From Bdellovibrionales bacterium (lineage in GTDB: Bacteria > Bdellovibrionota > Bdellovibrionia > Bdellovibrionales > Bdellovibrionaceae): a stretch of 64,000 nucleotides of DNA. The position numbers were made by a program, and so were the translations under genes. Position 1 is the first letter of the stretch. The number at the start of each line of letters is the position of its first letter. A model generated the notes under the pieces. That model saw only the letters and a program-made list of their open reading frames with translations, ran no database searches and was not told the DNA's origin. Shown here piece after piece: positions 1 through 64,000 of this stretch. The DNA is taken from NCBI GenBank assembly GCA_005793345.1, contig SXSU01000112.1, positions 1-64,000 of the forward strand, read 5' to 3'.

Positions 1-2514
1 GCAAATATACCCGAAAATATGGGAAATAAAATTAATTCATTGTTAATACATAACAATCAATTATTTTTAGGAGGTCAATTTAGTCAAGTCAGTGGTCAAG
101 CACGCACAAACCTTGCGGCAATATCAATCTCTACAGAATCTATTGATACTAATTTTGTTCCTAATCCCGATGGTGCAGTTTATCAAATGGTAACAACGGG
201 AACTTATTTATATGTAGCTGGTACCTTTAATAATATCGGAGGGCAGGCAATCAAATATTTAGCCGCTTTAAATTTAACTAATGGAGCAGCAAACGCAAGT
301 TTTAATCCAAATCCAAGTCGAGCATTAATAGATCAAAACATTATAAGATCCATAGCTCTTTCTGCAAATAACTCCACCCTTTATGCCGGAGGAGCTTTTA
401 CCTCAATAGGTGGAGCCTCACGACACTTAGTTGCAGAAGTCGACGTTACAACAGGATCAGCCACTAACTTTAATTTATCAATAGCTGAGGGGGGGAGCTC
501 ACAAAATATGATGGCAATTTTTCGTGATGATAATATATTGTATATTGCAGGAAATTATTACATGCCTGTTTTAAATAAAATGACTGCTGGAATTTCTGCA
601 ATAGATTTAAATTCAATGACAGTTACAGACTTTAAGCCCAAGCTCACCGGGTGGTATTCTTATTCTTATACTTTTAGTATAAAACGTATAGCAATTTCTA
701 CTAATAATAGTTTAGTTTTTTTCGGTGGATCATATGAATCTATTTATGATGAAAGTCGATTTTCTATTGCAGAAATAAATACAGTTACTGGGGAGTTAAC
801 AAACTTTAAACCTGAAATCAGTAAGTTAAATTTACCCACTTCTCCAGAGATAAATGATCTGTATATTAAAAATTCTAAATTATATATAGGAGGCGATTTT
901 AAATTTATCAACGGCGAAACTAGAATTGCGATGGCAGCTTTTGATTTATCGACTGGAAGTTTAAACTCTGTTTTTAATCCTAATTTCGCAAATTCAACTG
1001 GAACTCCAATTATAAATACAATGGTTGAAGCCAATTCTAAATTATACTTGGGTGGTATTTTTAATAAAATCGAAAATAAAAATCGATCCAATCTAGGAGT
1101 TATTAATCTTGATACAGGTGTCTTAACTGACGGGCTTAACATTGGCACAAATGGAACAGTTAATATTTTAAAACAACACAACCAAAACGTATTTATTGGG
1201 GGATCCTTTACTCAAATTGAAGGCATCACAAGTAATAATTTTGCTCATCTAAGTTTAGAAAATAATGTCGTGGCAGCAAATACTTCACTCAATAGTATAA
1301 GTGAAGTATTTGCATTTAACATCAAAGATAATAACTTATATATCGGAAGTGCGACTGGTGTTTCAGCTCTCAATCTAACGTCAGGTTCAATGACAAATTT
1401 TAATCCTCAAACAAGTGGAGCAGTAAAATCAATCTCATCTTTAGAGGAGAAAATATTTGTTGGAGGTGATTTTAGTTTTATAAGAGGACAATCAAGGAAT
1501 TCACTTGCTGCAATAAATAGAGTAACTGGAGATGCAGATGATTTTAATCCCAAAGTAACGCTACCTTCATATTTTGGGAGCGGTATCCATAGTCAAGCTG
1601 TGATTGGGGATACTCTCTATATCGGTGGTGATTTTATTTCAGTGGGAACTTTATCGAGATTAGGTCTTGCCGCAATTAATATTTCTACAGCAGAAGTCGT
1701 ATCTGAATTTCAAGCGGATACAAATGGTTCTGTCTATACAATTACTACTGATGGAATTAGACTTTTTGTGGGAGGTAAATTTGATGATATTGGAGGAGTC
1801 AGTCGAAATTTACTTGCTGCTATTTATCCAACAACTGGTTCTGTGGATCCATATTTTAATGGTCATTTAGGTGGAACAGTTGGCTCCCGTTATGTACAAG
1901 ATTTAAAATTAAGTCCAGATAACTCAAAATTGTTTGTAGCAGGACGAATTTATATTTCTAGTTTTCCAAACGATAATTTAATTTCATTAAATGCAACAAC
2001 AGGCTCTTATAATGCAACTTTTAATTTTGATTTTAATTATCCGACAACTAGTTTAAATATAATAAATGACATTTTATATGTAGGAGGCTGGTTTGAGAAT
2101 ATTAATTTTAGTAATACACGAGTTAAATTATCATCGATTGATTTAACGACAGAACTATTAACAAATTTTAATGAAAATTCTTCTACAGATCCACTATTAA
2201 CTGGCCCGAATGAAGATATTTATACATTAACTTCAAAAGATTCATCACTTTTTGTTTTAGGGCAGTTCACTGCTATAAACGGACAAAAAAGGGATATGAT
2301 TGCCTCATACAATGTAACAACTGGCAAACTCACAAGCTTCAATCCAAGTTTTAAAACGAGATATTCTTTAACTAACAATTATAGATCTCAGTCTCTCTAT
2401 ATATTAGATAATAAATTATTTATCGGTGGTTATATGTTAAATCATTTTGACCATCGTCCGAGATCCCATGGCGTCTTGGATTTAACAACTGAAAAAGGAT
2501 TATCCAATTGGTAA
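1..2514 (+). CDS. delta-60-repeat beta-propeller protein, 5' end cut by the window
   Basis: The reading frame is open from base 1, so the Met at 19 is probably internal and the gene starts upstream of the window. The protein is built from about 16 repeats of 50-60 residues with a core like LYVGGxFxxIxGxxRxxLAAI followed by LTTGxxxxFNPN. This is the delta-60 repeat type found in bacterial secreted or surface beta-propeller proteins. The visible part has no enzyme motif. The C-terminus is complete and ends just after the last repeat, with no obvious sorting domain. A surface or exported binding role is inferred from the family; the partner is unknown. Confidence 0.85.
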   Translation, partial: ANIPENMGNKINSLLIHNNQLFLGGQFSQVSGQARTNLAAISISTESIDTNFVPNPDGAVYQMVTTGTYLYVAGTFNNIGGQAIKYLAALNLTNGAANASFNPNPSRALIDQNIIRSIALSANNSTLYAGGAFTSIGGASRHLVAEVDVTTGSATNFNLSIAEGGSSQNMMAIFRDDNILYIAGNYYMPVLNKMTAGISAIDLNSMTVTDFKPKLTGWYSYSYTFSIKRIAISTNNSLVFFGGSYESIYDESRFSIAEINTVTGELTNFKPEISKLNLPTSPEINDLYIKNSKLYIGGDFKFINGETRIAMAAFDLSTGSLNSVFNPNFANSTGTPIINTMVEANSKLYLGGIFNKIENKNRSNLGVINLDTGVLTDGLNIGTNGTVNILKQHNQNVFIGGSFTQIEGITSNNFAHLSLENNVVAANTSLNSISEVFAFNIKDNNLYIGSATGVSALNLTSGSMTNFNPQTSGAVKSISSLEEKIFVGGDFSFIRGQSRNSLAAINRVTGDADDFNPKVTLPSYFGSGIHSQAVIGDTLYIGGDFISVGTLSRLGLAAINISTAEVVSEFQADTNGSVYTITTDGIRLFVGGKFDDIGGVSRNLLAAIYPTTGSVDPYFNGHLGGTVGSRYVQDLKLSPDNSKLFVAGRIYISSFPNDNLISLNATTGSYNATFNFDFNYPTTSLNIINDILYVGGWFENINFSNTRVKLSSIDLTTELLTNFNENSSTDPLLTGPNEDIYTLTSKDSSLFVLGQFTAINGQKRDMIASYNVTTGKLTSFNPSFKTRYSLTNNYRSQSLYILDNKLFIGGYMLNHFDHRPRSHGVLDLTTEKGLSNW

Positions 2515-2576
2515 TTTATGAATAAGTCTGAACAGCTTCGCTGAATATGTCTTTCATCAATACGAAATACTTGAGT

Positions 2577-3881
2577 TTAAATTTTTAAATGTGCGATCAT
2601 TTTTAAATATATACCCTCAGGAAAGGACATAATAATAGGGTGATCTGGTGAATGTCCACCGACAACTACTGTTGGTAACATTAAAGATTGGCGAAATTGA
2701 GCTTTTCTTAAAATGTCTCTAAAATTATCAGATTCCATTAAACCAGAACATGAACATGAAATTACAATTCCTTTATAAGAAGTAAGTCGAAAGGCGTGGG
2801 TATTTAATTTTAAATAGGCATGTGAACCCGTCGGTATATCTTTTTTAGCTTTTATAAAAGCTGGTGGATCAGCAATGACAATATCAAAATTAGCATCTTT
2901 AAAAGAATCTAATGAATTTAAAACATCACATTCATGAATTTCTATTATATCATTTTCATCAGTAACTTTTTTTACATTTTTATAAGCATAAGTTAATGCT
3001 TCTTTTGAAATATCTAGTAAATGAATTTCAACTTGGCAACCGAGTGTTTTTAATAACTTCACAAGTTGAGTTGACCAGTGGCCAACATAACAACATAAAT
3101 CTAAAATTCTAATTTTTTTATTTTTAATTGAAGGTAATTGTGATTTTTTTAAATACTCAAGTACCTGAAAAATATTTCCCCGTTGATCAAGAAAAAAACC
3201 AGTTTTCTGACCTTGTTCTAAATCGACACTCATCCAAAGTGGCTGATCACTACCAACAGTATCTAGTGCAATCTCAACATCTACTAATGAGTTTTCCTGC
3301 GTATTTAAAATTACTTTTGGATCTTCAACAGGAAGGCCCTCTAACTTTCTAATCTTAACATCATTTCTGAGTATAATACTTATTGCTGATTCACTACAAT
3401 TTGTAAGACCCAACTCTTTAGCTTTAAAAGTTAAATCAATTAATATTTGTTGGAGTTGATGAGTTAACGCTTTTTGCATTCCCGCGGTTAATAATTGAAC
3501 TGCAAAAACTAAACCTTTTTTAGTTACATAGAGATCAATTACTAAACCAGGAAACCCATCAGCTTCGCCATAACATAATCGAAAACTATATTTTAAACCT
3601 GAAAGGCTTCGAACTTGCCATGAACGAATCAGTCTACTGATAAAAAAATCTTTAGTTAATATTTCTTTTTCACTTTCAACAAAACTAACAGCTCGAAAAA
3701 CAATTTGGGATTGAGAATTTCCGTATCCACGAGCTATAAATTGCCCTTTAAAATCTCGGACCTCTACAATATCCCCAGGCAATATTGATTTGCTACTAGA
3801 AAGTAGTTCTCCTGCAAAGACCCAAGGGTGACCTGATCGTAATCTTCGATCCTCACCTTTTTTTAATAACCACTTTTCCAT
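2577..3881 (-). CDS. RlmI-like class I SAM-dependent rRNA methyltransferase
   Basis: The protein has 434 residues. The N-terminus (GHPWVFAGEL, then PGDIVEVRDFKGQFIARGYGN) is the PUA-like RNA-binding domain of the RlmI/RlmK family. It is followed by a Rossmann methyltransferase with a SAM-binding loop LDLCCYVGHWS and the catalytic-region motif IADPPAF. The late CSCSG segment matches the usual SCS position of the family. Family members make m5C at position 1962 of 23S rRNA in the cytoplasm. It is somewhat longer than E. coli RlmI, with an insertion in the central part. It runs convergent to the propeller gene. The exact target base cannot be read from the sequence. Confidence 0.85.
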   Translation of the reverse strand: MEKWLLKKGEDRRLRSGHPWVFAGELLSSSKSILPGDIVEVRDFKGQFIARGYGNSQSQIVFRAVSFVESEKEILTKDFFISRLIRSWQVRSLSGLKYSFRLCYGEADGFPGLVIDLYVTKKGLVFAVQLLTAGMQKALTHQLQQILIDLTFKAKELGLTNCSESAISIILRNDVKIRKLEGLPVEDPKVILNTQENSLVDVEIALDTVGSDQPLWMSVDLEQGQKTGFFLDQRGNIFQVLEYLKKSQLPSIKNKKIRILDLCCYVGHWSTQLVKLLKTLGCQVEIHLLDISKEALTYAYKNVKKVTDENDIIEIHECDVLNSLDSFKDANFDIVIADPPAFIKAKKDIPTGSHAYLKLNTHAFRLTSYKGIVISCSCSGLMESDNFRDILRKAQFRQSLMLPTVVVGGHSPDHPIIMSFPEGIYLKMIAHLKI

Positions 3882-3920
3882 TTAGACTTTCTATTGGACA
3901 TTTAAATACAATTATTTAAA

Positions 3921-4343
3921 TTAAAAACCCTGTGCATCCTGAATTTTCATGACATAGGGAACATAGTCCATATCAGACTTTCCGATGTGGTTCAATAGCC
4001 AGTTTCGTAAAAACTGAATTATTTGTTTTTCAATATCCCGTTCACCTTTTTGAAATCTTGATACAAATTCAATGGCGGTTTTTTTTAAAGCTTCATGTTC
4101 TTTTATATGTTCAACAATTTTTGGATAATTAGCATCCTTCATAAATTTTTCTTCAGATTCAAAATGATAAACTGTGTATTTTAATAATGCATCCATTGTA
4201 ACATCTAAAACTAAATGACGTTGAGATGCCTCTAAATTTGGAACAGAAATTAAATCATTTAAAATATTGACTAAACTTCGATGTTGAAAATCAATCCGAT
4301 CTATTCCTGTTTCATAATCTTTAGTCCATTGAATTTTATCCAC
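3921..4343 (-). CDS. bacteriohemerythrin
   Basis: This is a 140-residue single-domain hemerythrin. The di-iron ligands are all visible: H21, H60, E64 (HFESEEKF), H79, H83 (HIKEH), H119 and D124 (HIGKSDMDY). Bacteriohemerythrins reversibly bind O2 and are used for oxygen storage, delivery or sensing. There is no fused signalling domain and no signal peptide, so it is probably a cytoplasmic O2 carrier. It lies 40 bp upstream of the methyltransferase on the same strand. A link with the oxygen-sensitive hydrogenase locus of this genome is conceivable but not shown by position. Confidence 0.92.
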   Translation of the reverse strand: MDKIQWTKDYETGIDRIDFQHRSLVNILNDLISVPNLEASQRHLVLDVTMDALLKYTVYHFESEEKFMKDANYPKIVEHIKEHEALKKTAIEFVSRFQKGERDIEKQIIQFLRNWLLNHIGKSDMDYVPYVMKIQDAQGF

Positions 4344-4390
4344 AAAAAACCCTTCTAAATCTATAGTTAAAATTTTTACTCATTAAGTGT

Positions 4391-4428
4391 TCAGACTTAA
4401 TCCTCAGACTTAATCCTTAGCAGTTAAT
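4391..4428. repeat. fragment of the three-hairpin repeat (right arm of hairpin C)
   Basis: The stretch contains CAGACTTAATCCT twice in tandem and then AGCAGTTAA. These match the right arm of hairpin C of the dispersed repeat family. It lies between the divergent hemerythrin and murI genes. Confidence 0.5.
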
Positions 4429-4566
4429 ATAGGTTAAAAAATATTGTCCCAAAAGCAAATTTAAAAAGTTCTTAAATTTAAAGAGTAAGTCTTTAGGCTA
4501 GTAATATTTCAGTAGACCAAGCAAGTGAACTAATGTTAATTAAAAAACTTCTGGAGGTTAATCGCA

Positions 4567-5385
4567 GTGAATAAAAACAGTTCAAATCTTCCCATAGGAG
4601 TTTTTGACTCCGGAATTGGTGGGGTAACAGTTTTAAAATCTTTAATTGAATCTTTTCCTCATGAAAAGTTTATATATCTTGGGGATACTGCTCGTCTCCC
4701 TTATGGAAGTAAAAGTCCAAGCACAATATACAATTATTCTGAACAAAATATTAAATTTTTATACCATCAAGGTGTTAAAGCTATTGTTATTGCTTGCAAC
4801 TCTGCATCTAGCCATTTTACAAACTCTTTTTATAAAGAAATTCCAATTTATGGTGTTGTTAAACCAAGTGCATACTATGCCGTTAACTCAACTAAAAATA
4901 ATAAAATTGGTATTTTAGGAACAAAAGCAACAGTAACAAGCCAAAGTTATGTCGATGCTATCCAATCTGTTGATTCAAAAACTAATCACATTTTTCAACA
5001 AGCCTGTCCATTGTTTGTTCCTTTAGCTGAAGAAGGCATGGCAGATGACATTGTCACCGAAATCATAGCAAAAAGATATTTAGAATCGATGTTAAAAGAA
5101 AATGTAGACACAATTATTTTAGGTTGTACTCACTATCCAATCCTCAAACCTACTCTCAAAAAAGTAGGTAACTCAGTAGTAAATTGGATAGATACCGGTC
5201 AATCCATAGCTAAATTATTAATTTCTGAGTTTAATAATAATAAGATTTTAAAAAATACAGAATCTAATTTTGATAAAAAAATTAAAATTCTAACAACAGA
5301 CGAATCTCAATCTTTTAAAGACCTTGCTTCAAAAATATTAGCTCGAAATAATTTAGATTTTCAATTAGTTAATTTATCATTTTAG
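4567..5385 (+). CDS. murI: glutamate racemase
   Basis: The protein has 272 residues, normal for MurI, which makes D-glutamate for peptidoglycan. The first catalytic region is GVFDSGIGGVTVLKSL, the first catalytic Cys lies in IACNSAS, and the second lies in ILGCTHYPIL. The start is a GTG with CTGGAGG about 10 bases upstream. The gene stands alone and converges on the pseudopilin-like gene. A strong hairpin repeat lies between the two and may terminate both. MurI is normally essential, which argues that this part of the window is chromosomal. Confidence 0.96.
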   Translation: MNKNSSNLPIGVFDSGIGGVTVLKSLIESFPHEKFIYLGDTARLPYGSKSPSTIYNYSEQNIKFLYHQGVKAIVIACNSASSHFTNSFYKEIPIYGVVKPSAYYAVNSTKNNKIGILGTKATVTSQSYVDAIQSVDSKTNHIFQQACPLFVPLAEEGMADDIVTEIIAKRYLESMLKENVDTIILGCTHYPILKPTLKKVGNSVVNWIDTGQSIAKLLISEFNNNKILKNTESNFDKKIKILTTDESQSFKDLASKILARNNLDFQLVNLSF

Positions 5386-5454
5386 AAACTATTAAAAATA
5401 AATTAAAAAAGAGAATAACGGCGAAAGATTTTGTCCAGTACTATCGCAAAGCGA

Positions 5455-5584
5455 TCAAACTTTAGTTTGGATTTTCATAATTAGGGGTGATTCAAAAATC
5501 GCCCCAAACAAACAGAAAAATAATTGCTTATGATTATGTCTGATATAATCGCGAAGCGATCAGACTTAATCATTAGCAATTATT
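5455..5584. repeat. three-hairpin dispersed repeat, near-full copy
   Basis: It holds the right half of hairpin A (AGTTTGGATTTTCATAA), hairpin B (GGGGTGATT/AATCGCCCC, one T-G pair) and a complete hairpin C with arms of about 26 bp at 5519-5544 and 5559-5584. The outer stem reads AATAATTGCT here instead of AATAACTGCT elsewhere. The opposite arm carries the matching A, so the pair has changed as a unit. It sits between the convergent murI and 5589 genes, a place suited to a bidirectional terminator. Confidence 0.85.
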
Positions 5585-5588
5585 TCAA

Positions 5589-6134
5589 TCAATCGACTGA
5601 AACTTGAATTTGTATATCGTCACCATTTTTTGAAATAGACTTTTGCGCAAGTTCTAAAGTTTCATTCTTTCCATTTTCACCTAATGATTGAACAAAAAGT
5701 AGGGCTCCTTTTTGACCTTGATTTGTAACTTCAAACAAGAAAGGCCGTCCCCATGGATCTCGGCCAATTTGACCTTTAAATTTTTGTACTTTATGGGTTT
5801 CAAGTTGATTGTCTTTTTGCTGCGTCGATGCTAAGCCTCTTATTTCTTGTTCACTCATTTTTAGAGATTCTTCTGATTTATATTCAATAAACTCAAATTT
5901 ATTTTTAATCATCCATCTAGCTAATTGTTGAGCCTTTCTTTCTGCCAACTGCGCTTCTGTCTTACCTATAAGCTCTTGCTCCATATTTTGTGGATAAAAA
6001 TAAATAGCAAAAGCAAACACAATTACGGTGATATTAAAAATCCAAAGTTGAATCAATTTTTTTTTGTCTTTATCAGAAAGTGCATTATTGCGATTTTCAA
6101 TATTGCTATTATTATTTTTTGAATTAGAGTTCAT
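5589..6134 (-). CDS. one-helix membrane protein with pseudopilin-like C-terminus
   Basis: An upstream TTG (6158) is possible, but AGGTGGAG lies seven bases before the ATG at 6134, so that start is chosen (181 residues). The protein has a charged Asn/Lys-rich N-terminus, one membrane helix (LIQLWIFNITVIVFAFAIYF), a charged helical segment, and a C-terminal stretch GRDPWGRPFLFEV...SLGENGKNET...GDDIQIQV. The last part resembles the DPWGxPYxY and SxGxDG...DDI end of GspG-type pseudopilins, but there is no prepilin cleavage motif at the N-terminus. It follows the TSP1/VWA-like lipoprotein gene by 26 bases and is probably co-transcribed with it. Function unknown; a role in an envelope complex is inferred. 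Confidence 0.7.
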   Translation of the reverse strand: MNSNSKNNNSNIENRNNALSDKDKKKLIQLWIFNITVIVFAFAIYFYPQNMEQELIGKTEAQLAERKAQQLARWMIKNKFEFIEYKSEESLKMSEQEIRGLASTQQKDNQLETHKVQKFKGQIGRDPWGRPFLFEVTNQGQKGALLFVQSLGENGKNETLELAQKSISKNGDDIQIQVSVD

Positions 6135-6160
6135 ATACTTTCTCCACCTATTTTCCAATT

Positions 6161-7576
6161 CTAGATTTGCTCACATTTATACTTAATTGTTACTTGAGTG
6201 CCTTGAGGTAGAACTGGTGTAAAAGTAATTTCACTCCCACTGACTTTATAACTAAAACCACTTGGAAGTGTTACTGTTGGGGTTCCATGGGGATTGCACT
6301 CTAAATTTATTTTACTCATAGAATTACTTATACCGCTTTTAAAATAATTTAAATTTTTAGAATAATTTCTATCACAGATACTTCCCGTATAACCATTTGT
6401 AAGCTTAGATAATTCAATATATTTTGTACCAATGTGTGAAGGGGAACCTGCTGAATCTTGCTTTGCTTTACAAGTTTTATCTTTTACAACTATTGAATTT
6501 GCGGAAACCCGCTTTGAATCACCCAATACTGAAAGTAAAGCTGTAGGAAAATCATCATTTTCGAGTGAAAAAAATTGATCATTCGACAGGTTTTTATTAC
6601 CACCAACTGATCTTTCATCTTCATCAGATATTATAATGTAAGCAATGGCGGCACCATCTCTATAACAATGATATGCTGAATTAGAATTATTATTAAAACT
6701 TTGTATTGCAGCTTTAATACCGCGCTCATCATTAGATCCAATTGTAAACGGGTCATCTTCTTTAGGGCTTAAATCAAAAATAGTCTGTTGAAAAACTTTA
6801 TTTAATTCTGGCGTACTTTTATCTATTACGATTTTATTTATTCCAGTCCATTGCAAAGGACGGCCTTGATAAAAAGCTGTATCTGTGGTTGTTACACACA
6901 TATTCCAATCAATATTAATATTTTTTAAATCTGTTACAAAACCATTTAACCGCTCAGCTAATTTTAAATTGTCAGGTAACATCGACTCCGAATCATCTAA
7001 GATTAGTAAAATATCAACCTTATTAGAACCAGAAGGAACAGTAACTGATGTTGTCTTATCAACAAGAGTTCCAGCACATGTTTGCACATTGCATGCTTGG
7101 GTTGTTGAAGGCTTTGTTCCCGCGGAACTACATTCACTATCATCTACATCTTCAGAATTTTTTTGACACGTCACTATTCTTGTTTGAGTCCCGCCCCCGC
7201 AGGATACACTACAATTTGTCCAAGTTTGACCAGCATTCCAAACAATTGCATCTGTACAACTTTGCTTATTACATTCTTGAATGGGATTAGGTTTTGCTTC
7301 AGGACAATTCTCATCAGGAACTACATTCTGTTTAGTATCAACACATACCACTTTACGAGCCTGTGTTCCTGTACCACAAGCTAGCGAACAATCACCCCAT
7401 TCTAAATCAGCTTTCCAAACATAAACACAATCATCTCCTTTACAAGTTTGATCCACAGTTGATGGACTAACTTTTTTATTATCGACATTAAATTTAACTG
7501 GAGAGCATGAAAGAAGTATAAAACTAAAAAATGCAAAATTGAGAATTGTGGATATCAAATTTTTAGTTGTAATCAT
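6161..7576 (-). CDS. lipoprotein with two thrombospondin type-1 repeats and a VWA-like domain
   Basis: The ATG at 7576 is preferred over the TTG at 7600 because AAGGGTGA lies just before it (471 residues). A signal peptide ends in a lipobox FILLSC, giving a lipidated Cys. Two TSP1-like modules follow, with WGDCSLACGTGTQARKVVC and WTNCSVSCGGGTQTRIVTC and conserved Cys at their ends. A von Willebrand A-like domain comes next, with the metal-site motif DDSESM in VDILLILDDSES, and then a short Cys-containing C-terminal tail. TSP1 and VWA domains mediate adhesion to glycans and proteins, so surface attachment is the likely role (inference). It is first in an operon with the pseudopilin-like gene. 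Confidence 0.8.
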   Translation of the reverse strand: MITTKNLISTILNFAFFSFILLSCSPVKFNVDNKKVSPSTVDQTCKGDDCVYVWKADLEWGDCSLACGTGTQARKVVCVDTKQNVVPDENCPEAKPNPIQECNKQSCTDAIVWNAGQTWTNCSVSCGGGTQTRIVTCQKNSEDVDDSECSSAGTKPSTTQACNVQTCAGTLVDKTTSVTVPSGSNKVDILLILDDSESMLPDNLKLAERLNGFVTDLKNINIDWNMCVTTTDTAFYQGRPLQWTGINKIVIDKSTPELNKVFQQTIFDLSPKEDDPFTIGSNDERGIKAAIQSFNNNSNSAYHCYRDGAAIAYIIISDEDERSVGGNKNLSNDQFFSLENDDFPTALLSVLGDSKRVSANSIVVKDKTCKAKQDSAGSPSHIGTKYIELSKLTNGYTGSICDRNYSKNLNYFKSGISNSMSKINLECNPHGTPTVTLPSGFSYKVSGSEITFTPVLPQGTQVTIKYKCEQI

Positions 7577-7713
7577 TATTTTCACCCTTGAAATTGCCAA
7601 ACAGTCTCTTAATTAAAATTCACTTTTAACTTTATTTTTAGATTAAGAATGAGTCACGGTAAACAAACACATAACAAGACCAAGGTATTGAAAATTTCAC
7701 TAGTTTCTTAAAC

Positions 7714-9141
7714 TTAAATATTATTTTTACATATGGCATTTATATTTGTTTTATCAACACCAGAATCAAAAATTTCTCTAAACCAATCAAAAAAGCCAGT
7801 GCTGTGCCTTGGCGCTGCAGCCGCATTAAAATTACAACCTTTTACTTTTAAAAACTCTTCTGACATGGTTACTCTTTGTAAATTCACTCTCAAAGTATTT
7901 AAATTTACTTTATTTTGCACTACTAAGGCCATGGCTTGTACTCGATTAGATTGAGCTTGTAAAAGATCTATCAACTCAGAAGCTCCCCAAAAATAGCGTT
8001 GATACTCAATTTCATAATACTCTGTAAACTTATCATAAGCATCTTTAGCCTGTTCAATTTGTTCTTTAGCAATTTTAATAGCTCCAACTGTAGCTTCTAC
8101 TGTTGCCCTTTGCTCTAGATATAATTCATCTTGTCGCAATCGAAGTTGAGCAATATTATCATTTGATAATTGAACTGATGGTACTGTTGCAAATGTTAAT
8201 CTAAAAGAATAATTTCCACTTAAATTCTCAAATGATGGTGTACCACCTAAAGCTCCAGAAGATGCAGATAATGATCCTCCTCCACTTCCCATGAATGCAA
8301 ACATTGTACTCCATTTTCCTTTTTCTGCAGCCATAATTAAATGCTCCAATTGTCTTTTTTCTGGAGATAACATTTGAGCTGCATCAAGAGCCATTTTCAT
8401 TGGTATAATTTCATAAGGAGATTGTGGCATTTCTCTCATCTCAATAGTGATCATTTTTTCAAGAGAAGCTTCCATTCCTAATGCTTTACGAAGTGCTGCC
8501 TTTTCTTTGACTAAAAATAAATCTATTCCTTTTAATTTATTTAAAGCAAGGCTCACTTGAGCTTTAGCTTCAAGAACATCTTGTGAATTTGTAGCTCCAA
8601 TCTCACGAGCTTGTGCTTCGATAACTTCTGCAAGTTCCTTAAGTACTAAATAATTCTGATTGTAAACTTCTCGTAGTGCTAAATCTCCAACCATTGATTG
8701 ATAAAGTCCCAAAGCCGATGCGTACACATTGAGTTGTATAACAAAGTAAGAATCTTTTTCTGCTTCTAATAACAAACTAGATTGACTCAAATTAAACCAG
8801 TTACTAGGAGCTAAAAAGGGAAACAAAAATGAAATAGTTGATAAATTAAAACCAGAGGGTCCTGCTAAGGTCCTTAAATCAAGAGAAGGTAATAAGTTTG
8901 CACGTGCGATATTGACTTGATCTTTTGATAAATAAATAGAATTTAGCCCCATCAAAACGTTATTATTTCCTTCAAGAATGTATTTACGTAAATTTTCAGG
9001 GTTAATGACATAACTACTATCGTAAACAGAAACAGGAGAAAATGTTCGAAGATCGTTTATTGCAAAACTATCAAACGAAAATATTAGAAATTGTAATGCA
9101 AAAATTAATCGTAAGTTTTTTGAAGCAAGATTAAATTTCAT
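7714..9141 (-). CDS. TolC-family outer-membrane channel protein
   Basis: The protein has 475 residues with a signal peptide (MKFNLASKNLRLIFALQFLI... SFA). Two long helical halves are visible, each with the heptad-rich alpha-barrel helices of TolC-like proteins, including segments such as EVIEAQAREIGATNSQDV and GASELIDLLQAQSNRVQ. TolC proteins form the outer-membrane duct of type I secretion or efflux pumps. Its C-terminal tail holds two Cys, unusual for the family. The gene starts 4 bp after the lipoprotein gene at 9145, so the two form an operon. No membrane-fusion protein or inner-membrane pump is next to it. Confidence 0.8.
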   Translation of the reverse strand: MKFNLASKNLRLIFALQFLIFSFDSFAINDLRTFSPVSVYDSSYVINPENLRKYILEGNNNVLMGLNSIYLSKDQVNIARANLLPSLDLRTLAGPSGFNLSTISFLFPFLAPSNWFNLSQSSLLLEAEKDSYFVIQLNVYASALGLYQSMVGDLALREVYNQNYLVLKELAEVIEAQAREIGATNSQDVLEAKAQVSLALNKLKGIDLFLVKEKAALRKALGMEASLEKMITIEMREMPQSPYEIIPMKMALDAAQMLSPEKRQLEHLIMAAEKGKWSTMFAFMGSGGGSLSASSGALGGTPSFENLSGNYSFRLTFATVPSVQLSNDNIAQLRLRQDELYLEQRATVEATVGAIKIAKEQIEQAKDAYDKFTEYYEIEYQRYFWGASELIDLLQAQSNRVQAMALVVQNKVNLNTLRVNLQRVTMSEEFLKVKGCNFNAAAAPRHSTGFFDWFREIFDSGVDKTNINAICKNNI

Positions 9142-9144
9142 ATC

Positions 9145-10140
9145 TTATTCCTTATAATTTATTTTGGGATAAAAATCTATATTTCTAGCTATGCCATTAC
9201 TTTGAGTTATAAACACACATGCTAAAAAGTTTTCATTACGTTTACAATCTAAACTAATATTGGATGAGGCTTTTTTAACTGTGAAAGTTCCTTTTCCTGT
9301 CAAGGTTCCTTTTTTTAAGTCAAAAACAGTCTTATTATCAAATGAGTACCCTGTTATAAATTTTTTACCTATAGAAGTATAGAGTGTCATCGAGGCTACA
9401 ATATTGCGTTCATACGTAAAAAACTTATAAAATTCTTCACTTGTACTATAATTGATTGATTGAAGTTGTAAATACGCTTCCGTAATGCATTTATCTTTTT
9501 CAGATGTTTCATTTCCTGTCTTACAAAGTGGATCTTTATAAGTACCAAAATATTCTTCCGTTTCAAATTCTGGCTGAGTAGAAACTTCAGAACTCTTATT
9601 TACTAATGGTGCATCTTTAGCTAGTTCAAAAATCCCTTTTATTCCATATAGAAGATCTGGAGTAATCTCCCCATAAAATTGATTTCCAGTTATACGACCA
9701 GTTATGCTCATCGTTGCCGTCGATTTATCTGAAAGATTAATTGTTATTTTACCGCTAAAATTTGTCTGAGATAAGGACTCTCCAGCAAAATAACTGGCTT
9801 TTTCTATGACCACTTGTGTATCATTTTTTGAATGCAATATAACTTTTGCTTGAAGAAATACTTGAGCTTCGATGGTAGAATTATCTTGAGTATTTACTGT
9901 TGATGTTTTGGGACTCAATTCAATTTCAAGTTCACCCATTAACTCTTTGGTCTCATCATTTTTAAGCTGACCTCTATAAACACCAGAAACACTTTGCATT
10001 TGTGCTATTGCTTCATCAACTTTTTTCTGATGATAATCAGAGATCGTTTTATCTTTACCACAGCTGAAAAGTAAAAACATTAAACTTAGTAAAATAAATT
10101 TTAAACTATTAAACAATTTTTGATTTAACATCAATATCAT
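9145..10140 (-). CDS. lipoprotein of unknown function
   Basis: The ATG at 10140 is preferred over an upstream GTG (10161) because GTGGGG lies just before it. The signal peptide ends in LMFLLFSC-G, a lipobox. The mature part of about 310 residues is Thr/Ser/Lys-rich and predicted beta-rich, with repeated stretches such as GKITINLSDKSTATMSITGRITG and YFGTYKDPLCKTGNE and four Cys in the second half. I do not recognise the family. Its operon with a TolC-like gene suggests an envelope partner of that channel. Confidence 0.7.
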   Translation of the reverse strand: MILMLNQKLFNSLKFILLSLMFLLFSCGKDKTISDYHQKKVDEAIAQMQSVSGVYRGQLKNDETKELMGELEIELSPKTSTVNTQDNSTIEAQVFLQAKVILHSKNDTQVVIEKASYFAGESLSQTNFSGKITINLSDKSTATMSITGRITGNQFYGEITPDLLYGIKGIFELAKDAPLVNKSSEVSTQPEFETEEYFGTYKDPLCKTGNETSEKDKCITEAYLQLQSINYSTSEEFYKFFTYERNIVASMTLYTSIGKKFITGYSFDNKTVFDLKKGTLTGKGTFTVKKASSNISLDCKRNENFLACVFITQSNGIARNIDFYPKINYKE

Positions 10141-10245
10141 ATTAACCCCACTCTTATGCACAGCCCTTGTCTCTCATAAATTAGAATGATAAGCAACATT
10201 CAAGTGTTGCCATCTCAATCTTATAAATGTTACACTTCTTCTTAC

Positions 10246-10302
10246 TCTTTATGATTGTGTCTGGTATATTCGAACTTCTAATAATTCTAACATAATCATA
10301 AA
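10246..10302. repeat. degenerate hairpin related to the dispersed repeat
   Basis: TTTATGATTGTGTC and ACATAATCATAAA form imperfect arms (12 of 13) around about 30 bases. They resemble the TGATTATGTCTG part of hairpin C. It lies between the divergent lipoprotein and TolC genes. Confidence 0.4.
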
Positions 10303-10333
10303 CGAATATTTTTTAAAGACCGAAGAGGAAATT

Positions 10334-11686
10334 ATGTTTAAATTTATATCTTCCATTCAAATATTAAAAAATAATTTGTTACAACTTGTTACAACTATTT
10401 TTATAACTTTATCTTTATCCCAAAATCTAGTAGCCAACCCTGATGGGCTATTAACATTAAAAGCAGCCTTAAAAGAAGCCCTAGAAAAAAATCCAGCTCA
10501 ACTCAAACAAAATGAAAAAATAAACGAACTCCAATCTCAAGTTGGACAGACTCGCTCCTTAATATTGCCCACAATAACAGCAACAGGAAATGCTCAATAT
10601 CTTAAGGACTCCGTAAATATGGGATCTGCTAGATTTGGAGGGGAAGGGTTTAATCTTTATAAGTTAAATATTAAATTATCTCAGCCACTTTTTCAGTTTG
10701 GGTCTTTTGAGGCTATAGAGTCAGTAAAAAAAGATGTGGAAATTCAAAAGAAATCTGACGAAATATCTGCACGTGATCTAAGTAAAAATGTTATCTTAAG
10801 TTATTACAATGTCGTTCTTAATTCATTCAGCCTCAATATTTTGATTAAACAAAGAAGAATTGTTGAAGAATCATTAGCAACAACTATTCGAAGAGAGCAA
10901 TCTGGACGAGGACAACGAATTGATGTCCTGCAAGTAAAAACCGAAATTGCACTGCTTGACTCACAAATTGAAAACGCTAAAAATAATTTTGAAATTGCAA
11001 TTGCAACCCTTCAAAGTTTAGCCGGTAATGCCCAATGGACTAGCTTAAACATTAAGCCTATTTTGCCTTCTCCTGCATTAACTGAAGTTTATAGTCTTGT
11101 TGATGAATCCCAATTGAACTTACCAGAACTTACAAAAAATAATTTAAGTCTTTTAAAAGTTGAAAACCAAAGAAATGTTATTTGGGGCCAACACTTACCA
11201 CAATTAAGCTTCACTGGAGATCTAACTTATACAAACTATTCTAAATCTGATTTATTAGACGAAATGTCTAAATCCTATGCCTTTGGTCTTCAATTAACAA
11301 TTCCTCTTTTTTCAGGATTCTCTTCAATCTACCAGCGCCAAGCTCTGAGTTCGCAATATCTGCAATTTGAACTTGAGAAAGCTAATCTTATTAATCAGTT
11401 TACGCTGTTGCAAATTTCCTCAAAAAAATCACTCGAATCTGCAAAAAAGAGCGTTGAAAATGGTGAAAAAGCTTTTCAACTTGCACAACAAACTCTTGAA
11501 GAAGCTAATCGTAAATATAATTTAGGAACAATTGATTTTTTGCAATTCTTACAAGTGGAAAAGTCATACATTCAAGCTCAATTCTCATTGTATACTTATA
11601 AATATAATTACATTTCAAATCTGACGAACTATTTCATTAATTGGGGACAAGATTTAAGTAAACTCACAGAGTTACTTGATCGTTAG
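10334..11686 (+). CDS. TolC-family outer-membrane efflux protein
   Basis: The protein has 450 residues with a signal peptide (cleavage near NLVANPD). The first repeat shows LTLKAALKEALEKNPAQLKQNEKINELQSQVGQTRSLILP-like content typical of the N-terminal TolC helix. The second half ends with NRKYNLGTIDFLQFLQVEKSYIQAQ, the family's usual NxRYxxGxxDxLxxLxA region. GAGGAAATT lies just before the ATG. It diverges from the 7714-10140 operon that encodes a second TolC-like protein, and no pump genes accompany either. Confidence 0.88.
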   Translation: MFKFISSIQILKNNLLQLVTTIFITLSLSQNLVANPDGLLTLKAALKEALEKNPAQLKQNEKINELQSQVGQTRSLILPTITATGNAQYLKDSVNMGSARFGGEGFNLYKLNIKLSQPLFQFGSFEAIESVKKDVEIQKKSDEISARDLSKNVILSYYNVVLNSFSLNILIKQRRIVEESLATTIRREQSGRGQRIDVLQVKTEIALLDSQIENAKNNFEIAIATLQSLAGNAQWTSLNIKPILPSPALTEVYSLVDESQLNLPELTKNNLSLLKVENQRNVIWGQHLPQLSFTGDLTYTNYSKSDLLDEMSKSYAFGLQLTIPLFSGFSSIYQRQALSSQYLQFELEKANLINQFTLLQISSKKSLESAKKSVENGEKAFQLAQQTLEEANRKYNLGTIDFLQFLQVEKSYIQAQFSLYTYKYNYISNLTNYFINWGQDLSKLTELLDR

Positions 11687-11772
11687 GATTCAATTCAATT
11701 TAAAAAGCATCTGTTTTCTAATCGGATATGAACTAACATAGACATAACACTTTTACTATAGTATTGGTCTTT

Positions 11773-11797
11773 ACAGACTTTATCATGAGCAGTTGTT
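11773..11797. repeat. fragment of hairpin C of the dispersed repeat
   Basis: CAGACTTTATCATGAGCAGT matches the right arm of hairpin C. It lies between the TolC gene and the next gene on the same strand. Confidence 0.5.
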
Positions 11798-11821
11798 ATG
11801 AATCAAAATGGAGCTTTAATT

Positions 11822-12562
11822 ATGAAAAAATTTTTATTATTCTTTGTAATTTTTCATCATTTAAATTTAGTTTATGCGATTTCACCAGTCTTAAAAAAAT
11901 CTAACGTTAATGCCCCAATTCCATTGCAAATGAAAATTCCATATACTGGTTTATCAGAAATTCAAACCGATTCCAATTTAAATGAAAAAATCGATTCCGA
12001 TCAAGTCTACCTCAATTTTCAAATAACAAACTTATCTGATCTCAAGTTGTATGATACAGTCCAATCATCATACAAACCTAAATACAATTATAATAATTTT
12101 TCAATGGTGAATTTTAATTTATCGTCACCAGTTATTTTATACAACAGCTTCCTACAACTTCGAATTTTTGGGGGACTTGGTTATACTTCTGTTTCAAGAA
12201 CTTCTATTTTAAATTATCAAAATTTAGATTATGAAAATACAACACCCATCCGATTTAGTATGGCAAATTTTGGCTTACAGGCTGATCCTCAATATTTAAT
12301 TTTAAAACATCTTGAACCCAGCCTAAGATTTGGTCCAGCTTATTTTATTGCTCTTGCTCCGACTTCAATAGAACAGAGGGGATTAGAATATAAATCAACT
12401 GGGTGGCAATATTCATTACTACTAAATAAAAAATTCAAATCCATTAACTTCATAAGTAAAAATTTAAACTTTAATTTACAATTTGGTGTTGTTGGATTTA
12501 AAAACTTTAATGAAAGCAAAAAACTATCTTATCGTGGAATGGTTTTAGGAATTGAAATTTAA
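11822..12562 (+). CDS. secreted, probably outer-membrane beta-rich protein
   Basis: The ATG at 11822 has TGGAGC about 8 bases upstream and gives 246 residues. The longer frame from 11798 would put a polar extension before the signal peptide. The signal peptide is MKKFLLFFVIFHHLNLVYA. The remainder alternates aromatic and polar residues in short beta-like strands (FSMVNFNLSSPVILYN, LQLRIFGGLGYTSV, LNFNLQFGVVGF), as in small outer-membrane beta-barrels. No family is recognised. Confidence 0.65.
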   Translation: MKKFLLFFVIFHHLNLVYAISPVLKKSNVNAPIPLQMKIPYTGLSEIQTDSNLNEKIDSDQVYLNFQITNLSDLKLYDTVQSSYKPKYNYNNFSMVNFNLSSPVILYNSFLQLRIFGGLGYTSVSRTSILNYQNLDYENTTPIRFSMANFGLQADPQYLILKHLEPSLRFGPAYFIALAPTSIEQRGLEYKSTGWQYSLLLNKKFKSINFISKNLNFNLQFGVVGFKNFNESKKLSYRGMVLGIEI

Positions 12563-12607
12563 TACACAATACCTTTATAGAAAAGGCAATATTCAGGAGT
12601 CCCCAAT

Positions 12608-13882
12608 ATGAAATTAAAAAATGCAAATGAGTTCACAGCAACATTCGCTGAAATGGGTTTAGGAACTCCATTATGCGGATTCCTAGAACAAAGTGGTTTT
12701 AAAAATCCAACAGAAATTCAATCAAAAGCAATTCCCGTGGCACTTACAGGTAAAGACATAATTGCTGTTGCACAAACAGGAAGTGGTAAAACTCTTGCCT
12801 ATGGACTTTCACTTTTAACACGACTTAAAAATAATCCAGATTCTAGAGCTCTTGTCCTTGCCCCCAATAGAGAAGTTGCTCAACAGATTTTTAGAGTATT
12901 TACAAGTTTAGTTCCTGTGAGTAAAGTTGAACCCTGTTTAGTAGTTGGAGGGATTAAAGGTGATCAGCAGTATAAACAACTCAATAAACTTCCTCGACTC
13001 ATCATTGCAAATCCTGGACGTCTTTATGATCATCTTCTTGCAAATAAGTTGCTATTAAAAAATGTAGATCAACTTGTAATTGATGAAGCAGATCGAATGA
13101 TGGATATGGGCTTTCTTCCACAACTTAACAATATTAAAAAAACAATGCGTGGTGAAATACAAACCATGATGTATTGTGCAAGTCTAAATGAAGGTGTTGA
13201 GAAAGTGGCTTCAACTTTTATCAAGTCAGAAGCACTTTTTGTTAAAACTACAAATGCTGAAGCGCCAGTCTCTGAGTTAAAACAAAAAATTCTTTATGTA
13301 GAAAAAAAGGATAAAAATGATTTACTACTTGATGTCCTTAATCAAACTAAAAATAAAGTTTTGGTGTTTGTTGCAGATCAAGATCGAAGTGAATTTATTG
13401 GAAAATTTTTAGAAGAGTTTGGGTTTAAAAGCCAATGGATTCATGGAAGTCTTTCAGCAGGACACCGAAATCGAGTTCTAAAAGACTTCAGGGAAAAAGA
13501 CACTCGTATTATAGTTGGAACAGATCTTTTAGCTAGAGGTTTAGATGTTGCTGACGTTGATACTGTAATTAATTTTGATTTCCCGTTTGAAACAGAAGAT
13601 TTTCTTCACCGAATTGGAAGAACTGCGCGGGCAGGAAAATCAGGTTTGGCCATTACTTTTGTAACTGAGTTTGATGAACGACGTCTACAACGAGTTAGAA
13701 AATATATTATTAATCCCACCGAAGTAAAAAAAGATCCTAATTTTAGATTTAATATTAAAGATGTTCCCCATCCCCTAGCAAAAGGTCGCCACGGACAAAA
13801 ACATGGTGGCAGTAAAAATGGAAAAACTCGAACTAAAGATTTTGATGAATTAAAAAATAGAAAAACTAAATTTAAAAAATAA
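12608..13882 (+). CDS. DEAD-box ATP-dependent RNA helicase
   Basis: The protein has 424 residues. The Q motif region is GFKNPTEIQSKAIP, motif I is AQTGSGKT, motif Ia lies in LVLAPNREVAQQ, motif II is IDEADRM, and motif VI is HRIGRTARAG. Motif V is visible in IIVGTDLLARGLDVADV. Motif III, usually SAT, reads CAS here (MMYCASLNE); motif III couples ATP hydrolysis to unwinding. The C-terminus is a short basic tail (Lys/Gly/Arg), likely for RNA contact. A role in ribosome assembly or RNA decay is inferred from the family. Confidence 0.92.
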   Translation: MKLKNANEFTATFAEMGLGTPLCGFLEQSGFKNPTEIQSKAIPVALTGKDIIAVAQTGSGKTLAYGLSLLTRLKNNPDSRALVLAPNREVAQQIFRVFTSLVPVSKVEPCLVVGGIKGDQQYKQLNKLPRLIIANPGRLYDHLLANKLLLKNVDQLVIDEADRMMDMGFLPQLNNIKKTMRGEIQTMMYCASLNEGVEKVASTFIKSEALFVKTTNAEAPVSELKQKILYVEKKDKNDLLLDVLNQTKNKVLVFVADQDRSEFIGKFLEEFGFKSQWIHGSLSAGHRNRVLKDFREKDTRIIVGTDLLARGLDVADVDTVINFDFPFETEDFLHRIGRTARAGKSGLAITFVTEFDERRLQRVRKYIINPTEVKKDPNFRFNIKDVPHPLAKGRHGQKHGGSKNGKTRTKDFDELKNRKTKFKK

Positions 13883-14025
13883 CGAACAGTTTTTTTCTTT
13901 TATTTTCAATATATTCATTTGACTTAGGTATTGAATTCTTGACGATTAATTGAAACTTTTTAATTAACTCCTATGATGTAATAAAGTAATATTTCAATTA
14001 TTTTATTAATTGCTTGGGAGAAATT

Positions 14026-15195
14026 ATGTTTTCAGTTTCAAAACTTTGTAAATTCATACTTATAAGTCTTATCTTTTTAAATGGCTGTGATAAAAAAAAT
14101 CAAAAAAATGACCAAAACTCAACAACCACTGGGAATGTGAATATATCAATCACTTCAATTGTCGCTGGATCTTCTCCGCATTTGTTTTCAACTGGATGCA
14201 GTGTCTCGGAAGGTGCCGCAGTTGGATCTTGCTACACTCCAATTTCAATGAGTGGAGTTTTTAATACAGCTAGTATAACTAATTTTGCAGGTGGCAATAC
14301 AGCAAGGCTTATGGGCGGTGGTGATAAATATCATGGATTAGATGATATTTTTCGACAAGCAAAATTTGATTTATCACAAAAGCTATTTATGGATGGAGAT
14401 GACAATTTACAAGATCAAGGTACAGTAACTTATTCTGGAATTTCAGTGGATACTAAAGCCTTAGAATTAGTATTTACATCGATGAGTAAATATTTTCACG
14501 TTAGATATTCTTTTGTCGATCAACCACCCTCATCGTCATCTATATTTTCTACTTGTGGTTTAGACTCAGGGACTAGTGAACAAGCAGATCTCAAGGGCAC
14601 CATCTGGACTGCACCATCAAATATAAAAGCTGGAGATATTTTAGTTTGTCTAAAAGATACTAGTACTGAAACCTGTACAGATTCTGAATACCAATGGATC
14701 AGTTCTGATACTGGTGCGCTGACTTCAACTCGTCCAACTTCTCCTGTTAGGTTTAGTGGTTCTTACGCTTTTGAAGCAAGTAAATGCATAAGCACTGGCG
14801 AACGTCCTGATATTACTTGGGGAGGGGTTTCTCTTTATGCACAATTAGATACTTCTGTTGAAATTGGCGCAACTATTGACCAAGGAAAAAAACTTTACAG
14901 CTCAGGAAGTAGCACGGGCCACACAATGGATTTAACATTAACTATCGATACAACTGATAGTTTATTTGTTCCTAGCCAATTAATTTCCGCGTTTAATTCT
15001 TCAGATTACAACACCGATGGTCCAACAATTTTAAAAAACTTAGATAAAATTACATTACGCCAAATTTACGAATATAATAATAGGATTTCATCTTCTGTTA
15101 TGATTTCTGGAAATTCGATGTTAAATTCTCAGTTGAGTATCACATTAAGCGAAAAGGATGAAGCCAGTGATGGAGATGATCAAGATAACTTATAA
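14026..15195 (+). CDS. lipoprotein of unknown function
   Basis: The ATG at 14026 follows GGGAGAAATT, so it is preferred to the TTG at 14014. The signal peptide ends in IFLNGC-D, a lipobox. The mature part (about 370 residues) is Ser/Thr/Gly-rich, has several Cys in its centre (FSTCGLDSG, VCLKDTSTETC) and ends in an acidic tail (EKDEASDGDDQDN). No known domain is recognised. It stands alone between the helicase and MFS genes. Confidence 0.7.
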   Translation: MFSVSKLCKFILISLIFLNGCDKKNQKNDQNSTTTGNVNISITSIVAGSSPHLFSTGCSVSEGAAVGSCYTPISMSGVFNTASITNFAGGNTARLMGGGDKYHGLDDIFRQAKFDLSQKLFMDGDDNLQDQGTVTYSGISVDTKALELVFTSMSKYFHVRYSFVDQPPSSSSIFSTCGLDSGTSEQADLKGTIWTAPSNIKAGDILVCLKDTSTETCTDSEYQWISSDTGALTSTRPTSPVRFSGSYAFEASKCISTGERPDITWGGVSLYAQLDTSVEIGATIDQGKKLYSSGSSTGHTMDLTLTIDTTDSLFVPSQLISAFNSSDYNTDGPTILKNLDKITLRQIYEYNNRISSSVMISGNSMLNSQLSITLSEKDEASDGDDQDNL

Positions 15196-15466
15196 TAAAG
15201 TTTTTACATTGATAGTACCACAATTAGTTCATACGTTAAAAAACTATGGTCTATGAATCTCTATATATTTATGATCATTTAAAAATTTAGTCGTATTGTA
15301 ATTCCGAAAATTTTTGCGCCAAATTGTCCTCATATAATTCTGCTCATTGAATTATTCTAAAAACGGACGTACTTTATTTAAAGTATTTTAAGTTTTCATA
15401 TTACCAAATGTAAACTCTTTATTTTTTAAAAGTTTAGGGTGATTGGAAATAGCAAGGCATATTTTT

Positions 15467-16789
15467 ATGTTAAGTACCTTTTTAAAAAAAGAAAATACTG
15501 TTGCTCCAGATAATTTTAATCGTTGGCTAATTCCACCAGCAGCATTGGCGATTCATTTATCAATAGGTCAAGCATACTCCTTTAGTGTTTTTAATATTCC
15601 ACTAACACAACTTATTGGCTTAGATCATTCAGCCTCGCAAGATTGGAAACTTTCAACTGTAACTTGGATTTTTTCATTAGCATTTGTAATGCTAGGTTTG
15701 TCTGCTGCAGTGTTTGGTAAATGGCTGGAAAAAGTTGGTCCACGCAAGGCTATGTTTTATTCTGCTTTATGTTTTAGTGGTGGATTTTTTATTTCCTCAA
15801 TTGGAATTTTTCTCCATCAAATAATTTTAATTTATTTAGGTTATGGGATATTAGGTGGAATTGGTTTAGGGCTTGGATACATTTCTCCTGTTTCGACTTT
15901 AATGAAGTGGTTTCCTGATAAACCAGGAATGGCTACTGGTCTTGCTATCATGGGTTTTGGTGGAGGTGCAATGATTGGATCTCCTTTGGCACTTAGTCTG
16001 ATGGATTTTTATAAATCAAAGTTTACCAATGGAGTGCTAGAAACTTTTCTTACAATGGGATCCATTTATGGTTTGATGATGATATTTGGCGTTCTTAATA
16101 TTCGTATTCCTAAAAGTGCCCTTGAAGAGGTTAAAAGTAATATTAATTTAAAAAATTTATCTAGCACTTTAAATGTCAGTGTCGAAGATGCTGTCCGCAA
16201 ACCACAGTTTTGGTTATTATGGATTGTTCTTTGTACAAATGTAACTGCAGGAATTGCAGTTCTTTCGCAAGCCTCACCAATGATCCAAGATATGTTTAAT
16301 GGTTCTGTTACTCCAGCCGCTGCTGGTGGCTTTGTTGGTTTACTCAGTATATTTAATTTAGCAGGGCGTTTTTTATGGTCTTCTTTTTCAGATCGACTTG
16401 GACGCAAAACTACATACACAGTATATTTTGGTCTCGGTATAATTTTATATAGTGTTTTACCTTTTTTTGGAAAGTCCCAACAATTGATTCCATTCGTAAT
16501 TACTTGTTGTTTAATTATCAGTATGTATGGTGGTGGGTTTGCGACAATACCTGCCTACCTTAAAGATATTTTTGGTTTATATAATGTAGGTGCCATTCAT
16601 GGAAGACTACTTACCGCGTGGTCAACAGCTGGTGTACTAGGTCCTGCACTTATTACTTATATTAAAGAACAGCAACTGGCACGAGGAGTAGCATTGAGTG
16701 AAAGTTATTCGGTGACTATTTATTTAATGCTTTTAGTTCTTATAATAGGTTTTATTGCAAATAGATTAGTTAAACCGTTGAATAACTAA
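15467..16789 (+). CDS. MFS transporter, oxalate/formate antiporter (OxlT) type
   Basis: About 440 residues with twelve predicted membrane helices. The N-terminus IPPAALAIHLSIGQAYSFSVF resembles the OxlT-family first helix. The loop FGKWLEKVGPRKAMF matches the MFS GxxxDRxGRR-like loop, and SFSDRLGRKTTY is its second-half copy. The family exchanges or imports small organic acids; the substrate here is not readable. The ATG at 15467 is chosen over TTG at 15443, though GGGTGAT precedes the TTG closely. A 34-residue one-helix protein gene follows 26 bp downstream. Confidence 0.85.
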   Translation: MLSTFLKKENTVAPDNFNRWLIPPAALAIHLSIGQAYSFSVFNIPLTQLIGLDHSASQDWKLSTVTWIFSLAFVMLGLSAAVFGKWLEKVGPRKAMFYSALCFSGGFFISSIGIFLHQIILIYLGYGILGGIGLGLGYISPVSTLMKWFPDKPGMATGLAIMGFGGGAMIGSPLALSLMDFYKSKFTNGVLETFLTMGSIYGLMMIFGVLNIRIPKSALEEVKSNINLKNLSSTLNVSVEDAVRKPQFWLLWIVLCTNVTAGIAVLSQASPMIQDMFNGSVTPAAAGGFVGLLSIFNLAGRFLWSSFSDRLGRKTTYTVYFGLGIILYSVLPFFGKSQQLIPFVITCCLIISMYGGGFATIPAYLKDIFGLYNVGAIHGRLLTAWSTAGVLGPALITYIKEQQLARGVALSESYSVTIYLMLLVLIIGFIANRLVKPLNN

Positions 16790-16815
16790 AAATAAAATAA
16801 CCTCAGGATAAAATT

Positions 16816-16920
16816 ATGAATCCAAATTTAAAATTATTTTTTTACTGGCTCTTTGTTTTAATCCCACTAAGTTGGGGAATATACGAAGTCTTTATAAAAT
16901 CTTTGGCATTATTTAATTAA
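16816..16920 (+). CDS. MFS transporter small subunit-like single-helix protein
   Basis: This small ORF encodes 34 residues. It has a short polar start, one hydrophobic helix with the pattern WLFVLIPLSWGIYEVFIKS, and an ALFN end. This strongly resembles the small proteins found directly downstream of OxlT-type MFS transporters, whose shared core is W-W-x-x-P-L-x-W-G-x-x-x-x-x-x-K-x-L-A-L-F. It lies 26 bp after the transporter and has TCAGGA upstream. A role as an accessory subunit in the inner membrane is inferred. Confidence 0.75.
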   Translation: MNPNLKLFFYWLFVLIPLSWGIYEVFIKSLALFN

Positions 16921-16981
16921 TTTTCAAAAAAATATAATATTTATCTTACTACTAAAAAATAGAAACTATAAAAATAATTAA

Positions 16982-17806
16982 TCACTTTAATCCTATTCGT
17001 AAATTAGGTTGATCAAAAGCTAAAGATTCATTTTTAAATACAGGATAGGCACTTGCAAGTGTTTCATGATATGAATACAATAAAGATCCATTCTGAATTT
17101 TTTGAATAGTACTATCCACATCTGATTGAGTTAAAGCTAAGCATCCATTACTCCTACCACCTTGTGCAACTTTATATTTACTATTTGGGTAATTATCTCC
17201 ATGTAATACTATATCTCTTGAGCAGGCATTAGAATTATAATTATCACTTAATCCTTGTAAGCCCATAGATTGTCCCTTTGTTCCTATATATTCCTTACCT
17301 GTTAAATAAAATCCAATTGATGATGTAGAGTCACCATCATTATTTGAAAACCTATTTGCTTTACCATCATGATCAGGGTCCGTATTTGTGCCATTTGCAA
17401 CTTTAATTGATTCAATAGTTTGATCTTCTAAATTAATAATAGTAAGTCTATCTTTAAGTTGAGGTTTATTATAATCAACAATGGTAATAAATTTTTTGTT
17501 ACAAATATTATCATAATTAGAAGTATAGAATTGAACAGCCTGATTAATAGCCCTAGGATTTATCGAATATTTTGTTGAATTTTCTAAAATTACTTCTAGA
17601 GATTTCATTACGTAATCAGGTATAGATCCATTTTTTGTTGCTCCATATTTTGAACAATTATTTAAATCAGCTAAGCATCTATAAGGTTTACTAAATGATG
17701 TTGGTTTATTTTTAAACTTTTTCTTAGCTAATGCATTATTATTTAGTACAACAATTACTATTAAAAATAAAACTGGAAAAATTTTTAATTTAAATATTTT
17801 ATCCAT
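16982..17806 (-). CDS. YkuD_2-type L,D-transpeptidase-like murein protein
   Basis: The ATG at 17806 follows TAAGGTGAAT and is preferred to that at 17824 (274 residues). A signal peptide (FPVLFLIVIVVLNNNALA) directs export. The catalytic region is HGDNYPNSKY then GGRSNGCLAL, with the His, Arg, Ser and the nucleophile Cys of the L,D-transpeptidase catalytic-domain family. Such enzymes form 3-3 peptidoglycan crosslinks or attach proteins to peptidoglycan. It stands alone, convergent to the MFS genes. Confidence 0.85.
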   Translation of the reverse strand: MDKIFKLKIFPVLFLIVIVVLNNNALAKKKFKNKPTSFSKPYRCLADLNNCSKYGATKNGSIPDYVMKSLEVILENSTKYSINPRAINQAVQFYTSNYDNICNKKFITIVDYNKPQLKDRLTIINLEDQTIESIKVANGTNTDPDHDGKANRFSNNDGDSTSSIGFYLTGKEYIGTKGQSMGLQGLSDNYNSNACSRDIVLHGDNYPNSKYKVAQGGRSNGCLALTQSDVDSTIQKIQNGSLLYSYHETLASAYPVFKNESLAFDQPNLRIGLK

Positions 17807-18068
17807 ATTCACCTTAGAATTCATTAATTAAAAAATTAATTATTCTTTTTCAAGGTGCAAAATGCTAACCATAATAAATCTCAATTTGATAATATTATTT
17901 TTTAAAATAAATTTATAAGTTTTTATCTCAAATTTAATTCTTTGTTTTATAATTATCTCATTATAAAACACAGATATGTGAAAAAAGACAAAATGCGGAA
18001 ATTTGATTAAAAGTTAATTTATTAAACATATTTTTTATTTTATTTAATTTTGTTTAATTATATTTAAT

Positions 18069-20354
18069 TTAGTTCAACTCGAACTCATCTGTCTGATCGC
18101 CCACTTGAATTTTAAACTTTCCTTTTTCATAAATGTTTTTATTATTTTTACCAATAAACATTAAATCTTGTATGGAAATTGAAAATTCAACCATTTGAGA
18201 CTCACCGGCTTTTAAAAATATTTTTTTATAATTTTTTAATTGTTTAACAGGTGGAGTAACATCTTTACGATATAAATCTGAAATATAAAGTTGTACCACT
18301 TCACTGCCATCATGATCACCCACATTTGTAACTTGGACAGAGGCTTTGATAGTTTGATTTTCATTCATTGTTTTTGAACTCAATCCAAAACGTGAATATT
18401 GATATTCAGTATAACTTAAACCAAAACCAAAAGACCATTCAGGATTAAAAAATTTATCTTCTGAGATCTCTTGATATTTATGATCGTAGTGCAAAAGATC
18501 ATTTGGAGCTCTAGGGTACGAAAATGGAAGCTTTGCACTTGGGTTAATATCCCCAGCTATAAGGTCAGCAAAAGCTAATCCTCCTTCAATCCCAGGTAAC
18601 ATTCCAATAACTATTGATTGCATTTGATCTACTATTTTTCGAATTACTCTAGGACGTCCTTGAAGCATCAAAAGTATAATTGGTTTTTTTAATTTTGCTA
18701 ACTCCTGTGCATACTGCAATTGAGCTTCATCCAAGGTGAGATCATCGATATTTCCAGGCACTTCAGTGTAAGCTTTCTCTCCCAATGCTAAAATAATAAT
18801 ATCACTACGTGAGGCTGCACTCAGTGCAATATCATAATCATTTGCCTTTGTATTTAGTTCGACCCCTTTGTAGTAAGTGATTTTTTCATTACCAAAGCGA
18901 TCTTGTAAAGCTTGAAGAACTGTTTTTTTATTTTTAGGATAAAGGCTTTCGTTATTTCCTTGCCAACTCAGAGTCCAACCTCCATTTAGCGATGCTAAAC
19001 TATTTGCAGTTGGACCTGTCACAAATATACTTTGCTTGCGTGATGGGTTCAGTGGCAAAAATTGCTTTTCATTTTTAACTAAAACTAAGGATTCTCCTGC
19101 CATTTTTCGACTGATTTGCGCTGACTCTGGTGTAGCAAACTGGGCAACAAGTGATTTATCTGGCATTGGATTTTCAAATAATCCTAACATCATTTTGACT
19201 CGCAAAATTCTTCTAACTGCATCATCAATTCGAGATTGTGGTATTTCGCCAGCTTTGACTAATTTTTTCATCACATCAATAAAAGAAAAATCATATGGCA
19301 CCATACTCATATCTATTCCTGCCATGATTGCCATCTTTGTTGCTTCTTCATAAGAAGAGGCTAAATGATCTCTTTCATATAATTTTTTAATATCTAACCA
19401 ATCCGAAACGGCAAACCCTTTAAAATTAAGTTCGCCTTTTAATATTTCTGTGAGTAAGTGGTAATTAACATGGCCAGGGATACCATCAATTTCACCTGTA
19501 TTAACCATTACAGTTTCTGCACCTTCTTTTATTGCTTCTGCAAATGGAGGTAAGAAATATTCACGTATCATTCGTTCAGTTATAATAGCAGGTGTCTTAT
19601 CTTTTCCAGATTGCGGAACACTATAACCGAGATAATGTTTGAGACAGGCGGCAACTTTTGTTTTATCACTCAAATCTTTTAGCTGCTGCCCACTTATATT
19701 TGCGCGTCCCATGGTTTTTGTTAAATAAACATCTTCGCCATAGGTTTCAAAAAAACGGGACCATAAAAATTGGCGACCTAAATCAAGCACAGGAAAAAAA
19801 TTCCATGGAATACCTGAGGCTCGTGTTTCAAGTGCAGTAATTTCTCCAACTTTAAAATTATTTTTTGTATCCCAAGTTGCGGCTACATTTATAGATTGCG
19901 GAAATAGTGTTGCTCCAACTGTATAATGAGCACCATGAATAGAATCAATTCCATAAATCACAGGAATTTTTAATCGGTCCTTCAATGCCATTGATTGGAT
20001 TTCTGTTATGATATCATGCCAATGTTCAAGAGTATGAGCCTTATCGCCTGCCACATTCAAAATTGATCCCACATGATATTTTAAAATTGCAGTTTTTAAT
20101 TTTTCTTTATCAATACGGTGAGGAGTACCGCTACTTCCCGAATTGTTATCCTCAGAAATCACATCTAAAGTAACTTGGGTCATTTGACCAATTTTTTCAT
20201 CTAGGGTCATTTTGGATATTAATGAATCTACCTTTGCCATCAAGTCAGCTTCAGATATATTTTTCCGAGCAAATATTCTTTGATTTGGAGCAGATTCAAC
20301 TTGTGTTGAGAGTGTTATGAAACAGACAAGTGAAGAGATAAGTAGTTTTCTCAT
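18069..20354 (-). CDS. GH3-family beta-glucosidase, exported
   Basis: The ATG at 20354 has AAAGGC upstream and begins a signal peptide (MRKLLISSLVCFITLSTQVES), giving 761 residues. The GH3 N-domain includes MTLDEKIGQMTQ, the substrate-binding KHYLGY region and the nucleophile Asp in GFAVSDWLDI. The C-terminal GH3 sandwich and a fibronectin type III-like end (VQVTNVGDHDGSEVVQLYI) follow. The layout matches periplasmic BglX. It probably hydrolyses beta-glucosides or beta-linked oligosaccharides in the periplasm. Confidence 0.93.
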   Translation of the reverse strand: MRKLLISSLVCFITLSTQVESAPNQRIFARKNISEADLMAKVDSLISKMTLDEKIGQMTQVTLDVISEDNNSGSSGTPHRIDKEKLKTAILKYHVGSILNVAGDKAHTLEHWHDIITEIQSMALKDRLKIPVIYGIDSIHGAHYTVGATLFPQSINVAATWDTKNNFKVGEITALETRASGIPWNFFPVLDLGRQFLWSRFFETYGEDVYLTKTMGRANISGQQLKDLSDKTKVAACLKHYLGYSVPQSGKDKTPAIITERMIREYFLPPFAEAIKEGAETVMVNTGEIDGIPGHVNYHLLTEILKGELNFKGFAVSDWLDIKKLYERDHLASSYEEATKMAIMAGIDMSMVPYDFSFIDVMKKLVKAGEIPQSRIDDAVRRILRVKMMLGLFENPMPDKSLVAQFATPESAQISRKMAGESLVLVKNEKQFLPLNPSRKQSIFVTGPTANSLASLNGGWTLSWQGNNESLYPKNKKTVLQALQDRFGNEKITYYKGVELNTKANDYDIALSAASRSDIIILALGEKAYTEVPGNIDDLTLDEAQLQYAQELAKLKKPIILLMLQGRPRVIRKIVDQMQSIVIGMLPGIEGGLAFADLIAGDINPSAKLPFSYPRAPNDLLHYDHKYQEISEDKFFNPEWSFGFGLSYTEYQYSRFGLSSKTMNENQTIKASVQVTNVGDHDGSEVVQLYISDLYRKDVTPPVKQLKNYKKIFLKAGESQMVEFSISIQDLMFIGKNNKNIYEKGKFKIQVGDQTDEFELN

Positions 20355-20383
20355 ATTTATGCCTTTCAATATTTAATACGATT

Positions 20384-20423
20384 ATAACTGCGAAGTGATC
20401 AGACTTCATCAGGAGCAGTTATT
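20384..20423. repeat. shortened hairpin C of the dispersed repeat
   Basis: ATAACTGC and GCAGTTAT remain as outer arms around GAAGTGATCAGACTTCATC. The left inner arm is deleted. It lies 3' of the TIGR02147 gene and 5' of the beta-glucosidase gene. Confidence 0.6.
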
Positions 20424-20438
20424 CACTCATCATTGAAA

Positions 20439-21329
20439 TTATTTTTTAACAAGGCAAGATATATTTGAAAAAGGTATCATATAAGTACCAACTTGAATGA
20501 CTCGATCAGGATTATTTTCATCACATAGCCAACCAATTAATTCATCTTGAAATTTTCGAATTCTATCTCGCAGCTCAGGTAATTTCTGTGTGGATATCGG
20601 TATATGTAAAACACCAAGTTCTTGTTCTACAGGACCTAGTTTTTCTAAATTACTACCCCATGCCAATAAGGTTTGGGCATGAACTGTCTGCATTAGAGAC
20701 CTTGAAAAGGTGAGATCTCCCGTATCGATTGATGCTTCAACACTGCGATAAATTCCTTTATCGTCCATTTTAATAAATCCAGCCTCGACAAGTAATTTAA
20801 ATGAATTGTCAGCTTCATCTTTTGAAATTAAACCATTTAAGGCTTTAGATATAAAATCTCCTGAAGGCTCAAAATTCGGAAGAAATACCAACTCGCGAAC
20901 GAGCATGTGATACCAGCATGATAGTATCTCGTATCTCGCCTTTTCTAAATTACTTGTAATTAGTTTTTTCTTTTCAACCAACATTATTTTTTCTAACTCT
21001 ATTTGCTCTTCACTATTTTTGGACTGCTCAAATTGTACCATTGCCAAAAAATATTTTTGTTGATCAGGAGTAAGCCCTAGTTTTATTGCAGTTTTATTTG
21101 CAAGTTCAGGAGAAAGATTTCTTTCTCCTGATAAAACCAACTGCATAAAATTGGGACTTTTTAATCCTAACAGATTTGAAAATCTACGATATGAAAAACC
21201 AACTCTATGTTTTTTTTTAAAATTGAACCAATCAATAATATATTTCCGATAACTCACATAATTATTTATTAAAGGAAATTCTTTATGAGATTGATCAAGA
21301 AAAACTAATTGTTTATTTTCTAATTCCAA
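20439..21329 (-). CDS. TIGR02147-family HTH regulator
   Basis: The protein has 296 residues. The N-terminal HTH-like part (DWFNFKKKHRVGFSYRRFS, then LLGLKSPNFMQLVLSGERNLS) and the following LANKTAIKLGLTPDQQKYF match the TIGR02147 family, frequent in Bdellovibrio-like bacteria and Fibrobacter. The start is TTG with AGGAG eight bases before it, and it overlaps the upstream gene by 10 bp. It is the last gene of a three-gene operon with two secreted proteins. Family members are thought to be transcription factors; the target is unknown. An 18-bp palindrome before the operon is a candidate autoregulatory site. Confidence 0.85.
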   Translation of the reverse strand: MELENKQLVFLDQSHKEFPLINNYVSYRKYIIDWFNFKKKHRVGFSYRRFSNLLGLKSPNFMQLVLSGERNLSPELANKTAIKLGLTPDQQKYFLAMVQFEQSKNSEEQIELEKIMLVEKKKLITSNLEKARYEILSCWYHMLVRELVFLPNFEPSGDFISKALNGLISKDEADNSFKLLVEAGFIKMDDKGIYRSVEASIDTGDLTFSRSLMQTVHAQTLLAWGSNLEKLGPVEQELGVLHIPISTQKLPELRDRIRKFQDELIGWLCDENNPDRVIQVGTYMIPFSNISCLVKK

Positions 21330-21847
21330 TCACAGACTCCTGCTGTTAATTTTAAAGAACTTAAAATAAATTTTATTGCATTATGATTTGAATTATTTTT
21401 AAGACCTCTAATTAATATTCCTTTTTGACTACCCCAAAGCACAAGTCCCTCTACAGTATTAACATTTGAATTGATACTTTTACTTTCATATTCAAAAAAT
21501 TCAATGCATTCATGGGAGGGACTTTTACTCAAATGTCTCCAATTATCATTTAAAAGTAAATTTATTAGTTCCTTACGCTTGTAATTAGAAAACTCAGGAA
21601 AGATCTCCCTCACTTTTAAAATTTCAAGAGCATTAGGAACTCCACTATTTTCACCTTCTAAATTTAAATTATTTGCAATAACTCTTAGATTTCCATCTCC
21701 CATACTTTGGGTGATAGAGTACTCCATTGGAATTTGGGCTTTAAAACCATCTTCGTTATCATAAATTCCATTACCAGTTCTTCCAATTCCATGAGCACAA
21801 ACGCTTAAAATCATCGAGAATAAAATTAATAATGGTATTTGTTTCAT
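21320..21847 (-). CDS. secreted protein of unknown function (middle gene of TIGR02147 operon)
   Basis: The protein has 175 residues with a signal peptide (PLLILFSMILSVCAHG). The rest contains EDGFKAQIPMEYSITQ, two distant Cys and a strand-rich C-terminal half with LVLWGSQKGILIRGL. I do not recognise a family. Its start codon overlaps the upstream gene stop (ATGA) and its end overlaps the regulator start, so the three genes are translationally coupled. Confidence 0.75.
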   Translation of the reverse strand: MKQIPLLILFSMILSVCAHGIGRTGNGIYDNEDGFKAQIPMEYSITQSMGDGNLRVIANNLNLEGENSGVPNALEILKVREIFPEFSNYKRKELINLLLNDNWRHLSKSPSHECIEFFEYESKSINSNVNTVEGLVLWGSQKGILIRGLKNNSNHNAIKFILSSLKLTAGVCDWN

Positions 21848-22512
21848 TCTACTATATCCTGAAATTCAATTGTTGCTGAAAATGCTTCAGGAATAGCAGC
21901 ACTACAGTTTCCTTGATCTGTACATGTCAGACCAAGATCAGGAATAAGTGATAAAATTCCAGAAGAAAGATTTAAATCTTTAGATTCAAAATATTTAAAA
22001 TTAAACTGAACATTTGAAATTTTAGAACCAGTTAGAAATAGTCCAGCGGCAAAATGTTTCAAATCTACCTTTGGTTCACTTAAAAATAAAGTTTGTTTTC
22101 CAATAAGCTCCAGACCCAATACATGAATTTCAATAGTTTTATTCTCAACTGTACTTTTACAAATAAAATGATCTCCATAATCTAAATTGTAATTTTCTAT
22201 ACCTCGGATATCAAATACATTTATTTTTTGAGTAATTTCACAAACCTCTTCCACTTTTGATTCAGAGTGAGTTCCATTTTGAATAAATGATAGTTTTCTA
22301 ATTCTTACTTTTGCATTAACTTTACGTGTAGGTTCTGTAGGTGTTCTGTCTTCTTGTTTTAATATGTATGAGTTATTTTTTAATAAATTAATACTTACTG
22401 CCTGGTCCATTAAGTTTTTAATATTTATCTTTTGAGCTAGACCTATGTTACTAACTAGGTTTGAAGATAATATAGTCATTAAAAGCGTTTTTGTTATTAA
22501 GCATTTTTTCAT
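21844..22512 (-). CDS. secreted protein of unknown function (first gene of TIGR02147 operon)
   Basis: The protein has 222 residues. The N-terminus has a signal-peptide-like stretch (LITKTLLMTILSSNLVSNIGLA). The mature part is beta-rich, with charged strands such as RKVNAKVRIRKLSF, and has four Cys. No known domain is recognised. GGGGAACAAATG gives a good ribosome site. It begins the operon that ends with the TIGR02147 regulator. Confidence 0.75.
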   Translation of the reverse strand: MKKCLITKTLLMTILSSNLVSNIGLAQKINIKNLMDQAVSINLLKNNSYILKQEDRTPTEPTRKVNAKVRIRKLSFIQNGTHSESKVEEVCEITQKINVFDIRGIENYNLDYGDHFICKSTVENKTIEIHVLGLELIGKQTLFLSEPKVDLKHFAAGLFLTGSKISNVQFNFKYFESKDLNLSSGILSLIPDLGLTCTDQGNCSAAIPEAFSATIEFQDIVE

Positions 22513-22558
22513 TTGTTCCCCTATTTTTGTATTTTTAAAATTTATATTTCATTAATTT

Positions 22559-22576
22559 TTTATGTTCGAACATAAA
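22559..22576. promoter_or_regulatory. 18-bp perfect palindrome before the TIGR02147 operon
   Basis: TTTATGTTCGAACATAAA is a perfect palindrome centred about 55 bp before the operon start at 22512. GAACATAAACTAAGTTTGT runs on from it (22568-22586). A near-copy occurs in inverted orientation at 22685-22704. Position and symmetry suit an operator. Confidence 0.55.
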
Positions 22577-22782
22577 CTAAGTTTGTTTTTATTCTTAAAA
22601 AGTTACAAGATCCTGGTATACGAAATTGAAGACATAGAAGTATACGCGTTAGGCCTAAAGTTGTGTTTCTAAAATTTGTTCAGCACAAACTAAGTTTTAT
22701 GTTCTCATAAAAATTTAAAATACAATATATATATTATGTTTTTACTTAAAATTTCAGCTACGTATAATATGAGAAATTTAAT

Positions 22783-22818
22783 GGGTAGGCTACCTGATAA
22801 ATAAAGGGTAGACTACCC
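22783..22818. promoter_or_regulatory. tandem GGGTAG-N-CTACC palindromes
   Basis: GGTAGGCTACC (22784-22794) and GGGTAGACTACCC (22806-22818) are two near-identical palindromes with centres 23 bp apart, about two helical turns. They are GC-rich islands in an otherwise very AT-rich gap of 750 bp. They could be an operator for the dead HTH gene beside them or a short RNA structure. Confidence 0.4.
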
Positions 22819-22881
22819 AAGAAAGATTGTATGCAGTCTAATTTCCTAAGATAGCAAAAGCTAAAAAAATAAATAAAAATT

Positions 22882-23004
22882 AATCTGAAAGATATTAATA
22901 AATCTAAACTAATTATAAACACTCTAAAGAAGAATCCAAAATTAACTCAAATTGAGTTAGCTAAAATTGTTGAAGGAGTGCGGTATTATATTAAAAACTA
23001 CTAG
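22882..23004 (+). pseudogene. remnant of a winged-helix/HTH gene
   Basis: One frame reads KLIINTLKKNPKLTQIELAKIVEG followed by VRYYIKNY and a stop. This resembles the common ILxxIxxNPxITQxELAxxLGxxxxTVxYYIKxL helix-turn-helix, but the residues of the turn and part of the recognition helix are missing and there is no start codon. It is likely a decayed regulator or helicase tail. The rest of the gap 22513-23269 shows no other gene. Confidence 0.35.
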
Positions 23005-23269
23005 CTCAAAAAAATTTTAATTAGCGATATATAATGGCTTGCTAACGATAATAAATTTTTACTCTCAAATCTCAACATACAAAGATAAAGCATTTTTTAT
23101 TCAATATGGAAAAAATAAATTACTCCCACGTATAAATACACTTATAGAAAATCGAGCTAAAACATTTTTTAACCATAATGGTTTAAAATAACTTCTCATG
23201 ATTCATACAGTTCACTTAAAAGAATTGTATTGAATCAGACATAATCTCGTGATTTTTCAATCACTCTAC

Positions 23270-23683
23270 TTATTTTAACTGAGGATGTTTTTTTTCAAAG
23301 GCCATGCGTTGCTGACTGGAATTTAAAATGCGTGTTAACACATTGGGAGTCAGACCCTTATTTCCGCAAGAATCAGCGCAGGAAGAAAATCCATAGGGAC
23401 ATTTTTCCCAGCATGAACTTCCACCACCGCAGGAATCAGCACACGATGTAAAACCATAAGGACATTTATCCCAACATGCACTTCCGCCACCACAAGAGTC
23501 AGCGCAAGAAGTAAAGCCATAGGGGCATTTATCCCAACAACTTCCACTGCTACCGCCACTTCCCCCAACCTCTTCACATAGATATTTTGTTCCATCCTTA
23601 TCAAGATAAAATGAATCCGCATTTACATTAAATGATGTTAGCGGAATAAAAATTAGCGCAATATAAATTAAAAATTTTCTCAT
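23270..23683 (-). CDS. small secreted protein with three Cys-rich tandem repeats
   Basis: The protein has 137 residues with a signal peptide (MRKFLIYIALIFIPLTSFNVNA). It holds three tandem copies of the 20-residue unit CWDKCPYGFTSCADSCGGGS, the last copy slightly varied. Each unit has four Cys, giving a disulfide-rich array, followed by a charged C-terminal tail (FEKKHPQLK). GGGGGATCT lies before the ATG. The DNA repeats are 60 bp and could change copy number by slippage. No family is recognised; a secreted binding or structural module is possible. Confidence 0.75.
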   Translation of the reverse strand: MRKFLIYIALIFIPLTSFNVNADSFYLDKDGTKYLCEEVGGSGGSSGSCWDKCPYGFTSCADSCGGGSACWDKCPYGFTSCADSCGGGSSCWEKCPYGFSSCADSCGNKGLTPNVLTRILNSSQQRMAFEKKHPQLK

Positions 23684-23800
23684 AGATCCCCCTTATATAG
23701 TTTGTTCCGATTGCGTTTTGCAATAATAGAGCCAAACTTAAGTAGGGTCAGAAAATCACCACTTGTTGAGTTTTTGAATAAAGAAAAGTTTTTGTAGGAA

Positions 23801-23860
23801 GACTCTGCTCGGGATTATGTGTCTTAAAATCACGAAGCGATCAGAGTTATTCATGAGAAA
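23801..23860. repeat. diverged hairpin C of the dispersed repeat
   Basis: TCTGCTCGGGATTATGTGTC and GATCAGAGTTATTCATGAGA keep the order of hairpin C with several changes. It lies directly 3' of the 23861 gene. Confidence 0.5.
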
Positions 23861-24685
23861 TTAATTATAATGGAACTTTTTATGATTTTTCATGAGTTGA
23901 ATTTCAAAATTATCAATCTCATCATCGGTAAAAATTATTTTTAAATTATCAAGTGATATTGATTTAGCATAATTAAAACTATCAATATAAAATTTTTCGA
24001 TCCAAGCAGATTTTGCATTATCAGAGTTAATTTGATTGAGTTCCATCCAAGACTTCCAGTGGCAATTAAATATAGAATCACTCATACTATTTGATTGAAC
24101 TTCTTCTTCAGAAGCCGATTCGCAATTTATATATTCTAATTGTAGATCAATCAAATCCGCATCTAATCCTAAGGATACCATGCAGTCTTGAGCTAAGCTC
24201 ATTTCTAAATAATGCAAATAATCACCAAATAGGCTCCAAAATTGGAGGCCCTTTTTACCAAAATCACTATCACAAAAATAAGATGTACAAACCGAACCTC
24301 TATAAGCCCAAATACCACATTGCTGTTTTATTTTATCAAAATAAGGACAAAGAAACTTTGAGTTAAAACCAAAGTCATTTTCATTTCTTTGATGAAACTC
24401 AATTTGGTATTTTACAGGAGCAAATAACCCAAGAGGGAGTGCATACTCTTGGTTTTGTATCTTAGAACGAATTTGTTCTAAAATAAATTTCGGAGTATTA
24501 GGATCAGATAAAATTGCACCTACTGAGTAGTTTGTTAAAAATGGATGAAAAGTACAACATTTTAAATCCATGGGATACTTTGGACAATTATGGAAAGTCG
24601 CTTTTTTCTCAGTTAGATTCAAATCTGGAAAACGTGATAATAAATAGTTTTTTAATATTGGTGATGAAATCTGAGATAAATTCAT
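23861..24685 (-). CDS. cysteine-cluster protein, YkgJ-like
   Basis: The protein has 274 residues. The N-terminal part has CPKYPMDLKCCTFHPFL and the middle has CPYFDKIKQQCGIWAYRGSVC followed by TSYFC. This spacing resembles the Cys-cluster (zinc- or iron-chelating) proteins of the YkgJ type, in which YRxxxC is typical. There is no signal peptide. The C-terminal 110 residues are acidic and unknown. A metal-bound or Fe-S role is inferred. Confidence 0.6.
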   Translation of the reverse strand: MNLSQISSPILKNYLLSRFPDLNLTEKKATFHNCPKYPMDLKCCTFHPFLTNYSVGAILSDPNTPKFILEQIRSKIQNQEYALPLGLFAPVKYQIEFHQRNENDFGFNSKFLCPYFDKIKQQCGIWAYRGSVCTSYFCDSDFGKKGLQFWSLFGDYLHYLEMSLAQDCMVSLGLDADLIDLQLEYINCESASEEEVQSNSMSDSIFNCHWKSWMELNQINSDNAKSAWIEKFYIDSFNYAKSISLDNLKIIFTDDEIDNFEIQLMKNHKKFHYN

Positions 24686-24695
24686 GAATTATTAT

Positions 24696-25142
24696 TTAAT
24701 CTTTTATTGGGACTTTAGATAATTCAGGAGGTGATTGTTTTTTTATGAGGGCCTTTTCTTCTTTGTTTAATGGTCCATAATCACGACTGTAATTCCAACC
24801 AAAACCCCATCTATAATCGGTATCAAAATATGGAGTTCCCCCAATTCGAACGCCTTTATACATTATATAAGCATCATCAACATAGCCTGTTTCAGAAACA
24901 CAATCGTACATTGCTTCATCAGCAGCTAATCGTTCTATTTCTGTACCACCTGCCCAATACTTTAAATCATGTTGCACACAACAATGGAGCCATAAACTTG
25001 GTTCTTCTGAAGTCCCATTTGGATAACTCGTACATCCATCTGTTTCAAATGGATTAAGATCTTCAGGATTAACCCTAGCCTGAACAGGGTCAAAAAATAT
25101 AAATAAATTTAAAACTATAAATAATAAGTAAGGAATAAACAT
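24696..25142 (-). CDS. exported phospholipase-A2-like protein
   Basis: The ATG at 25142 has GAAGGG just upstream. A longer frame from 25181 would take its first residues from a dispersed-repeat fragment and is rejected. The 148-residue product has a signal peptide (PYLLFIVLNLFIFFDPVQA). DGCTSYPNGT and HCCVQHDLKYWAGG follow. CCxxHDxxY with a nearby DGC is the catalytic His-Asp region of phospholipase A2-like folds. ADEAMYDCV supplies another Cys. Lipase activity is inferred, not shown; only the His-Asp core is recognisable. Confidence 0.6.
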   Translation of the reverse strand: MFIPYLLFIVLNLFIFFDPVQARVNPEDLNPFETDGCTSYPNGTSEEPSLWLHCCVQHDLKYWAGGTEIERLAADEAMYDCVSETGYVDDAYIMYKGVRIGGTPYFDTDYRWGFGWNYSRDYGPLNKEEKALIKKQSPPELSKVPIKD

Positions 25143-25154
25143 CACAGGCCCTTC

Positions 25155-25204
25155 AATGTCTGATAAAATCGCGCAAGCCATCAGACGTAATAAAAGGCAG
25201 TTAA
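25155..25204. repeat. partial hairpin C of the dispersed repeat
   Basis: ATGTCTGATAAAATCGCGCA then GCCATCAGACGTAATAAAAG and GCAGTTAA keep the inner stem and right arm. It lies between the divergent 24696 and 25358 genes. Confidence 0.65.
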
Positions 25205-25357
25205 TAGCAGCACAAATTTCAGAAGTACAAATATATTTTTATTAACGCAAAACCAAACACTAACCCAACTTGATAGTATCTGATATTCTTCAATAGATTT
25301 TTTTAACCACTTTAATAGAACAACTTACTTAAGTTAACAATTAGATAAGAAAAAATT

Positions 25358-25915
25358 ATGAAAAATCAGAATATTGAAATATCTAAATTTGAATTGAATG
25401 CTGTTTCACACGTTATTGAGTTTACTGATAAGTGGATAGGTAAAGGTTATTACACTGAACAACAACTCAAAGAGCTAGTTTGGCAATCCAAAGGCTGTTC
25501 ATTTTTAGCATGGGATTTAAATTTTACCCCTCAAAAACTTATTGCACTTAGGCTTACTCTTGCACCTGGGGCGTGGCTACAAAATCCATGCTCACCAACT
25601 AAATGGAATGTTGCTCATCAAAAAGTTGGTTACTTTAAAAGCCTATTCGTCCATGGAAATTATCGTTCAATTGGACTTGGGCAAAAACTTTCAAATTTAT
25701 CCTTAAATTTAGTTTCACAATTAGGTGGTGAAGCTGTGATAACTCATTCGTGGCTTGAATCCCCTAATAATAGTTCACAGATTTATTTAAAAAAAATGGG
25801 ATTTATAGAGATTGCAACTCACCCTAAATTTTGGAACAATATTGACTATCATTGCACGCGCTGTGCTCCTAATAAATGCATATGCACAGCTGTGGAAATG
25901 ATTAAGTATATATAA
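25358..25915 (+). CDS. GNAT-family N-acetyltransferase with Cys-rich tail
   Basis: The protein has 185 residues. The acetyl-CoA loop is visible in YRSIGLGQKL (R-x-x-G-x-G/A), and the C-terminal GNAT strand in SQIYLKKMGFIEI. After the GNAT fold comes an unusual tail CTRCAPNKCICTA (C-x2-C-x4-C-x-C), which may bind a metal. The next gene, a FAD-dependent oxidoreductase, starts 23 bp downstream, so the two probably work together. Substrate unknown. Confidence 0.8.
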   Translation: MKNQNIEISKFELNAVSHVIEFTDKWIGKGYYTEQQLKELVWQSKGCSFLAWDLNFTPQKLIALRLTLAPGAWLQNPCSPTKWNVAHQKVGYFKSLFVHGNYRSIGLGQKLSNLSLNLVSQLGGEAVITHSWLESPNNSSQIYLKKMGFIEIATHPKFWNNIDYHCTRCAPNKCICTAVEMIKYI

Positions 25916-25938
25916 GAATAATTATACCGGGGTTTTTA

Positions 25939-27147
25939 ATGAGTGTTTCCTACTGGATGAATAATAAAGAAACTATAAAAAATATTAGCTGTGATGTATT
26001 GATTGTCGGAGGTGGAATTGCTGGTTTGTCTGCAGCATATTGGCTTAATCATGAAGATCCTAATTTGAATATAGCTATTGTTGAAAAAAATGAATTGGGC
26101 GAAGGAGCCACTGGCCGCAATGCAGGTTTCATTACCTGTGGCTCTGTGGAACATTTTAATCGTATTGTGACTAAACATGGAATATCTGAGGCCCAAGAGA
26201 TTTGGAAATTCAGTGAAGATAATTTAGAATTATTAAAAGAACATATCTTGAATGGGCCTGATAAATCTTTAATTGATTTTGAAAACATTGGATTTGAAAA
26301 TAAAGGAAGTTTTTCACTTGCATCAGTTGAAAATGAATTCGATGAATTAAAAAAATCTGCAAAAATAATGGATCAACTCAAAATTGATGTCGAAGTATTA
26401 AATCAAGCAGAAATTAAAAAACGATTGCACTCAGAAGGGTTTGTTGGAGGAATAAAATATTTAGGAGATGCCTCAGTTCATCCTTTAAAACTTTTGATGA
26501 CTATAAAAAATAAGTTACACTCACAAAGTCATTCAAAAATTAAATTTTATGAAAACTCTGAGGTCATTAATATTGAATCTCAAGATGGAAATAAAATAAT
26601 ACGAACAAAAAAATATAATTTCGAATCCTCTATTGTGATTCTTGCAACAAATGGTTATTCTTCACTTTTACATTCTTATTTTATTGATAAAATATTTCCA
26701 ACACGGGGGCAAATACTTGTAACAGAACCTTTACCACATCTTCTTGAAGGACCTTGTTATGCTAATTTTGTTTTGGATTATTTTCGCCAACTACCCACAG
26801 GAGAAATGTTGATTGGAGGTTTTAGACAACTTCAAAAAGATTCTGAAACAGGTTACTCCGATCAAACAACAGATGTTATTCAGAGGGCCCTTGAAGAATT
26901 TTTAAATAAACATCTCCCATTTGTTAGAAATGCAAAAATCACCCATCGCTGGTCAGGCATAATGGGATTCAGTGTGGATGGTCAACCTCTCGTAGGTTGC
27001 ATACCTAATGATCCACAAATATATTTCTTAGGTGGTTTTACTGGACATGGCCTGGGGTTAGCATTTCATTGCGGAAAAAAATTGGTTGATATGATGTATG
27101 ATCGTCCAATACCAAAATTTTTATCTGCAAAGCGATTTCAAATTTAA
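25939..27147 (+). CDS. FAD-dependent oxidoreductase, DAO family
   Basis: The protein has 402 residues. The dinucleotide fold is DVLIVGGGIAGLSAAYWL near residue 19, with EGATGRNAGF following, typical of the D-amino-acid oxidase / glycine oxidase (DAO) superfamily. The C-terminal FAD-binding end is FLGGFTGHGLGLAFHCG. Such enzymes oxidise amino or N-methyl groups in the cytoplasm. CGGGG precedes the ATG. Its pairing with the GNAT gene suggests one small-molecule pathway, substrate unknown. Confidence 0.88.
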   Translation: MSVSYWMNNKETIKNISCDVLIVGGGIAGLSAAYWLNHEDPNLNIAIVEKNELGEGATGRNAGFITCGSVEHFNRIVTKHGISEAQEIWKFSEDNLELLKEHILNGPDKSLIDFENIGFENKGSFSLASVENEFDELKKSAKIMDQLKIDVEVLNQAEIKKRLHSEGFVGGIKYLGDASVHPLKLLMTIKNKLHSQSHSKIKFYENSEVINIESQDGNKIIRTKKYNFESSIVILATNGYSSLLHSYFIDKIFPTRGQILVTEPLPHLLEGPCYANFVLDYFRQLPTGEMLIGGFRQLQKDSETGYSDQTTDVIQRALEEFLNKHLPFVRNAKITHRWSGIMGFSVDGQPLVGCIPNDPQIYFLGGFTGHGLGLAFHCGKKLVDMMYDRPIPKFLSAKRFQI

Positions 27148-27343
27148 AATCTATTGCAACTACCTCACTAGATTTGGATAGGCTATTTTTCTTTGTTTCG
27201 ATGATTAAATCAATCTAACTCCCTCCTGAAATACCTAATATAGATTTTTCTACACCTCTTGGTCCAAACAAAAAATTTAAAATATAATATGTTTTTTCAG
27301 TTATAGTAATATAGAGAAAAATTCGAAATAAATTATAATGCAT

Positions 27344-27928
27344 TTATTGTGTAAAATCAGATTGAGCTGGCCTAGAGCACAATCCGTGACAAATTAGCAT
27401 TATTCCTGAGCCATCATTTAAATTATTATAGAAACAATTTACACTTTCATCTTTGTCGATAAATTCTCCTCTTTTGACGAATTTACCTGGACCTAATTTA
27501 AATCTGTCACTTCCTTCTCTTAAACACATGGATACAACTTTGGTGTATAGCGAGTTTAATAAATATTCCACTAATGCGGGTTTATCGCATGTATTCTTAC
27601 AATCGTATATCTCATAATTATTTAGTGGAGTAATAGTTTTTGGAGAAGAAATATCAACTGAATTTTCGTAACAAGGTATTGAACAAGAAGTTTGATAATC
27701 ACCTATACTAGAGCATAAAATTTTAGATTCATCAGGAATACCATTAATTCTACACTTATTTAAAACCTCGTTTTTTAATATTTGTTTACTCAGCTCGTTG
27801 TTTTCAGAGAATTTGACATGGGCTTCTACTATTTTAACTTTTACATCCTGTTCAAATATTTCATTTGCGAAGGTTAATTGGGCGAAGATAAATAAAAAAA
27901 ATACACTTAATAATATACTGATGTTCAT
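27344..27928 (-). CDS. secreted Cys-rich protein of unknown function
   Basis: The ATG at 27928 follows AGGAGAATAATT and is preferred to the frame start at 27994. The product has 194 residues and a signal peptide (ISILLSVFFLFIFAQLTFA). About eleven Cys are present in the mature part (CSIPCYENS, CKNTCDKP, CHGLCSRP), arranged as C-x3-C pairs that suggest disulfides. The upstream 27942 gene ends 13 bp before it, so the two form an operon. No family is recognised. Confidence 0.7.
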   Translation of the reverse strand: MNISILLSVFFLFIFAQLTFANEIFEQDVKVKIVEAHVKFSENNELSKQILKNEVLNKCRINGIPDESKILCSSIGDYQTSCSIPCYENSVDISSPKTITPLNNYEIYDCKNTCDKPALVEYLLNSLYTKVVSMCLREGSDRFKLGPGKFVKRGEFIDKDESVNCFYNNLNDGSGIMLICHGLCSRPAQSDFTQ

Positions 27929-27941
27929 AATTATTCTCCTA

Positions 27942-28247
27942 TTAGTTTTGATTTTGAGATTCTGGACATAAAGCTGCGCAAGCTTCAATTTCATTCGGTT
28001 CTAGATTTGAAAAATCAAAACTCAAATCATCAGAAGCTCGAATAAAGCATTGAATTCCGCTTTCACAAGATGCTAACTTTTTGCAATTTTTACTTAGGCT
28101 TTGATTGATCTTTGAACTTTCTACAGATTCTAAACAGTTTAATATAATGAAATCATTATTAGAGTGGGTTCTTTTCACTGCATGACTTTTTGAAAATGTT
28201 GAAATTGAAAGTAATAAAATAATATAAAATTTAAAATGTTTAGTCAT
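27942..28247 (-). CDS. small secreted Cys-rich protein
   Basis: The protein has 101 residues with a signal peptide (FKFYIILLLSISTFSKSHA). The mature part has six Cys (NCLES, NCKKLASCESGIQC, EACAALC). It lies directly before the 27344 gene and shares its Cys-rich, exported character. The function is unknown. Confidence 0.65.
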   Translation of the reverse strand: MTKHFKFYIILLLSISTFSKSHAVKRTHSNNDFIILNCLESVESSKINQSLSKNCKKLASCESGIQCFIRASDDLSFDFSNLEPNEIEACAALCPESQNQN

Positions 28248-28572
28248 AAATATATTTTCCTATTTAACAAAGGTTTAAAAATTCAAATAAAATATTAATT
28301 CTTAATAGAATCCATATTTACTAAATTTATTTTAGCAGAAATCATACCAATTTGGAACATTTTTAAATCTAAAACAGTAACAAAATACTGTCTAATATAA
28401 ATTTATTTGTGCGAGAATTGTTACTTTAAAGAGAACTTTAATAAGTGCGACTCCAATATAAAATACTTAATTTTAAATACAATCTTTTATAAGTGTTAAT
28501 ATAACTAAGCTTAGAATTATAAAATATTATGAAAGTTTAGAAGTGCTTTTTATATTATTTTTTTAATATTTT
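28248..28572. other. gene-free AT-rich gap
   Basis: The 325 bp between the 27942 and 28573 genes (both minus strand) contain no convincing ORF, repeat or hairpin. A promoter for the 27942 gene is presumably near its right end, but no clear hexamers stand out. Confidence 0.6.
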
Positions 28573-29427
28573 TTATTCATTAAATAATTTTCTACATAAA
28601 TTTAAATTTTGTGGATAATTTAATACCCAGCGATGAAATTTAGAATAAAAGTTTTGTACATTTGAAAGAAGTATAAATTTATTTTTCGACAAACCAGGCA
28701 CAACATCAAATCCCATTGGAGTATATAATCTTTTTGCTAAGGGACCTGCTTCAATGTATATTTCAGTATCAATTGGTAATTGGAGATAATAAAAATGTTG
28801 AGCGATAATTTCTGCTACTAAGTTTAAATTTATTATCTTACGATCATGTCCAAGAGCAATATTAAGTCTTCTTATCTCAATTAATCTTTTACCTTTTAAT
28901 CTCCCCTGCAGAGATTTTCCCATGCGGTTTAATTTTTTTTTAATTGTTAACAACTGCTTTGACGATTGATCAGAACCAAAATCAACTACTTCAAAAGATC
29001 CTAATTCAATTTCTTGATCAAATTGATTAAGTGAATAAATCCGAAAATGAATTAAACTTTCTATTTTAATTTTTTGATCTTCACCTTTTAATATTTCTCT
29101 AAAATCCTTAGTGGCTTCAATGCCCCTACCTCTTTTATTTAGTTGCTTTTCATATTCTGAATAAGTATTTTCTAATAACAAGAATCTTTCATCTTGTAAA
29201 CTTTCACCGAACTCTTTATTCTCGCTTGTTGGTATGAGGCCAGTATGAATTGGCAAGCCTTGGTCTAATAGTTTTGAATAGGAGTAAATCCAACCTTTGG
29301 ATTGAGAATGATTTTCAAAGACACCGATCCTTTCCACCATGACTAAATCATTATCAAGTGAATAAGACTTAGACAGTGGTAAAAAAAATAATAAGAAAAG
29401 TATGTAATTATAAATTGGAAACTTCAT
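28573..29427 (-). CDS. exported protein of unknown function, acyltransferase-like segment
   Basis: The protein has 284 residues with a signal peptide (YNYILFLLFFLPLSKSYS). The body is charged and probably globular. The stretch LAKRLYTPMGFDVVPG resembles the C-terminal Y-x-x-x-GF strand of GNAT-like acyltransferases, but no acetyl-CoA loop is seen, so this is weak. It stands alone, downstream of a hairpin repeat. Confidence 0.6.
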   Translation of the reverse strand: MKFPIYNYILFLLFFLPLSKSYSLDNDLVMVERIGVFENHSQSKGWIYSYSKLLDQGLPIHTGLIPTSENKEFGESLQDERFLLLENTYSEYEKQLNKRGRGIEATKDFREILKGEDQKIKIESLIHFRIYSLNQFDQEIELGSFEVVDFGSDQSSKQLLTIKKKLNRMGKSLQGRLKGKRLIEIRRLNIALGHDRKIINLNLVAEIIAQHFYYLQLPIDTEIYIEAGPLAKRLYTPMGFDVVPGLSKNKFILLSNVQNFYSKFHRWVLNYPQNLNLCRKLFNE

Positions 29428-29526
29428 TAGTAATAGTAAACTTCAAATACCATGCCAGTAAACTGATTTAAAAATGGAACCAGTATCACCCGGTAATATA
29501 GTTCTTTTTTTTTAATATTTTCATAA

Positions 29527-29590
29527 TATCTGCTCATGATTAAATCTGATCGCTTCGCGATTTTATCAGACATAATCATAAGCAGTTATT
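29527..29590. repeat. hairpin C of the dispersed repeat, opposite orientation
   Basis: CTGCTCATGATTAAATCTGA and TCAGACATAATCATAAGCAG form the arms around TCGCTTCGCGA. TTTTCTTGTT follows, the reverse of the linker AACAAGAAAA seen at full copies. It is 3' of the 29611 gene, so this copy has the opposite orientation to the others but the same position relative to a gene end. Confidence 0.8.
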
Positions 29591-29610
29591 TTCTTGTTTA
29601 TTAAAATTTA

Positions 29611-29925
29611 CTACATACCTGGTATTATTTTGCCTTCTTTTGTCATTGAAAAAACACATTCGTATTTTGATGATCTTTGTTCATTGAAGGTACATTTCAT
29701 AGCCTTATTCTGAACTACTGAATCTGGGAGTATATCCGGAATTCTTTCAGAATCTCCCCACTTGATAAAATTATATAGTTCTTGCGCTGAATCTCCGGTT
29801 ATAACAACGAAATGAGATCCTTCCCAAATTTGCCCAGTTGTGACTACACCTGCCGTGTAGGCCATAACTGAGTGGCCTAATATCGACTGTAAAATAAATA
29901 TTAAAAATAGCAATTTACTCTTCAT
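29611..29925 (-). CDS. small secreted protein of unknown function
   Basis: The ATG at 29925 follows TTGGAGAATTT and is preferred to the TTG at 29952. The product has 104 residues and a signal peptide (LLFLIFILQSILGHSVMA). The mature 80 residues have two Cys and no known domain. It diverges from the TetR gene and shares its palindrome-rich upstream region, so it is a likely TetR target. Confidence 0.65.
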   Translation of the reverse strand: MKSKLLFLIFILQSILGHSVMAYTAGVVTTGQIWEGSHFVVITGDSAQELYNFIKWGDSERIPDILPDSVVQNKAMKCTFNEQRSSKYECVFSMTKEGKIIPGM

Positions 29926-29948
29926 AAATTCTCCAACTTTAATTTTTT

Positions 29949-30047
29949 CCAAGAAATTATTTTCTTGGACTATATAGTGATTTTACTATATAGTGTAATG
30001 TATTATCACATTAGTGTACTAAATGTAAATACTAGTGTATTACACTA
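29949..30047. promoter_or_regulatory. array of palindromes between divergent genes (candidate TetR operators)
   Basis: In 99 bp lie CCAAGAAA/TTTCTTGG (29949-29968, 8-bp arms), two copies of ACTATATAGT (29969-29978 and 29985-29994, 16 bp apart), TTAGTGTACTAA (30011-30022) and the perfect TAGTGTATTACACTA (30033-30047). Such symmetric sites between a TetR gene and a divergent gene are typical operators; AGTGTA recurs in several of them. Confidence 0.6.
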
Positions 30048-30085
30048 TTGCTTATTTTGAAAAATTAACACCTTTGAGGTCTAAA

Positions 30086-30688
30086 ATGAGTATTCGAAAT
30101 GAAGAACCTAGAATAAAAATCTTAAAAGCAGCAATTGAGTTAACGGCAAAATTTGGATTTTTAAATTTAAGTTTTCAAAAAATAGCCGATAAATGTAGAG
30201 TAAGCCAATCAACTGTTATGCATTATTTTCCAAATAAATTTAACCTCATAAAATCAATGGGAGATTACATTACTCAAACAAATGTGTTAATACTAAATCA
30301 GGGCCTACTTCCTACTGATAACGCTTTTGACAGGTTAAAAAAATATTTTTCTTCTAACATTTATTGGGCCAAAAATTACCCTGAACAAGCTCAAATTATT
30401 ATCTTGCTCTCCTATTTTTCAGGTCAAGATAAAGAAATGGCAGAACTTTACAAAGCACGTCTAGAGCAGGCAAGGTTAAGAATTGCTGAAATTATATATT
30501 CTGGGATTCGTGAAAATAAATTTAACCCTAGCGAAGATATAGATACTTTATCTGCCTTACTCCACAATATAATTTCTTCTACAATAATAAATTTAATCTC
30601 ATCACGAGATTTCAGGAATAATAAAAATAAAAAAGACTCTGTAAAAAAATGGGAAATTGCCATTAAGTTATTACTAAATTGTAAATGA
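30086..30688 (+). CDS. TetR-family transcriptional regulator
   Basis: The ATG at 30086 follows TGAGGTCTAAA and gives 200 residues; the frame from 30035 would run through the operator array. The TetR HTH is RIKILKAAIELTAKFGFLNLS, then FQKIADKCRVSQSTVMHYF. The ligand-binding C-terminal domain is helical and not further recognisable. It presumably represses its own gene and the divergent 29611 gene. Confidence 0.88.
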   Translation: MSIRNEEPRIKILKAAIELTAKFGFLNLSFQKIADKCRVSQSTVMHYFPNKFNLIKSMGDYITQTNVLILNQGLLPTDNAFDRLKKYFSSNIYWAKNYPEQAQIIILLSYFSGQDKEMAELYKARLEQARLRIAEIIYSGIRENKFNPSEDIDTLSALLHNIISSTIINLISSRDFRNNKNKKDSVKKWEIAIKLLLNCK

Positions 30689-30703
30689 CAGTTTTGGAAT
30701 AAC

Positions 30704-33055
30704 CTAACTTAAATACGATATCATTTGGCCAATGGATACACCACCATCACCAATAGGTATTTGTTGGGGAAAAAATAATTCGAGTTCATTTTCTTTACAA
30801 AGATTAATTAAAATTTCTAATAATAATCGATTTTGAAAAACACCACCAGTCACTAGTAATTTTTTTTGCTTAGCGTTTTTGACCCAGTCTATGAGAGCTA
30901 ACGATATTTCAAAATGAAATGCACATGCAAACTCTGATCTTTCTTTTTCTGAAATTTGATTTTTTTCTATTATTATTTTAGCAAGATTAATTATAGGATT
31001 TGCAAATGATAAATATTTATCTAGCTTAGTATTTGCTGATTTTTTTAAATACTTATTATCAAAATCAATTGAAACCCATTCTGGCCGAACTTTAATATTT
31101 GTAGTGATACACTTATTTAATTTTGAAACTTGTGTAACTTGTTCTGCACAAAATTGTAAATTCATTGCGGCTTCAGCTTCAAAACTATTGAATTGAGTAA
31201 GCCCTAACATGCAACTTACGGCATCGAAGATACGTCCCATGCTACTTGTTTCCGGTGAATTCAATTTTTTTTGCCAGGCTTGATACATTATTTCTAATTC
31301 AGTATCTGTTACTGGTAAGTTTAAAACCTTCATTACACGATTTGCAGTATTGTAATCTGTATATTGAAAAAGTAAACTCAGCAAGACTCTCCATGGTTCG
31401 CGAAAACTTTTTTCGCTCCCTAATAATAAAAAAGGTTCTATGCAGGCAACTCGTTGGAGTATGTTTGTGTTTGGAGAATAATTAAAAAATTCACCACCCC
31501 AAATAGAGCCATCAGTTCCATAACCAGCGCCATCCCAAACAGCAATGCAAAGATCACTCGTTTCTAATTGATGTTCATATATTCCAGCCCATGCATGGGC
31601 TTCATGGTGTTGAATTGCTACTTTAACTTGGGGTTTAAAATTTTCATATGCCAAACGCGATGATACGTATTCTGGGTGCAGATCATGCAATATAATTTTT
31701 GGTTCCAATTTATAAAAATTTTTATAGGATCTAATTTCAGTGCTGTATGTTTTTTGTGTTTGCAAGTTTTCTAAATCACCGATGTGTTGACTTAAAATAA
31801 GTTTATTCTCGTTACTAAAAGAAAAAGTATTTTTTAGTTGAGTCCCCAAAGCTAAAATACTTTGCTCAGATTGCTTTTTTAGCGTAAAGATTTGCGGTGA
31901 ATATCCACGCGCTCTTCGCAAAACCATTTCTTTTTTATTTACTATCTGAATAATCGAATCATCAATTGGACGTTCAATTCCACGATCATGAATCAAAAAA
32001 CAGTCAGCAATTTTTCCTAATCGATCTAAAGCTTCTTCATTATGAATACAAAGCGACTCATCAGATAAATTTCCACTTGTTACAATTAAAGGTTCATTGA
32101 TTTGATTTAAAATTAAAAAATGTAATGGGGTCGTTGCAAGCATCAAACCTACATATGGGTTCCCGGGATTTACATGAGTTAAACTTTCTTTAGATTTTTT
32201 TATTAAAACTATGGGTGATGTTGGCGATTGCAATACTTCTTCTTCTTCGTATGATAATTCCGCAAAAGTTCTTGCTACTTTAAGATTTTTAACCATAATT
32301 GCAAACGGTTTACTTGGACGTTGTTTTCTTAATCTTAATTTTGTTACCGCATCCTCATCAGTTGCACGCACTAAAAGTTGATAACCTCCGATTCCCTTTA
32401 GAGCTAAAATTTGTCCACTTATAATTGCTGAAATTGCACAATTAAGCGCATCCTCTTTACATGATTTTAAATTTTTTTGTGAATCATAAAACTGCAACTT
32501 TGGACCACATTCTCCACACGCAATAGGCTCAGCATGATATCGACGATTTGTGGGATCTGTGTATTCAGAAGAACAATGACCACACATTTTGAATACTGAC
32601 ATAGTCGTTTGGGATCTTGTATAAGGTAAGTCTTTAATAATAGTAAAACGGGGACCACATTGGGCACAATTGATAAACGGATAGAGGTAACGGCGATTTG
32701 TCCTATCCATTAATTCATTTAAACATTCATCACAGATTTTAAAATCTGGAGGAGGTGTAAAAAGTGGTGCTCGCTCTTGATCTTGATTGTCTTTAATTTG
32801 AAAGTGAAGATAACCCTGATAGATTTGTTCTTGAATTTGAATTTTTTCAATAACTGATATTTTTGGTTTTTCTAAACTTATTTTTTCAATGAATTTTTTA
32901 ATTTTAATTTCATCGCCTTCACAAAAAATCAAAACTCCTTCAAAATTATTATAAACATAACCTTTTATGTTAAATTCATTTGCCAAACAATAGATGAAAG
33001 GACGGAAGCCAACACCTTGAACTGTCCCCGTGATTTTAATTAAATATGATTTCAT
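30704..33055 (-). CDS. hypF: HypF carbamoyltransferase, hydrogenase maturation
   Basis: Starting at 33055 (MKSYLIKITGTVQGVGFRPF) gives 783 residues, the family's usual length; the longer frame overlaps hypA. In order: an acylphosphatase-like domain, two zinc fingers (CDECLNEL...CAQCG and CGHCSSEY...CGECG), a YrdC-like domain, and a Kae1-like C-terminal domain with HHEAHAW. HypF makes carbamoyl-AMP and passes the carbamoyl to the C-terminal Cys of HypE for the CN ligands of the [NiFe] centre. It follows hypA directly. Confidence 0.96.
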   Translation of the reverse strand: MKSYLIKITGTVQGVGFRPFIYCLANEFNIKGYVYNNFEGVLIFCEGDEIKIKKFIEKISLEKPKISVIEKIQIQEQIYQGYLHFQIKDNQDQERAPLFTPPPDFKICDECLNELMDRTNRRYLYPFINCAQCGPRFTIIKDLPYTRSQTTMSVFKMCGHCSSEYTDPTNRRYHAEPIACGECGPKLQFYDSQKNLKSCKEDALNCAISAIISGQILALKGIGGYQLLVRATDEDAVTKLRLRKQRPSKPFAIMVKNLKVARTFAELSYEEEEVLQSPTSPIVLIKKSKESLTHVNPGNPYVGLMLATTPLHFLILNQINEPLIVTSGNLSDESLCIHNEEALDRLGKIADCFLIHDRGIERPIDDSIIQIVNKKEMVLRRARGYSPQIFTLKKQSEQSILALGTQLKNTFSFSNENKLILSQHIGDLENLQTQKTYSTEIRSYKNFYKLEPKIILHDLHPEYVSSRLAYENFKPQVKVAIQHHEAHAWAGIYEHQLETSDLCIAVWDGAGYGTDGSIWGGEFFNYSPNTNILQRVACIEPFLLLGSEKSFREPWRVLLSLLFQYTDYNTANRVMKVLNLPVTDTELEIMYQAWQKKLNSPETSSMGRIFDAVSCMLGLTQFNSFEAEAAMNLQFCAEQVTQVSKLNKCITTNIKVRPEWVSIDFDNKYLKKSANTKLDKYLSFANPIINLAKIIIEKNQISEKERSEFACAFHFEISLALIDWVKNAKQKKLLVTGGVFQNRLLLEILINLCKENELELFFPQQIPIGDGGVSIGQMISYLS

Positions 33056-33065
33056 TTTAGAAATT

Positions 33066-33407
33066 TTATAATCCTTCCATTTCTGAAAAATAAAGATTTC
33101 GTCCACCATGAGTTGACCCAACTGTCGCCCCACAATCTGAACAAATGAAATTTGTTGTTTCAAGTAAAGATTCTTTACAACAATTTGAACAATGAAATTC
33201 AACTGGTTCAATTATAATGTCTAGTACAGGTGAACCTCCAGACCATTCTTTTGTTAATATCTCAAAACAATTTTCAATTGCTTGTCGTTCAACACCACTT
33301 AATACACCCATTTTTAGTTGTACACGCGTGACTTGGATCCATTTTTGCTCTTGTTTTATTTTACTTATCTTTTCTATCATTTCACTGACGATTGAAAATT
33401 CATGCAT
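33066..33407 (-). CDS. hypA: HypA nickel-insertion accessory protein
   Basis: The protein has 113 residues. The N-terminal MHEFS supplies the Ni-binding His2. The zinc site is CSNCCKES...CSDCG (CxxC-x15-CxxC). HypA delivers nickel to the large subunit together with HypB. It lies between hypE and hypF in one operon. Confidence 0.95.
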   Translation of the reverse strand: MHEFSIVSEMIEKISKIKQEQKWIQVTRVQLKMGVLSGVERQAIENCFEILTKEWSGGSPVLDIIIEPVEFHCSNCCKESLLETTNFICSDCGATVGSTHGGRNLYFSEMEGL

Positions 33408-33424
33408 ATTTTAAACCTATATTT

Positions 33425-34504
33425 TTAACAAATTCGCGGGAGCTGATCTCCCATTAATCGAAACATTCTTCTCTCGACACCATAAAGTGTTTTTAAAAAT
33501 ACTTTTGCCTTTTCTTTTTCTTTAACTTTATCTAGCACGCGACCTATTAGTTTTAAATTTAAGAATGCTTGATTTTTTTTAATTTGCAATACTTGAGACT
33601 CAGGAACTATAACAGTACAGGTCCCTTCATTTGCAACATATAGTGGATCTAATCCTAATATTTCACAGGCAGATCGAACTGGTTCCGAAATAGGAATTTG
33701 ATCTTCAATAATTTGCATATTACATTCTGATGTTTCAGCGAGTTCAACCAAAGAAGTCATCAACCCTCCGCGACTTAAATCGCGCAAACAATGAAGTTCA
33801 ATTTTGTTTTGTTGTAATTCATAAATTAAAGGCCAAAGAGATTGACAGTCACTGATAATTTGACTTTTAAAATCTAGGTGTTCGCGCTCCGACATGATAG
33901 CCATTCCATGACGTCCAACATCTCCACTGACATAAATAAAATCACCAGGTTCGATATTTTTGGGCAATATTTTTTTTGATTGTAATACTCTCCCAATACC
34001 TGTTGTGTTTATATATAAACCATCTCCGTGGCCACGCTCGACAACTTTTGTATCTCCACATACGACACGAACATTATTTTTAGTTGCTTCATCTGCGATA
34101 GATTTTACAATTTTTTCTAAATCCGTAATTTTAAATCCTTCTTCAATAATAAAAGCGACACTGAGGTAAATGGGTTCAGCTCCAGACATTGCAATATCAT
34201 TGATCGTTCCGATTACTGAAAGTTTTCCAATATCACCACCAGAAAAAAATAATGGTTTAACGACAAAACTATCCGTACTCATGATTGCAGTATATTCTGA
34301 TCCTAGATTTAAATTGATACTTACTGAATCATGGGATTCATCAAGAGATGTATCCGTTAAAAACTTTCGAAAAATATTTTGAATAAGTTGATGAGTTAAC
34401 TCACCACCACTTCCGTGGCCAAGCAAAATAATTTTCTCGTCATTATATTCCATGATAGACTCATTGAAAGACTTTTTTGGAAATTTAGCATTTATAGTAT
34501 TCAT
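33425..34504 (-). CDS. hypE: HypE thiocyanate/cyanide-forming maturation protein
   Basis: The protein has up to 359 residues; an ATG at 34453 is a shorter alternative. The N-terminal GHGSGGELTHQLI and the DxxVV-GDTKVV region match HypE. The C-terminus ends in PRIC, whose Cys accepts the carbamoyl group and is dehydrated to the cyanide donor. It precedes hypA and hypF on the same strand. Confidence 0.95.
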   Translation of the reverse strand: MNTINAKFPKKSFNESIMEYNDEKIILLGHGSGGELTHQLIQNIFRKFLTDTSLDESHDSVSINLNLGSEYTAIMSTDSFVVKPLFFSGGDIGKLSVIGTINDIAMSGAEPIYLSVAFIIEEGFKITDLEKIVKSIADEATKNNVRVVCGDTKVVERGHGDGLYINTTGIGRVLQSKKILPKNIEPGDFIYVSGDVGRHGMAIMSEREHLDFKSQIISDCQSLWPLIYELQQNKIELHCLRDLSRGGLMTSLVELAETSECNMQIIEDQIPISEPVRSACEILGLDPLYVANEGTCTVIVPESQVLQIKKNQAFLNLKLIGRVLDKVKEKEKAKVFLKTLYGVERRMFRLMGDQLPRIC

Positions 34505-34774
34505 TTTTTATTCTCGGTTAATTTAGATTAATGTTACATTTAAATAGCAATTTCAATATATCATCTTTCAAAACCAAATTATGTTTAATATTCAATAACT
34601 TAATATTGTAATATGAATATTAACAATTTCTACCTTTAACAATAAAATACAGAATAGAATATGAAAACCCATATATGACAAAATGATTTATTTAATCTTA
34701 ATAAGTCTTAACAAAGTTTTATTTGACATACCATAATAATAAGTAAATAAACAAAAAAAATAATGGGGTACAAA

Positions 34775-35296
34775 ATGAATTCAAATAAATTTCTTTTTCA
34801 AGTTATATTTTTCAATATTTTAATAGTTTCACAAGTTCTAAATGCTTCTGTAATTGATAGAAAAAATTGTAAGGCAACTTTTAATCGTTTAATTAATAAT
34901 AAAATCGTAACTATCAAGCTTGATTTTTTAATAATGAGTGATGGTAAAAATAAAGTTAAGGTAGACCAAACAACTGATTTTAATAGTAAGTTTAATGATA
35001 CATCTGAAGTTATTGAGAACCAAATAAATCTAGATTTAAATAATTACACAGCAGATACCAATTCAAATCTTAATTTTGGAGAAAAAGTTATTTTACTTTC
35101 ATATAATTTATCAACAGATCCAGCTTACAATGGTGATTTTTCACCTGGAATTGATTTAAATAAAGTTAAATTCACAAAAATTTACACTGTTGGAAAAAAA
35201 TCTATTTCTGGTACGTATTTGGTTGAAGCTTTAGATGCAGATTATAATTTATTAGGTTCTTTTTTAGGTGGCTATTTCCAGGCTCCATGTAAATAG
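34775..35296 (+). CDS. small exported protein of unknown function inside the hyp locus
   Basis: The ATG at 34775 follows ATGGGG and yields 173 residues with a signal peptide (FLFQVIFFNILIVSQVLNA). The mature part has two Cys, one near each end, and is strand-rich and polar (KVKVDQTTDFNSKFND). No family is recognised. It is on the opposite strand to hypD and hypE and breaks the hyp operon, so it may be an insertion. Confidence 0.65.
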   Translation: MNSNKFLFQVIFFNILIVSQVLNASVIDRKNCKATFNRLINNKIVTIKLDFLIMSDGKNKVKVDQTTDFNSKFNDTSEVIENQINLDLNNYTADTNSNLNFGEKVILLSYNLSTDPAYNGDFSPGIDLNKVKFTKIYTVGKKSISGTYLVEALDADYNLLGSFLGGYFQAPCK

Positions 35297-35306
35297 TTAT
35301 AAATAT

Positions 35307-36464
35307 TTAGTAAATAGATAAATAATTGTAATAAGCTGCGCAGGCTCCCTCTGTTGATACCATTGGTGCTCCTAAGGGTAGATCAGGTTTACAATTTTTT
35401 CCAAAATGAGTACATTGTGGGGGCTTTTTAATACCTTTCAGAATTTCTCCACACTCAGATTGAAATTTCAATGATGAACTAACTTTATTTAAAGGATTTA
35501 AAAATTGATATATAGTTTTAGCTTGATTATCATGGTTATTATTATTTAAAATTTGTTTTTTTATAAATTTATTTCTGGCATCATAATTAAGGTACTCATT
35601 CCTTAATATATACCCACTTTGAGGGATTACACCTAAACCTCGCCAACTTTGATCAGCAATCTTAAAAACTTTCTCAATTGCCTTCTTAGCAATTAAATTC
35701 CCCGTTTCAATTACTGATCTCGAATACTCGATATCAATTGAAGCAAACCCTGATTCTAATTGCTTGATCACTTTAAATAGTCCTAATAAAATATCCATAG
35801 GCTCAAAACCGGTCACAACAATTGGTCTATTGTATTTTGCTACAAGGGGTCTATACTCTTCAATACCCATAACTGTACAAACATGTCCAGCCGCTAAAAA
35901 TCCATCAATTTTAGAATTATCTGTATTAATTATCGCTTCGATAGCTGGGGGAACACGAACTTGAGAAACTAATACAGAAAAATTTTTTAAACCTAACGAA
36001 GCGGCTTGTAAAACAGCTAATGCATTTGGAGCCGTCGTGGTTTCAAAACCAATACTTAAAAATACAATTTCTTTATCTGGATTATTAATTGCAATTTGTA
36101 TTGCATCCAGTGGTGAATAAACAATTTTTATATCGCTTCCATTAGCCCTGGCTTGTAATAATGAACCATACTGAGAAGGAACTCTCAACATATCTCCAAA
36201 ACTTGTCATAATTACATTGGGAATTTTTGATATTAAAATAGCTTCATCAAGAGTAGCCTCAGGAGTCACACAAACTGGGCATCCAGGGCCATGTATTAAA
36301 TTTATTTTATCTGGCAAAAGTTTAATCAGCTGATATTTAACTATTGTATGAGTTTGTCCACCACAAACTTCCATAATATTCCATGCCTGTTTTGTTGACT
36401 TGTGGATTTGAGCGAGAATATTTTTTACAGAATCAGGATCACGAAATTCGTTGATATATTTCAT
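35307..36464 (-). CDS. hypD: HypD iron-sulfur scaffold protein for the Fe(CN)2CO moiety
   Basis: The protein has 385 residues. The conserved motifs are VCGGQTHTIVKYQL, HGPGCPVCVTP and GFETTTAP. The C-terminal Cys cluster is CTHFGKNCKPDLPLGAPMVS, then EGACAAYY, and carries the [4Fe-4S] ligands. HypD assembles the Fe(CN)2CO unit with HypC. It follows hypC by 23 bp. Confidence 0.96.
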   Translation of the reverse strand: MKYINEFRDPDSVKNILAQIHKSTKQAWNIMEVCGGQTHTIVKYQLIKLLPDKINLIHGPGCPVCVTPEATLDEAILISKIPNVIMTSFGDMLRVPSQYGSLLQARANGSDIKIVYSPLDAIQIAINNPDKEIVFLSIGFETTTAPNALAVLQAASLGLKNFSVLVSQVRVPPAIEAIINTDNSKIDGFLAAGHVCTVMGIEEYRPLVAKYNRPIVVTGFEPMDILLGLFKVIKQLESGFASIDIEYSRSVIETGNLIAKKAIEKVFKIADQSWRGLGVIPQSGYILRNEYLNYDARNKFIKKQILNNNNHDNQAKTIYQFLNPLNKVSSSLKFQSECGEILKGIKKPPQCTHFGKNCKPDLPLGAPMVSTEGACAAYYNYLSIY

Positions 36465-36487
36465 TTCTATAATCCCCCTTCGAATTT

Positions 36488-36739
36488 TTATTTTGTTTCT
36501 ACTAAACTCTCTTCAGTTAGTTCTTGAAATGATTTGATAGTCGCAATTGCTTCTTGTTCATCTAATTTTTGCAGAGCAACTCCCGCATGAACAATGACAT
36601 AGTCACCAATCTTTAAATCATTTAAAAATGAAATATTAATTTTTTTTATTATACCTTCAAAACTAACTTCTGCAGTATCTAAAAGATGATTATTAGTATA
36701 AATTAATTTTTCAATTTTTCCCGGTAAAGCTAAACACAT
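36488..36739 (-). CDS. hypC: HypC hydrogenase maturation chaperone
   Basis: The protein has 83 residues and starts MCLALPGKIEKL, in which Cys2 is the essential iron-binding residue of HypC. GDYVIVHAGVALQKLDEQEA is the family core. It binds the large-subunit precursor and HypD. It is divergent from hypB, with 72 bp between the start codons. Confidence 0.95.
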   Translation of the reverse strand: MCLALPGKIEKLIYTNNHLLDTAEVSFEGIIKKINISFLNDLKIGDYVIVHAGVALQKLDEQEAIATIKSFQELTEESLVETK

Positions 36740-36811
36740 ATAGTATCCTTGATTTTAGCTAAAATATACGCTCTTATGGTAAAAACACAAACTAAAGTTT
36801 GGAGAATGATC

Positions 36812-37648
36812 ATGTGCAAAACCTGTGGATGTGATGAAGGACAAAAAACGTTTTGGTCACAGCAAAATATAGAGAACAAACATAGTCATGATCACGACAA
36901 TGACCATGACTTTGATCATAATCATCACCACCACCATCATCATCATCAACAGGAAAATTCTCACACCCACGATCATGCTCAGATGTATAAAAAAGTAAAT
37001 TCAAATAAAATCCAAATGCATGATAATATTTTATCTAATAACGATAATATCGCTACACAAAATCGACAGTATTTTGTAAATAATAATATTACAACTATTA
37101 ATATAATGAGCTCTCCAGGTTCTGGTAAAACAAGTCTTCTCACAAAAACTTTATCTGAATTAAACAAAAGCAATCTTCCAGTTGCAAGTCTTGTCGGTGA
37201 TCAAACGACAGATCTAGATGGTCAACGCTTAAAGGAATCTGCTACATGGGTTCATCAAATTAATACGTATAGTAGCTGTCATCTCGACGCCAAACATATT
37301 CAAAACGCAATTCCATTATTACCCGGAGACTTAAATCCTAAATTTTTATTCATTGAAAATGTTGGGAACTTAGTCTGTCCTGCGGCCTTTGATTTGGGAG
37401 AACAAATTAAAGTCGCTTTGCTCTCGTGTCCAGAGGGTGAAGATAAAGTTTTAAAATATCCCGTAATGTTTCATCTTGCTCACATTGTGATATTAACAAA
37501 AATTGATTTAATTCCACACCTCAAGTGGGACCATAGTCTTTTTAAACATAATCTCAAAAAAATAAATCCTGTCGCTAGATATTTTGAACTCAGCAGCCAA
37601 ACAGGACAGGGTATGATTGAGTGGACCCAATTTTTAAAAACAATTTAG
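36812..37648 (+). CDS. hypB: HypB nickel-binding GTPase
   Basis: The ATG at 36812 follows TTGGAGAATGATC and gives 278 residues. The N-terminal CKTCGCDEGQ is the high-affinity nickel motif. It is followed by a His-rich stretch with a run of His residues near 36930-36950 that can store nickel. The GTPase domain has the P-loop SSPGSGKTS, ENVGNLVCPAAFDLGE and TKIDLIPH. It supplies Ni to the hydrogenase with HypA. It is the only hyp gene on the plus strand. Confidence 0.96.
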   Translation: MCKTCGCDEGQKTFWSQQNIENKHSHDHDNDHDFDHNHHHHHHHHQQENSHTHDHAQMYKKVNSNKIQMHDNILSNNDNIATQNRQYFVNNNITTINIMSSPGSGKTSLLTKTLSELNKSNLPVASLVGDQTTDLDGQRLKESATWVHQINTYSSCHLDAKHIQNAIPLLPGDLNPKFLFIENVGNLVCPAAFDLGEQIKVALLSCPEGEDKVLKYPVMFHLAHIVILTKIDLIPHLKWDHSLFKHNLKKINPVARYFELSSQTGQGMIEWTQFLKTI

Positions 37649-37681
37649 TAGAACTACCCATAGCCATTTATAATATGGAGA

Positions 37682-37778
37682 GATTGAAAAGCTCACCCAA
37701 CAAACTGGAAGGTTTCTGCTTTAAATTAAGTTTGAGTTGATCAGCGAATCTGACCAGACTTAATCAAAAGCAGTTATT
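37682..37778. repeat. degenerate three-hairpin repeat
   Basis: It keeps traces of hairpin B and its linker (GATTGAAAAGCTCACCCAAC) and the right arm of hairpin C (CAGACTTAATCAAAAGCAGT). It lies between the convergent hypB and 37781 genes, a terminator-like position. Confidence 0.5.
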
Positions 37779-37780
37779 TA

Positions 37781-39253
37781 TTACTTTTTCAAATCATTCA
37801 AGTAAACATATTCCGATACAATTGAGTTAAAATAATTTAAATACTCTGTTTCGTTAAATGTTTCATAACTTCTATAAAATATATTTTTAAATTCATCAGG
37901 CGTGGATTTATTATTTAAGGTAAGTGATATTTTATTAACTGCATAACTATTGTTTGTATAATATTCTCTAAAATCAATTTGAAGTTTAATTTTATTATCA
38001 TCCGCATTGGAAATTAATACTTTATCAATTGCAATGGATCTCTTCCGTTGAGAATGAAATTTAGTTAAGTCTTCCCATTTTAAACTATTTTTTTTCATTG
38101 TTATAAATTCAAGTAAAAATGAAATATCAAGATTTGTGGAAATTTGCGGACTTACTTTATTAATAGAAATCAATCTATATTCAATATCTTGTTTAAAAAT
38201 AAAATACAATTGCCCATTTGAATCTTTGATCTGATAGATTTCAGGATAAAATTCTCCACCATACTTTTGAAATTTTGTTTGCAAAAATAATTTATTTTCT
38301 TTAAAAAAATAATAATAAGAATTACTATCAGTAAATAAAGTGAAAGTATCAGCTAATTTAGTCCATCCAAACTTTCCAGGACTTGGAATTGGGAATAAAT
38401 TTCGATTTATACGAGGATTTTGTTCTAAGTTTAAGTTATCGCTTTCAAGTTTTGAATACGAAATTTGTTCAATATTAAAACTATATTCATTTAAATAATT
38501 AACGGAATCATCAAATTTTAGTAAAAACTTAATATTAAGATTATCTTTATTTGAAAATTCAATTATAGTAGATTCTCGATCAGAAATTAGTCCTGTAATA
38601 ATTATATTATCTTTTTTTAATGAACTATCTAATTTTGACAATTTATTAACAACATCAGTATATGGTACTTGGAATCGATATTTACTTTTCCAAATAGTTA
38701 AATATGTTTTACTTAAATAAGGAGTGAAATCTGAATTGCTGTATTGTAGGGACTGGTATGTCAAAATCGAAACTACAGTTTTATTTTTATTGAAGATTTG
38801 AAAGTTATTTTGTTCATTAAAAGAATTTCCAAATAAACTTGTTTTTTTAGCTGTACCCCAGTAATTCTTGCCAAATGTAACATCGATAGGTATTTTAAAA
38901 AATTTATTTATATTTTCAGTGGGGATCAAGACATCTCCATAGTGAGATTCATTTTCACTCATCGTTGGATTAATAACTAAAATATTTCCATTAGTATCAA
39001 TAAAATATTGTTTTGATTTCTGACTTCTATCTATTGGCTCAGTTAAATCATTAATCTCCAAATCTACTAAATTATCATCAATATTTTTAGAACTATTTGA
39101 AAATAAGGTTTGACAGGTTGAAGCTATATTTGCTTCAGCAGAATTTATAATTTGTAAATTTAATAAGATATATAATCCAACATAAAAATAAACGTTTGCG
39201 CTAAAAAAAATTTTTTTAGTCATATTCATTTTCATCTTCATCTTCATCTCCAT
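37781..39253 (-). CDS. large exported protein of unknown function
   Basis: The protein has about 490 residues. The start is ambiguous because the 5' end reads as six in-frame Met codons separated by GAG/AAG-type codons (MEMKMKMKMNM), and the purine-rich stretch can act as ribosome site for the later ones. The signal peptide is YFYVGLYILLNLQIINSAEA. The mature part is Asn/Lys/Tyr-rich, strand-rich and has one Cys; no domain is recognised. Its place between hydrogenase genes may be incidental. Confidence 0.6.
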   Translation of the reverse strand: MEMKMKMKMNMTKKIFFSANVYFYVGLYILLNLQIINSAEANIASTCQTLFSNSSKNIDDNLVDLEINDLTEPIDRSQKSKQYFIDTNGNILVINPTMSENESHYGDVLIPTENINKFFKIPIDVTFGKNYWGTAKKTSLFGNSFNEQNNFQIFNKNKTVVSILTYQSLQYSNSDFTPYLSKTYLTIWKSKYRFQVPYTDVVNKLSKLDSSLKKDNIIITGLISDRESTIIEFSNKDNLNIKFLLKFDDSVNYLNEYSFNIEQISYSKLESDNLNLEQNPRINRNLFPIPSPGKFGWTKLADTFTLFTDSNSYYYFFKENKLFLQTKFQKYGGEFYPEIYQIKDSNGQLYFIFKQDIEYRLISINKVSPQISTNLDISFLLEFITMKKNSLKWEDLTKFHSQRKRSIAIDKVLISNADDNKIKLQIDFREYYTNNSYAVNKISLTLNNKSTPDEFKNIFYRSYETFNETEYLNYFNSIVSEYVYLNDLKK

Positions 39254-39404
39254 ACTAGAAAAACAAACACATCAAGAGAGTAATATATATCAATAACGAA
39301 ATTTTTAATACTGTAGATTTGAAGACATATCTGTAATACTTATATGTCAAAAAAATTAACAATCGTAGTTCTTTTTACAATTATAAACAAACAAATCATA
39401 AGAC

Positions 39405-40937
39405 TTATTTAAGAACAGCTATTTTAGAAAATGTTTTACAAGCATAATCATACTCTTCCCACCACCCTTTTATAATGTCCATACTTCCTATTCGAGGTTC
39501 ATCGCCAATTCCTGCTAATTTTAAATATTCTTTTAGAAGAGGTTTAAAGTGTGGGTGCGCACAATTTTCAATAATTGATTGGGCACGTTTAATTGGTGAA
39601 ATAATATCGGTGTTAACCATGATCCCTTGTTCTGTCACAATACATTTTATATCGTGTTCAGTATGATCGATATGTCGAACATAGGGCATGATACTACTAA
39701 CAACTCGTCCATCTTTTAGCTTTCTCACAGATGGAATATGAATAATACTTAAATAAGAATTTCGTAAAAAATCGCCGCTACCGCCAAGACCATTCACAAT
39801 ACAAGAGCCATCTACATGAGTTGAATTTGCATGCCCATAAAGATCCACTTCAATACAGCTATTCATAGCAATTACAAACAAGCGACTAATTATCTCAGGA
39901 GCATTAGATAACCAAGTTGGTCGTAAAATAATACGTTGTTTACATTTTTCAAATGAATTAAAAAACTGTAACCATCCTTCATTTGAAAATGAAAGTGCCG
40001 TGGCCGATGCCACATCAAATTTATCTTCGTCTTCAGTAAACTTTAGCATTCCGTCTTGGAACACTTCAGTCCAAAAGCTTATTTTTTGAAATGGAGAATT
40101 AGCAAGTTCACTGACAATTGCGTTGGCGATATTTCCAACTCCTGATTGAAGGGGCGGAAGCCTATCCCCCCAGTTGTACAGTTTTTTACAACTTTCAAGA
40201 TATCCAATAATGTTCTCAGCAATTTTTTTATCGATTTCTGTGGTAGGTTTAAATGTTACACCATAATCTAATTGCTTTGATTCAACAATAGCGACAACTT
40301 TATTCCAATTTATTTTTATTTGAAAGGATCCTGCACGTTCACTCACATCAGAAATTGGAATGGGTAGACCATGATGAGGAAAAACTTGAGGTAAAATTAA
40401 ATCATGAAAACCAGAGTAATCTGGACCTTCTGTATTTATTTCTAATATTATTTTTTTAGCTTTTGTGAGAGCTTCAAATGATATCCCTACAGAGGAGGTT
40501 AAAATAATACCCCCATCCTCTGTAATTTTAGAAATTTCAACCACTGCAAAATCAATTTTGCCATAAAACCCATACATTAAATTTCGCGAAAAATGCGATA
40601 AATGAATATCACTATAATCCATTGTATGGGCTATTATGCGTTTACGAGATTCAATGGAAGACATATAGGGGGCACGCTTACTTACAAAGGGGGCAATGCA
40701 TTTTTCTACTTCCTCTGAAAGAGAGGCCCCACTTAAAAGTGTGATTTGAAACTCAGGATGCGTTTTACTCCAAAAATTTCCCAGTGCAGGAATAAAACTT
40801 TTAGGTTCCCCGGATTTTGTAAATCCACTAATTGCAAGAACAGATTTATTAGGAATAAGTTTTACAGCATCTTCAACCGAAATAATTTTTTTCAACAAAT
40901 CTTTTTTATCAATACAATTATCCAAAGTTCGACTCAT
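39405..40937 (-). CDS. acetyl-CoA hydrolase/CoA-transferase family protein
   Basis: The ATG at 40937 follows GAAGGATTATTTT (510 residues). The N-terminal VLAISGFTKSGEPKSFIPAL and the C-terminal GLGGSGDFLRNSYLSI match the Ach1/succinyl-CoA:acetate CoA-transferase family. The catalytic Glu is in FWTEVFQDGML, and EQGIMVNT is a conserved active-site loop. It moves CoA between short acyl groups such as acetate, propionate or succinate. It lies downstream of the MerR-type gene on the same strand. Confidence 0.88.
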   Translation of the reverse strand: MSRTLDNCIDKKDLLKKIISVEDAVKLIPNKSVLAISGFTKSGEPKSFIPALGNFWSKTHPEFQITLLSGASLSEEVEKCIAPFVSKRAPYMSSIESRKRIIAHTMDYSDIHLSHFSRNLMYGFYGKIDFAVVEISKITEDGGIILTSSVGISFEALTKAKKIILEINTEGPDYSGFHDLILPQVFPHHGLPIPISDVSERAGSFQIKINWNKVVAIVESKQLDYGVTFKPTTEIDKKIAENIIGYLESCKKLYNWGDRLPPLQSGVGNIANAIVSELANSPFQKISFWTEVFQDGMLKFTEDEDKFDVASATALSFSNEGWLQFFNSFEKCKQRIILRPTWLSNAPEIISRLFVIAMNSCIEVDLYGHANSTHVDGSCIVNGLGGSGDFLRNSYLSIIHIPSVRKLKDGRVVSSIMPYVRHIDHTEHDIKCIVTEQGIMVNTDIISPIKRAQSIIENCAHPHFKPLLKEYLKLAGIGDEPRIGSMDIIKGWWEEYDYACKTFSKIAVLK

Positions 40938-40969
40938 AAAATAATCCTTCAAAAAAAACAAATGCTTGT

Positions 40970-41010
40970 GATTATTCTTGATATAATCACGCTAGCCGAT
41001 CAGGCTTACT
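40970..41010. repeat. partial hairpin C of the dispersed repeat
   Basis: TGCTTGTGATTATTCTTGAT, then ATAATCACGC and CGATCAGGCTTA keep the left arm and inner stem, with changes. It lies between the MerR and CoA-transferase genes. Confidence 0.5.
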
Positions 41011-41072
41011 TATATTTGTGTATTATATTTATTTACGCAACTCAAAAGTAAACATGTTTAATGTTTAATGAT

Positions 41073-42584
41073 TCAAGCTTCAAAGTATCGAACACCCTTT
41101 TCTACATATCCAAACTCTTGCCAAATTATTTCGTTTTTTGTTTCCCAATCCTCTAAAGTATTAATGTATATTTCGGGCCAAAGTGATTTAAGAATTGCCG
41201 ATCGTTTTATAAACCAAAATTGCGAAGCCAAATGACTTTTTAAGAATACTGTTTTTACACTTTCTAAAAGTAATTTTTTTAGGTGATCATCTTTTAATTT
41301 CATAAATTGAGTATATTCTTCAGAATCAAAATTTGATTTTTTTATTGCATTAAAAATTTGAAGTCCTTCCCTAAAATTAAAATTTGAATTGTCACATAGT
41401 ATTCTTAGCCAATCCTCTCGCCAAAGGAGTAGACCATGAGTTGTGTGAAGTATTTCTTGACTGGATACTTTAAGAAAATCAAAATATACTTTATGTTTCT
41501 TTAATGACTTATACAAATTAAGTTTTTCTATACCGAACATCTCATATAAAAACCCAATATTTAAAATATCCTCACTTGTATTTAGATCATAATCTTTTAT
41601 CCAGGACTCAAATTCTTCTTGATTGCGATATAATTTTTGTTGATCTTTTGAATTTAAATTTTTAAACGCTGTAAAATTAGGACTCCAGTCATAACTCCAA
41701 ATTCCTCGCAATGTATTTTGTTTAAATGCAGAAGTTATTGCTTTATGATCATCTGAAAAGCATTCAAAATCAATTACACCAACTTGTTTTTGAACTAAGT
41801 TTAAAATATCCAGAAATGGACACTTAAAAGCAATTATTTGATAATTAATTTCTTCACTCAAAATTTTACAAAATTGTCCGATTTCTTTTGAGCGAGTAAA
41901 CTCAACATCAAACCATAGAGATCCTGCCCCTGAAAACATTTCTGGTATGAGATTAAACTTTAAGGGATTCAACTGACTTAATCCTTCACTATACAATATC
42001 AGACTTGAAGGGGACATCCCTCTCAATGGACCAAGCAAAATGTTTAAATCTTTAGCCTTGCTAGTTATTCTATGAATAGATTTTACTAAACTCAATTGTT
42101 GGGAAGTTAAATATTTAATCTCATTCTTTAACTTTTCATCGACTACTTGGGATGGAAGAATACCTTTTCTTTTTAACCCTTGAATTCCATGTTCAAATAA
42201 ATTTTCCATAATAAAACTCCTCTGTATTTTAGATAGTTCTAATCCTTTTGTTAGTGAGGTCAAAATGGAGGTAATTTCTTTTTTTTGAACACACATTTTT
42301 ACTTGTGAAATCTCAATAGCTTGTAATCTTTGTTCAAGCAGACTTTTTATTGTTGACTGCTGGGGACAACGAATTAGATTTTTAATATCTTCTAATGCAA
42401 AACCAAGACTTTTATATTCAATTATTTTTTGTGAAAGTAAAAGTTGATCATTTGAGTAAAATCGATAAAAGTTTTTTCCTCTCATTTCAGGAACGAGAAG
42501 CTCAATTTCTTGATAATATCGAAGTGCTTTAATACTTAGTCCAGACAATTTACTAAAGCGACCAATGGAATAATAATTTTTCAT
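41073..42584 (-). CDS. MerR-type regulator with a very long C-terminal domain
   Basis: The ATG at 42584 follows GAGGTTATACAA (503 residues). The MerR winged helix is IGRFSKLSGLSIKALRYYQE, then ELLVPEMRG and FALEDIKNLI. The C-terminal part of about 380 residues is far longer than in ordinary MerR proteins and does not match a ligand domain I know. It contains a mixed alpha/beta region (QIIAFKCPFLDILNLVQK). Its gene lies between hoxW and the CoA-transferase gene, so it may control one of them (inference). Confidence 0.75.
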   Translation of the reverse strand: MKNYYSIGRFSKLSGLSIKALRYYQEIELLVPEMRGKNFYRFYSNDQLLLSQKIIEYKSLGFALEDIKNLIRCPQQSTIKSLLEQRLQAIEISQVKMCVQKKEITSILTSLTKGLELSKIQRSFIMENLFEHGIQGLKRKGILPSQVVDEKLKNEIKYLTSQQLSLVKSIHRITSKAKDLNILLGPLRGMSPSSLILYSEGLSQLNPLKFNLIPEMFSGAGSLWFDVEFTRSKEIGQFCKILSEEINYQIIAFKCPFLDILNLVQKQVGVIDFECFSDDHKAITSAFKQNTLRGIWSYDWSPNFTAFKNLNSKDQQKLYRNQEEFESWIKDYDLNTSEDILNIGFLYEMFGIEKLNLYKSLKKHKVYFDFLKVSSQEILHTTHGLLLWREDWLRILCDNSNFNFREGLQIFNAIKKSNFDSEEYTQFMKLKDDHLKKLLLESVKTVFLKSHLASQFWFIKRSAILKSLWPEIYINTLEDWETKNEIIWQEFGYVEKGVRYFEA

Positions 42585-42662
42585 TTGTATAACCTCTAAC
42601 ATAGTTTTGAGGTATCCAGTAACTGGAGAGTAAAGCATTAAGTTTACTTAACTCTTTGAGTT

Positions 42663-42802
42663 ATTATGAAAATACAAACTATAGTTTGGATTTTCATAAT
42701 ACTGGGTGATTCAAAAATCACCCCCAACAACAAGAAAATAACTGCTCGTGATTATGTCTGATAAAATTGCGAAGCAATCAGACTTAATCATGAGCGTTTA
42801 TT
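42663..42802. repeat. three-hairpin dispersed repeat, full copy
   Basis: Hairpin A (TTATGAAAATACAAACT/AGTTTGGATTTTCATAA), hairpin B (GGGTGATT/AATCACCC), the linker AACAAGAAAATAA and hairpin C are all present. The inner stem reads ATTGCGAAGCAAT where other copies have ATCGCGAAGCGAT, a paired change. It lies 3' of hoxW and 5' of the MerR gene. Confidence 0.9.
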
Positions 42803-42964
42803 TAGATTTTAAAATATCGAAATAAATAGCGCCATTCTATTTAAATAAAACGATATTTAATATATTATAGTATATTTATAGATTAATTTATAATTACTTA
42901 TAACATATTATATAAATCCAAAGACAGCTTACTTTTAGTAGTCAACCTATTGAAATTAGTCCAT

Positions 42965-43423
42965 TCAACCTTTCATCAAATTTTGAATAACGTTTATTGA
43001 TTCCATTAAATTGGACTTTGCCCTTGTTGAGAGTTGATTATTGATCCCCCACTCATAGCCAGGAATTGCTAGCAAATAGGACTTTGGTTTTTTATTGTAA
43101 AGTTGTTCGCATAATCCAAGTACACTTTCCATACTCATTGCATGGGTCGTGAAAGAAATTTCTGAACTTGATTGAAGTTCAAGAAATTCACATGGAGTTT
43201 TTGCCTCTGGTGATTGAGTTGCATCAATAAAAATAACTAAATCATAATTTGAAATTTCAAGAGCATCTTCGATATTCAGTTGATAATTGGATTGTAATTT
43301 AATATTTGGAGACAAATTTATTTTTTCTAGTACATCTATAAAGTAAATTCCTAATCCGTCGTCTTCTCGACCTACATTTCCGATCCCATAAAATAAAACT
43401 CTTTTATCGGATCCAATTCTCAA
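42965..43423 (-). CDS. hoxW: hydrogenase maturation protease, HoxW type
   Basis: The protein has 152 residues. The motifs are GIGNVGREDDGLG, FIDATQSP and THAMSMESV. They supply the acidic residues and His that bind nickel in the HyaD/HybD/HoxW protease fold. It removes the C-terminal tail of the large subunit after metal insertion. It follows hoxH at the end of the hox operon. Confidence 0.9.
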   Translation of the reverse strand: MRIGSDKRVLFYGIGNVGREDDGLGIYFIDVLEKINLSPNIKLQSNYQLNIEDALEISNYDLVIFIDATQSPEAKTPCEFLELQSSSEISFTTHAMSMESVLGLCEQLYNKKPKSYLLAIPGYEWGINNQLSTRAKSNLMESINVIQNLMKG

Positions 43424-43551
43424 CTTTTAACCCCTATAAGATATTTCAAAATAAATTTTTTGGTAATGAACAATTTGAATCTCCTTTTTAGCATTATGAT
43501 TCTAACTTTTTTAGAACTTTACTCTGAATTATTAATTCTGTTTTTGAATGT

Positions 43552-45018
43552 TTATATATTTTTAACTTTACGATCTAATATATTATCTTTGTGGTCTAGC
43601 AGATCAATCATCAAGGGCATTTGTCCAACAGCATGAGTTGCACAACTCAGGCAAGGATCATAAGCACGAATGGCAACTTCAACTTGATTTAACATACTCT
43701 CTGGAATTTCTTTACTTCCGCTAATAATATTGTTTGCCACCCAGTTAACCGCGCGATTGATGCCTTCATTATTACTTGTCGTTGAAACAATTAAATTACA
43801 CATCGTAATTAAATCATTTTTATCCACACGATAGTGATGAAATAAAGTTCCCCTGGGGGCCTCGATCACTCCTACTCCTTCTCCAGTTCGAACTCCTGTT
43901 TTTACCAGTTCACCTTCGCTATACAAGTCAGGATCGTTGAGCAAATCTCGCATCACTTCAGCAGCATGAAGAGTTTCAATTAAACGCGCCCAATGCATTA
44001 ACATTGAATTTCCGTTGGGTTTTCCATTTGAATATTTTTTGTAAACTTCAAATTCTTTTTGCGCTAATGGCGTTGGTATAAAATCACAGGTGTTAAGACG
44101 CGCTAGGGGACCAACTCGGTACCATCCCTTTTCTGGTCCAATACTTTTTATAAATGGAAATTTCATGTAAGTCCAATTGCGAACTTCTTCAGAAATATAA
44201 TTTGTGTAGTCTTGATAATCCACATGATCAAATATTTTTTGTCCGTCGTGAGTAATGGACCGAAGTCCGCCATGATACAAATCTAATGCACCATCTTTTC
44301 GAACTAAACTTAAATAATTAGACTCGAAATTTGCAAATCCATCGATAAAACTTTGATGGGTTTTATGATACTGTTTAAAAATCTCTAAACCTTCTTGTGC
44401 CCATTCCACCATGAGATCAGCATTAAATTCTAAATTAGTAGGATTTAAAAAAAAGTTTTTTTCATCCATTGTTAAATGACGATTTATTCCACCAGGAATA
44501 GCTCCAGTTCCATGAACTTTTTTTCCTGCAGTGACTTTAATAATTTCTTGACCAAACTTTCTCATCAGTACGGCTTTTTTAGCAAGATCAGGAAACGAAT
44601 TAATCACGCCGACAATATTTCTTTTTACAGGGTCTGCATCAAAACCAAATAGTAAATCTGGTGCCGCTAAATAAAAAAAATGTAAAACATGGGACTGAAA
44701 AAACTGTCCATAATGCATAAGTCGACGCATTTTTTCTGCTATTGGTGTGAGTTGTTCTGATGGCACTCCTATAACATGGTCCATAGCCTTAGCGGCACAG
44801 AGATGATGACTAACTGGACAAATCCCACACAGACGTTGCACTAAAACAATGGCCTCCCAATAGGGATGACCTTGCACAAATCGTTCAAACCCACGAAACT
44901 CTACAACATGCAATCGAGATTCGATCACATTGTTGTTCTCGTCTAGTTTAATAGTGACTTTTCCATGACCTTCAACACGAGTAACAGGATCAATAGTAAT
45001 TTTTTTTGTCATCATCAT
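43552..45018 (-). CDS. hoxH: NAD-reducing [NiFe]-hydrogenase large subunit HoxH
   Basis: The protein has 488 residues. The N-terminal [NiFe] motif is RLCGICPVSHH (C64, C67). The C-terminal motif is DPCLSCATH (C456, C459). The tail after His462 has 26 residues and should be removed by the protease, in good agreement with HoxH of known group 3d enzymes. RVEGHGKVT is the usual N-terminal signature. It binds H2 at the [NiFe] site in the cytoplasm. Confidence 0.96.
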   Translation of the reverse strand: MMMTKKITIDPVTRVEGHGKVTIKLDENNNVIESRLHVVEFRGFERFVQGHPYWEAIVLVQRLCGICPVSHHLCAAKAMDHVIGVPSEQLTPIAEKMRRLMHYGQFFQSHVLHFFYLAAPDLLFGFDADPVKRNIVGVINSFPDLAKKAVLMRKFGQEIIKVTAGKKVHGTGAIPGGINRHLTMDEKNFFLNPTNLEFNADLMVEWAQEGLEIFKQYHKTHQSFIDGFANFESNYLSLVRKDGALDLYHGGLRSITHDGQKIFDHVDYQDYTNYISEEVRNWTYMKFPFIKSIGPEKGWYRVGPLARLNTCDFIPTPLAQKEFEVYKKYSNGKPNGNSMLMHWARLIETLHAAEVMRDLLNDPDLYSEGELVKTGVRTGEGVGVIEAPRGTLFHHYRVDKNDLITMCNLIVSTTSNNEGINRAVNWVANNIISGSKEIPESMLNQVEVAIRAYDPCLSCATHAVGQMPLMIDLLDHKDNILDRKVKNI

Positions 45019-45139
45019 AATTTTTATTGCCTTAATAATTAAGTTTTAAAATCTCTTAAATGTACTCTCATGAAATCATAATTTATACTTTTAACTGAAC
45101 TTTTAGTATTTATTATTTGCACAGAGATTCTTACAAATC

Positions 45140-45703
45140 CTAATCATATTTAAAAGAATCGTAATTTAAAAATTCCAATTTTTTGCCTTCTGCGATTGCG
45201 ATTAATGCCTCCCAAAATAATTCGGCCCGGGGAGCACAACCTGGTAAGTATGCATCTATTTTTACAATCTCATGGCAAGGATACACTCGGTCTAATATCA
45301 TAGGTATTTCTTCATCATTTGGAATTAATTTATTATGAAGAGTTTGACCATTTAAATACACTTCAGTAAAAATTTCTTTTAAAGAAATTCCATTTCGCAT
45401 TGCTGGCAATCCACCAGTGATTGCACACTGACCCACGGCTATTAAAGTTTTACAATTTTTTCTAAATTCACGAAGCACACGAACATTTTCACTATTGCAA
45501 CAACCACCCTCAACTAATCCAACATCACAAATTTGATTAAATTCTTTGATATCATTTATTGGGGACTTACTAAAATCTACAATTTCAATTAATTCTAAAA
45601 TTTTTTCATCGATATCTAAAAATGACATATGACAACCAAAGCAACCCGCCAATGAAGTTGTTGCTACGACTAGCTTCTTCTTCTGTGTCATCTGTTGTGT
45701 CAT
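45140..45703 (-). CDS. hoxY: NAD-reducing hydrogenase small subunit HoxY
   Basis: The protein has 187 residues. The Cys ligands of the proximal [4Fe-4S] cluster are seen in SLAGCFGCHMSFLD, VEGGCCN, VGQCAITGG and YLPGCAPRAE. It has no signal peptide, as expected of a cytoplasmic hydrogenase. Its start overlaps the hoxU stop by 4 bp. Confidence 0.95.
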   Translation of the reverse strand: MTQQMTQKKKLVVATTSLAGCFGCHMSFLDIDEKILELIEIVDFSKSPINDIKEFNQICDVGLVEGGCCNSENVRVLREFRKNCKTLIAVGQCAITGGLPAMRNGISLKEIFTEVYLNGQTLHNKLIPNDEEIPMILDRVYPCHEIVKIDAYLPGCAPRAELFWEALIAIAEGKKLEFLNYDSFKYD

Positions 45704-46392
45704 GTAATATCTCCTATTTGATTTTTATCGTATTTACGTTCACCAATGGGAGTTTGAAAAGCTGAACCCTTTTTTAATAAAGCACCGACAGGACATATAT
45801 CCATTGCTTTTTGCGCAAAAGACTCAGTTTGAGTTTCTGGGTCTTCCGAATCAATGGCAATTTCTATATTACTACCACAATTTATAAAACCAAATAATTC
45901 ATGACCATCTTTTGCTTTTACTCCACGAACACAACGAAGACATTGTATGCAACGGTTATGTTCTAAAATTAAATGAGGCAAAGAGGCATCAACTTTTCGA
46001 TTTGTAAATGAAAAAGGAAATCGTGGCGCCGTCATTCGATAACGATAAGCAAGAGCCTGCAACTCACAATCACCAGACTTTTCACAACTTGGACACATAT
46101 GATTACCTTCAACAAAAAGCATTTCAATAAGTCCCTTACGTATATCTTTAAGCTCTGGACTTTCGTTTTCAACCACCATCCCATAGGAGACTTGTGTTGT
46201 ACATCCAGAGACAAAGCGACCGCCAATCTTTACTGTACAAGTTCTACATGTACCTGCTGGCTGTAGACTTTTAAAATCACAAAGTGTTGGAATAAAAACT
46301 CCACTATCTTTTGCTGCTTGCACGATGGATTGACCTTCTTTTGCATAAATTTCTTTTCCATCGATAGTAATTTTTATATAACCTTGTTCCAT
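45700..46392 (-). CDS. hoxU: diaphorase subunit HoxU (NuoG N-terminal-like)
   Basis: The protein has 230 residues. The [2Fe-2S] ligands are C38, C49, C52 and C64 (AGTCRTCTVKIGG). The next motif, H98-x-C100PSCEKSGDC, is the His-Cys3 [4Fe-4S] site. C148IQCLRC with a later CPVG holds a further [4Fe-4S] cluster. It carries electrons between HoxF and HoxY. It overlaps hoxY by 4 bp and follows hoxF by 36 bp. Confidence 0.95.
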   Translation of the reverse strand: MEQGYIKITIDGKEIYAKEGQSIVQAAKDSGVFIPTLCDFKSLQPAGTCRTCTVKIGGRFVSGCTTQVSYGMVVENESPELKDIRKGLIEMLFVEGNHMCPSCEKSGDCELQALAYRYRMTAPRFPFSFTNRKVDASLPHLILEHNRCIQCLRCVRGVKAKDGHELFGFINCGSNIEIAIDSEDPETQTESFAQKAMDICPVGALLKKGSAFQTPIGERKYDKNQIGDIT

Positions 46393-46428
46393 AAAATAAT
46401 TTCTTTCTATAGTATTCGAAATTAACTT

Positions 46429-48258
46429 CTAATTTTTTTCTAAATTAATGTTGCGTTTTGCAACTATACAGGACTCTCGCACAGCAAAATCCAAATCAAA
46501 TTGCGAATTAAAATCCAAACTATCTCGAACTTTACTTTTAAAATAATCACTAAAATTATCAATGCTCGTTAAAAGCGGATTTGGTGAGGTTTGCCCTAGT
46601 CCGCAACGTGATGCCGTTTTTACCATTGCACCCAGTGATTTTATTTCTTCTAGATCTTTCATAGATCCATTACCAATCATTATTTTTTCAAGTTGTTCAA
46701 GTAATAATTTATTTCCAGCTCGACAAGGAACGCAAAATCCACAGCTTTCATTTACAAAAAAATCCATATGATTATGAAGTATAGAAAATAAATCACGTTT
46801 TTTACTAAAAACAGTGAATGCACCACCCGTCGCTAAATCTGAATAACATAATTTTCTTTGAAATTGTTTTTCAGAAAGACAAATCCCAGATGGACCACCA
46901 ACTTGAACAGCCAAAACCTCTTTTGCACCACAGAGATTCAAAATATCTTGGACAGTAACTCCCCATTCAACTTCATATATTCCAGGTCTTTCGCAATCTC
47001 CGGACACACTTAATAATTTAACACCTGAAGATGCATCTGTTCCCATCTTCTTAAACCAGGAAGAACCGTTTAAAATAATTTTAGCAGCACAGGAAAATGT
47101 CTCTGGATTATTTACAACAGTCGGTTTGTGCAAATATCCAGAAGTCACTGGAAACGGAGGTCTATTGCGGGGTTGACCTCGTTTTCCTTCTGCAGATTCA
47201 ATAAGAGCTGATTCTTCACCACAAATATAAGCCCCTGCACCTAATTTTATACTTATATCAAAACTAAATCTACTTCCTAAAATTCGTTTACCTAATAAAC
47301 CAGCTAGTCTCATTGAATCCAATATTTTTTCAAGATAGGATTTTAAATATGCATACTCACCTCGAAGATACAAAAGTCCTTCTTTTGCCTCTACCGCATA
47401 ACCCGCTATAGTCATGCCTTCAAAAATTAGTTGTGGTAATTCTGTTAATAAAACACGATCTTTAAAAGTTCCAGGCTCTCCTTCATCTGCATTACATATT
47501 ATATACCGAGTATCCGACTCAGTCGCACGACAAAAACCCCATTTTTGAGCGGTGGAAAATCCTGCACCACCACGGCCTCGAAGTCCAGATTTTTTAATTT
47601 CTTCGATCACATCTAATGATCCAAGTTCCATTGCCATTCGAAGGGACTGACCTGGAATATAATCTGTAAAAAAAACTTTACCTTTCATTTGAATATTATT
47701 TTTTACTTCTGCTTTAATTTCTTGATCTGCATTGTGCCCGTCTCCAAATTGTGTGATGAGAGTAGCAAGACTTACCCCTTGCTTCAAAGAATCGACGATC
47801 AATTTTACTTTTGAAGGTGTTAATTGAGTAAATACAAAATCATTTATAAGTGCTGCGGGTTCTTGATCGCACATTCCAATACATGAAGTGGTGTAAAGAC
47901 CAATTTTTTTATCAAGCGAAGTTGAACCAAATTTAATTCCAACTTCATCTTCAAATGCTCGCATAACATCATGACATCCTTGCATTTCAGAAGTGGCACT
48001 TGTATTAAGATAAATAGTAAATTCACCTCGATGGTCCATTGATAAAAAGTGGTAAAAGCTCACAACCCCTTTAATCATTACTGGAGAAATATCTAATTCA
48101 TCGGCTATCCAGTCAAAAGAATCCTCTGGGATAAATCTAAAATTATTTTGAATCTCACGTAGAATTCCTAACAACTGAGTCTTATCAAAATTAAATTTTG
48201 AAATAATATTTTGAATGTGTTCTTTTTGAATTATTGATTTTGTCGATGAATTCACCAT
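46429..48258 (-). CDS. hoxF: diaphorase subunit HoxF with fused HoxE/NuoE-like domain
   Basis: The protein has 609 residues. Residues 1-165 are NuoE-like; of its four Cys-ligand positions only C95, C126 and C130 are Cys (position 90 is Ser). The NuoF part has GRGGAGFSTAQKW, NADEGEPGTFKDR (FMN/NAD site), GAGAYICGEESAL and the [4Fe-4S] motif ESCGFCVPCRAG. It oxidises or reduces NAD(H) in exchange with the hydrogenase. The N-terminal fusion matches the HoxF layout of group 3d enzymes. It is the first gene of the operon. Confidence 0.95.
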   Translation of the reverse strand: MVNSSTKSIIQKEHIQNIISKFNFDKTQLLGILREIQNNFRFIPEDSFDWIADELDISPVMIKGVVSFYHFLSMDHRGEFTIYLNTSATSEMQGCHDVMRAFEDEVGIKFGSTSLDKKIGLYTTSCIGMCDQEPAALINDFVFTQLTPSKVKLIVDSLKQGVSLATLITQFGDGHNADQEIKAEVKNNIQMKGKVFFTDYIPGQSLRMAMELGSLDVIEEIKKSGLRGRGGAGFSTAQKWGFCRATESDTRYIICNADEGEPGTFKDRVLLTELPQLIFEGMTIAGYAVEAKEGLLYLRGEYAYLKSYLEKILDSMRLAGLLGKRILGSRFSFDISIKLGAGAYICGEESALIESAEGKRGQPRNRPPFPVTSGYLHKPTVVNNPETFSCAAKIILNGSSWFKKMGTDASSGVKLLSVSGDCERPGIYEVEWGVTVQDILNLCGAKEVLAVQVGGPSGICLSEKQFQRKLCYSDLATGGAFTVFSKKRDLFSILHNHMDFFVNESCGFCVPCRAGNKLLLEQLEKIMIGNGSMKDLEEIKSLGAMVKTASRCGLGQTSPNPLLTSIDNFSDYFKSKVRDSLDFNSQFDLDFAVRESCIVAKRNINLEKN

Positions 48259-48444
48259 CTCTGTATTGTACTGAGTAGAATTTTTAAATACAACACTTCC
48301 ATTTCAAGTAACATTAATTGTCACACTTTAAGAAGATTTTTTAACTTTTCATAAATTAATAATTAGCTCTTCTCTTAATTATTTTTTTTATGTTAAACAG
48401 CAATTTATATTAATGGTGTTTATGGAGTTAATGGAGCTATTGGC

Positions 48445-49425
48445 ATGAAATTTCAAAATGGTTTTTTTTATTTTGTTTCAAAATTTTTATTTTTAACATT
48501 ATCTTTAACTGCTTTATTTTTTATTTTCTATATCTTTAAGATAGAATCTGCTTTTGCCGCTAATCATGTAGAATATATTACTGAGTTTGCAGAACCTAAT
48601 GAATCCTACAAATCACCTCATTCAATGAGAGTCGCTGTAATACAAGCAAACCCTGGTACCGCCAGTTTAAATGTAACAGCTGAAGAAGCTGAACGACTGA
48701 AATCTAATAACAGAGATAATATTAAAAGACAAATTGAAGGAGCTGCCAATCAAGGCGCAGAGTGGATAATTACCTCTGAAATGGGTGTTGTAGGTTACCC
48801 CCATATACCTGGAACTCCCAGTGAAGAAGAAAATTTTAGAACTAGAGAAGAAATCTTACCTTATGCTGAAACAATACCAGGGCCAACGACAGAATACTTT
48901 TCAGCGCTAGCTAAAAAGCTCAACATACATTTGCAAGTTGGATTTCCTGAAATTGATCCCGTAACCCAAAAACTTTACAATGCTGCAGTACTAATTAAAC
49001 CCGATGGTAATATTGCAATTTCACATCGTAAAAATTCATTATTTCATGTCGAAGGAAATTATTTTTCCAAAGGTGGCACTACACCAGCAATATACGATTC
49101 TCCTATTGGAAAAGTTGGAATACTAATTTGCGCTGATGTTTATGATTACACTTTATTAAGATACTATCAAACTAATGGTGTTAAAGTATTAAATTTAAGT
49201 ACCTCTTGGGCCCAAATGAACACAGGTATGGGTTACTTTCAAAGAGCAGCACAGAATGTTGGAGCTTATTTATTAGCTGCCAATCAGCCTTACTTCCCTG
49301 ACTCAGGAGTTATTAATCCAAATGGAGAAAACCAATCTCACATCCGACAAACAAGTGGAACAGCCTTTGGATTTATTCCTTATATTAATAAGTCATACCC
49401 AGCTTGTTCTAAACTTTTTAATTAA
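48445..49425 (+). CDS. exported carbon-nitrogen hydrolase (nitrilase superfamily)
   Basis: The protein has 326 residues. A strong N-terminal hydrophobic segment (LFLTLSLTALFFIFYIF... AFA) acts as signal peptide. The catalytic triad is complete: E112 in TSEMGVVG, K196 in SHRKNSLF and C229 in GILICADVYD. The family hydrolyses nitriles or amides; the substrate is unknown. Export is unusual because most members are cytoplasmic. GGAG lies 9 bases before the ATG. The next gene, another exported protein, is 115 bp downstream. Confidence 0.85.
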   Translation: MKFQNGFFYFVSKFLFLTLSLTALFFIFYIFKIESAFAANHVEYITEFAEPNESYKSPHSMRVAVIQANPGTASLNVTAEEAERLKSNNRDNIKRQIEGAANQGAEWIITSEMGVVGYPHIPGTPSEEENFRTREEILPYAETIPGPTTEYFSALAKKLNIHLQVGFPEIDPVTQKLYNAAVLIKPDGNIAISHRKNSLFHVEGNYFSKGGTTPAIYDSPIGKVGILICADVYDYTLLRYYQTNGVKVLNLSTSWAQMNTGMGYFQRAAQNVGAYLLAANQPYFPDSGVINPNGENQSHIRQTSGTAFGFIPYINKSYPACSKLFN

Positions 49426-49540
49426 TAAAAGACATAAACCAGAGTAACAAAATTTGTTCATCAAATTTGCCTGTTAAAATTTTTTACAACTCAATAAAAT
49501 TTACATCAACATTCTAATTTATTACTGATACTCGTGATGA

Positions 49541-51262
49541 ATGAATTTTTTAGTTTCAAGTCTTCATAAAAATATTACTCAGAGACAAAAATATTTTTTT
49601 TATATATTAAAATTAATATTTTTCATAGAATTGCTTTTATTTAGCAATCATATTTGTCTAGCTACTGCAAAAACAGCAATAAATAATTCACCCATACATA
49701 ATAACAACTCTATAAATAGTTCCTCTCTAACATCTAATTTTCATTTTCAAAAGACTCTTCCTCGTAATTTTGATTTCAACGACCAAAATAGAATCTATAG
49801 CATAGAAGAAAAAATTAATGACTTGGGTGAATATGAAGTTGTTGTTTCGCTTAAAAAAGAAAATTTAATTTTACCTGATATTAGCCAAGAGCTTTTTATT
49901 GGAAGATCACTAACATTGAGTCAAAAAGTAGAAATCTGGTTTATTCCCTCTGAAAATGGTGTATTCAAACCAATCCCCAATCCCGTTGAAACTCAAGGTG
50001 ATTTAGTTCGTGGAGTGAAATATATTCTAGACAAAGAATTACAAAATGCAGATCAATGGTTTACTTGGTTGGCATTAAAATATATTGGTCAACATCTATC
50101 ATTAGCATTAGATCATGATCATGAGTTTGAACAACAAATTCAATTGGACCAATTAAACTTAATTGATCTTGAACAACGTCTCCTGTCTCTATCAAAAATC
50201 AACCCTAATGACCCCTTATTAAAAGAAGGATATAGTCTACTTTATGAGGGATGGGTTTTCTTGCAACAAAAAATTCAAAATGAAAATAATAATATTTTTT
50301 GGGGCTATGTTGCAGGTGACGTTACTCTCACTCTTGTTGGTGGCAAAGTGCTTCACTCTTTTAGTCATTGGCTGGGACGTATAGGTCCTGAGCTTTTAGC
50401 AAAATACAGTTTAACAGAAAATGGAGTTTATAAAACTGTAGAACATTTAGCTTTAAAAATGCAGAAATCTGTAAATGATAAAATTGATTATTTAAGAAAA
50501 AAACTTTATTTAAAAAGTTATTCTTCCTTAGAAAAACAAGCAACAGCTGCATTTCTAGCAACAATCCCCGTTCGAGTAAAAGTCATTTACCTCGTAAAAT
50601 CCTTGCAGCATAAATCATTACTTGCAAAACATATTATAAATACTTTCACATCTGTTTTAAGCACAATGAAAAATGGAATAGGACAAGCAAAATACATTGC
50701 ATTGACTCAATCACTTCAACTCACATCTGAAATTATGGCTCGCCCAGAAGATTTATTTGATCCCAATCCCATCATACTTGGATCAAAACTTACGCAGGAT
50801 AAAGATTTCATGCAAAACTTTTTATATATGACCAATGAAACATTTTGGATGTCTGCAATTGCATCTAGGCCCAATTTAAATTTCACTAAAAAGTTTCTTC
50901 TATGTGGAGTTGTTGCTAGTATTGATTCCTTAGCAATGAATTTAGTTATTAAAAGCAACGTTGACCAAGGACGTATTGCTCTTGATTCACTTTGGGAAGT
51001 TTTTGCTGGAAACTTACAAACTCAACTTGATATGAGATCAATTAAACTTTTCGAAGGACTGAGTGCTAAATTAATAAATCCAAAATTAGAGTTGGTTGGT
51101 TACATGGTCGCAATGGTCGATCAAGGAGCCGGATATTGGGGCTATGCTAAAATTTCAAAAGCCTATGAAGATGGAAAATTATCTCAAGAAAAATTAAAAG
51201 AATTGGTTGATCAACAAATTACATTTAAAATCATTCCAGTTCTTGCTCATCTCACAAATTAA
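49541..51262 (+). CDS. large exported or membrane-attached protein of unknown function
   Basis: The protein has 573 residues. The signal peptide is FFYILKLIFFIELLLFSNHICLA. The body is mostly helical, with moderately hydrophobic stretches (YVAGDVTLTLVGGKVLHSF, LLCGVVASIDSLAMNLVI) that are not clear membrane helices. No domain is recognised. It follows the exported nitrilase gene on the same strand. Confidence 0.65.
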   Translation: MNFLVSSLHKNITQRQKYFFYILKLIFFIELLLFSNHICLATAKTAINNSPIHNNNSINSSSLTSNFHFQKTLPRNFDFNDQNRIYSIEEKINDLGEYEVVVSLKKENLILPDISQELFIGRSLTLSQKVEIWFIPSENGVFKPIPNPVETQGDLVRGVKYILDKELQNADQWFTWLALKYIGQHLSLALDHDHEFEQQIQLDQLNLIDLEQRLLSLSKINPNDPLLKEGYSLLYEGWVFLQQKIQNENNNIFWGYVAGDVTLTLVGGKVLHSFSHWLGRIGPELLAKYSLTENGVYKTVEHLALKMQKSVNDKIDYLRKKLYLKSYSSLEKQATAAFLATIPVRVKVIYLVKSLQHKSLLAKHIINTFTSVLSTMKNGIGQAKYIALTQSLQLTSEIMARPEDLFDPNPIILGSKLTQDKDFMQNFLYMTNETFWMSAIASRPNLNFTKKFLLCGVVASIDSLAMNLVIKSNVDQGRIALDSLWEVFAGNLQTQLDMRSIKLFEGLSAKLINPKLELVGYMVAMVDQGAGYWGYAKISKAYEDGKLSQEKLKELVDQQITFKIIPVLAHLTN

Positions 51263-51269
51263 ACGATGA

Positions 51270-52685
51270 TTACTCAACTGGTGGTTTGCAGATTTCACCA
51301 AAATTTTCCACTTCTTTTTTTGGTTTAAAGTTTGCAAATAAACCCGAACTTGTCTCAAGATATAAATCTTTTTTCTTACTCTTTTTAAATGCGCGAAGGA
51401 CTTGGCTTAATTGATTTAAGTTAGTTACTTTTTTAGAATTTACTTTTGTTACAATATCTCCAAACTCTAAAAAAATATCTTCAGCGCTAGAATCTGGAGT
51501 AATATGAGTAATTAATAATTCAGATTTACTTTCTCTATATTCTTTATATAAAAAACAAGGATCTACACCATAAGTTTGACTTAAACCTTCTACTAACTCA
51601 TCTGATAAACTTTGGATGATTAATCCCTCAATACAAATAAATTCTCTTTTTTTAACCAAAGGTTGTATTGGAAAAATTTGAGGAACCAAGGGAGCTGTAT
51701 AAGCCTCTACTGTTTTTAATTTTTTCTTTGTCCAAACTTTGATTTTAATTTTTTGTCTCGATGGAGTATTTTGTAAAAGATCAAAAATATTTTTTTTTGA
51801 TTTTTGATCAAGCACGTTTCCATGTCGATCTATTTCTAAATTATTTATTGATAATATCACATCTTTCTTTTTTAAACCTGCTTGCTCTGCCATGCCACCT
51901 TTGAAGACATGAGTAACAATTACACCTCTAGTGTCCTTCATTCCAAGGTATTCTGCATTTGTAATTGAGTTTCGTTGTAAATGTGCACCAAAGCTTGGTA
52001 GTTTAGGATTAATTCCCTGACATAATAACGGTAATAAGTTAGCGGCTAATTGAATTGGAGTTATAAAACTTATATTATTTGCACCAAGTACAATAGCAGT
52101 ATTAATTCCAATGACTTCACCTCTCTCATTAATTGCAGGTCCTCCACTATTTCCTGGATTAATTGCAGCATCTGTAACAAAACGCTCAACAGTATTTTCA
52201 GTACCTGCAATAAAATTTGAAATTTCACCAGCGGAAATATTTGGTTCTTCCATACCCAAAGGATAACCTATTGCTTTAATCAGTTGCCCTCTTTTTAACC
52301 CAACCCCTTTTGCAAATTTTAAAGTTGGAATTTTTTTTTGCTTTGAAAGTTTTTTAAATCTTAATATTTCTTCATTACTCATTTTTAAAAGAGCAACATC
52401 GGGCTCAAGTTCAGTTACCAGTCCAACACATTTTACAATAAAAGGCTCATCACTTGTGAGAATGGAACGAATTTCAAGATGAGTTGCACTCCGTGCAACA
52501 TGTGAGTTAGTTAATATCCAACCTTCTTCATTATTTATAGAAATAAAAAAGCCAGAACCTGTCCACTCTTCTTGTAATGCCTTTCTAGGATCTAACAATG
52601 TTGGCCAATGTGTTTCATTATAGCCTCGACCATGAATTCTAACAACCGAAGGCATGGCTCTTTGTGCAGATAAGGTAATATTCAT
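51270..52685 (-). CDS. cytoplasmic HtrA/Deg-type serine protease with PDZ domain
   Basis: The ATG at 52685 starts one base after the upstream stop codon (TAAAATG) and gives 471 residues. The catalytic triad is H62 (TNSHVA), D96 (EPDVALLKM) and S180 (NPGNSGGPAIN). A PDZ domain follows (GVIVTHVFKGGMAEQAGLKKKDVI), with a second, partial PDZ-like C-terminal part. There is no signal peptide, unlike DegP. It is coupled to the receiver/cNMP gene upstream, suggesting regulated protein quality control. Confidence 0.85.
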   Translation of the reverse strand: MNITLSAQRAMPSVVRIHGRGYNETHWPTLLDPRKALQEEWTGSGFFISINNEEGWILTNSHVARSATHLEIRSILTSDEPFIVKCVGLVTELEPDVALLKMSNEEILRFKKLSKQKKIPTLKFAKGVGLKRGQLIKAIGYPLGMEEPNISAGEISNFIAGTENTVERFVTDAAINPGNSGGPAINERGEVIGINTAIVLGANNISFITPIQLAANLLPLLCQGINPKLPSFGAHLQRNSITNAEYLGMKDTRGVIVTHVFKGGMAEQAGLKKKDVILSINNLEIDRHGNVLDQKSKKNIFDLLQNTPSRQKIKIKVWTKKKLKTVEAYTAPLVPQIFPIQPLVKKREFICIEGLIIQSLSDELVEGLSQTYGVDPCFLYKEYRESKSELLITHITPDSSAEDIFLEFGDIVTKVNSKKVTNLNQLSQVLRAFKKSKKKDLYLETSSGLFANFKPKKEVENFGEICKPPVE

Positions 52686-52686
52686 T

Positions 52687-53472
52687 TTAAGTGGATCCTG
52701 TCTTTTTTGCTTGTACAGCTTCAAGCGTTTCATTTGCTTTTTTTACCCGATTTGAAAGTGTAATCATTAATGCTTTTGCCCAAGTTGGTTTTTGAAATAA
52801 TAAAACATCTAAATGATCAAGTGGAATTTCAATCAATTCACAATCAGTTGTTGCAATAACATCGGCTGATCTTGGTTGATTGTTAATATATGCCATTTCG
52901 CCAACGAATTCACCCACATTAATTTTTCCAATTTCGACTTCACCATTTTCTCGTTTTAAATAAACTCGCAAAGATCCTTTTCTAAGTAAATAAACATTTT
53001 TCGCTTTTTCACCTTCTCGAATAAGCACATCACCTGGAACTAAGAATCTAAGATAAAATTCGTCAACCTCTCCATGTGCTACATAATTTAAGGCTTTTGC
53101 TATTTGCTTTGCGACCACTTTATCTTCTGATGAGTCTAAGTATTGTACTCTGCCCATAACAACTTCATCAGTGAATCTTTCCTGGTCAGGAATCGCAGAT
53201 AAAATAATTATTCCTGTATCTTTATACTTTTTCTCATTTAAAACTTGGGTTACAACATTCCAGCCATTGACCTTTGTTAATAACGGATCGACAATCAAAA
53301 CATGTGGGGGTACATTTTGAATTTTCATTAATGTATCAGATCCATCTTGTGCTGTAAAGATGGTCGTATTGCTAAAATGTTGTTCGATAGAAGCAACAAT
53401 TTTAACTCTGACGTCTGGTAAGTTACTGGCCACCAAAAAAATTCTCTTTTGATCAATCATTTCTTGCGACAT
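52687..53472 (-). CDS. receiver-like plus cyclic-nucleotide-binding domain protein
   Basis: The protein has 261 residues. Residues 10-130 form a receiver-like fold with the phospho-acceptor position D62 (LIVDPLL). However, the paired acids after strand 1 are replaced (FLVASN) and the conserved Lys is absent, so it may be a pseudo-receiver. Residues 140-245 are a cNMP-binding domain (LVPGDVLIREGEKAKNVYLL, GEFVGEMAYINNQPRSADV). No output domain is seen. It is the upstream, coupled partner of the HtrA-type gene. Confidence 0.85.
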   Translation of the reverse strand: MSQEMIDQKRIFLVASNLPDVRVKIVASIEQHFSNTTIFTAQDGSDTLMKIQNVPPHVLIVDPLLTKVNGWNVVTQVLNEKKYKDTGIIILSAIPDQERFTDEVVMGRVQYLDSSEDKVVAKQIAKALNYVAHGEVDEFYLRFLVPGDVLIREGEKAKNVYLLRKGSLRVYLKRENGEVEIGKINVGEFVGEMAYINNQPRSADVIATTDCELIEIPLDHLDVLLFQKPTWAKALMITLSNRVKKANETLEAVQAKKTGST

Positions 53473-53533
53473 GTTTTGCTACCCTTAACCTTTATTACTT
53501 AGTTTAGTTTTTAACTTGTTTTAATTTAACTTA

Positions 53534-55567
53534 TCATTCTTTTACTTTGACATATTTTTTATGAGATTTTCTATTTATTTTTGACAAGCTAGATTTTAAT
53601 TTTATAGGTATTTTATATAATTCTTCAAGCTCTGTCTGAAATCCACTAGATAATATTGGAAATCGACACCATGTTTTTGGATCCAAGCTTTCATCATCTA
53701 AATGAAACGAAGGAGCATAACGTTCTCTTTTCCATTGGTTGCGCGCCCAAAGTTTAAAAAATTTTGAAATCCACTTTTTTAAATCTTCATGGCTGTATTT
53801 ATCTTCAAGTAGATAATAAATTTCAATCGGACTTCTCTTATCTCGAATAGCATATTTTTCAATGATATTTAATACTGAATAAGGCATCAGATCTTGCTCG
53901 TCGGTTTGACTTGAAAATTGTGGTCGCAACTCAGCAGTTGGCGGCTGCTCTAATACTAATTTTAAACTTTTTATTCGATCACTCATTTGATGACACCAAG
54001 AAATTAAAAATTCTTTATCAATTCCACCAAGGGGAGCTAGTCCACCACAAGTATCACCATCCATTGTTGCATATCCAACTGCTGCTTCAGAACGATTACT
54101 TGTTGTAATAAGCAACGAGTTTTTTAAATTAGCAAGCATCCATACACTCGGCCCTCGAGCCCTTGCTTGAATATTTTGTAAAATTACATCGTGATCTTTC
54201 CAATTTAATTTTACCAGAAGTGGCTCCTCTACAATTTTAATATAGCTATCTACTAACTCATCAACACTCCAATGATAAAAAGTAACTCCAAGTTCCTTTG
54301 CTAATTTCTCTGCAGCATTGTAAGTAGTTTCAGATGAGTTTTTGGTCGATTGATAAACACAAAATACATGATTCTTTATATCGAACTTTGATTTTCCATT
54401 CTTGATGTTCTGATTATTTATAATTGGTAAAATTTTTCTTTGAAACTCTTCAGGTGATAATTCTTGTTTTGCCCATTCAAAAGATTTTTCAGCAAGTATA
54501 GCACAGACTGAAGAATCAATTCCTCCGCTCAGAGAAATGACAAATCCATGCAAGCCACTTTTCCTTAAAAAATCAAACAAACCTAATGAAACCGCTTTAG
54601 AAAACTCTTCAAAACGAGTTAGTTCATGAGTTGGTATCTGATTAATCTTTGCAGTTTTAATCTTCGACCATTTAAAATTTACTTTTACTAAGTTTTTAGT
54701 TTGAAACTCAAGTTGTGGCTGATAACTAATTGTTTTCATTCTTGGCAATGTTGCTCGACCCAATTCAACTTCACTAATAGTTAAATTATAATCGGCAAAA
54801 CTAAATCGTGGACCTTCGGCAATAAACTCTCCATTTTGTGCAATAAGAGTTCCTCCATCATAAATAATTCTTCCACTTTCATTTCCAACTAAATTACTAT
54901 ATATATAGATAACATTAAAAGCCCTTGATCCTTCACTGACAAAATTTTTGCGAATTTGATGTTTACCAAACGCAAAATGGGAGGCTGATGGGTTTAAAAT
55001 TATTTCGACCCCTCGACGAGCTAAATCACTTCCTGGTCTATGGGTGCCCCAAGCCTCTTCACAAATCTCGAATCCTATTTTTACATGATCCACTTCAAAA
55101 TAAATATCACCAATTGGAATACTAATATTTTCATATTCAAATTTATCCACAACATTATGTGGCCACGGTTTAAACCATCTCTGCTCATAATGCACCCCAT
55201 CGCCAGCCAATGCTTTTTTTGCGACTAAACCAATAATTTTTTGATCAACAACAACAGCAACACAATTATATAAACAACTTCGATGTAATATAGGAATTCC
55301 AAACCCTACAAATTTTTTATTTGTAAAGGGTAATAATTTTTTTAACATTCTCCAAGATTCTTCTATTACAAATAAATTAAAAAATGCGTCTTCACACCCA
55401 TAGCCACTTATCGATAACTCTGGAAGACATATAATATCGAGATGTGCTTGTTCCGCCTTTTTTAAAATACTTTTAATACGTTCAAAATTACCCACCCAGT
55501 CCAACGGTGTTTGATTTAGTGTACTTCCTGCAACTTTTAATTTGTGGATAAAATTTTTATGAATCAT
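53534..55567 (-). CDS. nadE: glutamine-dependent NAD+ synthetase
   Basis: The protein has 677 residues, the long glutamine-dependent form. The N-terminal amidase of the nitrilase fold has CLPELSISGYG (Glu), K in AKKALAGDG and C in GFEICEEAWG. The C-terminal synthetase has the P-loop ISLSGGIDSSVCA and TTSNRSEAAVGY. It makes NAD+ from deamido-NAD+ using glutamine as ammonia donor. It stands alone. Its product is also the substrate of the hydrogenase next door, a plausible but unproven link. Confidence 0.96.
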   Translation of the reverse strand: MIHKNFIHKLKVAGSTLNQTPLDWVGNFERIKSILKKAEQAHLDIICLPELSISGYGCEDAFFNLFVIEESWRMLKKLLPFTNKKFVGFGIPILHRSCLYNCVAVVVDQKIIGLVAKKALAGDGVHYEQRWFKPWPHNVVDKFEYENISIPIGDIYFEVDHVKIGFEICEEAWGTHRPGSDLARRGVEIILNPSASHFAFGKHQIRKNFVSEGSRAFNVIYIYSNLVGNESGRIIYDGGTLIAQNGEFIAEGPRFSFADYNLTISEVELGRATLPRMKTISYQPQLEFQTKNLVKVNFKWSKIKTAKINQIPTHELTRFEEFSKAVSLGLFDFLRKSGLHGFVISLSGGIDSSVCAILAEKSFEWAKQELSPEEFQRKILPIINNQNIKNGKSKFDIKNHVFCVYQSTKNSSETTYNAAEKLAKELGVTFYHWSVDELVDSYIKIVEEPLLVKLNWKDHDVILQNIQARARGPSVWMLANLKNSLLITTSNRSEAAVGYATMDGDTCGGLAPLGGIDKEFLISWCHQMSDRIKSLKLVLEQPPTAELRPQFSSQTDEQDLMPYSVLNIIEKYAIRDKRSPIEIYYLLEDKYSHEDLKKWISKFFKLWARNQWKRERYAPSFHLDDESLDPKTWCRFPILSSGFQTELEELYKIPIKLKSSLSKINRKSHKKYVKVKE

Positions 55568-55854
55568 AATTACCTTAATTAGCGTGCAAAAATATAGTAT
55601 TTCATGTTAATAATTGGTATCATCATGCAAATGATCAGTCTTAATCACGAACCTTAGTTTTAATAATACACTTAATCATAGCATAATGTGTATTCATTTT
55701 TATATTTCCCATTGGCCTCTGGTTACTTGTTACAATCTGTTGGCTTCACGAAGATGAGAAACCTTATCTTCCATTTTTTTTTCTTATTTGAATTCATTTT
55801 ATAAATTGGTTTTTATTAACAACAAATATTATGTAACAAGTTTATCTCTAGGTT

Positions 55855-55994
55855 ATTATGAAAATACAAACTTTAGTTTGGATTTTCATAATACGGGGTG
55901 ATTGAAAATCGCCCCCAACAAACAAGAGAATAACTGCTCGTGATTATGTCTGATAAAATCGCGAAGCAATCAGACTTAATCATGAGCAGTTATT
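55855..55994. repeat. three-hairpin dispersed repeat, full copy (first of tandem pair)
   Basis: All three hairpins are present; hairpin B reads GGGGTGATT/AATCGCCCC with one T-G pair. It shares its last three bases with the next copy, so two units are arranged head to tail. The gap 55568-55854 before it shows only a short hairpin-C trace near 55630 and no gene. Confidence 0.9.
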
Positions 55995-56135
55995 ATGAAA
56001 ATACAAACGTAAGTTTGGGTTTTCATAATAAGGGGTGATTCAAAAATCACCCCAAATAAACAAGAAAATAACTGCTTATGATTATGTTTGATATAATCAG
56101 CGCAAGCTGATCAGACTTAATCATTAGCAGTTATT
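55992..56135. repeat. three-hairpin dispersed repeat, full copy (second of tandem pair)
   Basis: Hairpin A has ACG/AAG centre changes, hairpin B is perfect (GGGGTGATT/AATCACCCC), and the loop of hairpin C is rebuilt as ATCAGC-GCAA-GCTGAT, a GNRA-type loop on a longer stem. It is the rightmost copy in the window, just before the parA region. Confidence 0.9.
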
Positions 56136-56238
56136 CAAACTTTTTTGTTAAGCCTTAACTTCGCATTTATTACTCGGCACTAGACAAAACCCCTAACGCA
56201 AGACAAAACTACATTATACTATTGTCAAGTCAGTCCTT

Positions 56239-56284
56239 TAAATTTACGTTTTAAATAGAAGTAGATGATATAATCGTAAATTTA
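56239..56284 (+). promoter_or_regulatory. parA promoter straddled by inverted repeat
   Basis: TATAAT lies at 56269-56274. The arms TAAATTTACG (56239-56248) and CGTAAATTTA (56275-56284) are perfect inverted copies around it. GTGAGGA is the ribosome site before the ATG at 56304. This layout fits autorepression by the HTH-ParA protein. Confidence 0.65.
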
Positions 56285-56303
56285 CATTACGTGAGGATTT
56301 AAA

Positions 56304-57275
56304 ATGAGTGAACTTGTTCAGCCAGCAAAATATTTTCTTAATCAAAACGAGATCGCGCAACTTCTCGGCATTTCGCCTCAAGCTGTATCTATTGCGGCAA
56401 AGCAACGAGGGATTGATTCTTTCAAAGATGGCAATAAAGCAGCCTATAACCCAAGCGATGTTCGAAGTTACTTAGAGTCACGAGGAGTGAAATATCCTCA
56501 ACGTGTGATTGCATTTCAAATGCTTAAAGGTGGATCTACAAAAACCTCGACAGCCTTTAATCTGGCTGTTCGCTTGAATCAATATGGCGCAAAAGTTTTA
56601 TGTGTTGATTTAGATCCACAAGGAAATCTAACTGATAGCTTTTGTTATGATGTCACAAATGAACCTGTTTTTTTTCACGTCGCAAATGGAGAGTGTTCAC
56701 TAAATGATGCTATTATAAATGTGAGTGATAGTTTAGATTTAATACCATCAGATTTTGAAAACTCTACTCTTGATTTTTTAATAACAAGCAAGAATAGAGA
56801 TCTTCGAAATTTTATTGCAAATATTATTGATCCCGTGAAATCACGTTATGACTTTGTCATTATAGATTGTAACCCTTCACTCTCACCTTTAAATATAAGT
56901 ATAGCTTTAGCTTCGGATCAAATTTTAATTCCTGTCAATCCTGATAAATATTCTGCAAAAGGATTAAAGAAAACTATCGAAGAACTGACTCGTATTGGAA
57001 AAGAATTTAAACACACATTTGATTATAATTTATTATTTACATTATATGATGGTCGCGAAGCTACTTCACAAAAGTATTTAATTGAGTATGGTACACATTA
57101 TCGAGATAGATTGCTATCTACTGTAATTAAGAAAAACGCTGATGTCAAAAATGCTATCGATCAAAAAAAGACTATTTTTGATTTTAAAAAGGCGGCTGCA
57201 AGAGAAGATTTTGATTTACTTGCACAAGATATGCTTGGAATTCGTAACATTGGAAAAAAAGAGGGACGAGCTTAA
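56304..57275 (+). CDS. ParA-family ATPase with N-terminal HTH
   Basis: The protein has 323 residues. Residues 11-57 form a HTH (LNQNEIAQLLGISPQAVSIA), then the deviant Walker A KGGSTKTST (K75, K80), VDLDPQGN and the later FVIIDCNPSLSPL complete the ParA motifs. HTH-ParA proteins of type Ia plasmids partition DNA and repress their own promoter. The promoter here is flanked by an inverted repeat. The next gene starts 17 bp downstream. Confidence 0.9.
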   Translation: MSELVQPAKYFLNQNEIAQLLGISPQAVSIAAKQRGIDSFKDGNKAAYNPSDVRSYLESRGVKYPQRVIAFQMLKGGSTKTSTAFNLAVRLNQYGAKVLCVDLDPQGNLTDSFCYDVTNEPVFFHVANGECSLNDAIINVSDSLDLIPSDFENSTLDFLITSKNRDLRNFIANIIDPVKSRYDFVIIDCNPSLSPLNISIALASDQILIPVNPDKYSAKGLKKTIEELTRIGKEFKHTFDYNLLFTLYDGREATSQKYLIEYGTHYRDRLLSTVIKKNADVKNAIDQKKTIFDFKKAAAREDFDLLAQDMLGIRNIGKKEGRA

Positions 57276-57304
57276 TTTAAATAATTGAGCCTGTGATTAT
57301 TACT

Positions 57305-58912
57305 ATGCCAAGTTTAGATGAACTTTTAAATAAAGCTCAAAAGCAGAATAAACCTGCCGAGCAAAAAAAGTTTTCAAGGGGTAATCGACCTGATACTCTA
57401 ATGAATGCATCAATTGATGAGTCTGTTAAAACTCAGCAAATAGTCACTCCTGCGCCTATTTCAGAAAATGCTCCTCAAACTGTTAAAACCAAGAAGGTCC
57501 AGGATAAAGTCAGCACTCAACCAGTAAAAGAAAGTTCTTTGCTAGAGCAAAAACTAATTGTTTCTCAATCAAATTCAGAATCTATAAATTTAAATTCACC
57601 AAATAAAACTGATGTCGAAACTATAGTTGAAATACAAGCTACGCAAAATTCATCTTATAACAGCATTAAAGACTCTCTGTTGACTCAGAATGAGAGCTCC
57701 CATGATGCTTCACCTGTTTTCAACCTTGAGGCTTTAAATGAGTTAAAAAATCAAGCAAGCACTAATTCTAGAGAAAACCTAGAGATAATCGAGAGAAAAT
57801 CTAGAGAATTAAACCTAGAGAAAGGTGACTTCTCTAGGTATTCTCTAGAGAATACCCAGAGAATACCTAGAGAAATTGACGATATACCTAGAGAAAACCT
57901 AGATTTTCTCCAGGTTAAACCTAGAGATATACCTAGAGAATACCTAGAGAAATCCGAGAGAAAAAATAGTGAATCTGGAGTTAAAAAATATTCGATTTCA
58001 CACTTAGTAGGGTTACAAAAAAAAGTTTTATTTTCATTATTCCAATTGTGCCGAAACAACAACGCAAATTTTACCAAAGATATTTCTGGAGGTGAGTTAG
58101 CACTTATCTGTGAAACAAGTATGTACAATGCTCAAAATGCAGTTAAAGAACTTATCAAAAAGCATCTTTTGTTTAGAAGAGAATTTAAAGCTGGAAGGGG
58201 AGGATATACAAAATATGAAATTGATCAAGATACGTATTTAGAGATCTTTGAATATCTAAAAGCGAATGATCCAATTCTAGAGAAAACCCAGAGAAAACCT
58301 AGAGAACAATCTAGAGAAAACCTAGAGAAAGTGCCCTCTAGTAAGTTAGTAAGTAATAATAATACTAACTTTCTAACTAGGGAGGAAGAACCAATTTTAC
58401 AAAATTCAAGTTTTGATGTTTCTTCGATCGATGTTTCACGACTTGGCCAATACGGTATTACTCGTAAACAAATTCAAGATATTCAAAATCAAAAATTAAT
58501 TTTTACAACTTTTCAACTCCAAGATTTCGTCGAGCGTTTTGAAGTCTATGCCTCAGATCCAAAAAATATTTCTGGCATTCGAAGTGTACCCGGTATGTTT
58601 GTGAAAATGGCTCAACTGGCTGCAGATGGAAAAGATCCACTCATCGGAGTTGAAACTGAGACCGATCGTTTAATTCGAGAACAACTTGAACGCATAAAAA
58701 AACAAAGAGAAGATCGCTTAGAAAAAGAAAATGAATTGCGTGAATTAGAGTTTGAAACTTGGGTTGAATTACTTGATGAAAATGAACGCGATCAACTAGT
58801 GCCGCCTAATGGAATTCTCAAAGCGGGAAGTCAATCTCAAAAGATTATGTTAAAAAATCATTTCATCGAAATGGTTTGGCCAAAGGTTAAAAACTCCCTT
58901 GGAAAAAATTAA
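57305..58912 (+). CDS. winged-helix replication/partition-type protein with iteron-like motifs in its gene
   Basis: The ATG at 57305 or the GTG at 57293 may be the start (535 or 539 residues). A long low-complexity N-terminus is followed by a repetitive charged region (REN/REYLE, REIPRE) at about residues 155-220. A winged-helix fold comes next (LQKKVLFSLFQLCRNNN... GGELALICETSMYNAQNAVKELIKKHLLFRREF) and then a charged C-terminus. The winged helix and the place after parA suggest a Rep- or ParB-like DNA-binding protein. The encoded repeat corresponds to CTAGAG motifs in the DNA, probably a binding array. Confidence 0.7.
   Translation: MPSLDELLNKAQKQNKPAEQKKFSRGNRPDTLMNASIDESVKTQQIVTPAPISENAPQTVKTKKVQDKVSTQPVKESSLLEQKLIVSQSNSESINLNSPNKTDVETIVEIQATQNSSYNSIKDSLLTQNESSHDASPVFNLEALNELKNQASTNSRENLEIIERKSRELNLEKGDFSRYSLENTQRIPREIDDIPRENLDFLQVKPRDIPREYLEKSERKNSESGVKKYSISHLVGLQKKVLFSLFQLCRNNNANFTKDISGGELALICETSMYNAQNAVKELIKKHLLFRREFKAGRGGYTKYEIDQDTYLEIFEYLKANDPILEKTQRKPREQSRENLEKVPSSKLVSNNNTNFLTREEEPILQNSSFDVSSIDVSRLGQYGITRKQIQDIQNQKLIFTTFQLQDFVERFEVYASDPKNISGIRSVPGMFVKMAQLAADGKDPLIGVETETDRLIREQLERIKKQREDRLEKENELRELEFETWVELLDENERDQLVPPNGILKAGSQSQKIMLKNHFIEMVWPKVKNSLGKN
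57768..58341. repeat. CTAGAG motif arrays inside the coding sequence (candidate iterons)
   Basis: CTAGAG occurs at 57768, 57779, 57801, 57815, 57845, 57867, 57888, 57921, 57933 and 57944, with reverse copies at 57832 and 57843 and near-matches at 57790, 57856 and 57899. A second group lies at 58277, 58299, 58311 and 58322 with a reverse copy at 58336. Many spacings are near 11 or 22 bp, one or two helical turns. TTCTCTAGAGAA (57841-57852) is a perfect palindrome. Confidence 0.7.
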
Positions 58913-58948
58913 ATACCTGAATATTAATTAAGCTTAGATCACTCCGTA

Positions 58949-59458
58949 CTATGAAGTAGAGTGTAATGTTTGGAGTTTATCCATTGCACTTTTAAGCCAA
59001 TTATCAGTAGCAAATTTTTGATGTTGACTGAGATATTGTTTATACAATGCAAGCTGCGCCACTGGAATTTTATAATGTCCACCAGTAGTTCTTGAAGCTC
59101 GAATGATACCTTTAGCACAATCCCTGGTTATTGTACGCGGGGAAATACCAACAAATTTAGCAAACTGAGTAGGGGATAGGTTTTGTGTTGCCTGTTGGAC
59201 GCTTGCTTTAGTTTGCGAAGCCTTTGGAAGATAAATTCGTGCATCAGTTTTATCTTTAATTATTTTCTGTGCCTTAAGCCAAGCTTCTGCGACACGTACA
59301 CCAATTTTTGTAACATAATTTTTGTTAAGAAGATTATTACTTGGAATTTCTTCAATTAATGAAATACCCAAGTCGGGGACAGAGATAGTGATAAAATTTA
59401 AATGTTTTCGAATTACAATAGGGTAGTCAAAAGGAGAAGTATTTTTAATACTAGCCAT
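58949..59458 (-). CDS. HTH protein with HicB-like N-terminal part
   Basis: The protein has 169 residues. Residues 10-75 (YPIVIRKHLNFITISVPDLG...VAEAWLKAQKII) resemble the HicB antitoxin-type fold. The C-terminal HTH is LSPTQFAKFVGISPRTITR, then CAKGIIRASRTTGGHYKIP, of the excisionase/MerR type. No HicA toxin gene is beside it. It is convergent to the winged-helix gene. A regulator of the accessory module is the likely role. Confidence 0.7.
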   Translation of the reverse strand: MASIKNTSPFDYPIVIRKHLNFITISVPDLGISLIEEIPSNNLLNKNYVTKIGVRVAEAWLKAQKIIKDKTDARIYLPKASQTKASVQQATQNLSPTQFAKFVGISPRTITRDCAKGIIRASRTTGGHYKIPVAQLALYKQYLSQHQKFATDNWLKSAMDKLQTLHSTS

Positions 59459-59552
59459 TTTATTCTCATTTCTAAAAGTTTATCTTAGATAAATATCTAA
59501 AATTCATAGTGGAGACTTCGTAGTCTAAAAGTAAACAAAAATGAAACATAAT

Positions 59553-59578
59553 TTAAATCCAAATTCATTTGGATTTAA
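59553..59578. promoter_or_regulatory. 26-bp near-perfect palindrome
   Basis: TTAAATCCAAAT and ATTTGGATTTAA form 12-bp perfect arms around TC. It lies about 95 bp upstream of the HTH gene start (58949-59458). It could be the operator of that gene or a DNA site for another HTH protein of the module. Confidence 0.5.
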
Positions 59579-59743
59579 TGAATTCAATTTAAAATAAAAT
59601 TACAAAACGTAATTTATTTATAGAGAGTACAGCTAGTTAATGGATGAGAGTCAATTTAAAAAAACTATAGTGAGTTATTTTTGTAATAGAAAACATGCCA
59701 AACAAGCCAACTAAGAATTAAATTTAGACTTGGATAGAATCCG

Positions 59744-59814
59744 CACAATATAAGAAATATTGTGTGATAAAATTTCTATTGACAATTTAAATCATATATG
59801 ACAGTATATATCAT
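59744..59814 (+). promoter_or_regulatory. candidate promoter and operator of the TumE/TumA pair
   Basis: CACAATAT/ATATTGTG are 8-bp arms (59744-59764). TTGACA (59779-59784) is a good -35 box and TATATA (59805-59810) a possible -10, though the 20-bp spacing is long. The GTG start lies right after it, so the mRNA may be leaderless. The rest of the gap 59459-59743 has no gene. Confidence 0.4.
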
Positions 59815-60141
59815 GTGAAGGCAACAAGAATTACCTACAAAAAACTTAGCTTTTTACTCGATTCCGGCGAGGACCTTTTTATCATTATTGATATATTTAA
59901 GATTCCACCGCCAGAAGATCTAAAGTTCCCTGATGGGTATAAGTTCAGTTTTGTAGCATTCACTAAAAAAAATACTTTGGATCAAGTTAGGCTTGATTGT
60001 CACCCACCTAAAAAACCACATTTTCACGAGGGTGAAAAAGAGTTTGAATTTGAGTGGACTGGAATTGATGCAGCACTCGATCTTTTTTGGAAAAAAGTTG
60101 AGAAAAAATTCGGGAAACTTCATCCGAAAAAAGGAGGATGA
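59815..60141 (+). CDS. TumE-like toxin (DUF6516 type)
   Basis: The protein has 108 residues. It resembles the short TumE/DUF6516 toxin family: an N-terminal strand pair, PDGYKFSFVAF, then LDCHPPKKPHFHEGEKEFEF, with the paired His and basic residues usual in the family. The start is GTG with no obvious Shine-Dalgarno. The antitoxin-like gene follows 6 bp downstream. Toxin activity is inferred from family and pairing. Confidence 0.7.
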   Translation: MKATRITYKKLSFLLDSGEDLFIIIDIFKIPPPEDLKFPDGYKFSFVAFTKKNTLDQVRLDCHPPKKPHFHEGEKEFEFEWTGIDAALDLFWKKVEKKFGKLHPKKGG

Positions 60142-60147
60142 TTAAAT

Positions 60148-60540
60148 ATGAAAACACTTACTCTTTGTTATAGAAATTACGATAAAGAAATTCTACTTGA
60201 TACAGTTAAAGAGGCAATCAAAGGAAAATCTAAAGCAGAAGATGATGTAATATATTTTAATGATCTGGCTGCTATGTATAAATTCATGAGCCCTGCAAGA
60301 GCAGAACTTCTTTCCGTTATTAAAAACCTAAAACCAAAATCAATCTATGATCTCTCTCAAAAAATCCATAAAGATCAAGGATACATCTCAAAAGAAATTA
60401 AATTTTTAAACAGACTCGGTGTAATTGATTTAGTACTAGATGAAACAGGATCTCGCCAGAAACTAATCCCTGTTGTTAAATTTGATAGAGTCATTTTTGA
60501 TGTCGGTATTAATGATGTGGCGAAAGCATCATCGGAATAG
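60148..60540 (+). CDS. TumA-like HTH antitoxin
   Basis: The protein has 130 residues. Its centre is a winged helix (SPARAELLSVIKNLKPKSIYD, LSQKIHKDQGYISKEIKFLNRLGVIDL) of the HVO_A0114/MarR-like type used by TumA antitoxins. GGAGGATG precedes the ATG. It probably binds the toxin and represses the shared promoter. Confidence 0.75.
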   Translation: MKTLTLCYRNYDKEILLDTVKEAIKGKSKAEDDVIYFNDLAAMYKFMSPARAELLSVIKNLKPKSIYDLSQKIHKDQGYISKEIKFLNRLGVIDLVLDETGSRQKLIPVVKFDRVIFDVGINDVAKASSE

Positions 60541-60575
60541 AATTTTATTCCTAATTTTAAATTCACTATTTGCAA

Positions 60576-60616
60576 AATACACATAAACTAATCTTGCCAA
60601 CAATTGGACTCCTTGA
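60576..60616 (+). pseudogene. coding fragment repeated at 63374
   Basis: The 41 bp match 63374-63414 at 33 positions and encode NTHKLILPTIGLL versus NTHKLTLPAVGLH. Most differences fall in third codon positions or are conservative. Both are relics of one gene family placed 3' of gene pairs. Confidence 0.4.
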
Positions 60617-60767
60617 TTGTAGGCATAAGACCCAATGAGATAATTAATCACTTTTTATAAACGAGTGACTAAAGTGGATACTGAAAAGCCTTTTCCTGAT
60701 TTTTATAAAGTGAACCGAAACGGTGAAAGTAGCGGAATTTTAAAAATAGAATTAAGTCTCTAAGGGT

Positions 60768-60893
60768 ATGAGTCAGGAGCAATTTGCAAGACTAGTTAAC
60801 GTGGGTTTGCACCAAATTGCTAAATATGAATATGAAGGATTTAATAATATCAATTGTGAGAACTTAAAAAAATTCTCTCTAAAATTAATTTAA
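60768..60893 (+). pseudogene. XRE-type HTH remnant
   Basis: One frame gives 41 residues, MSQEQFARLVNVGLHQIAKY, then EYEGFNNINCENLKKFSLKL, an XRE-like HTH. The expected upstream helix (RIKSLR) is present in another frame at about 60740-60765, so a frameshift separates the two halves. The gene is probably dead. The gap 60541-60920 contains no other gene. Confidence 0.45.
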
Positions 60894-60920
60894 ATCTAGA
60901 GGTTGAAGAAAAAGCTGTAG

Positions 60921-61838
60921 GTGAGTAAGATTTTATGTATGACATCTTCAATGATAATTATACCAACTACCCAGCAAGATCCTGAAAAAGTTCATACAGA
61001 TAATATTCAAGTTTTTTCATTTTTGAATCAGCCGTCTATTTCAATAGGATCAAAAGAGAATTACGAGAGAATTCTTCGTGATTTTTTCTCATTTTATAAA
61101 GGTATCGATATCAAATCAGTGAGGACAGCGCACATCACACTTTATTTAAAAAATTTAAAAGTTGCAGCTTCAACAAAGAATTTGCACTTGAGAGTGATTG
61201 GAGCTTTCTTTAACTTTATAGAAAAAACAAAATATATTTTAGAAAATCCCGTAAAGCCACTTAAACAAGAACGAACACCAGAAAAATTGCAGTTTAAGAT
61301 TCTTCACCGAGATCAAATTGATCGAATGATCGAGTTAGAGAATGTTAATCAAAAAAAACTTTTACTAAAAATACTTTATTTTACAGGACTTCGAATTTCA
61401 GAAGCGATTTCATTAAAAGTAAAATCTTTTCGTATTTCTGAAATTGGAGATGGAGCCTACATGACAGTTGTTGGGAAAGGTGTAAAGGTGAGAACTATAT
61501 TTATACCTGAAGGTTTTTTTAATGAAGTGAAACTATATATAAAAGAAAATTGCAATGAAGATGGCTATTTATTTTTTGATATTGAATACAATAAACCAAT
61601 TAGTCGTTTTCAAGCTTTGCGTATTATAAAATCGGCCGCAAAAAAAGCAAAAGTAAATCCAATACCAAGCCCTCATTGGTTTCGTCATACTAATGCAACC
61701 CATTCTTTAGAGATGGGTGCTCCTATCCATGTTGTTCAGGCAACTCTTGGGCATTCATCAATCACTACAACAGGAAAATATTTGCATGCTGCTAAAAATG
61801 AATCGAATGTTGAGTATTTGATGAAAAAAATAAAATAA
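60921..61838 (+). CDS. tyrosine recombinase/integrase (XerC/D type)
   Basis: The protein has 305 residues (GTG start; ATG 60939 is an alternative). The core-binding domain (SKENYERILRDFFSFYKGID...) precedes the catalytic domain. R158 (TGLRISE), K187 (VGKGVKVR), H252 and R255 (HWFRHT), H278 (LGHSSI) and Y287 (GKYLHA) form the full catalytic set, so it should be active. It may mobilise or resolve the accessory module. No tRNA or clear attachment site was found next to it. Confidence 0.9.
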   Translation: MSKILCMTSSMIIIPTTQQDPEKVHTDNIQVFSFLNQPSISIGSKENYERILRDFFSFYKGIDIKSVRTAHITLYLKNLKVAASTKNLHLRVIGAFFNFIEKTKYILENPVKPLKQERTPEKLQFKILHRDQIDRMIELENVNQKKLLLKILYFTGLRISEAISLKVKSFRISEIGDGAYMTVVGKGVKVRTIFIPEGFFNEVKLYIKENCNEDGYLFFDIEYNKPISRFQALRIIKSAAKKAKVNPIPSPHWFRHTNATHSLEMGAPIHVVQATLGHSSITTTGKYLHAAKNESNVEYLMKKIK

Positions 61839-62183
61839 TTTTTTTAGATTTAATTTCTTAAATGAAAAAGTACTGGATGGTTGAGACAAATTGATTTGGA
61901 TTTGAGGCTGACCTATAAAAAGGATATCCTTAGGGATGTTCTGAAAAGAATAATGATCCATTCTACCAAAATAGTCTGCGAGGCAATCTTTTCACTTATA
62001 CTTGTGAAGTTGCACGATAATCTAGGTCGATATTTTTAGTTTAAATTCGATATCAATAAATTCAGTAAAAATAAATTTAGTACATTCTTGTGGGCTTTCA
62101 CGTAGTTAAAAGTATTGTAAATTACTATATTGTAAGTTACAATACTAGAGGGTATATAAATTGGGTAGGTATTGAGACTATTT
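61839..62183. promoter_or_regulatory. gene-free gap with palindromes before the nucleotidyltransferase module
   Basis: AGTATTGTAA (62111-62120) and TTACAATACT (62137-62146) are perfect 10-bp arms. They enclose GTAAATTAC and GTAAGTTAC, two short palindromes 15 bp apart, 40-70 bp before the ATG at 62184. AAGGATATCCTT (61920-61931) is another palindrome. The rest has no gene. Confidence 0.5.
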
Positions 62184-62717
62184 ATGGATGTAAAAATGGT
62201 GTTAGAAGAATTCGATCGGTATTTAACATAACGAGGTCTGAAATTCGAGGCCGTTATTATCGGTGGAGCAGCCCTTAATATTATGGGTATTATTTCCAGA
62301 GAAACCCGAGATGTAGATTGTTTAGATCCCCAAATACCAGATGATATCCTAGTTGCGGCAGAGCACTTTAGCAATGAAAATACTAAATTCAATTTGGCAA
62401 AAAAATGGATTAATAACGGTCCTGATTCTTTAAAAAAGGATCTTGATTCTGGGTGGTACTTACGAACCCAAGTAATTTTTAATGGTAGGGCTATTCTTTT
62501 TCGTACCCTTTCACGAATTGATTTATTGAAATCAAAATTATTTGCCTATTGTGACAGGGATCTTGATTTTCAAGACTGTTTGAAAATGAAACCAAGAATC
62601 GAAGAGCTTAATGAGTGTTACAAGTGGGTTGCAGAGCGGGATGGAAACCCAGGATGGTTGAAAAACGTAGAAAATCACTTTAATCAAATTAAAAAAGAGC
62701 TTGGTTATGGAAAATAA
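62184..62717 (+). pseudogene. nucleotidyltransferase (DUF6036-like), interrupted by one stop codon
   Basis: The frame from the ATG at 62184 reads MDVKMVLEEFDRYLT, then TAA (62229-62231), then RGLKFEAVIIGGAALNIMGI, and runs on to 62717. IIGGAALNIMG with SRETRDVDCL is the GG-x-A...T-x-D-V-D nucleotidyltransferase core seen in DUF6036/AbiEii-like proteins. A one-base change of GAA to TAA (LTERGL) would explain the stop. The next gene overlaps by 11 bp. The family contains toxin enzymes of toxin-antitoxin and phage-defence pairs. Confidence 0.65.
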
Positions 62718-63375
62718 TATTTCACTCAATCAAAAGTTGAGTCTTATTGGAATTCGAATTGGATTTTCTGAATTACCAAATTTGAAATTAAATTGTTTTG
62801 ATTACGATCTCGAAGAAACATTAATTCTTGCGTCTTATGAAGCGAGCAATGATTTTAGAATACTTTCATTGTTAACTTCTTGGGTAAGTGTTCATGGTGA
62901 ATATGTCATAGTTGAGAAATTATTTAAAAAACTAAAAGAATATGAAAAATACAGAGGACCTTCACTGATTATGAATTTACTTTCAGTTCAGGCAGTCCTC
63001 GCTGGGTTTTTAAAATGGAAAAAGTGGATAACATCGTCAGAAAAGAAAACACAATACCCTATAAAAAAAGAATTGATTGAATCATCAATTGAGTATCAAG
63101 GCTTAAATGAAGAGTTTGCAAAATTTGGTGTTCTTATACCTAAAAAATTATTAAGAATCAGAGAGCTTGATGTGTATTCAATAGAGGAGTTAGCAAAATT
63201 TAATATTCAATACAGAAATAGACTTATTTATGGTTCTTCATGGAGGGCTGATATTATTGCAGCAATTGAATTTGGATTTAAAAATCCATCAGTAATTGCT
63301 AAAACAATTGGATGCTCTTATGAGCCTTCACATAGAATTTTTCGGGAATATTCAATTGCACAAAGGGTTAAATAA
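62707..63375 (+). CDS. partner protein of the nucleotidyltransferase, C-terminal HTH-like
   Basis: The ATG at 62707 overlaps the nucleotidyltransferase end by 11 bp (222 residues). The N-terminal half is helical and unknown (LTSWVSVHGEYVIVEKLFKK). The C-terminal part, YGSSWRADIIAAIEFGFKNP, then SVIAKTIGCSYEPSHRIFREY, looks like a winged-helix domain. An HTH antitoxin role is inferred from gene pairing. The frame ends early, and another frame (63361-63628) continues with LNNTHKLTLPAVGLHERRK, so a frameshift may have shortened it. Confidence 0.6.
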   Translation: MENNISLNQKLSLIGIRIGFSELPNLKLNCFDYDLEETLILASYEASNDFRILSLLTSWVSVHGEYVIVEKLFKKLKEYEKYRGPSLIMNLLSVQAVLAGFLKWKKWITSSEKKTQYPIKKELIESSIEYQGLNEEFAKFGVLIPKKLLRIRELDVYSIEELAKFNIQYRNRLIYGSSWRADIIAAIEFGFKNPSVIAKTIGCSYEPSHRIFREYSIAQRVK

Positions 63376-63765
63376 TACGCATAAACTGACCTTGCCAGCT
63401 GTTGGCCTCCATGAGAGAAGAAAGGTCAAATTTAGTGGTAGACGAGTGGCAAATAAAAACAATAAAATAAATTCTGTTTTGGAGCGAGGATTAGTCCTTA
63501 TCGACGAAACTCCACTTAAAATTGAAAGCGCCAATATACAAAAAAATTACTTTCTAATATTAAAACACACGAAGAGAAAATTAAAAAAAATAAATAATTT
63601 TATAATGAATCTGATAGTAATTCTATAGAGAATCCATAAGAAAGATAATTCCCATATTGAGATTGAAAAGTGTTTGAGTAGTTGATTCGAGGAGTAATAC
63701 TCCAAATATTTATAAATTATTTTTCAAATAATTTATCTTAATCAATTGTTTATGAAATCTAAAAA
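63376..63765 (+). other. gap with shifted-frame continuation, no clear gene
   Basis: 63361-63628 holds an open frame with NTHKLTLPAVGLHERRKVKF, which repeats the 60576 relic and may be the shifted end of the 62707 gene. 63629-63765 shows AT-rich sequence only, with no gene. Confidence 0.4.
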
Positions 63766-64000
63766 TCAGAAAACGTGAAGTAATTTGAATCTCTGGCAAA
63801 CAACAACAGTTTTGTTATTGAATTTTGGATGAATTCGTCTGAAAAACTCATTATGAATAGATTGCCATTCCTTCAAAGTTGCGTAACCTTCTGCTTTAGC
63901 GAAGCTTTCATCGACCTTTTCAAAGGGAACAATTGTAACTTCAGTAACCTCAATTACGCAAATGGGATTCCCAAGGGAATTTTTTACATAAGAACGATCA
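63766..64000 (-). CDS. ASCH-domain protein, C-terminal part, cut by the window edge
   Basis: The reading frame on the minus strand is open to the right edge and ends at 63766. The visible 77 residues have NPICVIEVTEVTIVPFEKVD, then FAKAEGYATLKEWQSIHNEFF, typical of the YhfF-like ASCH domain, a PUA-like fold thought to bind RNA or nucleotides. The start lies outside the window. Confidence 0.75.
   Translation of the reverse strand, partial: DRSYVKNSLGNPICVIEVTEVTIVPFEKVDESFAKAEGYATLKEWQSIHNEFFRRIHPKFNNKTVVVCQRFKLLHVF

Follow-up and report, generated by a model that had tools for sequence, protein, structure and literature searches.

Three-hairpin repeat units in the window

The window, a stretch of 64 kb with a G+C content of 31.6%, belongs to a 3.96-Mb draft genome of 138 contigs (83% complete) and contains four copies of a repeat unit with three hairpins, together with seven fragments of such units (Table 1). 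The unit spans 142 positions, arranged in the order TTATT, hairpin A (a 38 bp palindrome), hairpin B (arms GGGGTGATT...AATCGCCCC), the linker CAACAAACAAGA and the long hairpin C, which holds the inner hairpin ATCGC-GAA-GCGAT. In searches with an nhmmer profile the four units, all on the + strand, scored 123.5-156.1 bits, and the folds of three of them, computed for both strands, gave z-values of -7.3 to -12.8 against 200 shuffles. These scores and folds bear out the A-B-C family that an earlier note on this DNA had proposed, along with the presence of fragments, although that note counted at least eight of the latter where the profile detects seven at E<=1e-3.

In unit 1, the inner hairpin of an older C remnant stands in place of the first 14 model positions, and units 3 and 4 have the TTATT at 55990-55994 in common. 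By ORF call, the unit at 5.46-5.58 kb sits between two gene 3' ends and the tandem pair at 55.85-56.14 kb between two gene starts, while 23 bp separate unit 2 from the start of the gene at 41073-42638 (-). The paired stem changes quoted in the earlier note are all present, namely AATAATTGCT/AGCAATTATT in the 5.5 kb unit, the inner hairpin ATTGC-GAA-GCAAT in the 42.7 kb unit and ATCAGC-GCAA-GCTGAT in the 56.1 kb unit; however, the window also holds counter-examples, namely ATCGC-GAA-GCAAT with a single mismatch (55.96 kb) and, in the 42.7 kb unit, the outer stem AATAACTGCT/AGCGTTTATT.

Table 1. Units, hairpins and fragments of the repeat family in the 64-kb window
Feature	Position	Strand	Basis
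Older C-hairpin fragment, directly 5' of unit 1	5406..5462	+	nhmmer 27.6 bits, model 69-125
Unit 1 (right part of hairpin A, B, C)	5456..5584	+	nhmmer 123.5 bits, model 15-141
C right-arm fragment	20383..20422	+	nhmmer 27.4 bits
C-hairpin fragment	23805..23863	+	nhmmer 30.7 bits
C-hairpin fragment	25156..25203	+	nhmmer 25.1 bits
C-hairpin fragment with linker	29526..29602	-	nhmmer 69.6 bits, model 65-141
Diverged B-C fragment without hairpin A	37667..37778	+	nhmmer 45.2 bits, model 33-142
C-hairpin fragment	40953..41011	+	nhmmer 23.8 bits
Unit 2, full A-B-C	42661..42802	+	nhmmer 132.6 bits, model 1-141; fold
Unit 3, full A-B-C, first of tandem pair	55853..55994	+	nhmmer 156.1 bits, model 1-142; fold
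Hairpin A of unit 3, ATTATGAAAAT...ATTTTCATAAT	55855..55892	+	pattern match; consensus fold
Hairpin B of unit 3, GGGGTGATT...AATCGCCCC	55895..55915	+	sequence; fold
Hairpin C of unit 3, AATAACTGCT...AGCAGTTATT, inner hairpin about 55958-55970	55929..55994	+	sequence; consensus fold
Unit 4, full A-B-C, second of tandem pair	55990..56135	+	nhmmer 126.9 bits, model 1-141

Copies in the genome and searches in relatives

A covariance model built for the family matched all 150 of the candidates scored, these being the best of 5754 first-look candidates, and because every one of them matched, the genome carries at least 150 copies. The family is therefore not limited to the window: copies are spread through the genome and the differences between their stems are largely paired, as anticipated by the earlier suggestion of a REP- or MITE-like element with covarying stems. 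A pattern for the arms of hairpin C gave 579 genome matches and one for the hairpin A palindrome 242, with none for the reversed control of either; since a palindrome can match both strands these are not copy numbers, but hairpin C is clearly commoner in the genome than hairpin A. The copies analysed below were drawn from the 150 best model matches and from 112 fetched stretches (533 kb of the 3.96 Mb), and do not form a random sample.

No match was found by DNA search in 58 relatives (36 from the same family and 22 others from the order, with the genus itself not represented), nor by the covariance model in 65 other family members, in each of which 48 candidates were scored under stricter filters. 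Similarly, one 22-base pattern had no exact match in two public collections, which perhaps do not include the window's own genome. None of 4227 Rfam models reached its gathering score, below which there were 28 weak matches (the best at 33 bits against a cut-off of 74), and the element is not named in the literature searched, the coverage of which was partial.

Covariation of the stems

An alignment of 37 units defined 48 pairs, with 97.8% of cells paired, compared with 97.1% when the 3' letters were shuffled (none of 500 shuffles was as high) and 32-43% when the partners were slid. For the analysis of individual changes we used 150 aligned rows from a search of 100 of 113 sources, and dropped the last 11 (139 kept) or the last 23 (127 kept) as a guard against antisense matches; none of the first 139 rows was antisense to a better one. 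Pair types present in 6 copies or fewer were treated as rare.

Selection on the fold of every single copy should leave more G.T than A.C cells on the folded strand. Over the 139 rows G.T cells do outnumber A.C cells, by 244 to 42, but a few widely shared pairs cause this excess, and we rejected it as a sign of selection for top-strand folding. Among the rare one-sided stem changes in the 127 best-scoring rows the excess vanishes (43 G.T, 38 A.C and 101 transversion-mismatch cells), so that these give no support for selection on top-strand folding and look neutral. Changes on both sides to another Watson-Crick pair are nevertheless common. In the same 127 rows, 35 rare cells had changed on both sides to another Watson-Crick pair, and over 139 rows there were 49 two-sided against 213 one-sided changes, where about 0.6 two-sided would be expected under independence; in the tabulation of the 127 rows, the entries 199/224 and 200/223 are due in part to alignment of the longer ATCAGC variant with its shorter counterpart. 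Pair types found in a single copy comprised 19 two-sided Watson-Crick, 7 two-sided mismatched and 67 one-sided types. Furthermore, two-sided changes within one copy tend to affect adjacent pairs, with 7 adjacencies against a random mean of 1.05 (at most 7 in 1000 randomisations), although 38 of the 42 runs of such changes are single pairs.

Template switching between arms produces two-sided changes of this kind in one step, and has been described for RNA genes (Monttinen and Loytynoja, PMC8794818). Templated copying of one arm from the other accounts for the two-sided excess better than does selection on each copy's fold, and the view of the earlier note that such selection is the simplest reading is not supported by the comparison.

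The widely shared changes behave differently from the rare ones. By our own count, pairing is retained in 10 of the 12 pair types that occur in more than 6 copies, against 46 of 143 rare types (p=0.0007; an alternative count of 9 in 11 gives p=0.0017), and stem positions are less variable than unpaired positions (5.5% vs 10.5%). Propagating copies may thus need the fold, although settled ones seemingly do not; if mutation alone shaped the arms, retained pairing in widely shared types would not be expected.

Placement at gene ends and stop codons

Using plain ORF calls as genes, 144 right ends could be placed, with 84 facing the 3' end and 60 the start of a gene. As a control we took 844 unoccupied TTATT sites in the same stretches at which an insertion would be tolerated. 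Relative to these, the C side of the element more often faces a gene 3' end (84/144 vs 323/844, p=9e-6), more often abuts the 3' end of an antisense gene (-6 to +3; 49/144 vs 64/844, p=9e-16), and more often lies exactly on the TAA stop of the antisense gene, inside the terminal TTATT (32/144 vs 45/844, p=1e-9). The A side also lies within 30 bp of a gene 3' end more often than the control (17/79 vs 44/778, p=1e-5), if less tightly than the C side. The genome-wide preference for gene 3' ends is real, so that the earlier statement that copies lie mostly at gene ends holds for the genome at large but not for the best copies of the window. We found no replication-strand bias, either in orientation relative to contig skew (77 to 101, p=0.08) or between neighbours (38 to 32 concordant).

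Lysine is the last residue of 30 of the 32 genes with exact stop placement, and stops at the C end are in frame in 32 cases against 4 for the other two frames, so that these placements are not random insertions into gene ends. In two such genes the stop looks native, because the matches of relatives run to the C-terminus: most strong matches reach residues 746-752 of 752 in the first, and most end at 400-413 of 417 in the second. Set against their relatives, both genes seem to have a complete C-terminus.

That gene 3' ends are preferred on the C side and the A side alike also speaks for a rival reading, an RNA or terminator of use to the host that selection maintains at gene ends, in which hairpin C is predicted to end or protect the transcripts of one or both neighbouring genes, its stem having A-rich bases before and T-rich bases after on both strands. 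The strong folds on both strands point the same way, as does the T-rich right flank (T at +1 in 71% and at +2 in 58% of 118 edges). However, the rare one-sided stem changes carry no pair-keeping bias, 29 of the 150 placed clusters have a gene start on either side, and the family was not found in the relatives searched (58 by DNA, 65 by model). In addition, a scan of 16 kb, which allowed loops of 3-8, gave 10 terminator-like sites against 6.8 in shuffles, a single one of them within a unit (on hairpin B, minus strand) and none on hairpin C. We consider selection of this kind an unlikely origin of the family, while a candidate side role as gene-end hairpin or terminator is possible.

Edges, arrays and likeness between neighbours

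The edges of the element are sharp, with TTATT-ATGAAAA...AGCAG-TTATT set in unrelated flanks, and nearly invariant positions give way to background over 1-3 bases, as seen at 118 right edges and at 79 left edges that have no neighbour upstream. The flanks show a mild preference for AG ahead of the left TTATT and for TT following the right one. TTATT stands on both sides of the element, but its left and right variants do not match within a copy. By inspection of the edge profile, the left end TTATTATGAAAA and the reverse complement of the right end, AATAACTGCTCA, do not form terminal inverted repeats, and a MITE of the type with such repeats was rejected on this ground.

The window and the 112 fetched stretches together hold 252 non-overlapping matches, comprising 134 full and 118 partial units. 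There are 174 clusters (109 single, 62 double and 3 triple), and one cluster has mixed strands. Within doubles, one TTATT is common to both units, and the downstream unit is full in 50 of 62 cases, the upstream unit in 12. Of the partial copies, 96/118 have the 3' end and lack the 5' end and 11/118 show the reverse; 10/118 touch the end of a stretch. This pattern is suggestive of TPRT-like 5' truncation, but many such copies are old B-C or C-only units.

Neighbours within arrays share sequence. For 31 arrays with no hairpin A in the upstream unit, we compared the divergence of the full downstream unit from its own neighbour with that from shuffled neighbours. It was about half the shuffled value for the inner hairpin and the right arm (ratios of 0.51 and 0.50) and less reduced for the left arm (0.84). 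In 12 pairs of full units, hairpin A is shared with the neighbour (ratio 0.66) and C is not. Simple insertion does not predict this likeness, so gene conversion or local duplication must act too. We also considered whether the downstream left arm copies the upstream right arm, and set this aside: of the 23 shared right-arm variants for which all four arms have letters, 5 were paired in the downstream unit alone, 1 in the upstream unit alone, 6 in both and 11 in neither, which is weak support.

As an alternative to transposition, the copies could have spread without any dedicated enzyme, by replication slippage, palindrome template switching and recombination. That rare variants are common to tandem neighbours, that arms are renewed by templated copying and that arrays extend in one direction all agree with this account. 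Against it, 109 of the 174 clusters consist of one copy each, sharply bounded by the same edges with a constant TTATT, and the flanks gave only 11 non-self blast hits among the fetched stretches. Spread without transposition is, on this evidence, decidedly unlikely.

Search for a possible mover

The genome has five Y1_Tnp matches, two of them RAYT-like in length. None of the five loci is bounded by the element, although only one side is visible for the two RAYT-like genes, which lie near contig ends of an assembly that is 83% complete. Four of the five stretches contain no copy; the fifth has one at about 900 bp from a broken Y1 fragment of 50 aa. A REP/REPIN-type family moved by a RAYT transposase would fit a palindromic, extragenic, high-copy element in a genome with such genes, but the absence of element ends at all five Y1 loci, the presence of other hairpins (CGCCTTTAGGCG) beside two IS200-like genes, and a unit of 142 bp with three hairpins and no GTAG/CGTC tag in its edge profile make this very improbable, and the RAYT link raised in the earlier note is not supported.

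Two other candidates were rejected. A retroelement was considered in view of the one reverse transcriptase found in the genome (436 aa), which by its sequence looks like a group II intron protein; the copies on its contig are about 9 kb away from the gene. The core sites of integron attC are RYYYAAC/GTTRRRY, which AATAAC/GTTATT does not resemble; the integrase model TIGR02249 gave 11 matches, none over the cut-off, and general tyrosine recombinases match it weakly, as they do in all 14 controls.

A proposed mobile palindromic element inserting at TTATT

We propose that the family is a non-autonomous mobile palindromic element of about 142 bp, similar in kind to PATE, ERIC and bcr1, with at least 150 copies, found in one genome only and inserting at TTATT, a reading that we rate somewhat above even. 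The fixed three-hairpin anatomy, the sharp edges, the constant TTATT at both of them, its sharing by tandem units, the lack of terminal inverted repeats and the excess of copies at antisense TAA stops support it. An enzyme supplied in trans would recognise the end hairpins, A on the left and C on the right, most likely on single-stranded DNA bearing the hairpins, would cut beside TTATT, and would join the element, always in the same orientation, to a TTATT target. As the end of the element repeats the target TTATT (AATAA on the other strand), the stop of the host gene would be restored, and a gene ending xAA-TAA would keep its stop codon and its reading frame after insertion. Old copies would offer their own end as a new target, giving rise to head-to-tail arrays. 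Settled single copies would drift nearly neutrally, and quasipalindrome template switching, in which one arm serves as template for the other, would renew their matching arms. Effects on the mRNA ends of the host, if any, would be secondary.

Several observations count against parts of this proposal. The cognate enzyme was not found among the five Y1 loci, and no empty site could be shown with the 58 relatives, which include none of the same genus. The lack of replication-strand bias, a trace that single-strand transposition might leave, counts against that mode of transposition. The neighbour likeness in the 31 pairs counts against simple insertion, and the pairing kept in shared changes against purely mutational arms. 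The more specific version, a single-stranded DNA element whose right end copies TTATT, so that insertion at stops is traceless, each copy becomes a landing pad and the covariation is mostly a signature of template switching, is accordingly put forward tentatively, as possible but short of probable.

A single genome with over 130 alignable copies makes it possible to separate selection from template switching as causes of stem covariation: the rare changes look templated and otherwise neutral, and the shared changes keep pairing. This carries a caution that covariation inside a young repeat family does not prove a functional RNA. If the more specific version is true, the stem covariation would largely record how the arms mutate and would not demonstrate a selected RNA. 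The family would also offer a clean case of insertion at the stop codon that leaves the gene intact.

Comparison with known repeat families

The repeat bcr1 is flanked by a TTTAT direct repeat. As described for the Bacillus cereus group, bcr1-bcr3 resemble the element in being structured, lineage-restricted, MITE-like and about 150 bp long (PMC3446304; bcr1 size, PMC2267715); they are partly transcribed in UTRs, and their mover is given as not known (PMC3446304). They differ from it in lacking the three-hairpin anatomy and the stop-codon placement found here, and the sequences are unrelated as far as can be judged without alignment. ERIC/IRU and YPAL of enterobacteria, described as intergenic, palindromic repeats of 100-170 bp, are likewise mobile in evolution with no known mover (PMC2229807), but ERIC carries TIRs of 7 bp, has TA ends and duplicates its target (PMC2229807) and is portrayed as one long stem-loop (PMC2267715). 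The BOX elements of pneumococcus share the ordered modules A-B-C, folding upon transcription and a length that varies by tandem modules, whereas in the published account only boxB repeats, between A and C, and here whole B-C or A-B-C units are repeated head to tail (PMC3049150). REP/BIME/REPIN sequences are also palindromic, extragenic and of high copy number, but as characterised with RAYT they are 20-40 bp long, bear a GTAG or CGTC tag and flank a RAYT gene, none of which was found here (PMC2817692, PMC3733652).

By its anatomy, the element appears to work most like the PATEs of Haloquadratum, palindrome-associated transposable elements that are reported as relatives of IS605-type transposons (PMC3119063). 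In line with their description, both lack terminal inverted repeats, have palindromes near both ends, are too short for a transposase and occur in many copies (PMC3119063). No variable target duplication is described for the PATEs; in the element, TTATT stands at both edges with left and right variants that do not match within a copy. In contrast to the PATEs so described, the element has three hairpins, repeats its TTATT target at its end, is in excess at stop codons and was found in one bacterial genome, where none of the five Y1 loci has element-like ends. Because no IS605-type element with matching ends was found, we do not file it under PATE.

Contig ends and Y1 genes

In nine contigs of the draft genome containing the window (G000: C1, C20, C31, C75, C76, C105, C116, C122 and C123), a copy of the three-hairpin A-B-C element is interrupted by the contig start or end, the pattern that would result if assembly failed at the repeat. 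The two RAYT-like Y1 genes of this genome are near-identical, and the same stretch lies upstream of each. The gene on C78 is adjoined by a transposase-like ORF, which we read as IS30-like.

Other repeats and a recombinase gene

The genome also carries a second dispersed palindromic family, distinct from the A-B-C family and about 190 bp long, whose ends are inverted repeats of one another. About twelve copies, near-full or partial, belong to it; with both strands counted there are 33 matches. In L108, a stretch corresponding to part of C70, a C hairpin of the A-B-C family starts about 10 bp past one such copy. Within the window, two ORFs contain internal repeats, and the tandem copies in one of them share at least 60% identity with the first copy. 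The integron integrase model matches C96, the contig of the window, weakly at 61035-61802, within a tyrosine recombinase gene.

Table. Positions of Y1 genes, repeats and the recombinase gene
Feature	Location	Strand	Remarks
RAYT-like Y1 gene	G000:C78 near 9964		close to contig end
RAYT-like Y1 gene	G000:C104 near 31101		close to contig end
Second palindromic family, example copy	L108:903-1109 (G000:C70 about 14940-15155)		
Imperfect 11-base repeats	window 57757-58316		CTAGAGAAAAC and variants; within ORF 57293-58912
63-base tandem copies (n=3)	window 23364-23552		within ORF 23270-23683
Tyrosine recombinase gene	window 60921-61838	+	weak match, integron integrase model

Follow-up and report, generated by a model that had tools for sequence, protein, structure and literature searches.

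Several replication origins are known to lie inside the gene of their own initiator, as in lambda O (PMC3349717), SPP1 gp38 (PMC6316719), the RepA_N protein of pSK41 (PMC5703833) and RepC of the repABC plasmids (PMC3155836). The lambda origin consists of four 18-bp iterons and an AT-rich element, which sit in the initiator gene between the sequences encoding the DNA-binding and C-terminal parts of the protein, and is not accompanied by a ParA gene (PMC3349717). In the RepA_N type of pSK41 and pSK1 an N-terminal winged-helix (wH) domain binds four Rep boxes in the rep gene, the part of the protein encoded by the origin is a linker, the C-terminal domain (CTD) is separate, and the unit of winged helix plus origin has been exchanged against the CTD in pPR9 (PMC5703833). 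SPP1 gp38 with its oriL represents the DnaD-like phage replisome organizers (PMC6316719), and in repABC a ParA gene lies upstream of the initiator gene, which contains an oriV that is AT-rich and without iterons; a ParB gene is also present (PMC3155836). Type I and III partition centromeres (parS, parC, tubC) likewise combine a ParA neighbour with direct-repeat arrays that are bound by a small winged-helix or other DNA-binding protein.

The locus described here lies in a window of 64,000 nucleotides, the whole stretch of DNA that was analysed, and shares something with each of these systems. A ParA-type ATPase with an N-terminal HTH is encoded at 56304-57275 on the + strand (Pfam AAA_31, 6e-42, and HTH_17; PHROG ParA-like partition protein, 2e-53). 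It is followed after about 20 bp, with no repB (ParB) gene in between, by an initiator-like winged-helix gene of 539 aa at 57293-58912 (+), delimited by its ORF and its relatives; the start as listed is GTG, with an ATG at 57305 as the alternative. AlphaFold2 confidently predicts a winged-helix domain at residues 236-317 (57998-58243, +; pLDDT >90) and a helical CTD at residues 373-539 (58409-58909, +; pLDDT 95 for the CTD alone), which are joined by disorder exactly where the second array and the inverted repeat discussed below are encoded. With Foldseek the predicted winged helix finds MarR-like domains and also the RepA_N N-terminal domain 4pt7 (E=0.0096), although many MarR proteins score equally, and the CTD model has no PDB fold match at E<1. 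No PHROG match was obtained for the protein, including to the O-like families, and its Pfam matches are all below threshold. For the window protein and four Bdellovibrio plasmid members there is no Pfam match to the RepA_N domain (PF06970) at E<=1, and Pfam finds no ParB domain in the window protein or the Bdellovibrio plasmid members.

The hexamer CTAGAG occurs 18 times in the ORF, with a lone copy at 57542 and 17 within 57768-58341 (14 on the + and three on the - strand). The original prediction had placed about 17 copies in two groups in this interval, and the count is exactly that, 12 at 57768-57949 and five at 58277-58341. Copies on the + strand follow each other at 11, 22, 14, 30, 22, 21, 33, 12 and 11 bp and then at 22, 12 and 11 bp, and the 11-bp unit is also detected by TRF. 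Array 1 (57768-57962, +) codes for a low-complexity linker and repeats CTAGAGAA(A/T)AC about 16 times, spaced by multiples of about 11 bp; most copies are on the + strand and a few are inverted. Array 2 (58277-58330, +) begins directly 3' of the winged-helix coding segment and repeats this motif five times in steps of 11-12 bp; the final - strand CTAGAG (58336-58341) is already part of the inverted repeat. The window as a whole has 32 CTAGAG against 13.9 expected, a number reached by none of 100 shuffles. Within the ORF the 18 copies compare with a mean of 3.9 and a maximum of 10 in 2000 shuffles that keep protein and codon usage fixed, and the 14 copies of CTAGAGAA with a mean of 2.0 and a maximum of 7. 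No other cluster of the 12-mer CTAGAGAAWACC exists anywhere in the 3.96-Mb genome. This excess over synonymous shuffles and the absence of clustering elsewhere in the assembly establish the array as real and apparently under selection at the DNA level. Because the motif uses two reading frames on the + strand as well as both strands, a protein repeat is ruled out. The claim that it keeps DNA helical phase and not a protein repeat frame has thus stood up, also against codon-shuffled controls, which destroy the signal.

Relatives were found in 14 of 197 related genomes, the window's own included, in 27 of 369 genomes by a profile search, and on Bdellovibrio plasmids by tblastn; a family member is present on each of the five plasmids of Bdellovibrio sp. 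HAGR004. Further members used as tblastn queries matched well over 100 Piscirickettsia plasmid records and a few from Legionella/Fluoribacter, and a 16-mer scan of viral contigs gave six new members, five of them with a detected ParA. The window protein on its own found no relatives in a single-protein scan of genome contigs, and tblastn against a phage collection gave no match. A set of 39 family genes from Bdellovibrionota MAGs and from Bdellovibrio and Piscirickettsia plasmids was used for comparison, and a ParA gene lies immediately 5' of the family gene in 37 of 37 assessable loci. Short forms on Piscirickettsia and Legionella plasmids (L083, L084, L085, L088) consist of ParA, a linker and a C-terminal winged helix without CTD or inverted repeat. 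Some carry arrays, that of L. anisa has no significant one, and they look like partition-only versions. Long and short forms occur together on some Piscirickettsia plasmids, for instance NZ_CP039084.1 and the P. salmonis LF-89 record NZ_CP011852.1, which are possibly fused replicons; several plasmids with both forms also carry phage structural genes. The family genes are annotated today as 'hypothetical protein', and no paper describing the family was found in the open literature, subscription literature being outside the scope of the search.

Across the 39 genes identical 8-mers recur at a lag of 11 in 406 pairs against 17.4 (maximum 42) in 100 protein-preserving shuffles, and at a lag of 22 in 377 against 13.6. 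Recurrence is also seen at lags of 12, 23, 33 and 34, and the non-helical lags 14, 16, 17, 19 and 20 give 0-1 pairs each. Total pairs exceed all 100 shuffles in 38 of the 39 genes, weakly so in L032 and L036, the exception being L074. The signal is located in the linkers, with 11598 pairs against at most 2045 in 60 shuffles for the N-linkers and 721 against at most 232 for the mid-linkers. There is no excess in the winged-helix segments (39 pairs, shuffle maximum 56) or in the neighbouring ParA genes (568, shuffle maximum 594), and only a slight one in the CTD segment (177, shuffle maximum 164). Arrays of about 10-38 copies, mostly in one orientation, flank the winged-helix coding segment on both sides. 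Nearly each member has its own motif, such as AATACCGTTTAA, ACTTAGCAAA, AGCGTGAC, GGGAACAAAGT, TAGTTCAAA or ACCCGATAA, in most members in two or three reading frames. What is conserved across the family is an array with helical phasing and not the sequence of the array. The original prediction of iterons or a centromere would have been refuted by relatives that keep the peptide repeat and lose the DNA motif or phasing. The opposite was found, in that motif and peptide both change and the 11-bp phasing and its position around the winged helix are kept.

The motifs hardly overlap even among plasmids that reside together in one strain. Array words of the five HAGR004 plasmids give 0-2 cross-hits against 34-67 own hits, and the members within each of four MAGs likewise have next to no array words in common, except six in one pair. 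Closely related genes reveal an exchange of modules in which the CTD is swapped independently of the winged helix. L043 and L045 are 91% identical in the CTD and 35% in the winged helix and have unrelated motifs, L022 and L041 compare at 85% against 24%, and conversely L035 and L070 share 76% of the winged helix, 14% of the CTD and the same motif (cosine 0.81). The correlation of winged-helix identity with motif similarity is weak over the whole family (rho 0.15; CTD 0.05) because most pairs are saturated, so that only near pairs are informative. The swaps in these pairs are suggestive of a winged helix that reads the array motif. They are no proof, since winged helix and arrays are linked in one gene and co-inheritance alone could explain the pattern, and no binding data exist.

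Directly after the second array the family carries an inverted repeat of the form TAGTAGTAG-AT-rich-CTACTACTA, with the consensus CTAGTAGTAGTAGT and ACTACTACTACTAG separated by 4 to about 30 AT-rich bases, a median of 101 bp 3' of the winged-helix segment and usually preceded on its 5' side by a short C-rich stretch. In the window the element spans 58336-58382 and consists of TAGTAAGTTAGTA, 11 AT-rich nucleotides and TACTAACTTTCTA (58339-58375) within CTCTAG...CTAGGG. The repeat usually codes for SSSS...TTTT, and its codon choice is skewed: AGT makes up 94 of the 147 Ser codons of the repeat compared with 219 of 954 outside it, and ACT makes up 67 of its 78 Thr codons compared with 195 of 687 (p ~1e-22 for each). 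Several members, the window included, keep the repeat with a different peptide. The hairpin score lies above all 30 synonymous shuffles in 18 of 36 genes; that of the window merely equals the shuffle maximum. An evident repeat is absent in L028, L044 and L074. The most AT-rich 40 nt lie in or overlap the linker segment that carries the repeat in four of six genes examined, not in the window and not in pBdHAGR1. TAG repeats recall the DnaA-trios, 3'-GAT-5' (PMC8287927), which in the B. bacteriovorus oriC are reported beside DnaA box 1, separated from it by a short stretch rich in GC (PMC5124646). The arms are similar, but a link to DnaA boxes is not supported (four against 9.5 expected), and because such boxes are not enriched at the repeat only a resemblance is claimed.

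A scan of 85,000 species genomes on DNA alone, with AGTAGTAGTAGT-N4-34-ACTACTACTACT, returned 25 loci, which partly overlap the set found by protein. In about 20 of them the repeat falls within an ORF that the family profile matches, and a ParA was detected at 18 of these. By record title the loci include Oligoflexia, Bdellovibrionales, Gammaproteobacteria, Legionella, Chlamydiae, Tissierellales, a PVC bacterium and Desulfobacterota MAGs. The Desulfobacterota relatives L140, L142, L151 and L160 have diverged (E 5e-5 to 3e-13) and combine an array period of 12 bp, in place of 11 bp, with a retained TAG/CTA inverted repeat; their bins may be in error. Matches L144 and L161 were set aside as plain TAG repeats. 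In two Clostridial loci (L143:5839-6969 and L147:3738-4910, both on the - strand) the repeat lies in a gene for a DnaB_2/DnaD-domain protein (4.5e-17; phrog_186 DnaD-like helicase loader, 3.6e-31), between internal repeats and the C-terminal domain. By sequence the element is thus common to a different initiator type, a DnaD-type helicase loader. Recovery of members is partly circular, as the scan patterns derive from the family; the specificity of the scan and the DnaD-type matches are not. Two inverted repeats in neighbouring family ORFs stand on one contig (L155:4570-4614 and 5446-5493), as if the module had been duplicated, and winged-helix-type proteins of two viral contigs (L163:5907-6812, L167:6422-7213) have the inverted repeat between their halves without a recognised family match.

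Further observations speak for a role in replication. Some of 22 members weakly match PHROG families of replication initiation and O-like proteins (phrog_428/678/391/345; best 2e-7), and one viral-contig member matches the DnaD-like loader phrog_186 over winged helix and CTD (8e-8). Foldseek finds lambda GpO-type, replisome organizer, Replication protein C and initiator models at low TM-scores, and its weak PDB matches include DnaD and the RepA_N N-terminal domain. On the six complete long-form plasmids pBdHAGR1-5 and p5PS2 the detrended GC-skew minimum lies 0.5-1.8 kb from the gene centre (Fisher p=0.007), a modest support, with an offset of up to 1.8 kb; on short-form plasmids it is not near the gene (p=0.44). 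No known Rep domain was detected in the larger proteins of pBdHAGR3 that were scanned. pBdHAGR4 encodes a borderline Replic_Relax protein, which could be another replication factor.

Set against the described systems, the family meets the iteron-origin pattern of phased direct repeats with an adjacent AT-rich element, the ParABS feature of an adjacent ParA partner and the RepA_N feature of iterons in the linker-coding segment of the rep gene. Like lambda O it carries its repeats and AT-rich element between DNA-binding and C-terminal parts, yet the iterons are phased at 11 bp and also lie upstream of the winged-helix segment. It resembles RepA_N in its linker, its separate CTD and the same kinds of module exchange, and differs in the 10-38 copies on both sides of the winged helix, the ParA in the same operon, the mostly Gram-negative hosts and the TAG/CTA inverted repeat. 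With the type of SPP1 gp38 and the DnaD-like organizers it has in common that Clostridial DnaD-type proteins carry the family's inverted repeat in the same place; the window protein departs from this type by its lack of a significant sequence match, its ParA linkage and its two-sided array. The order of ParA and initiator genes is that of repABC, without the ParB gene and with iterons. In contrast to parS, parC and tubC, the family has its array within the sequence that encodes a two-domain initiator-like protein and next to an unwinding-type element, and a ParB/CTPase or known centromere-binding domain is not found by Pfam. On the best reading of these comparisons the family would work like lambda O, SPP1 gp38 and RepA_N, yet it fails the membership tests of a RepA_N domain, a CTD with the DnaD/RepA_N C-terminal fold and repB.

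It is therefore proposed that the protein is a ParA-linked replication initiator with iterons and an unwinding element within its own coding sequence, an explanation held to be probable in the absence of binding or replication data; for the long form, the window included, an initiator with its origin in its own gene is the most likely identity. The origin alternative of the original prediction has gained support from the conserved inverted repeat, the initiator-like matches and the GC skew. Array, phasing, DNA-level constraint, ParA synteny, inverted repeat, motif diversity and modular swaps are observed; binding, melting, recruitment and incompatibility are inferred, with no experimental data. 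The protein would be organised like DnaD or lambda O, with a winged helix, a disordered linker and a helical CTD. The winged helix is envisaged to bind the 11-bp iterons that flank its own coding segment, with one protomer at each turn of the helix, and the bound protomers would build a nucleoprotein filament that melts the AT-rich TAG/CTA inverted repeat just 3'. The CTD may then recruit the host helicase or primase, a role that is merely inferred because this domain lacks a PDB fold match. The linkers would house the iterons because in these parts the protein is free to vary. A motif and winged-helix pair peculiar to each replicon could provide compatibility, and the ParA from the same operon would segregate the replicon.

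The same arrays and the same protein may in addition double as the centromere pulled by ParA, a refinement of the proposed initiator and not an exclusive alternative, which is put at slightly short of an even chance. The two-gene operon has no separate adjoining ParB, its 10-38 sites are far above those of most iteron origins and partition-like short forms exist, against which direct evidence of contact between ParA and the winged-helix protein is absent.

That the arrays are a centromere only, with a ParB-like winged-helix protein as partner of the upstream ParA and replication started elsewhere, is considered unlikely. The invariable ParA neighbour speaks for it, as do the short forms, some with arrays and none with CTD or inverted repeat, whose plasmids hold other winged-helix-domain or Replicase-domain genes and have their GC-skew minimum away from the gene. 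In their 11-bp direct repeats the arrays also look like known par centromeres such as R1 parC. However, a CTD, a second array and the inverted repeat are additional features of the long forms, that of the window included. The inverted repeat recurs in a gene for a DnaD-type helicase loader that has no ParA, and small long-form plasmids show no other recognised initiator and have GC-skew minima near the gene. A centromere is not excluded and may be true alongside the origin.

Autoregulation by Rep or Par proteins is common, and the arrays might be mere operators through which the encoded protein represses its own gene or controls copy number, without being an origin or a centromere. A possible lone site, CTAGACAAAACC with one mismatch, lies upstream of parA (56180-56191, +) and is a possible candidate operator, although a single site may be due to chance. 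The arrays reach 38 copies, lie within the gene to either side of the winged helix and show no promoter-centred clustering, and this explanation is considered very unlikely. The notion that the DNA pattern is a by-product of amino-acid repeats in a disordered low-complexity linker, for which the predicted disorder and the peptide repeats of some members could be cited, is refuted by motifs in two to three frames and on both strands, by lags of 11 and 22 that are not multiples of three and by the synonymous shuffles, and is hardly credible.

Whether the window copy is still used as an origin is uncertain because its 102-kb contig carries chromosome-like genes (hydrogenase, NAD synthetase, murI-type). 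The setting suggests a plasmid integrated in the chromosome, and the module may be an integrated or a former plasmid. A tyrosine recombinase (60921-61838) and a DUF6036 nucleotidyltransferase gene (62283-62717) lie near the module, and a similar nucleotidyltransferase ORF is found 3' of the relative L028. Elsewhere in the window, a 63-bp tandem repeat of 2.8 copies (23364-23539) lies in frame (21 aa) in a short - strand ORF.

Overall, the comparison points to an unrecognised plasmid family whose origin, and perhaps also centromere, lies inside the gene of the protein that reads it. A wider formulation is put forward only tentatively, with rather more doubt than belief: a ParA-linked replicon family of Bdellovibrionota, Gammaproteobacteria and MAGs of other phyla in which one intragenic array would be both origin and centromere, the motif would be replaced along with its reader domain and the paired DnaA-trio-like TAG/CTA repeat would be a general unwinding element of unrelated initiators. 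A study of the plasmids of P. salmonis LF-89 reports neither an origin nor iterons (PMC6963756), and one LF-89 plasmid record carries family members. A recognised origin is missing from many plasmids of the predatory Bdellovibrionota and of Piscirickettsia, a fish pathogen, and the family offers a specific place for it. Plasmid compatibility could be tested with its members, whose matched pairs of DNA motif and winged helix form a natural series in which the divergence of recognition specificity can be studied, and the conserved inverted repeat may be a marker of origins among initiators with little else in common.
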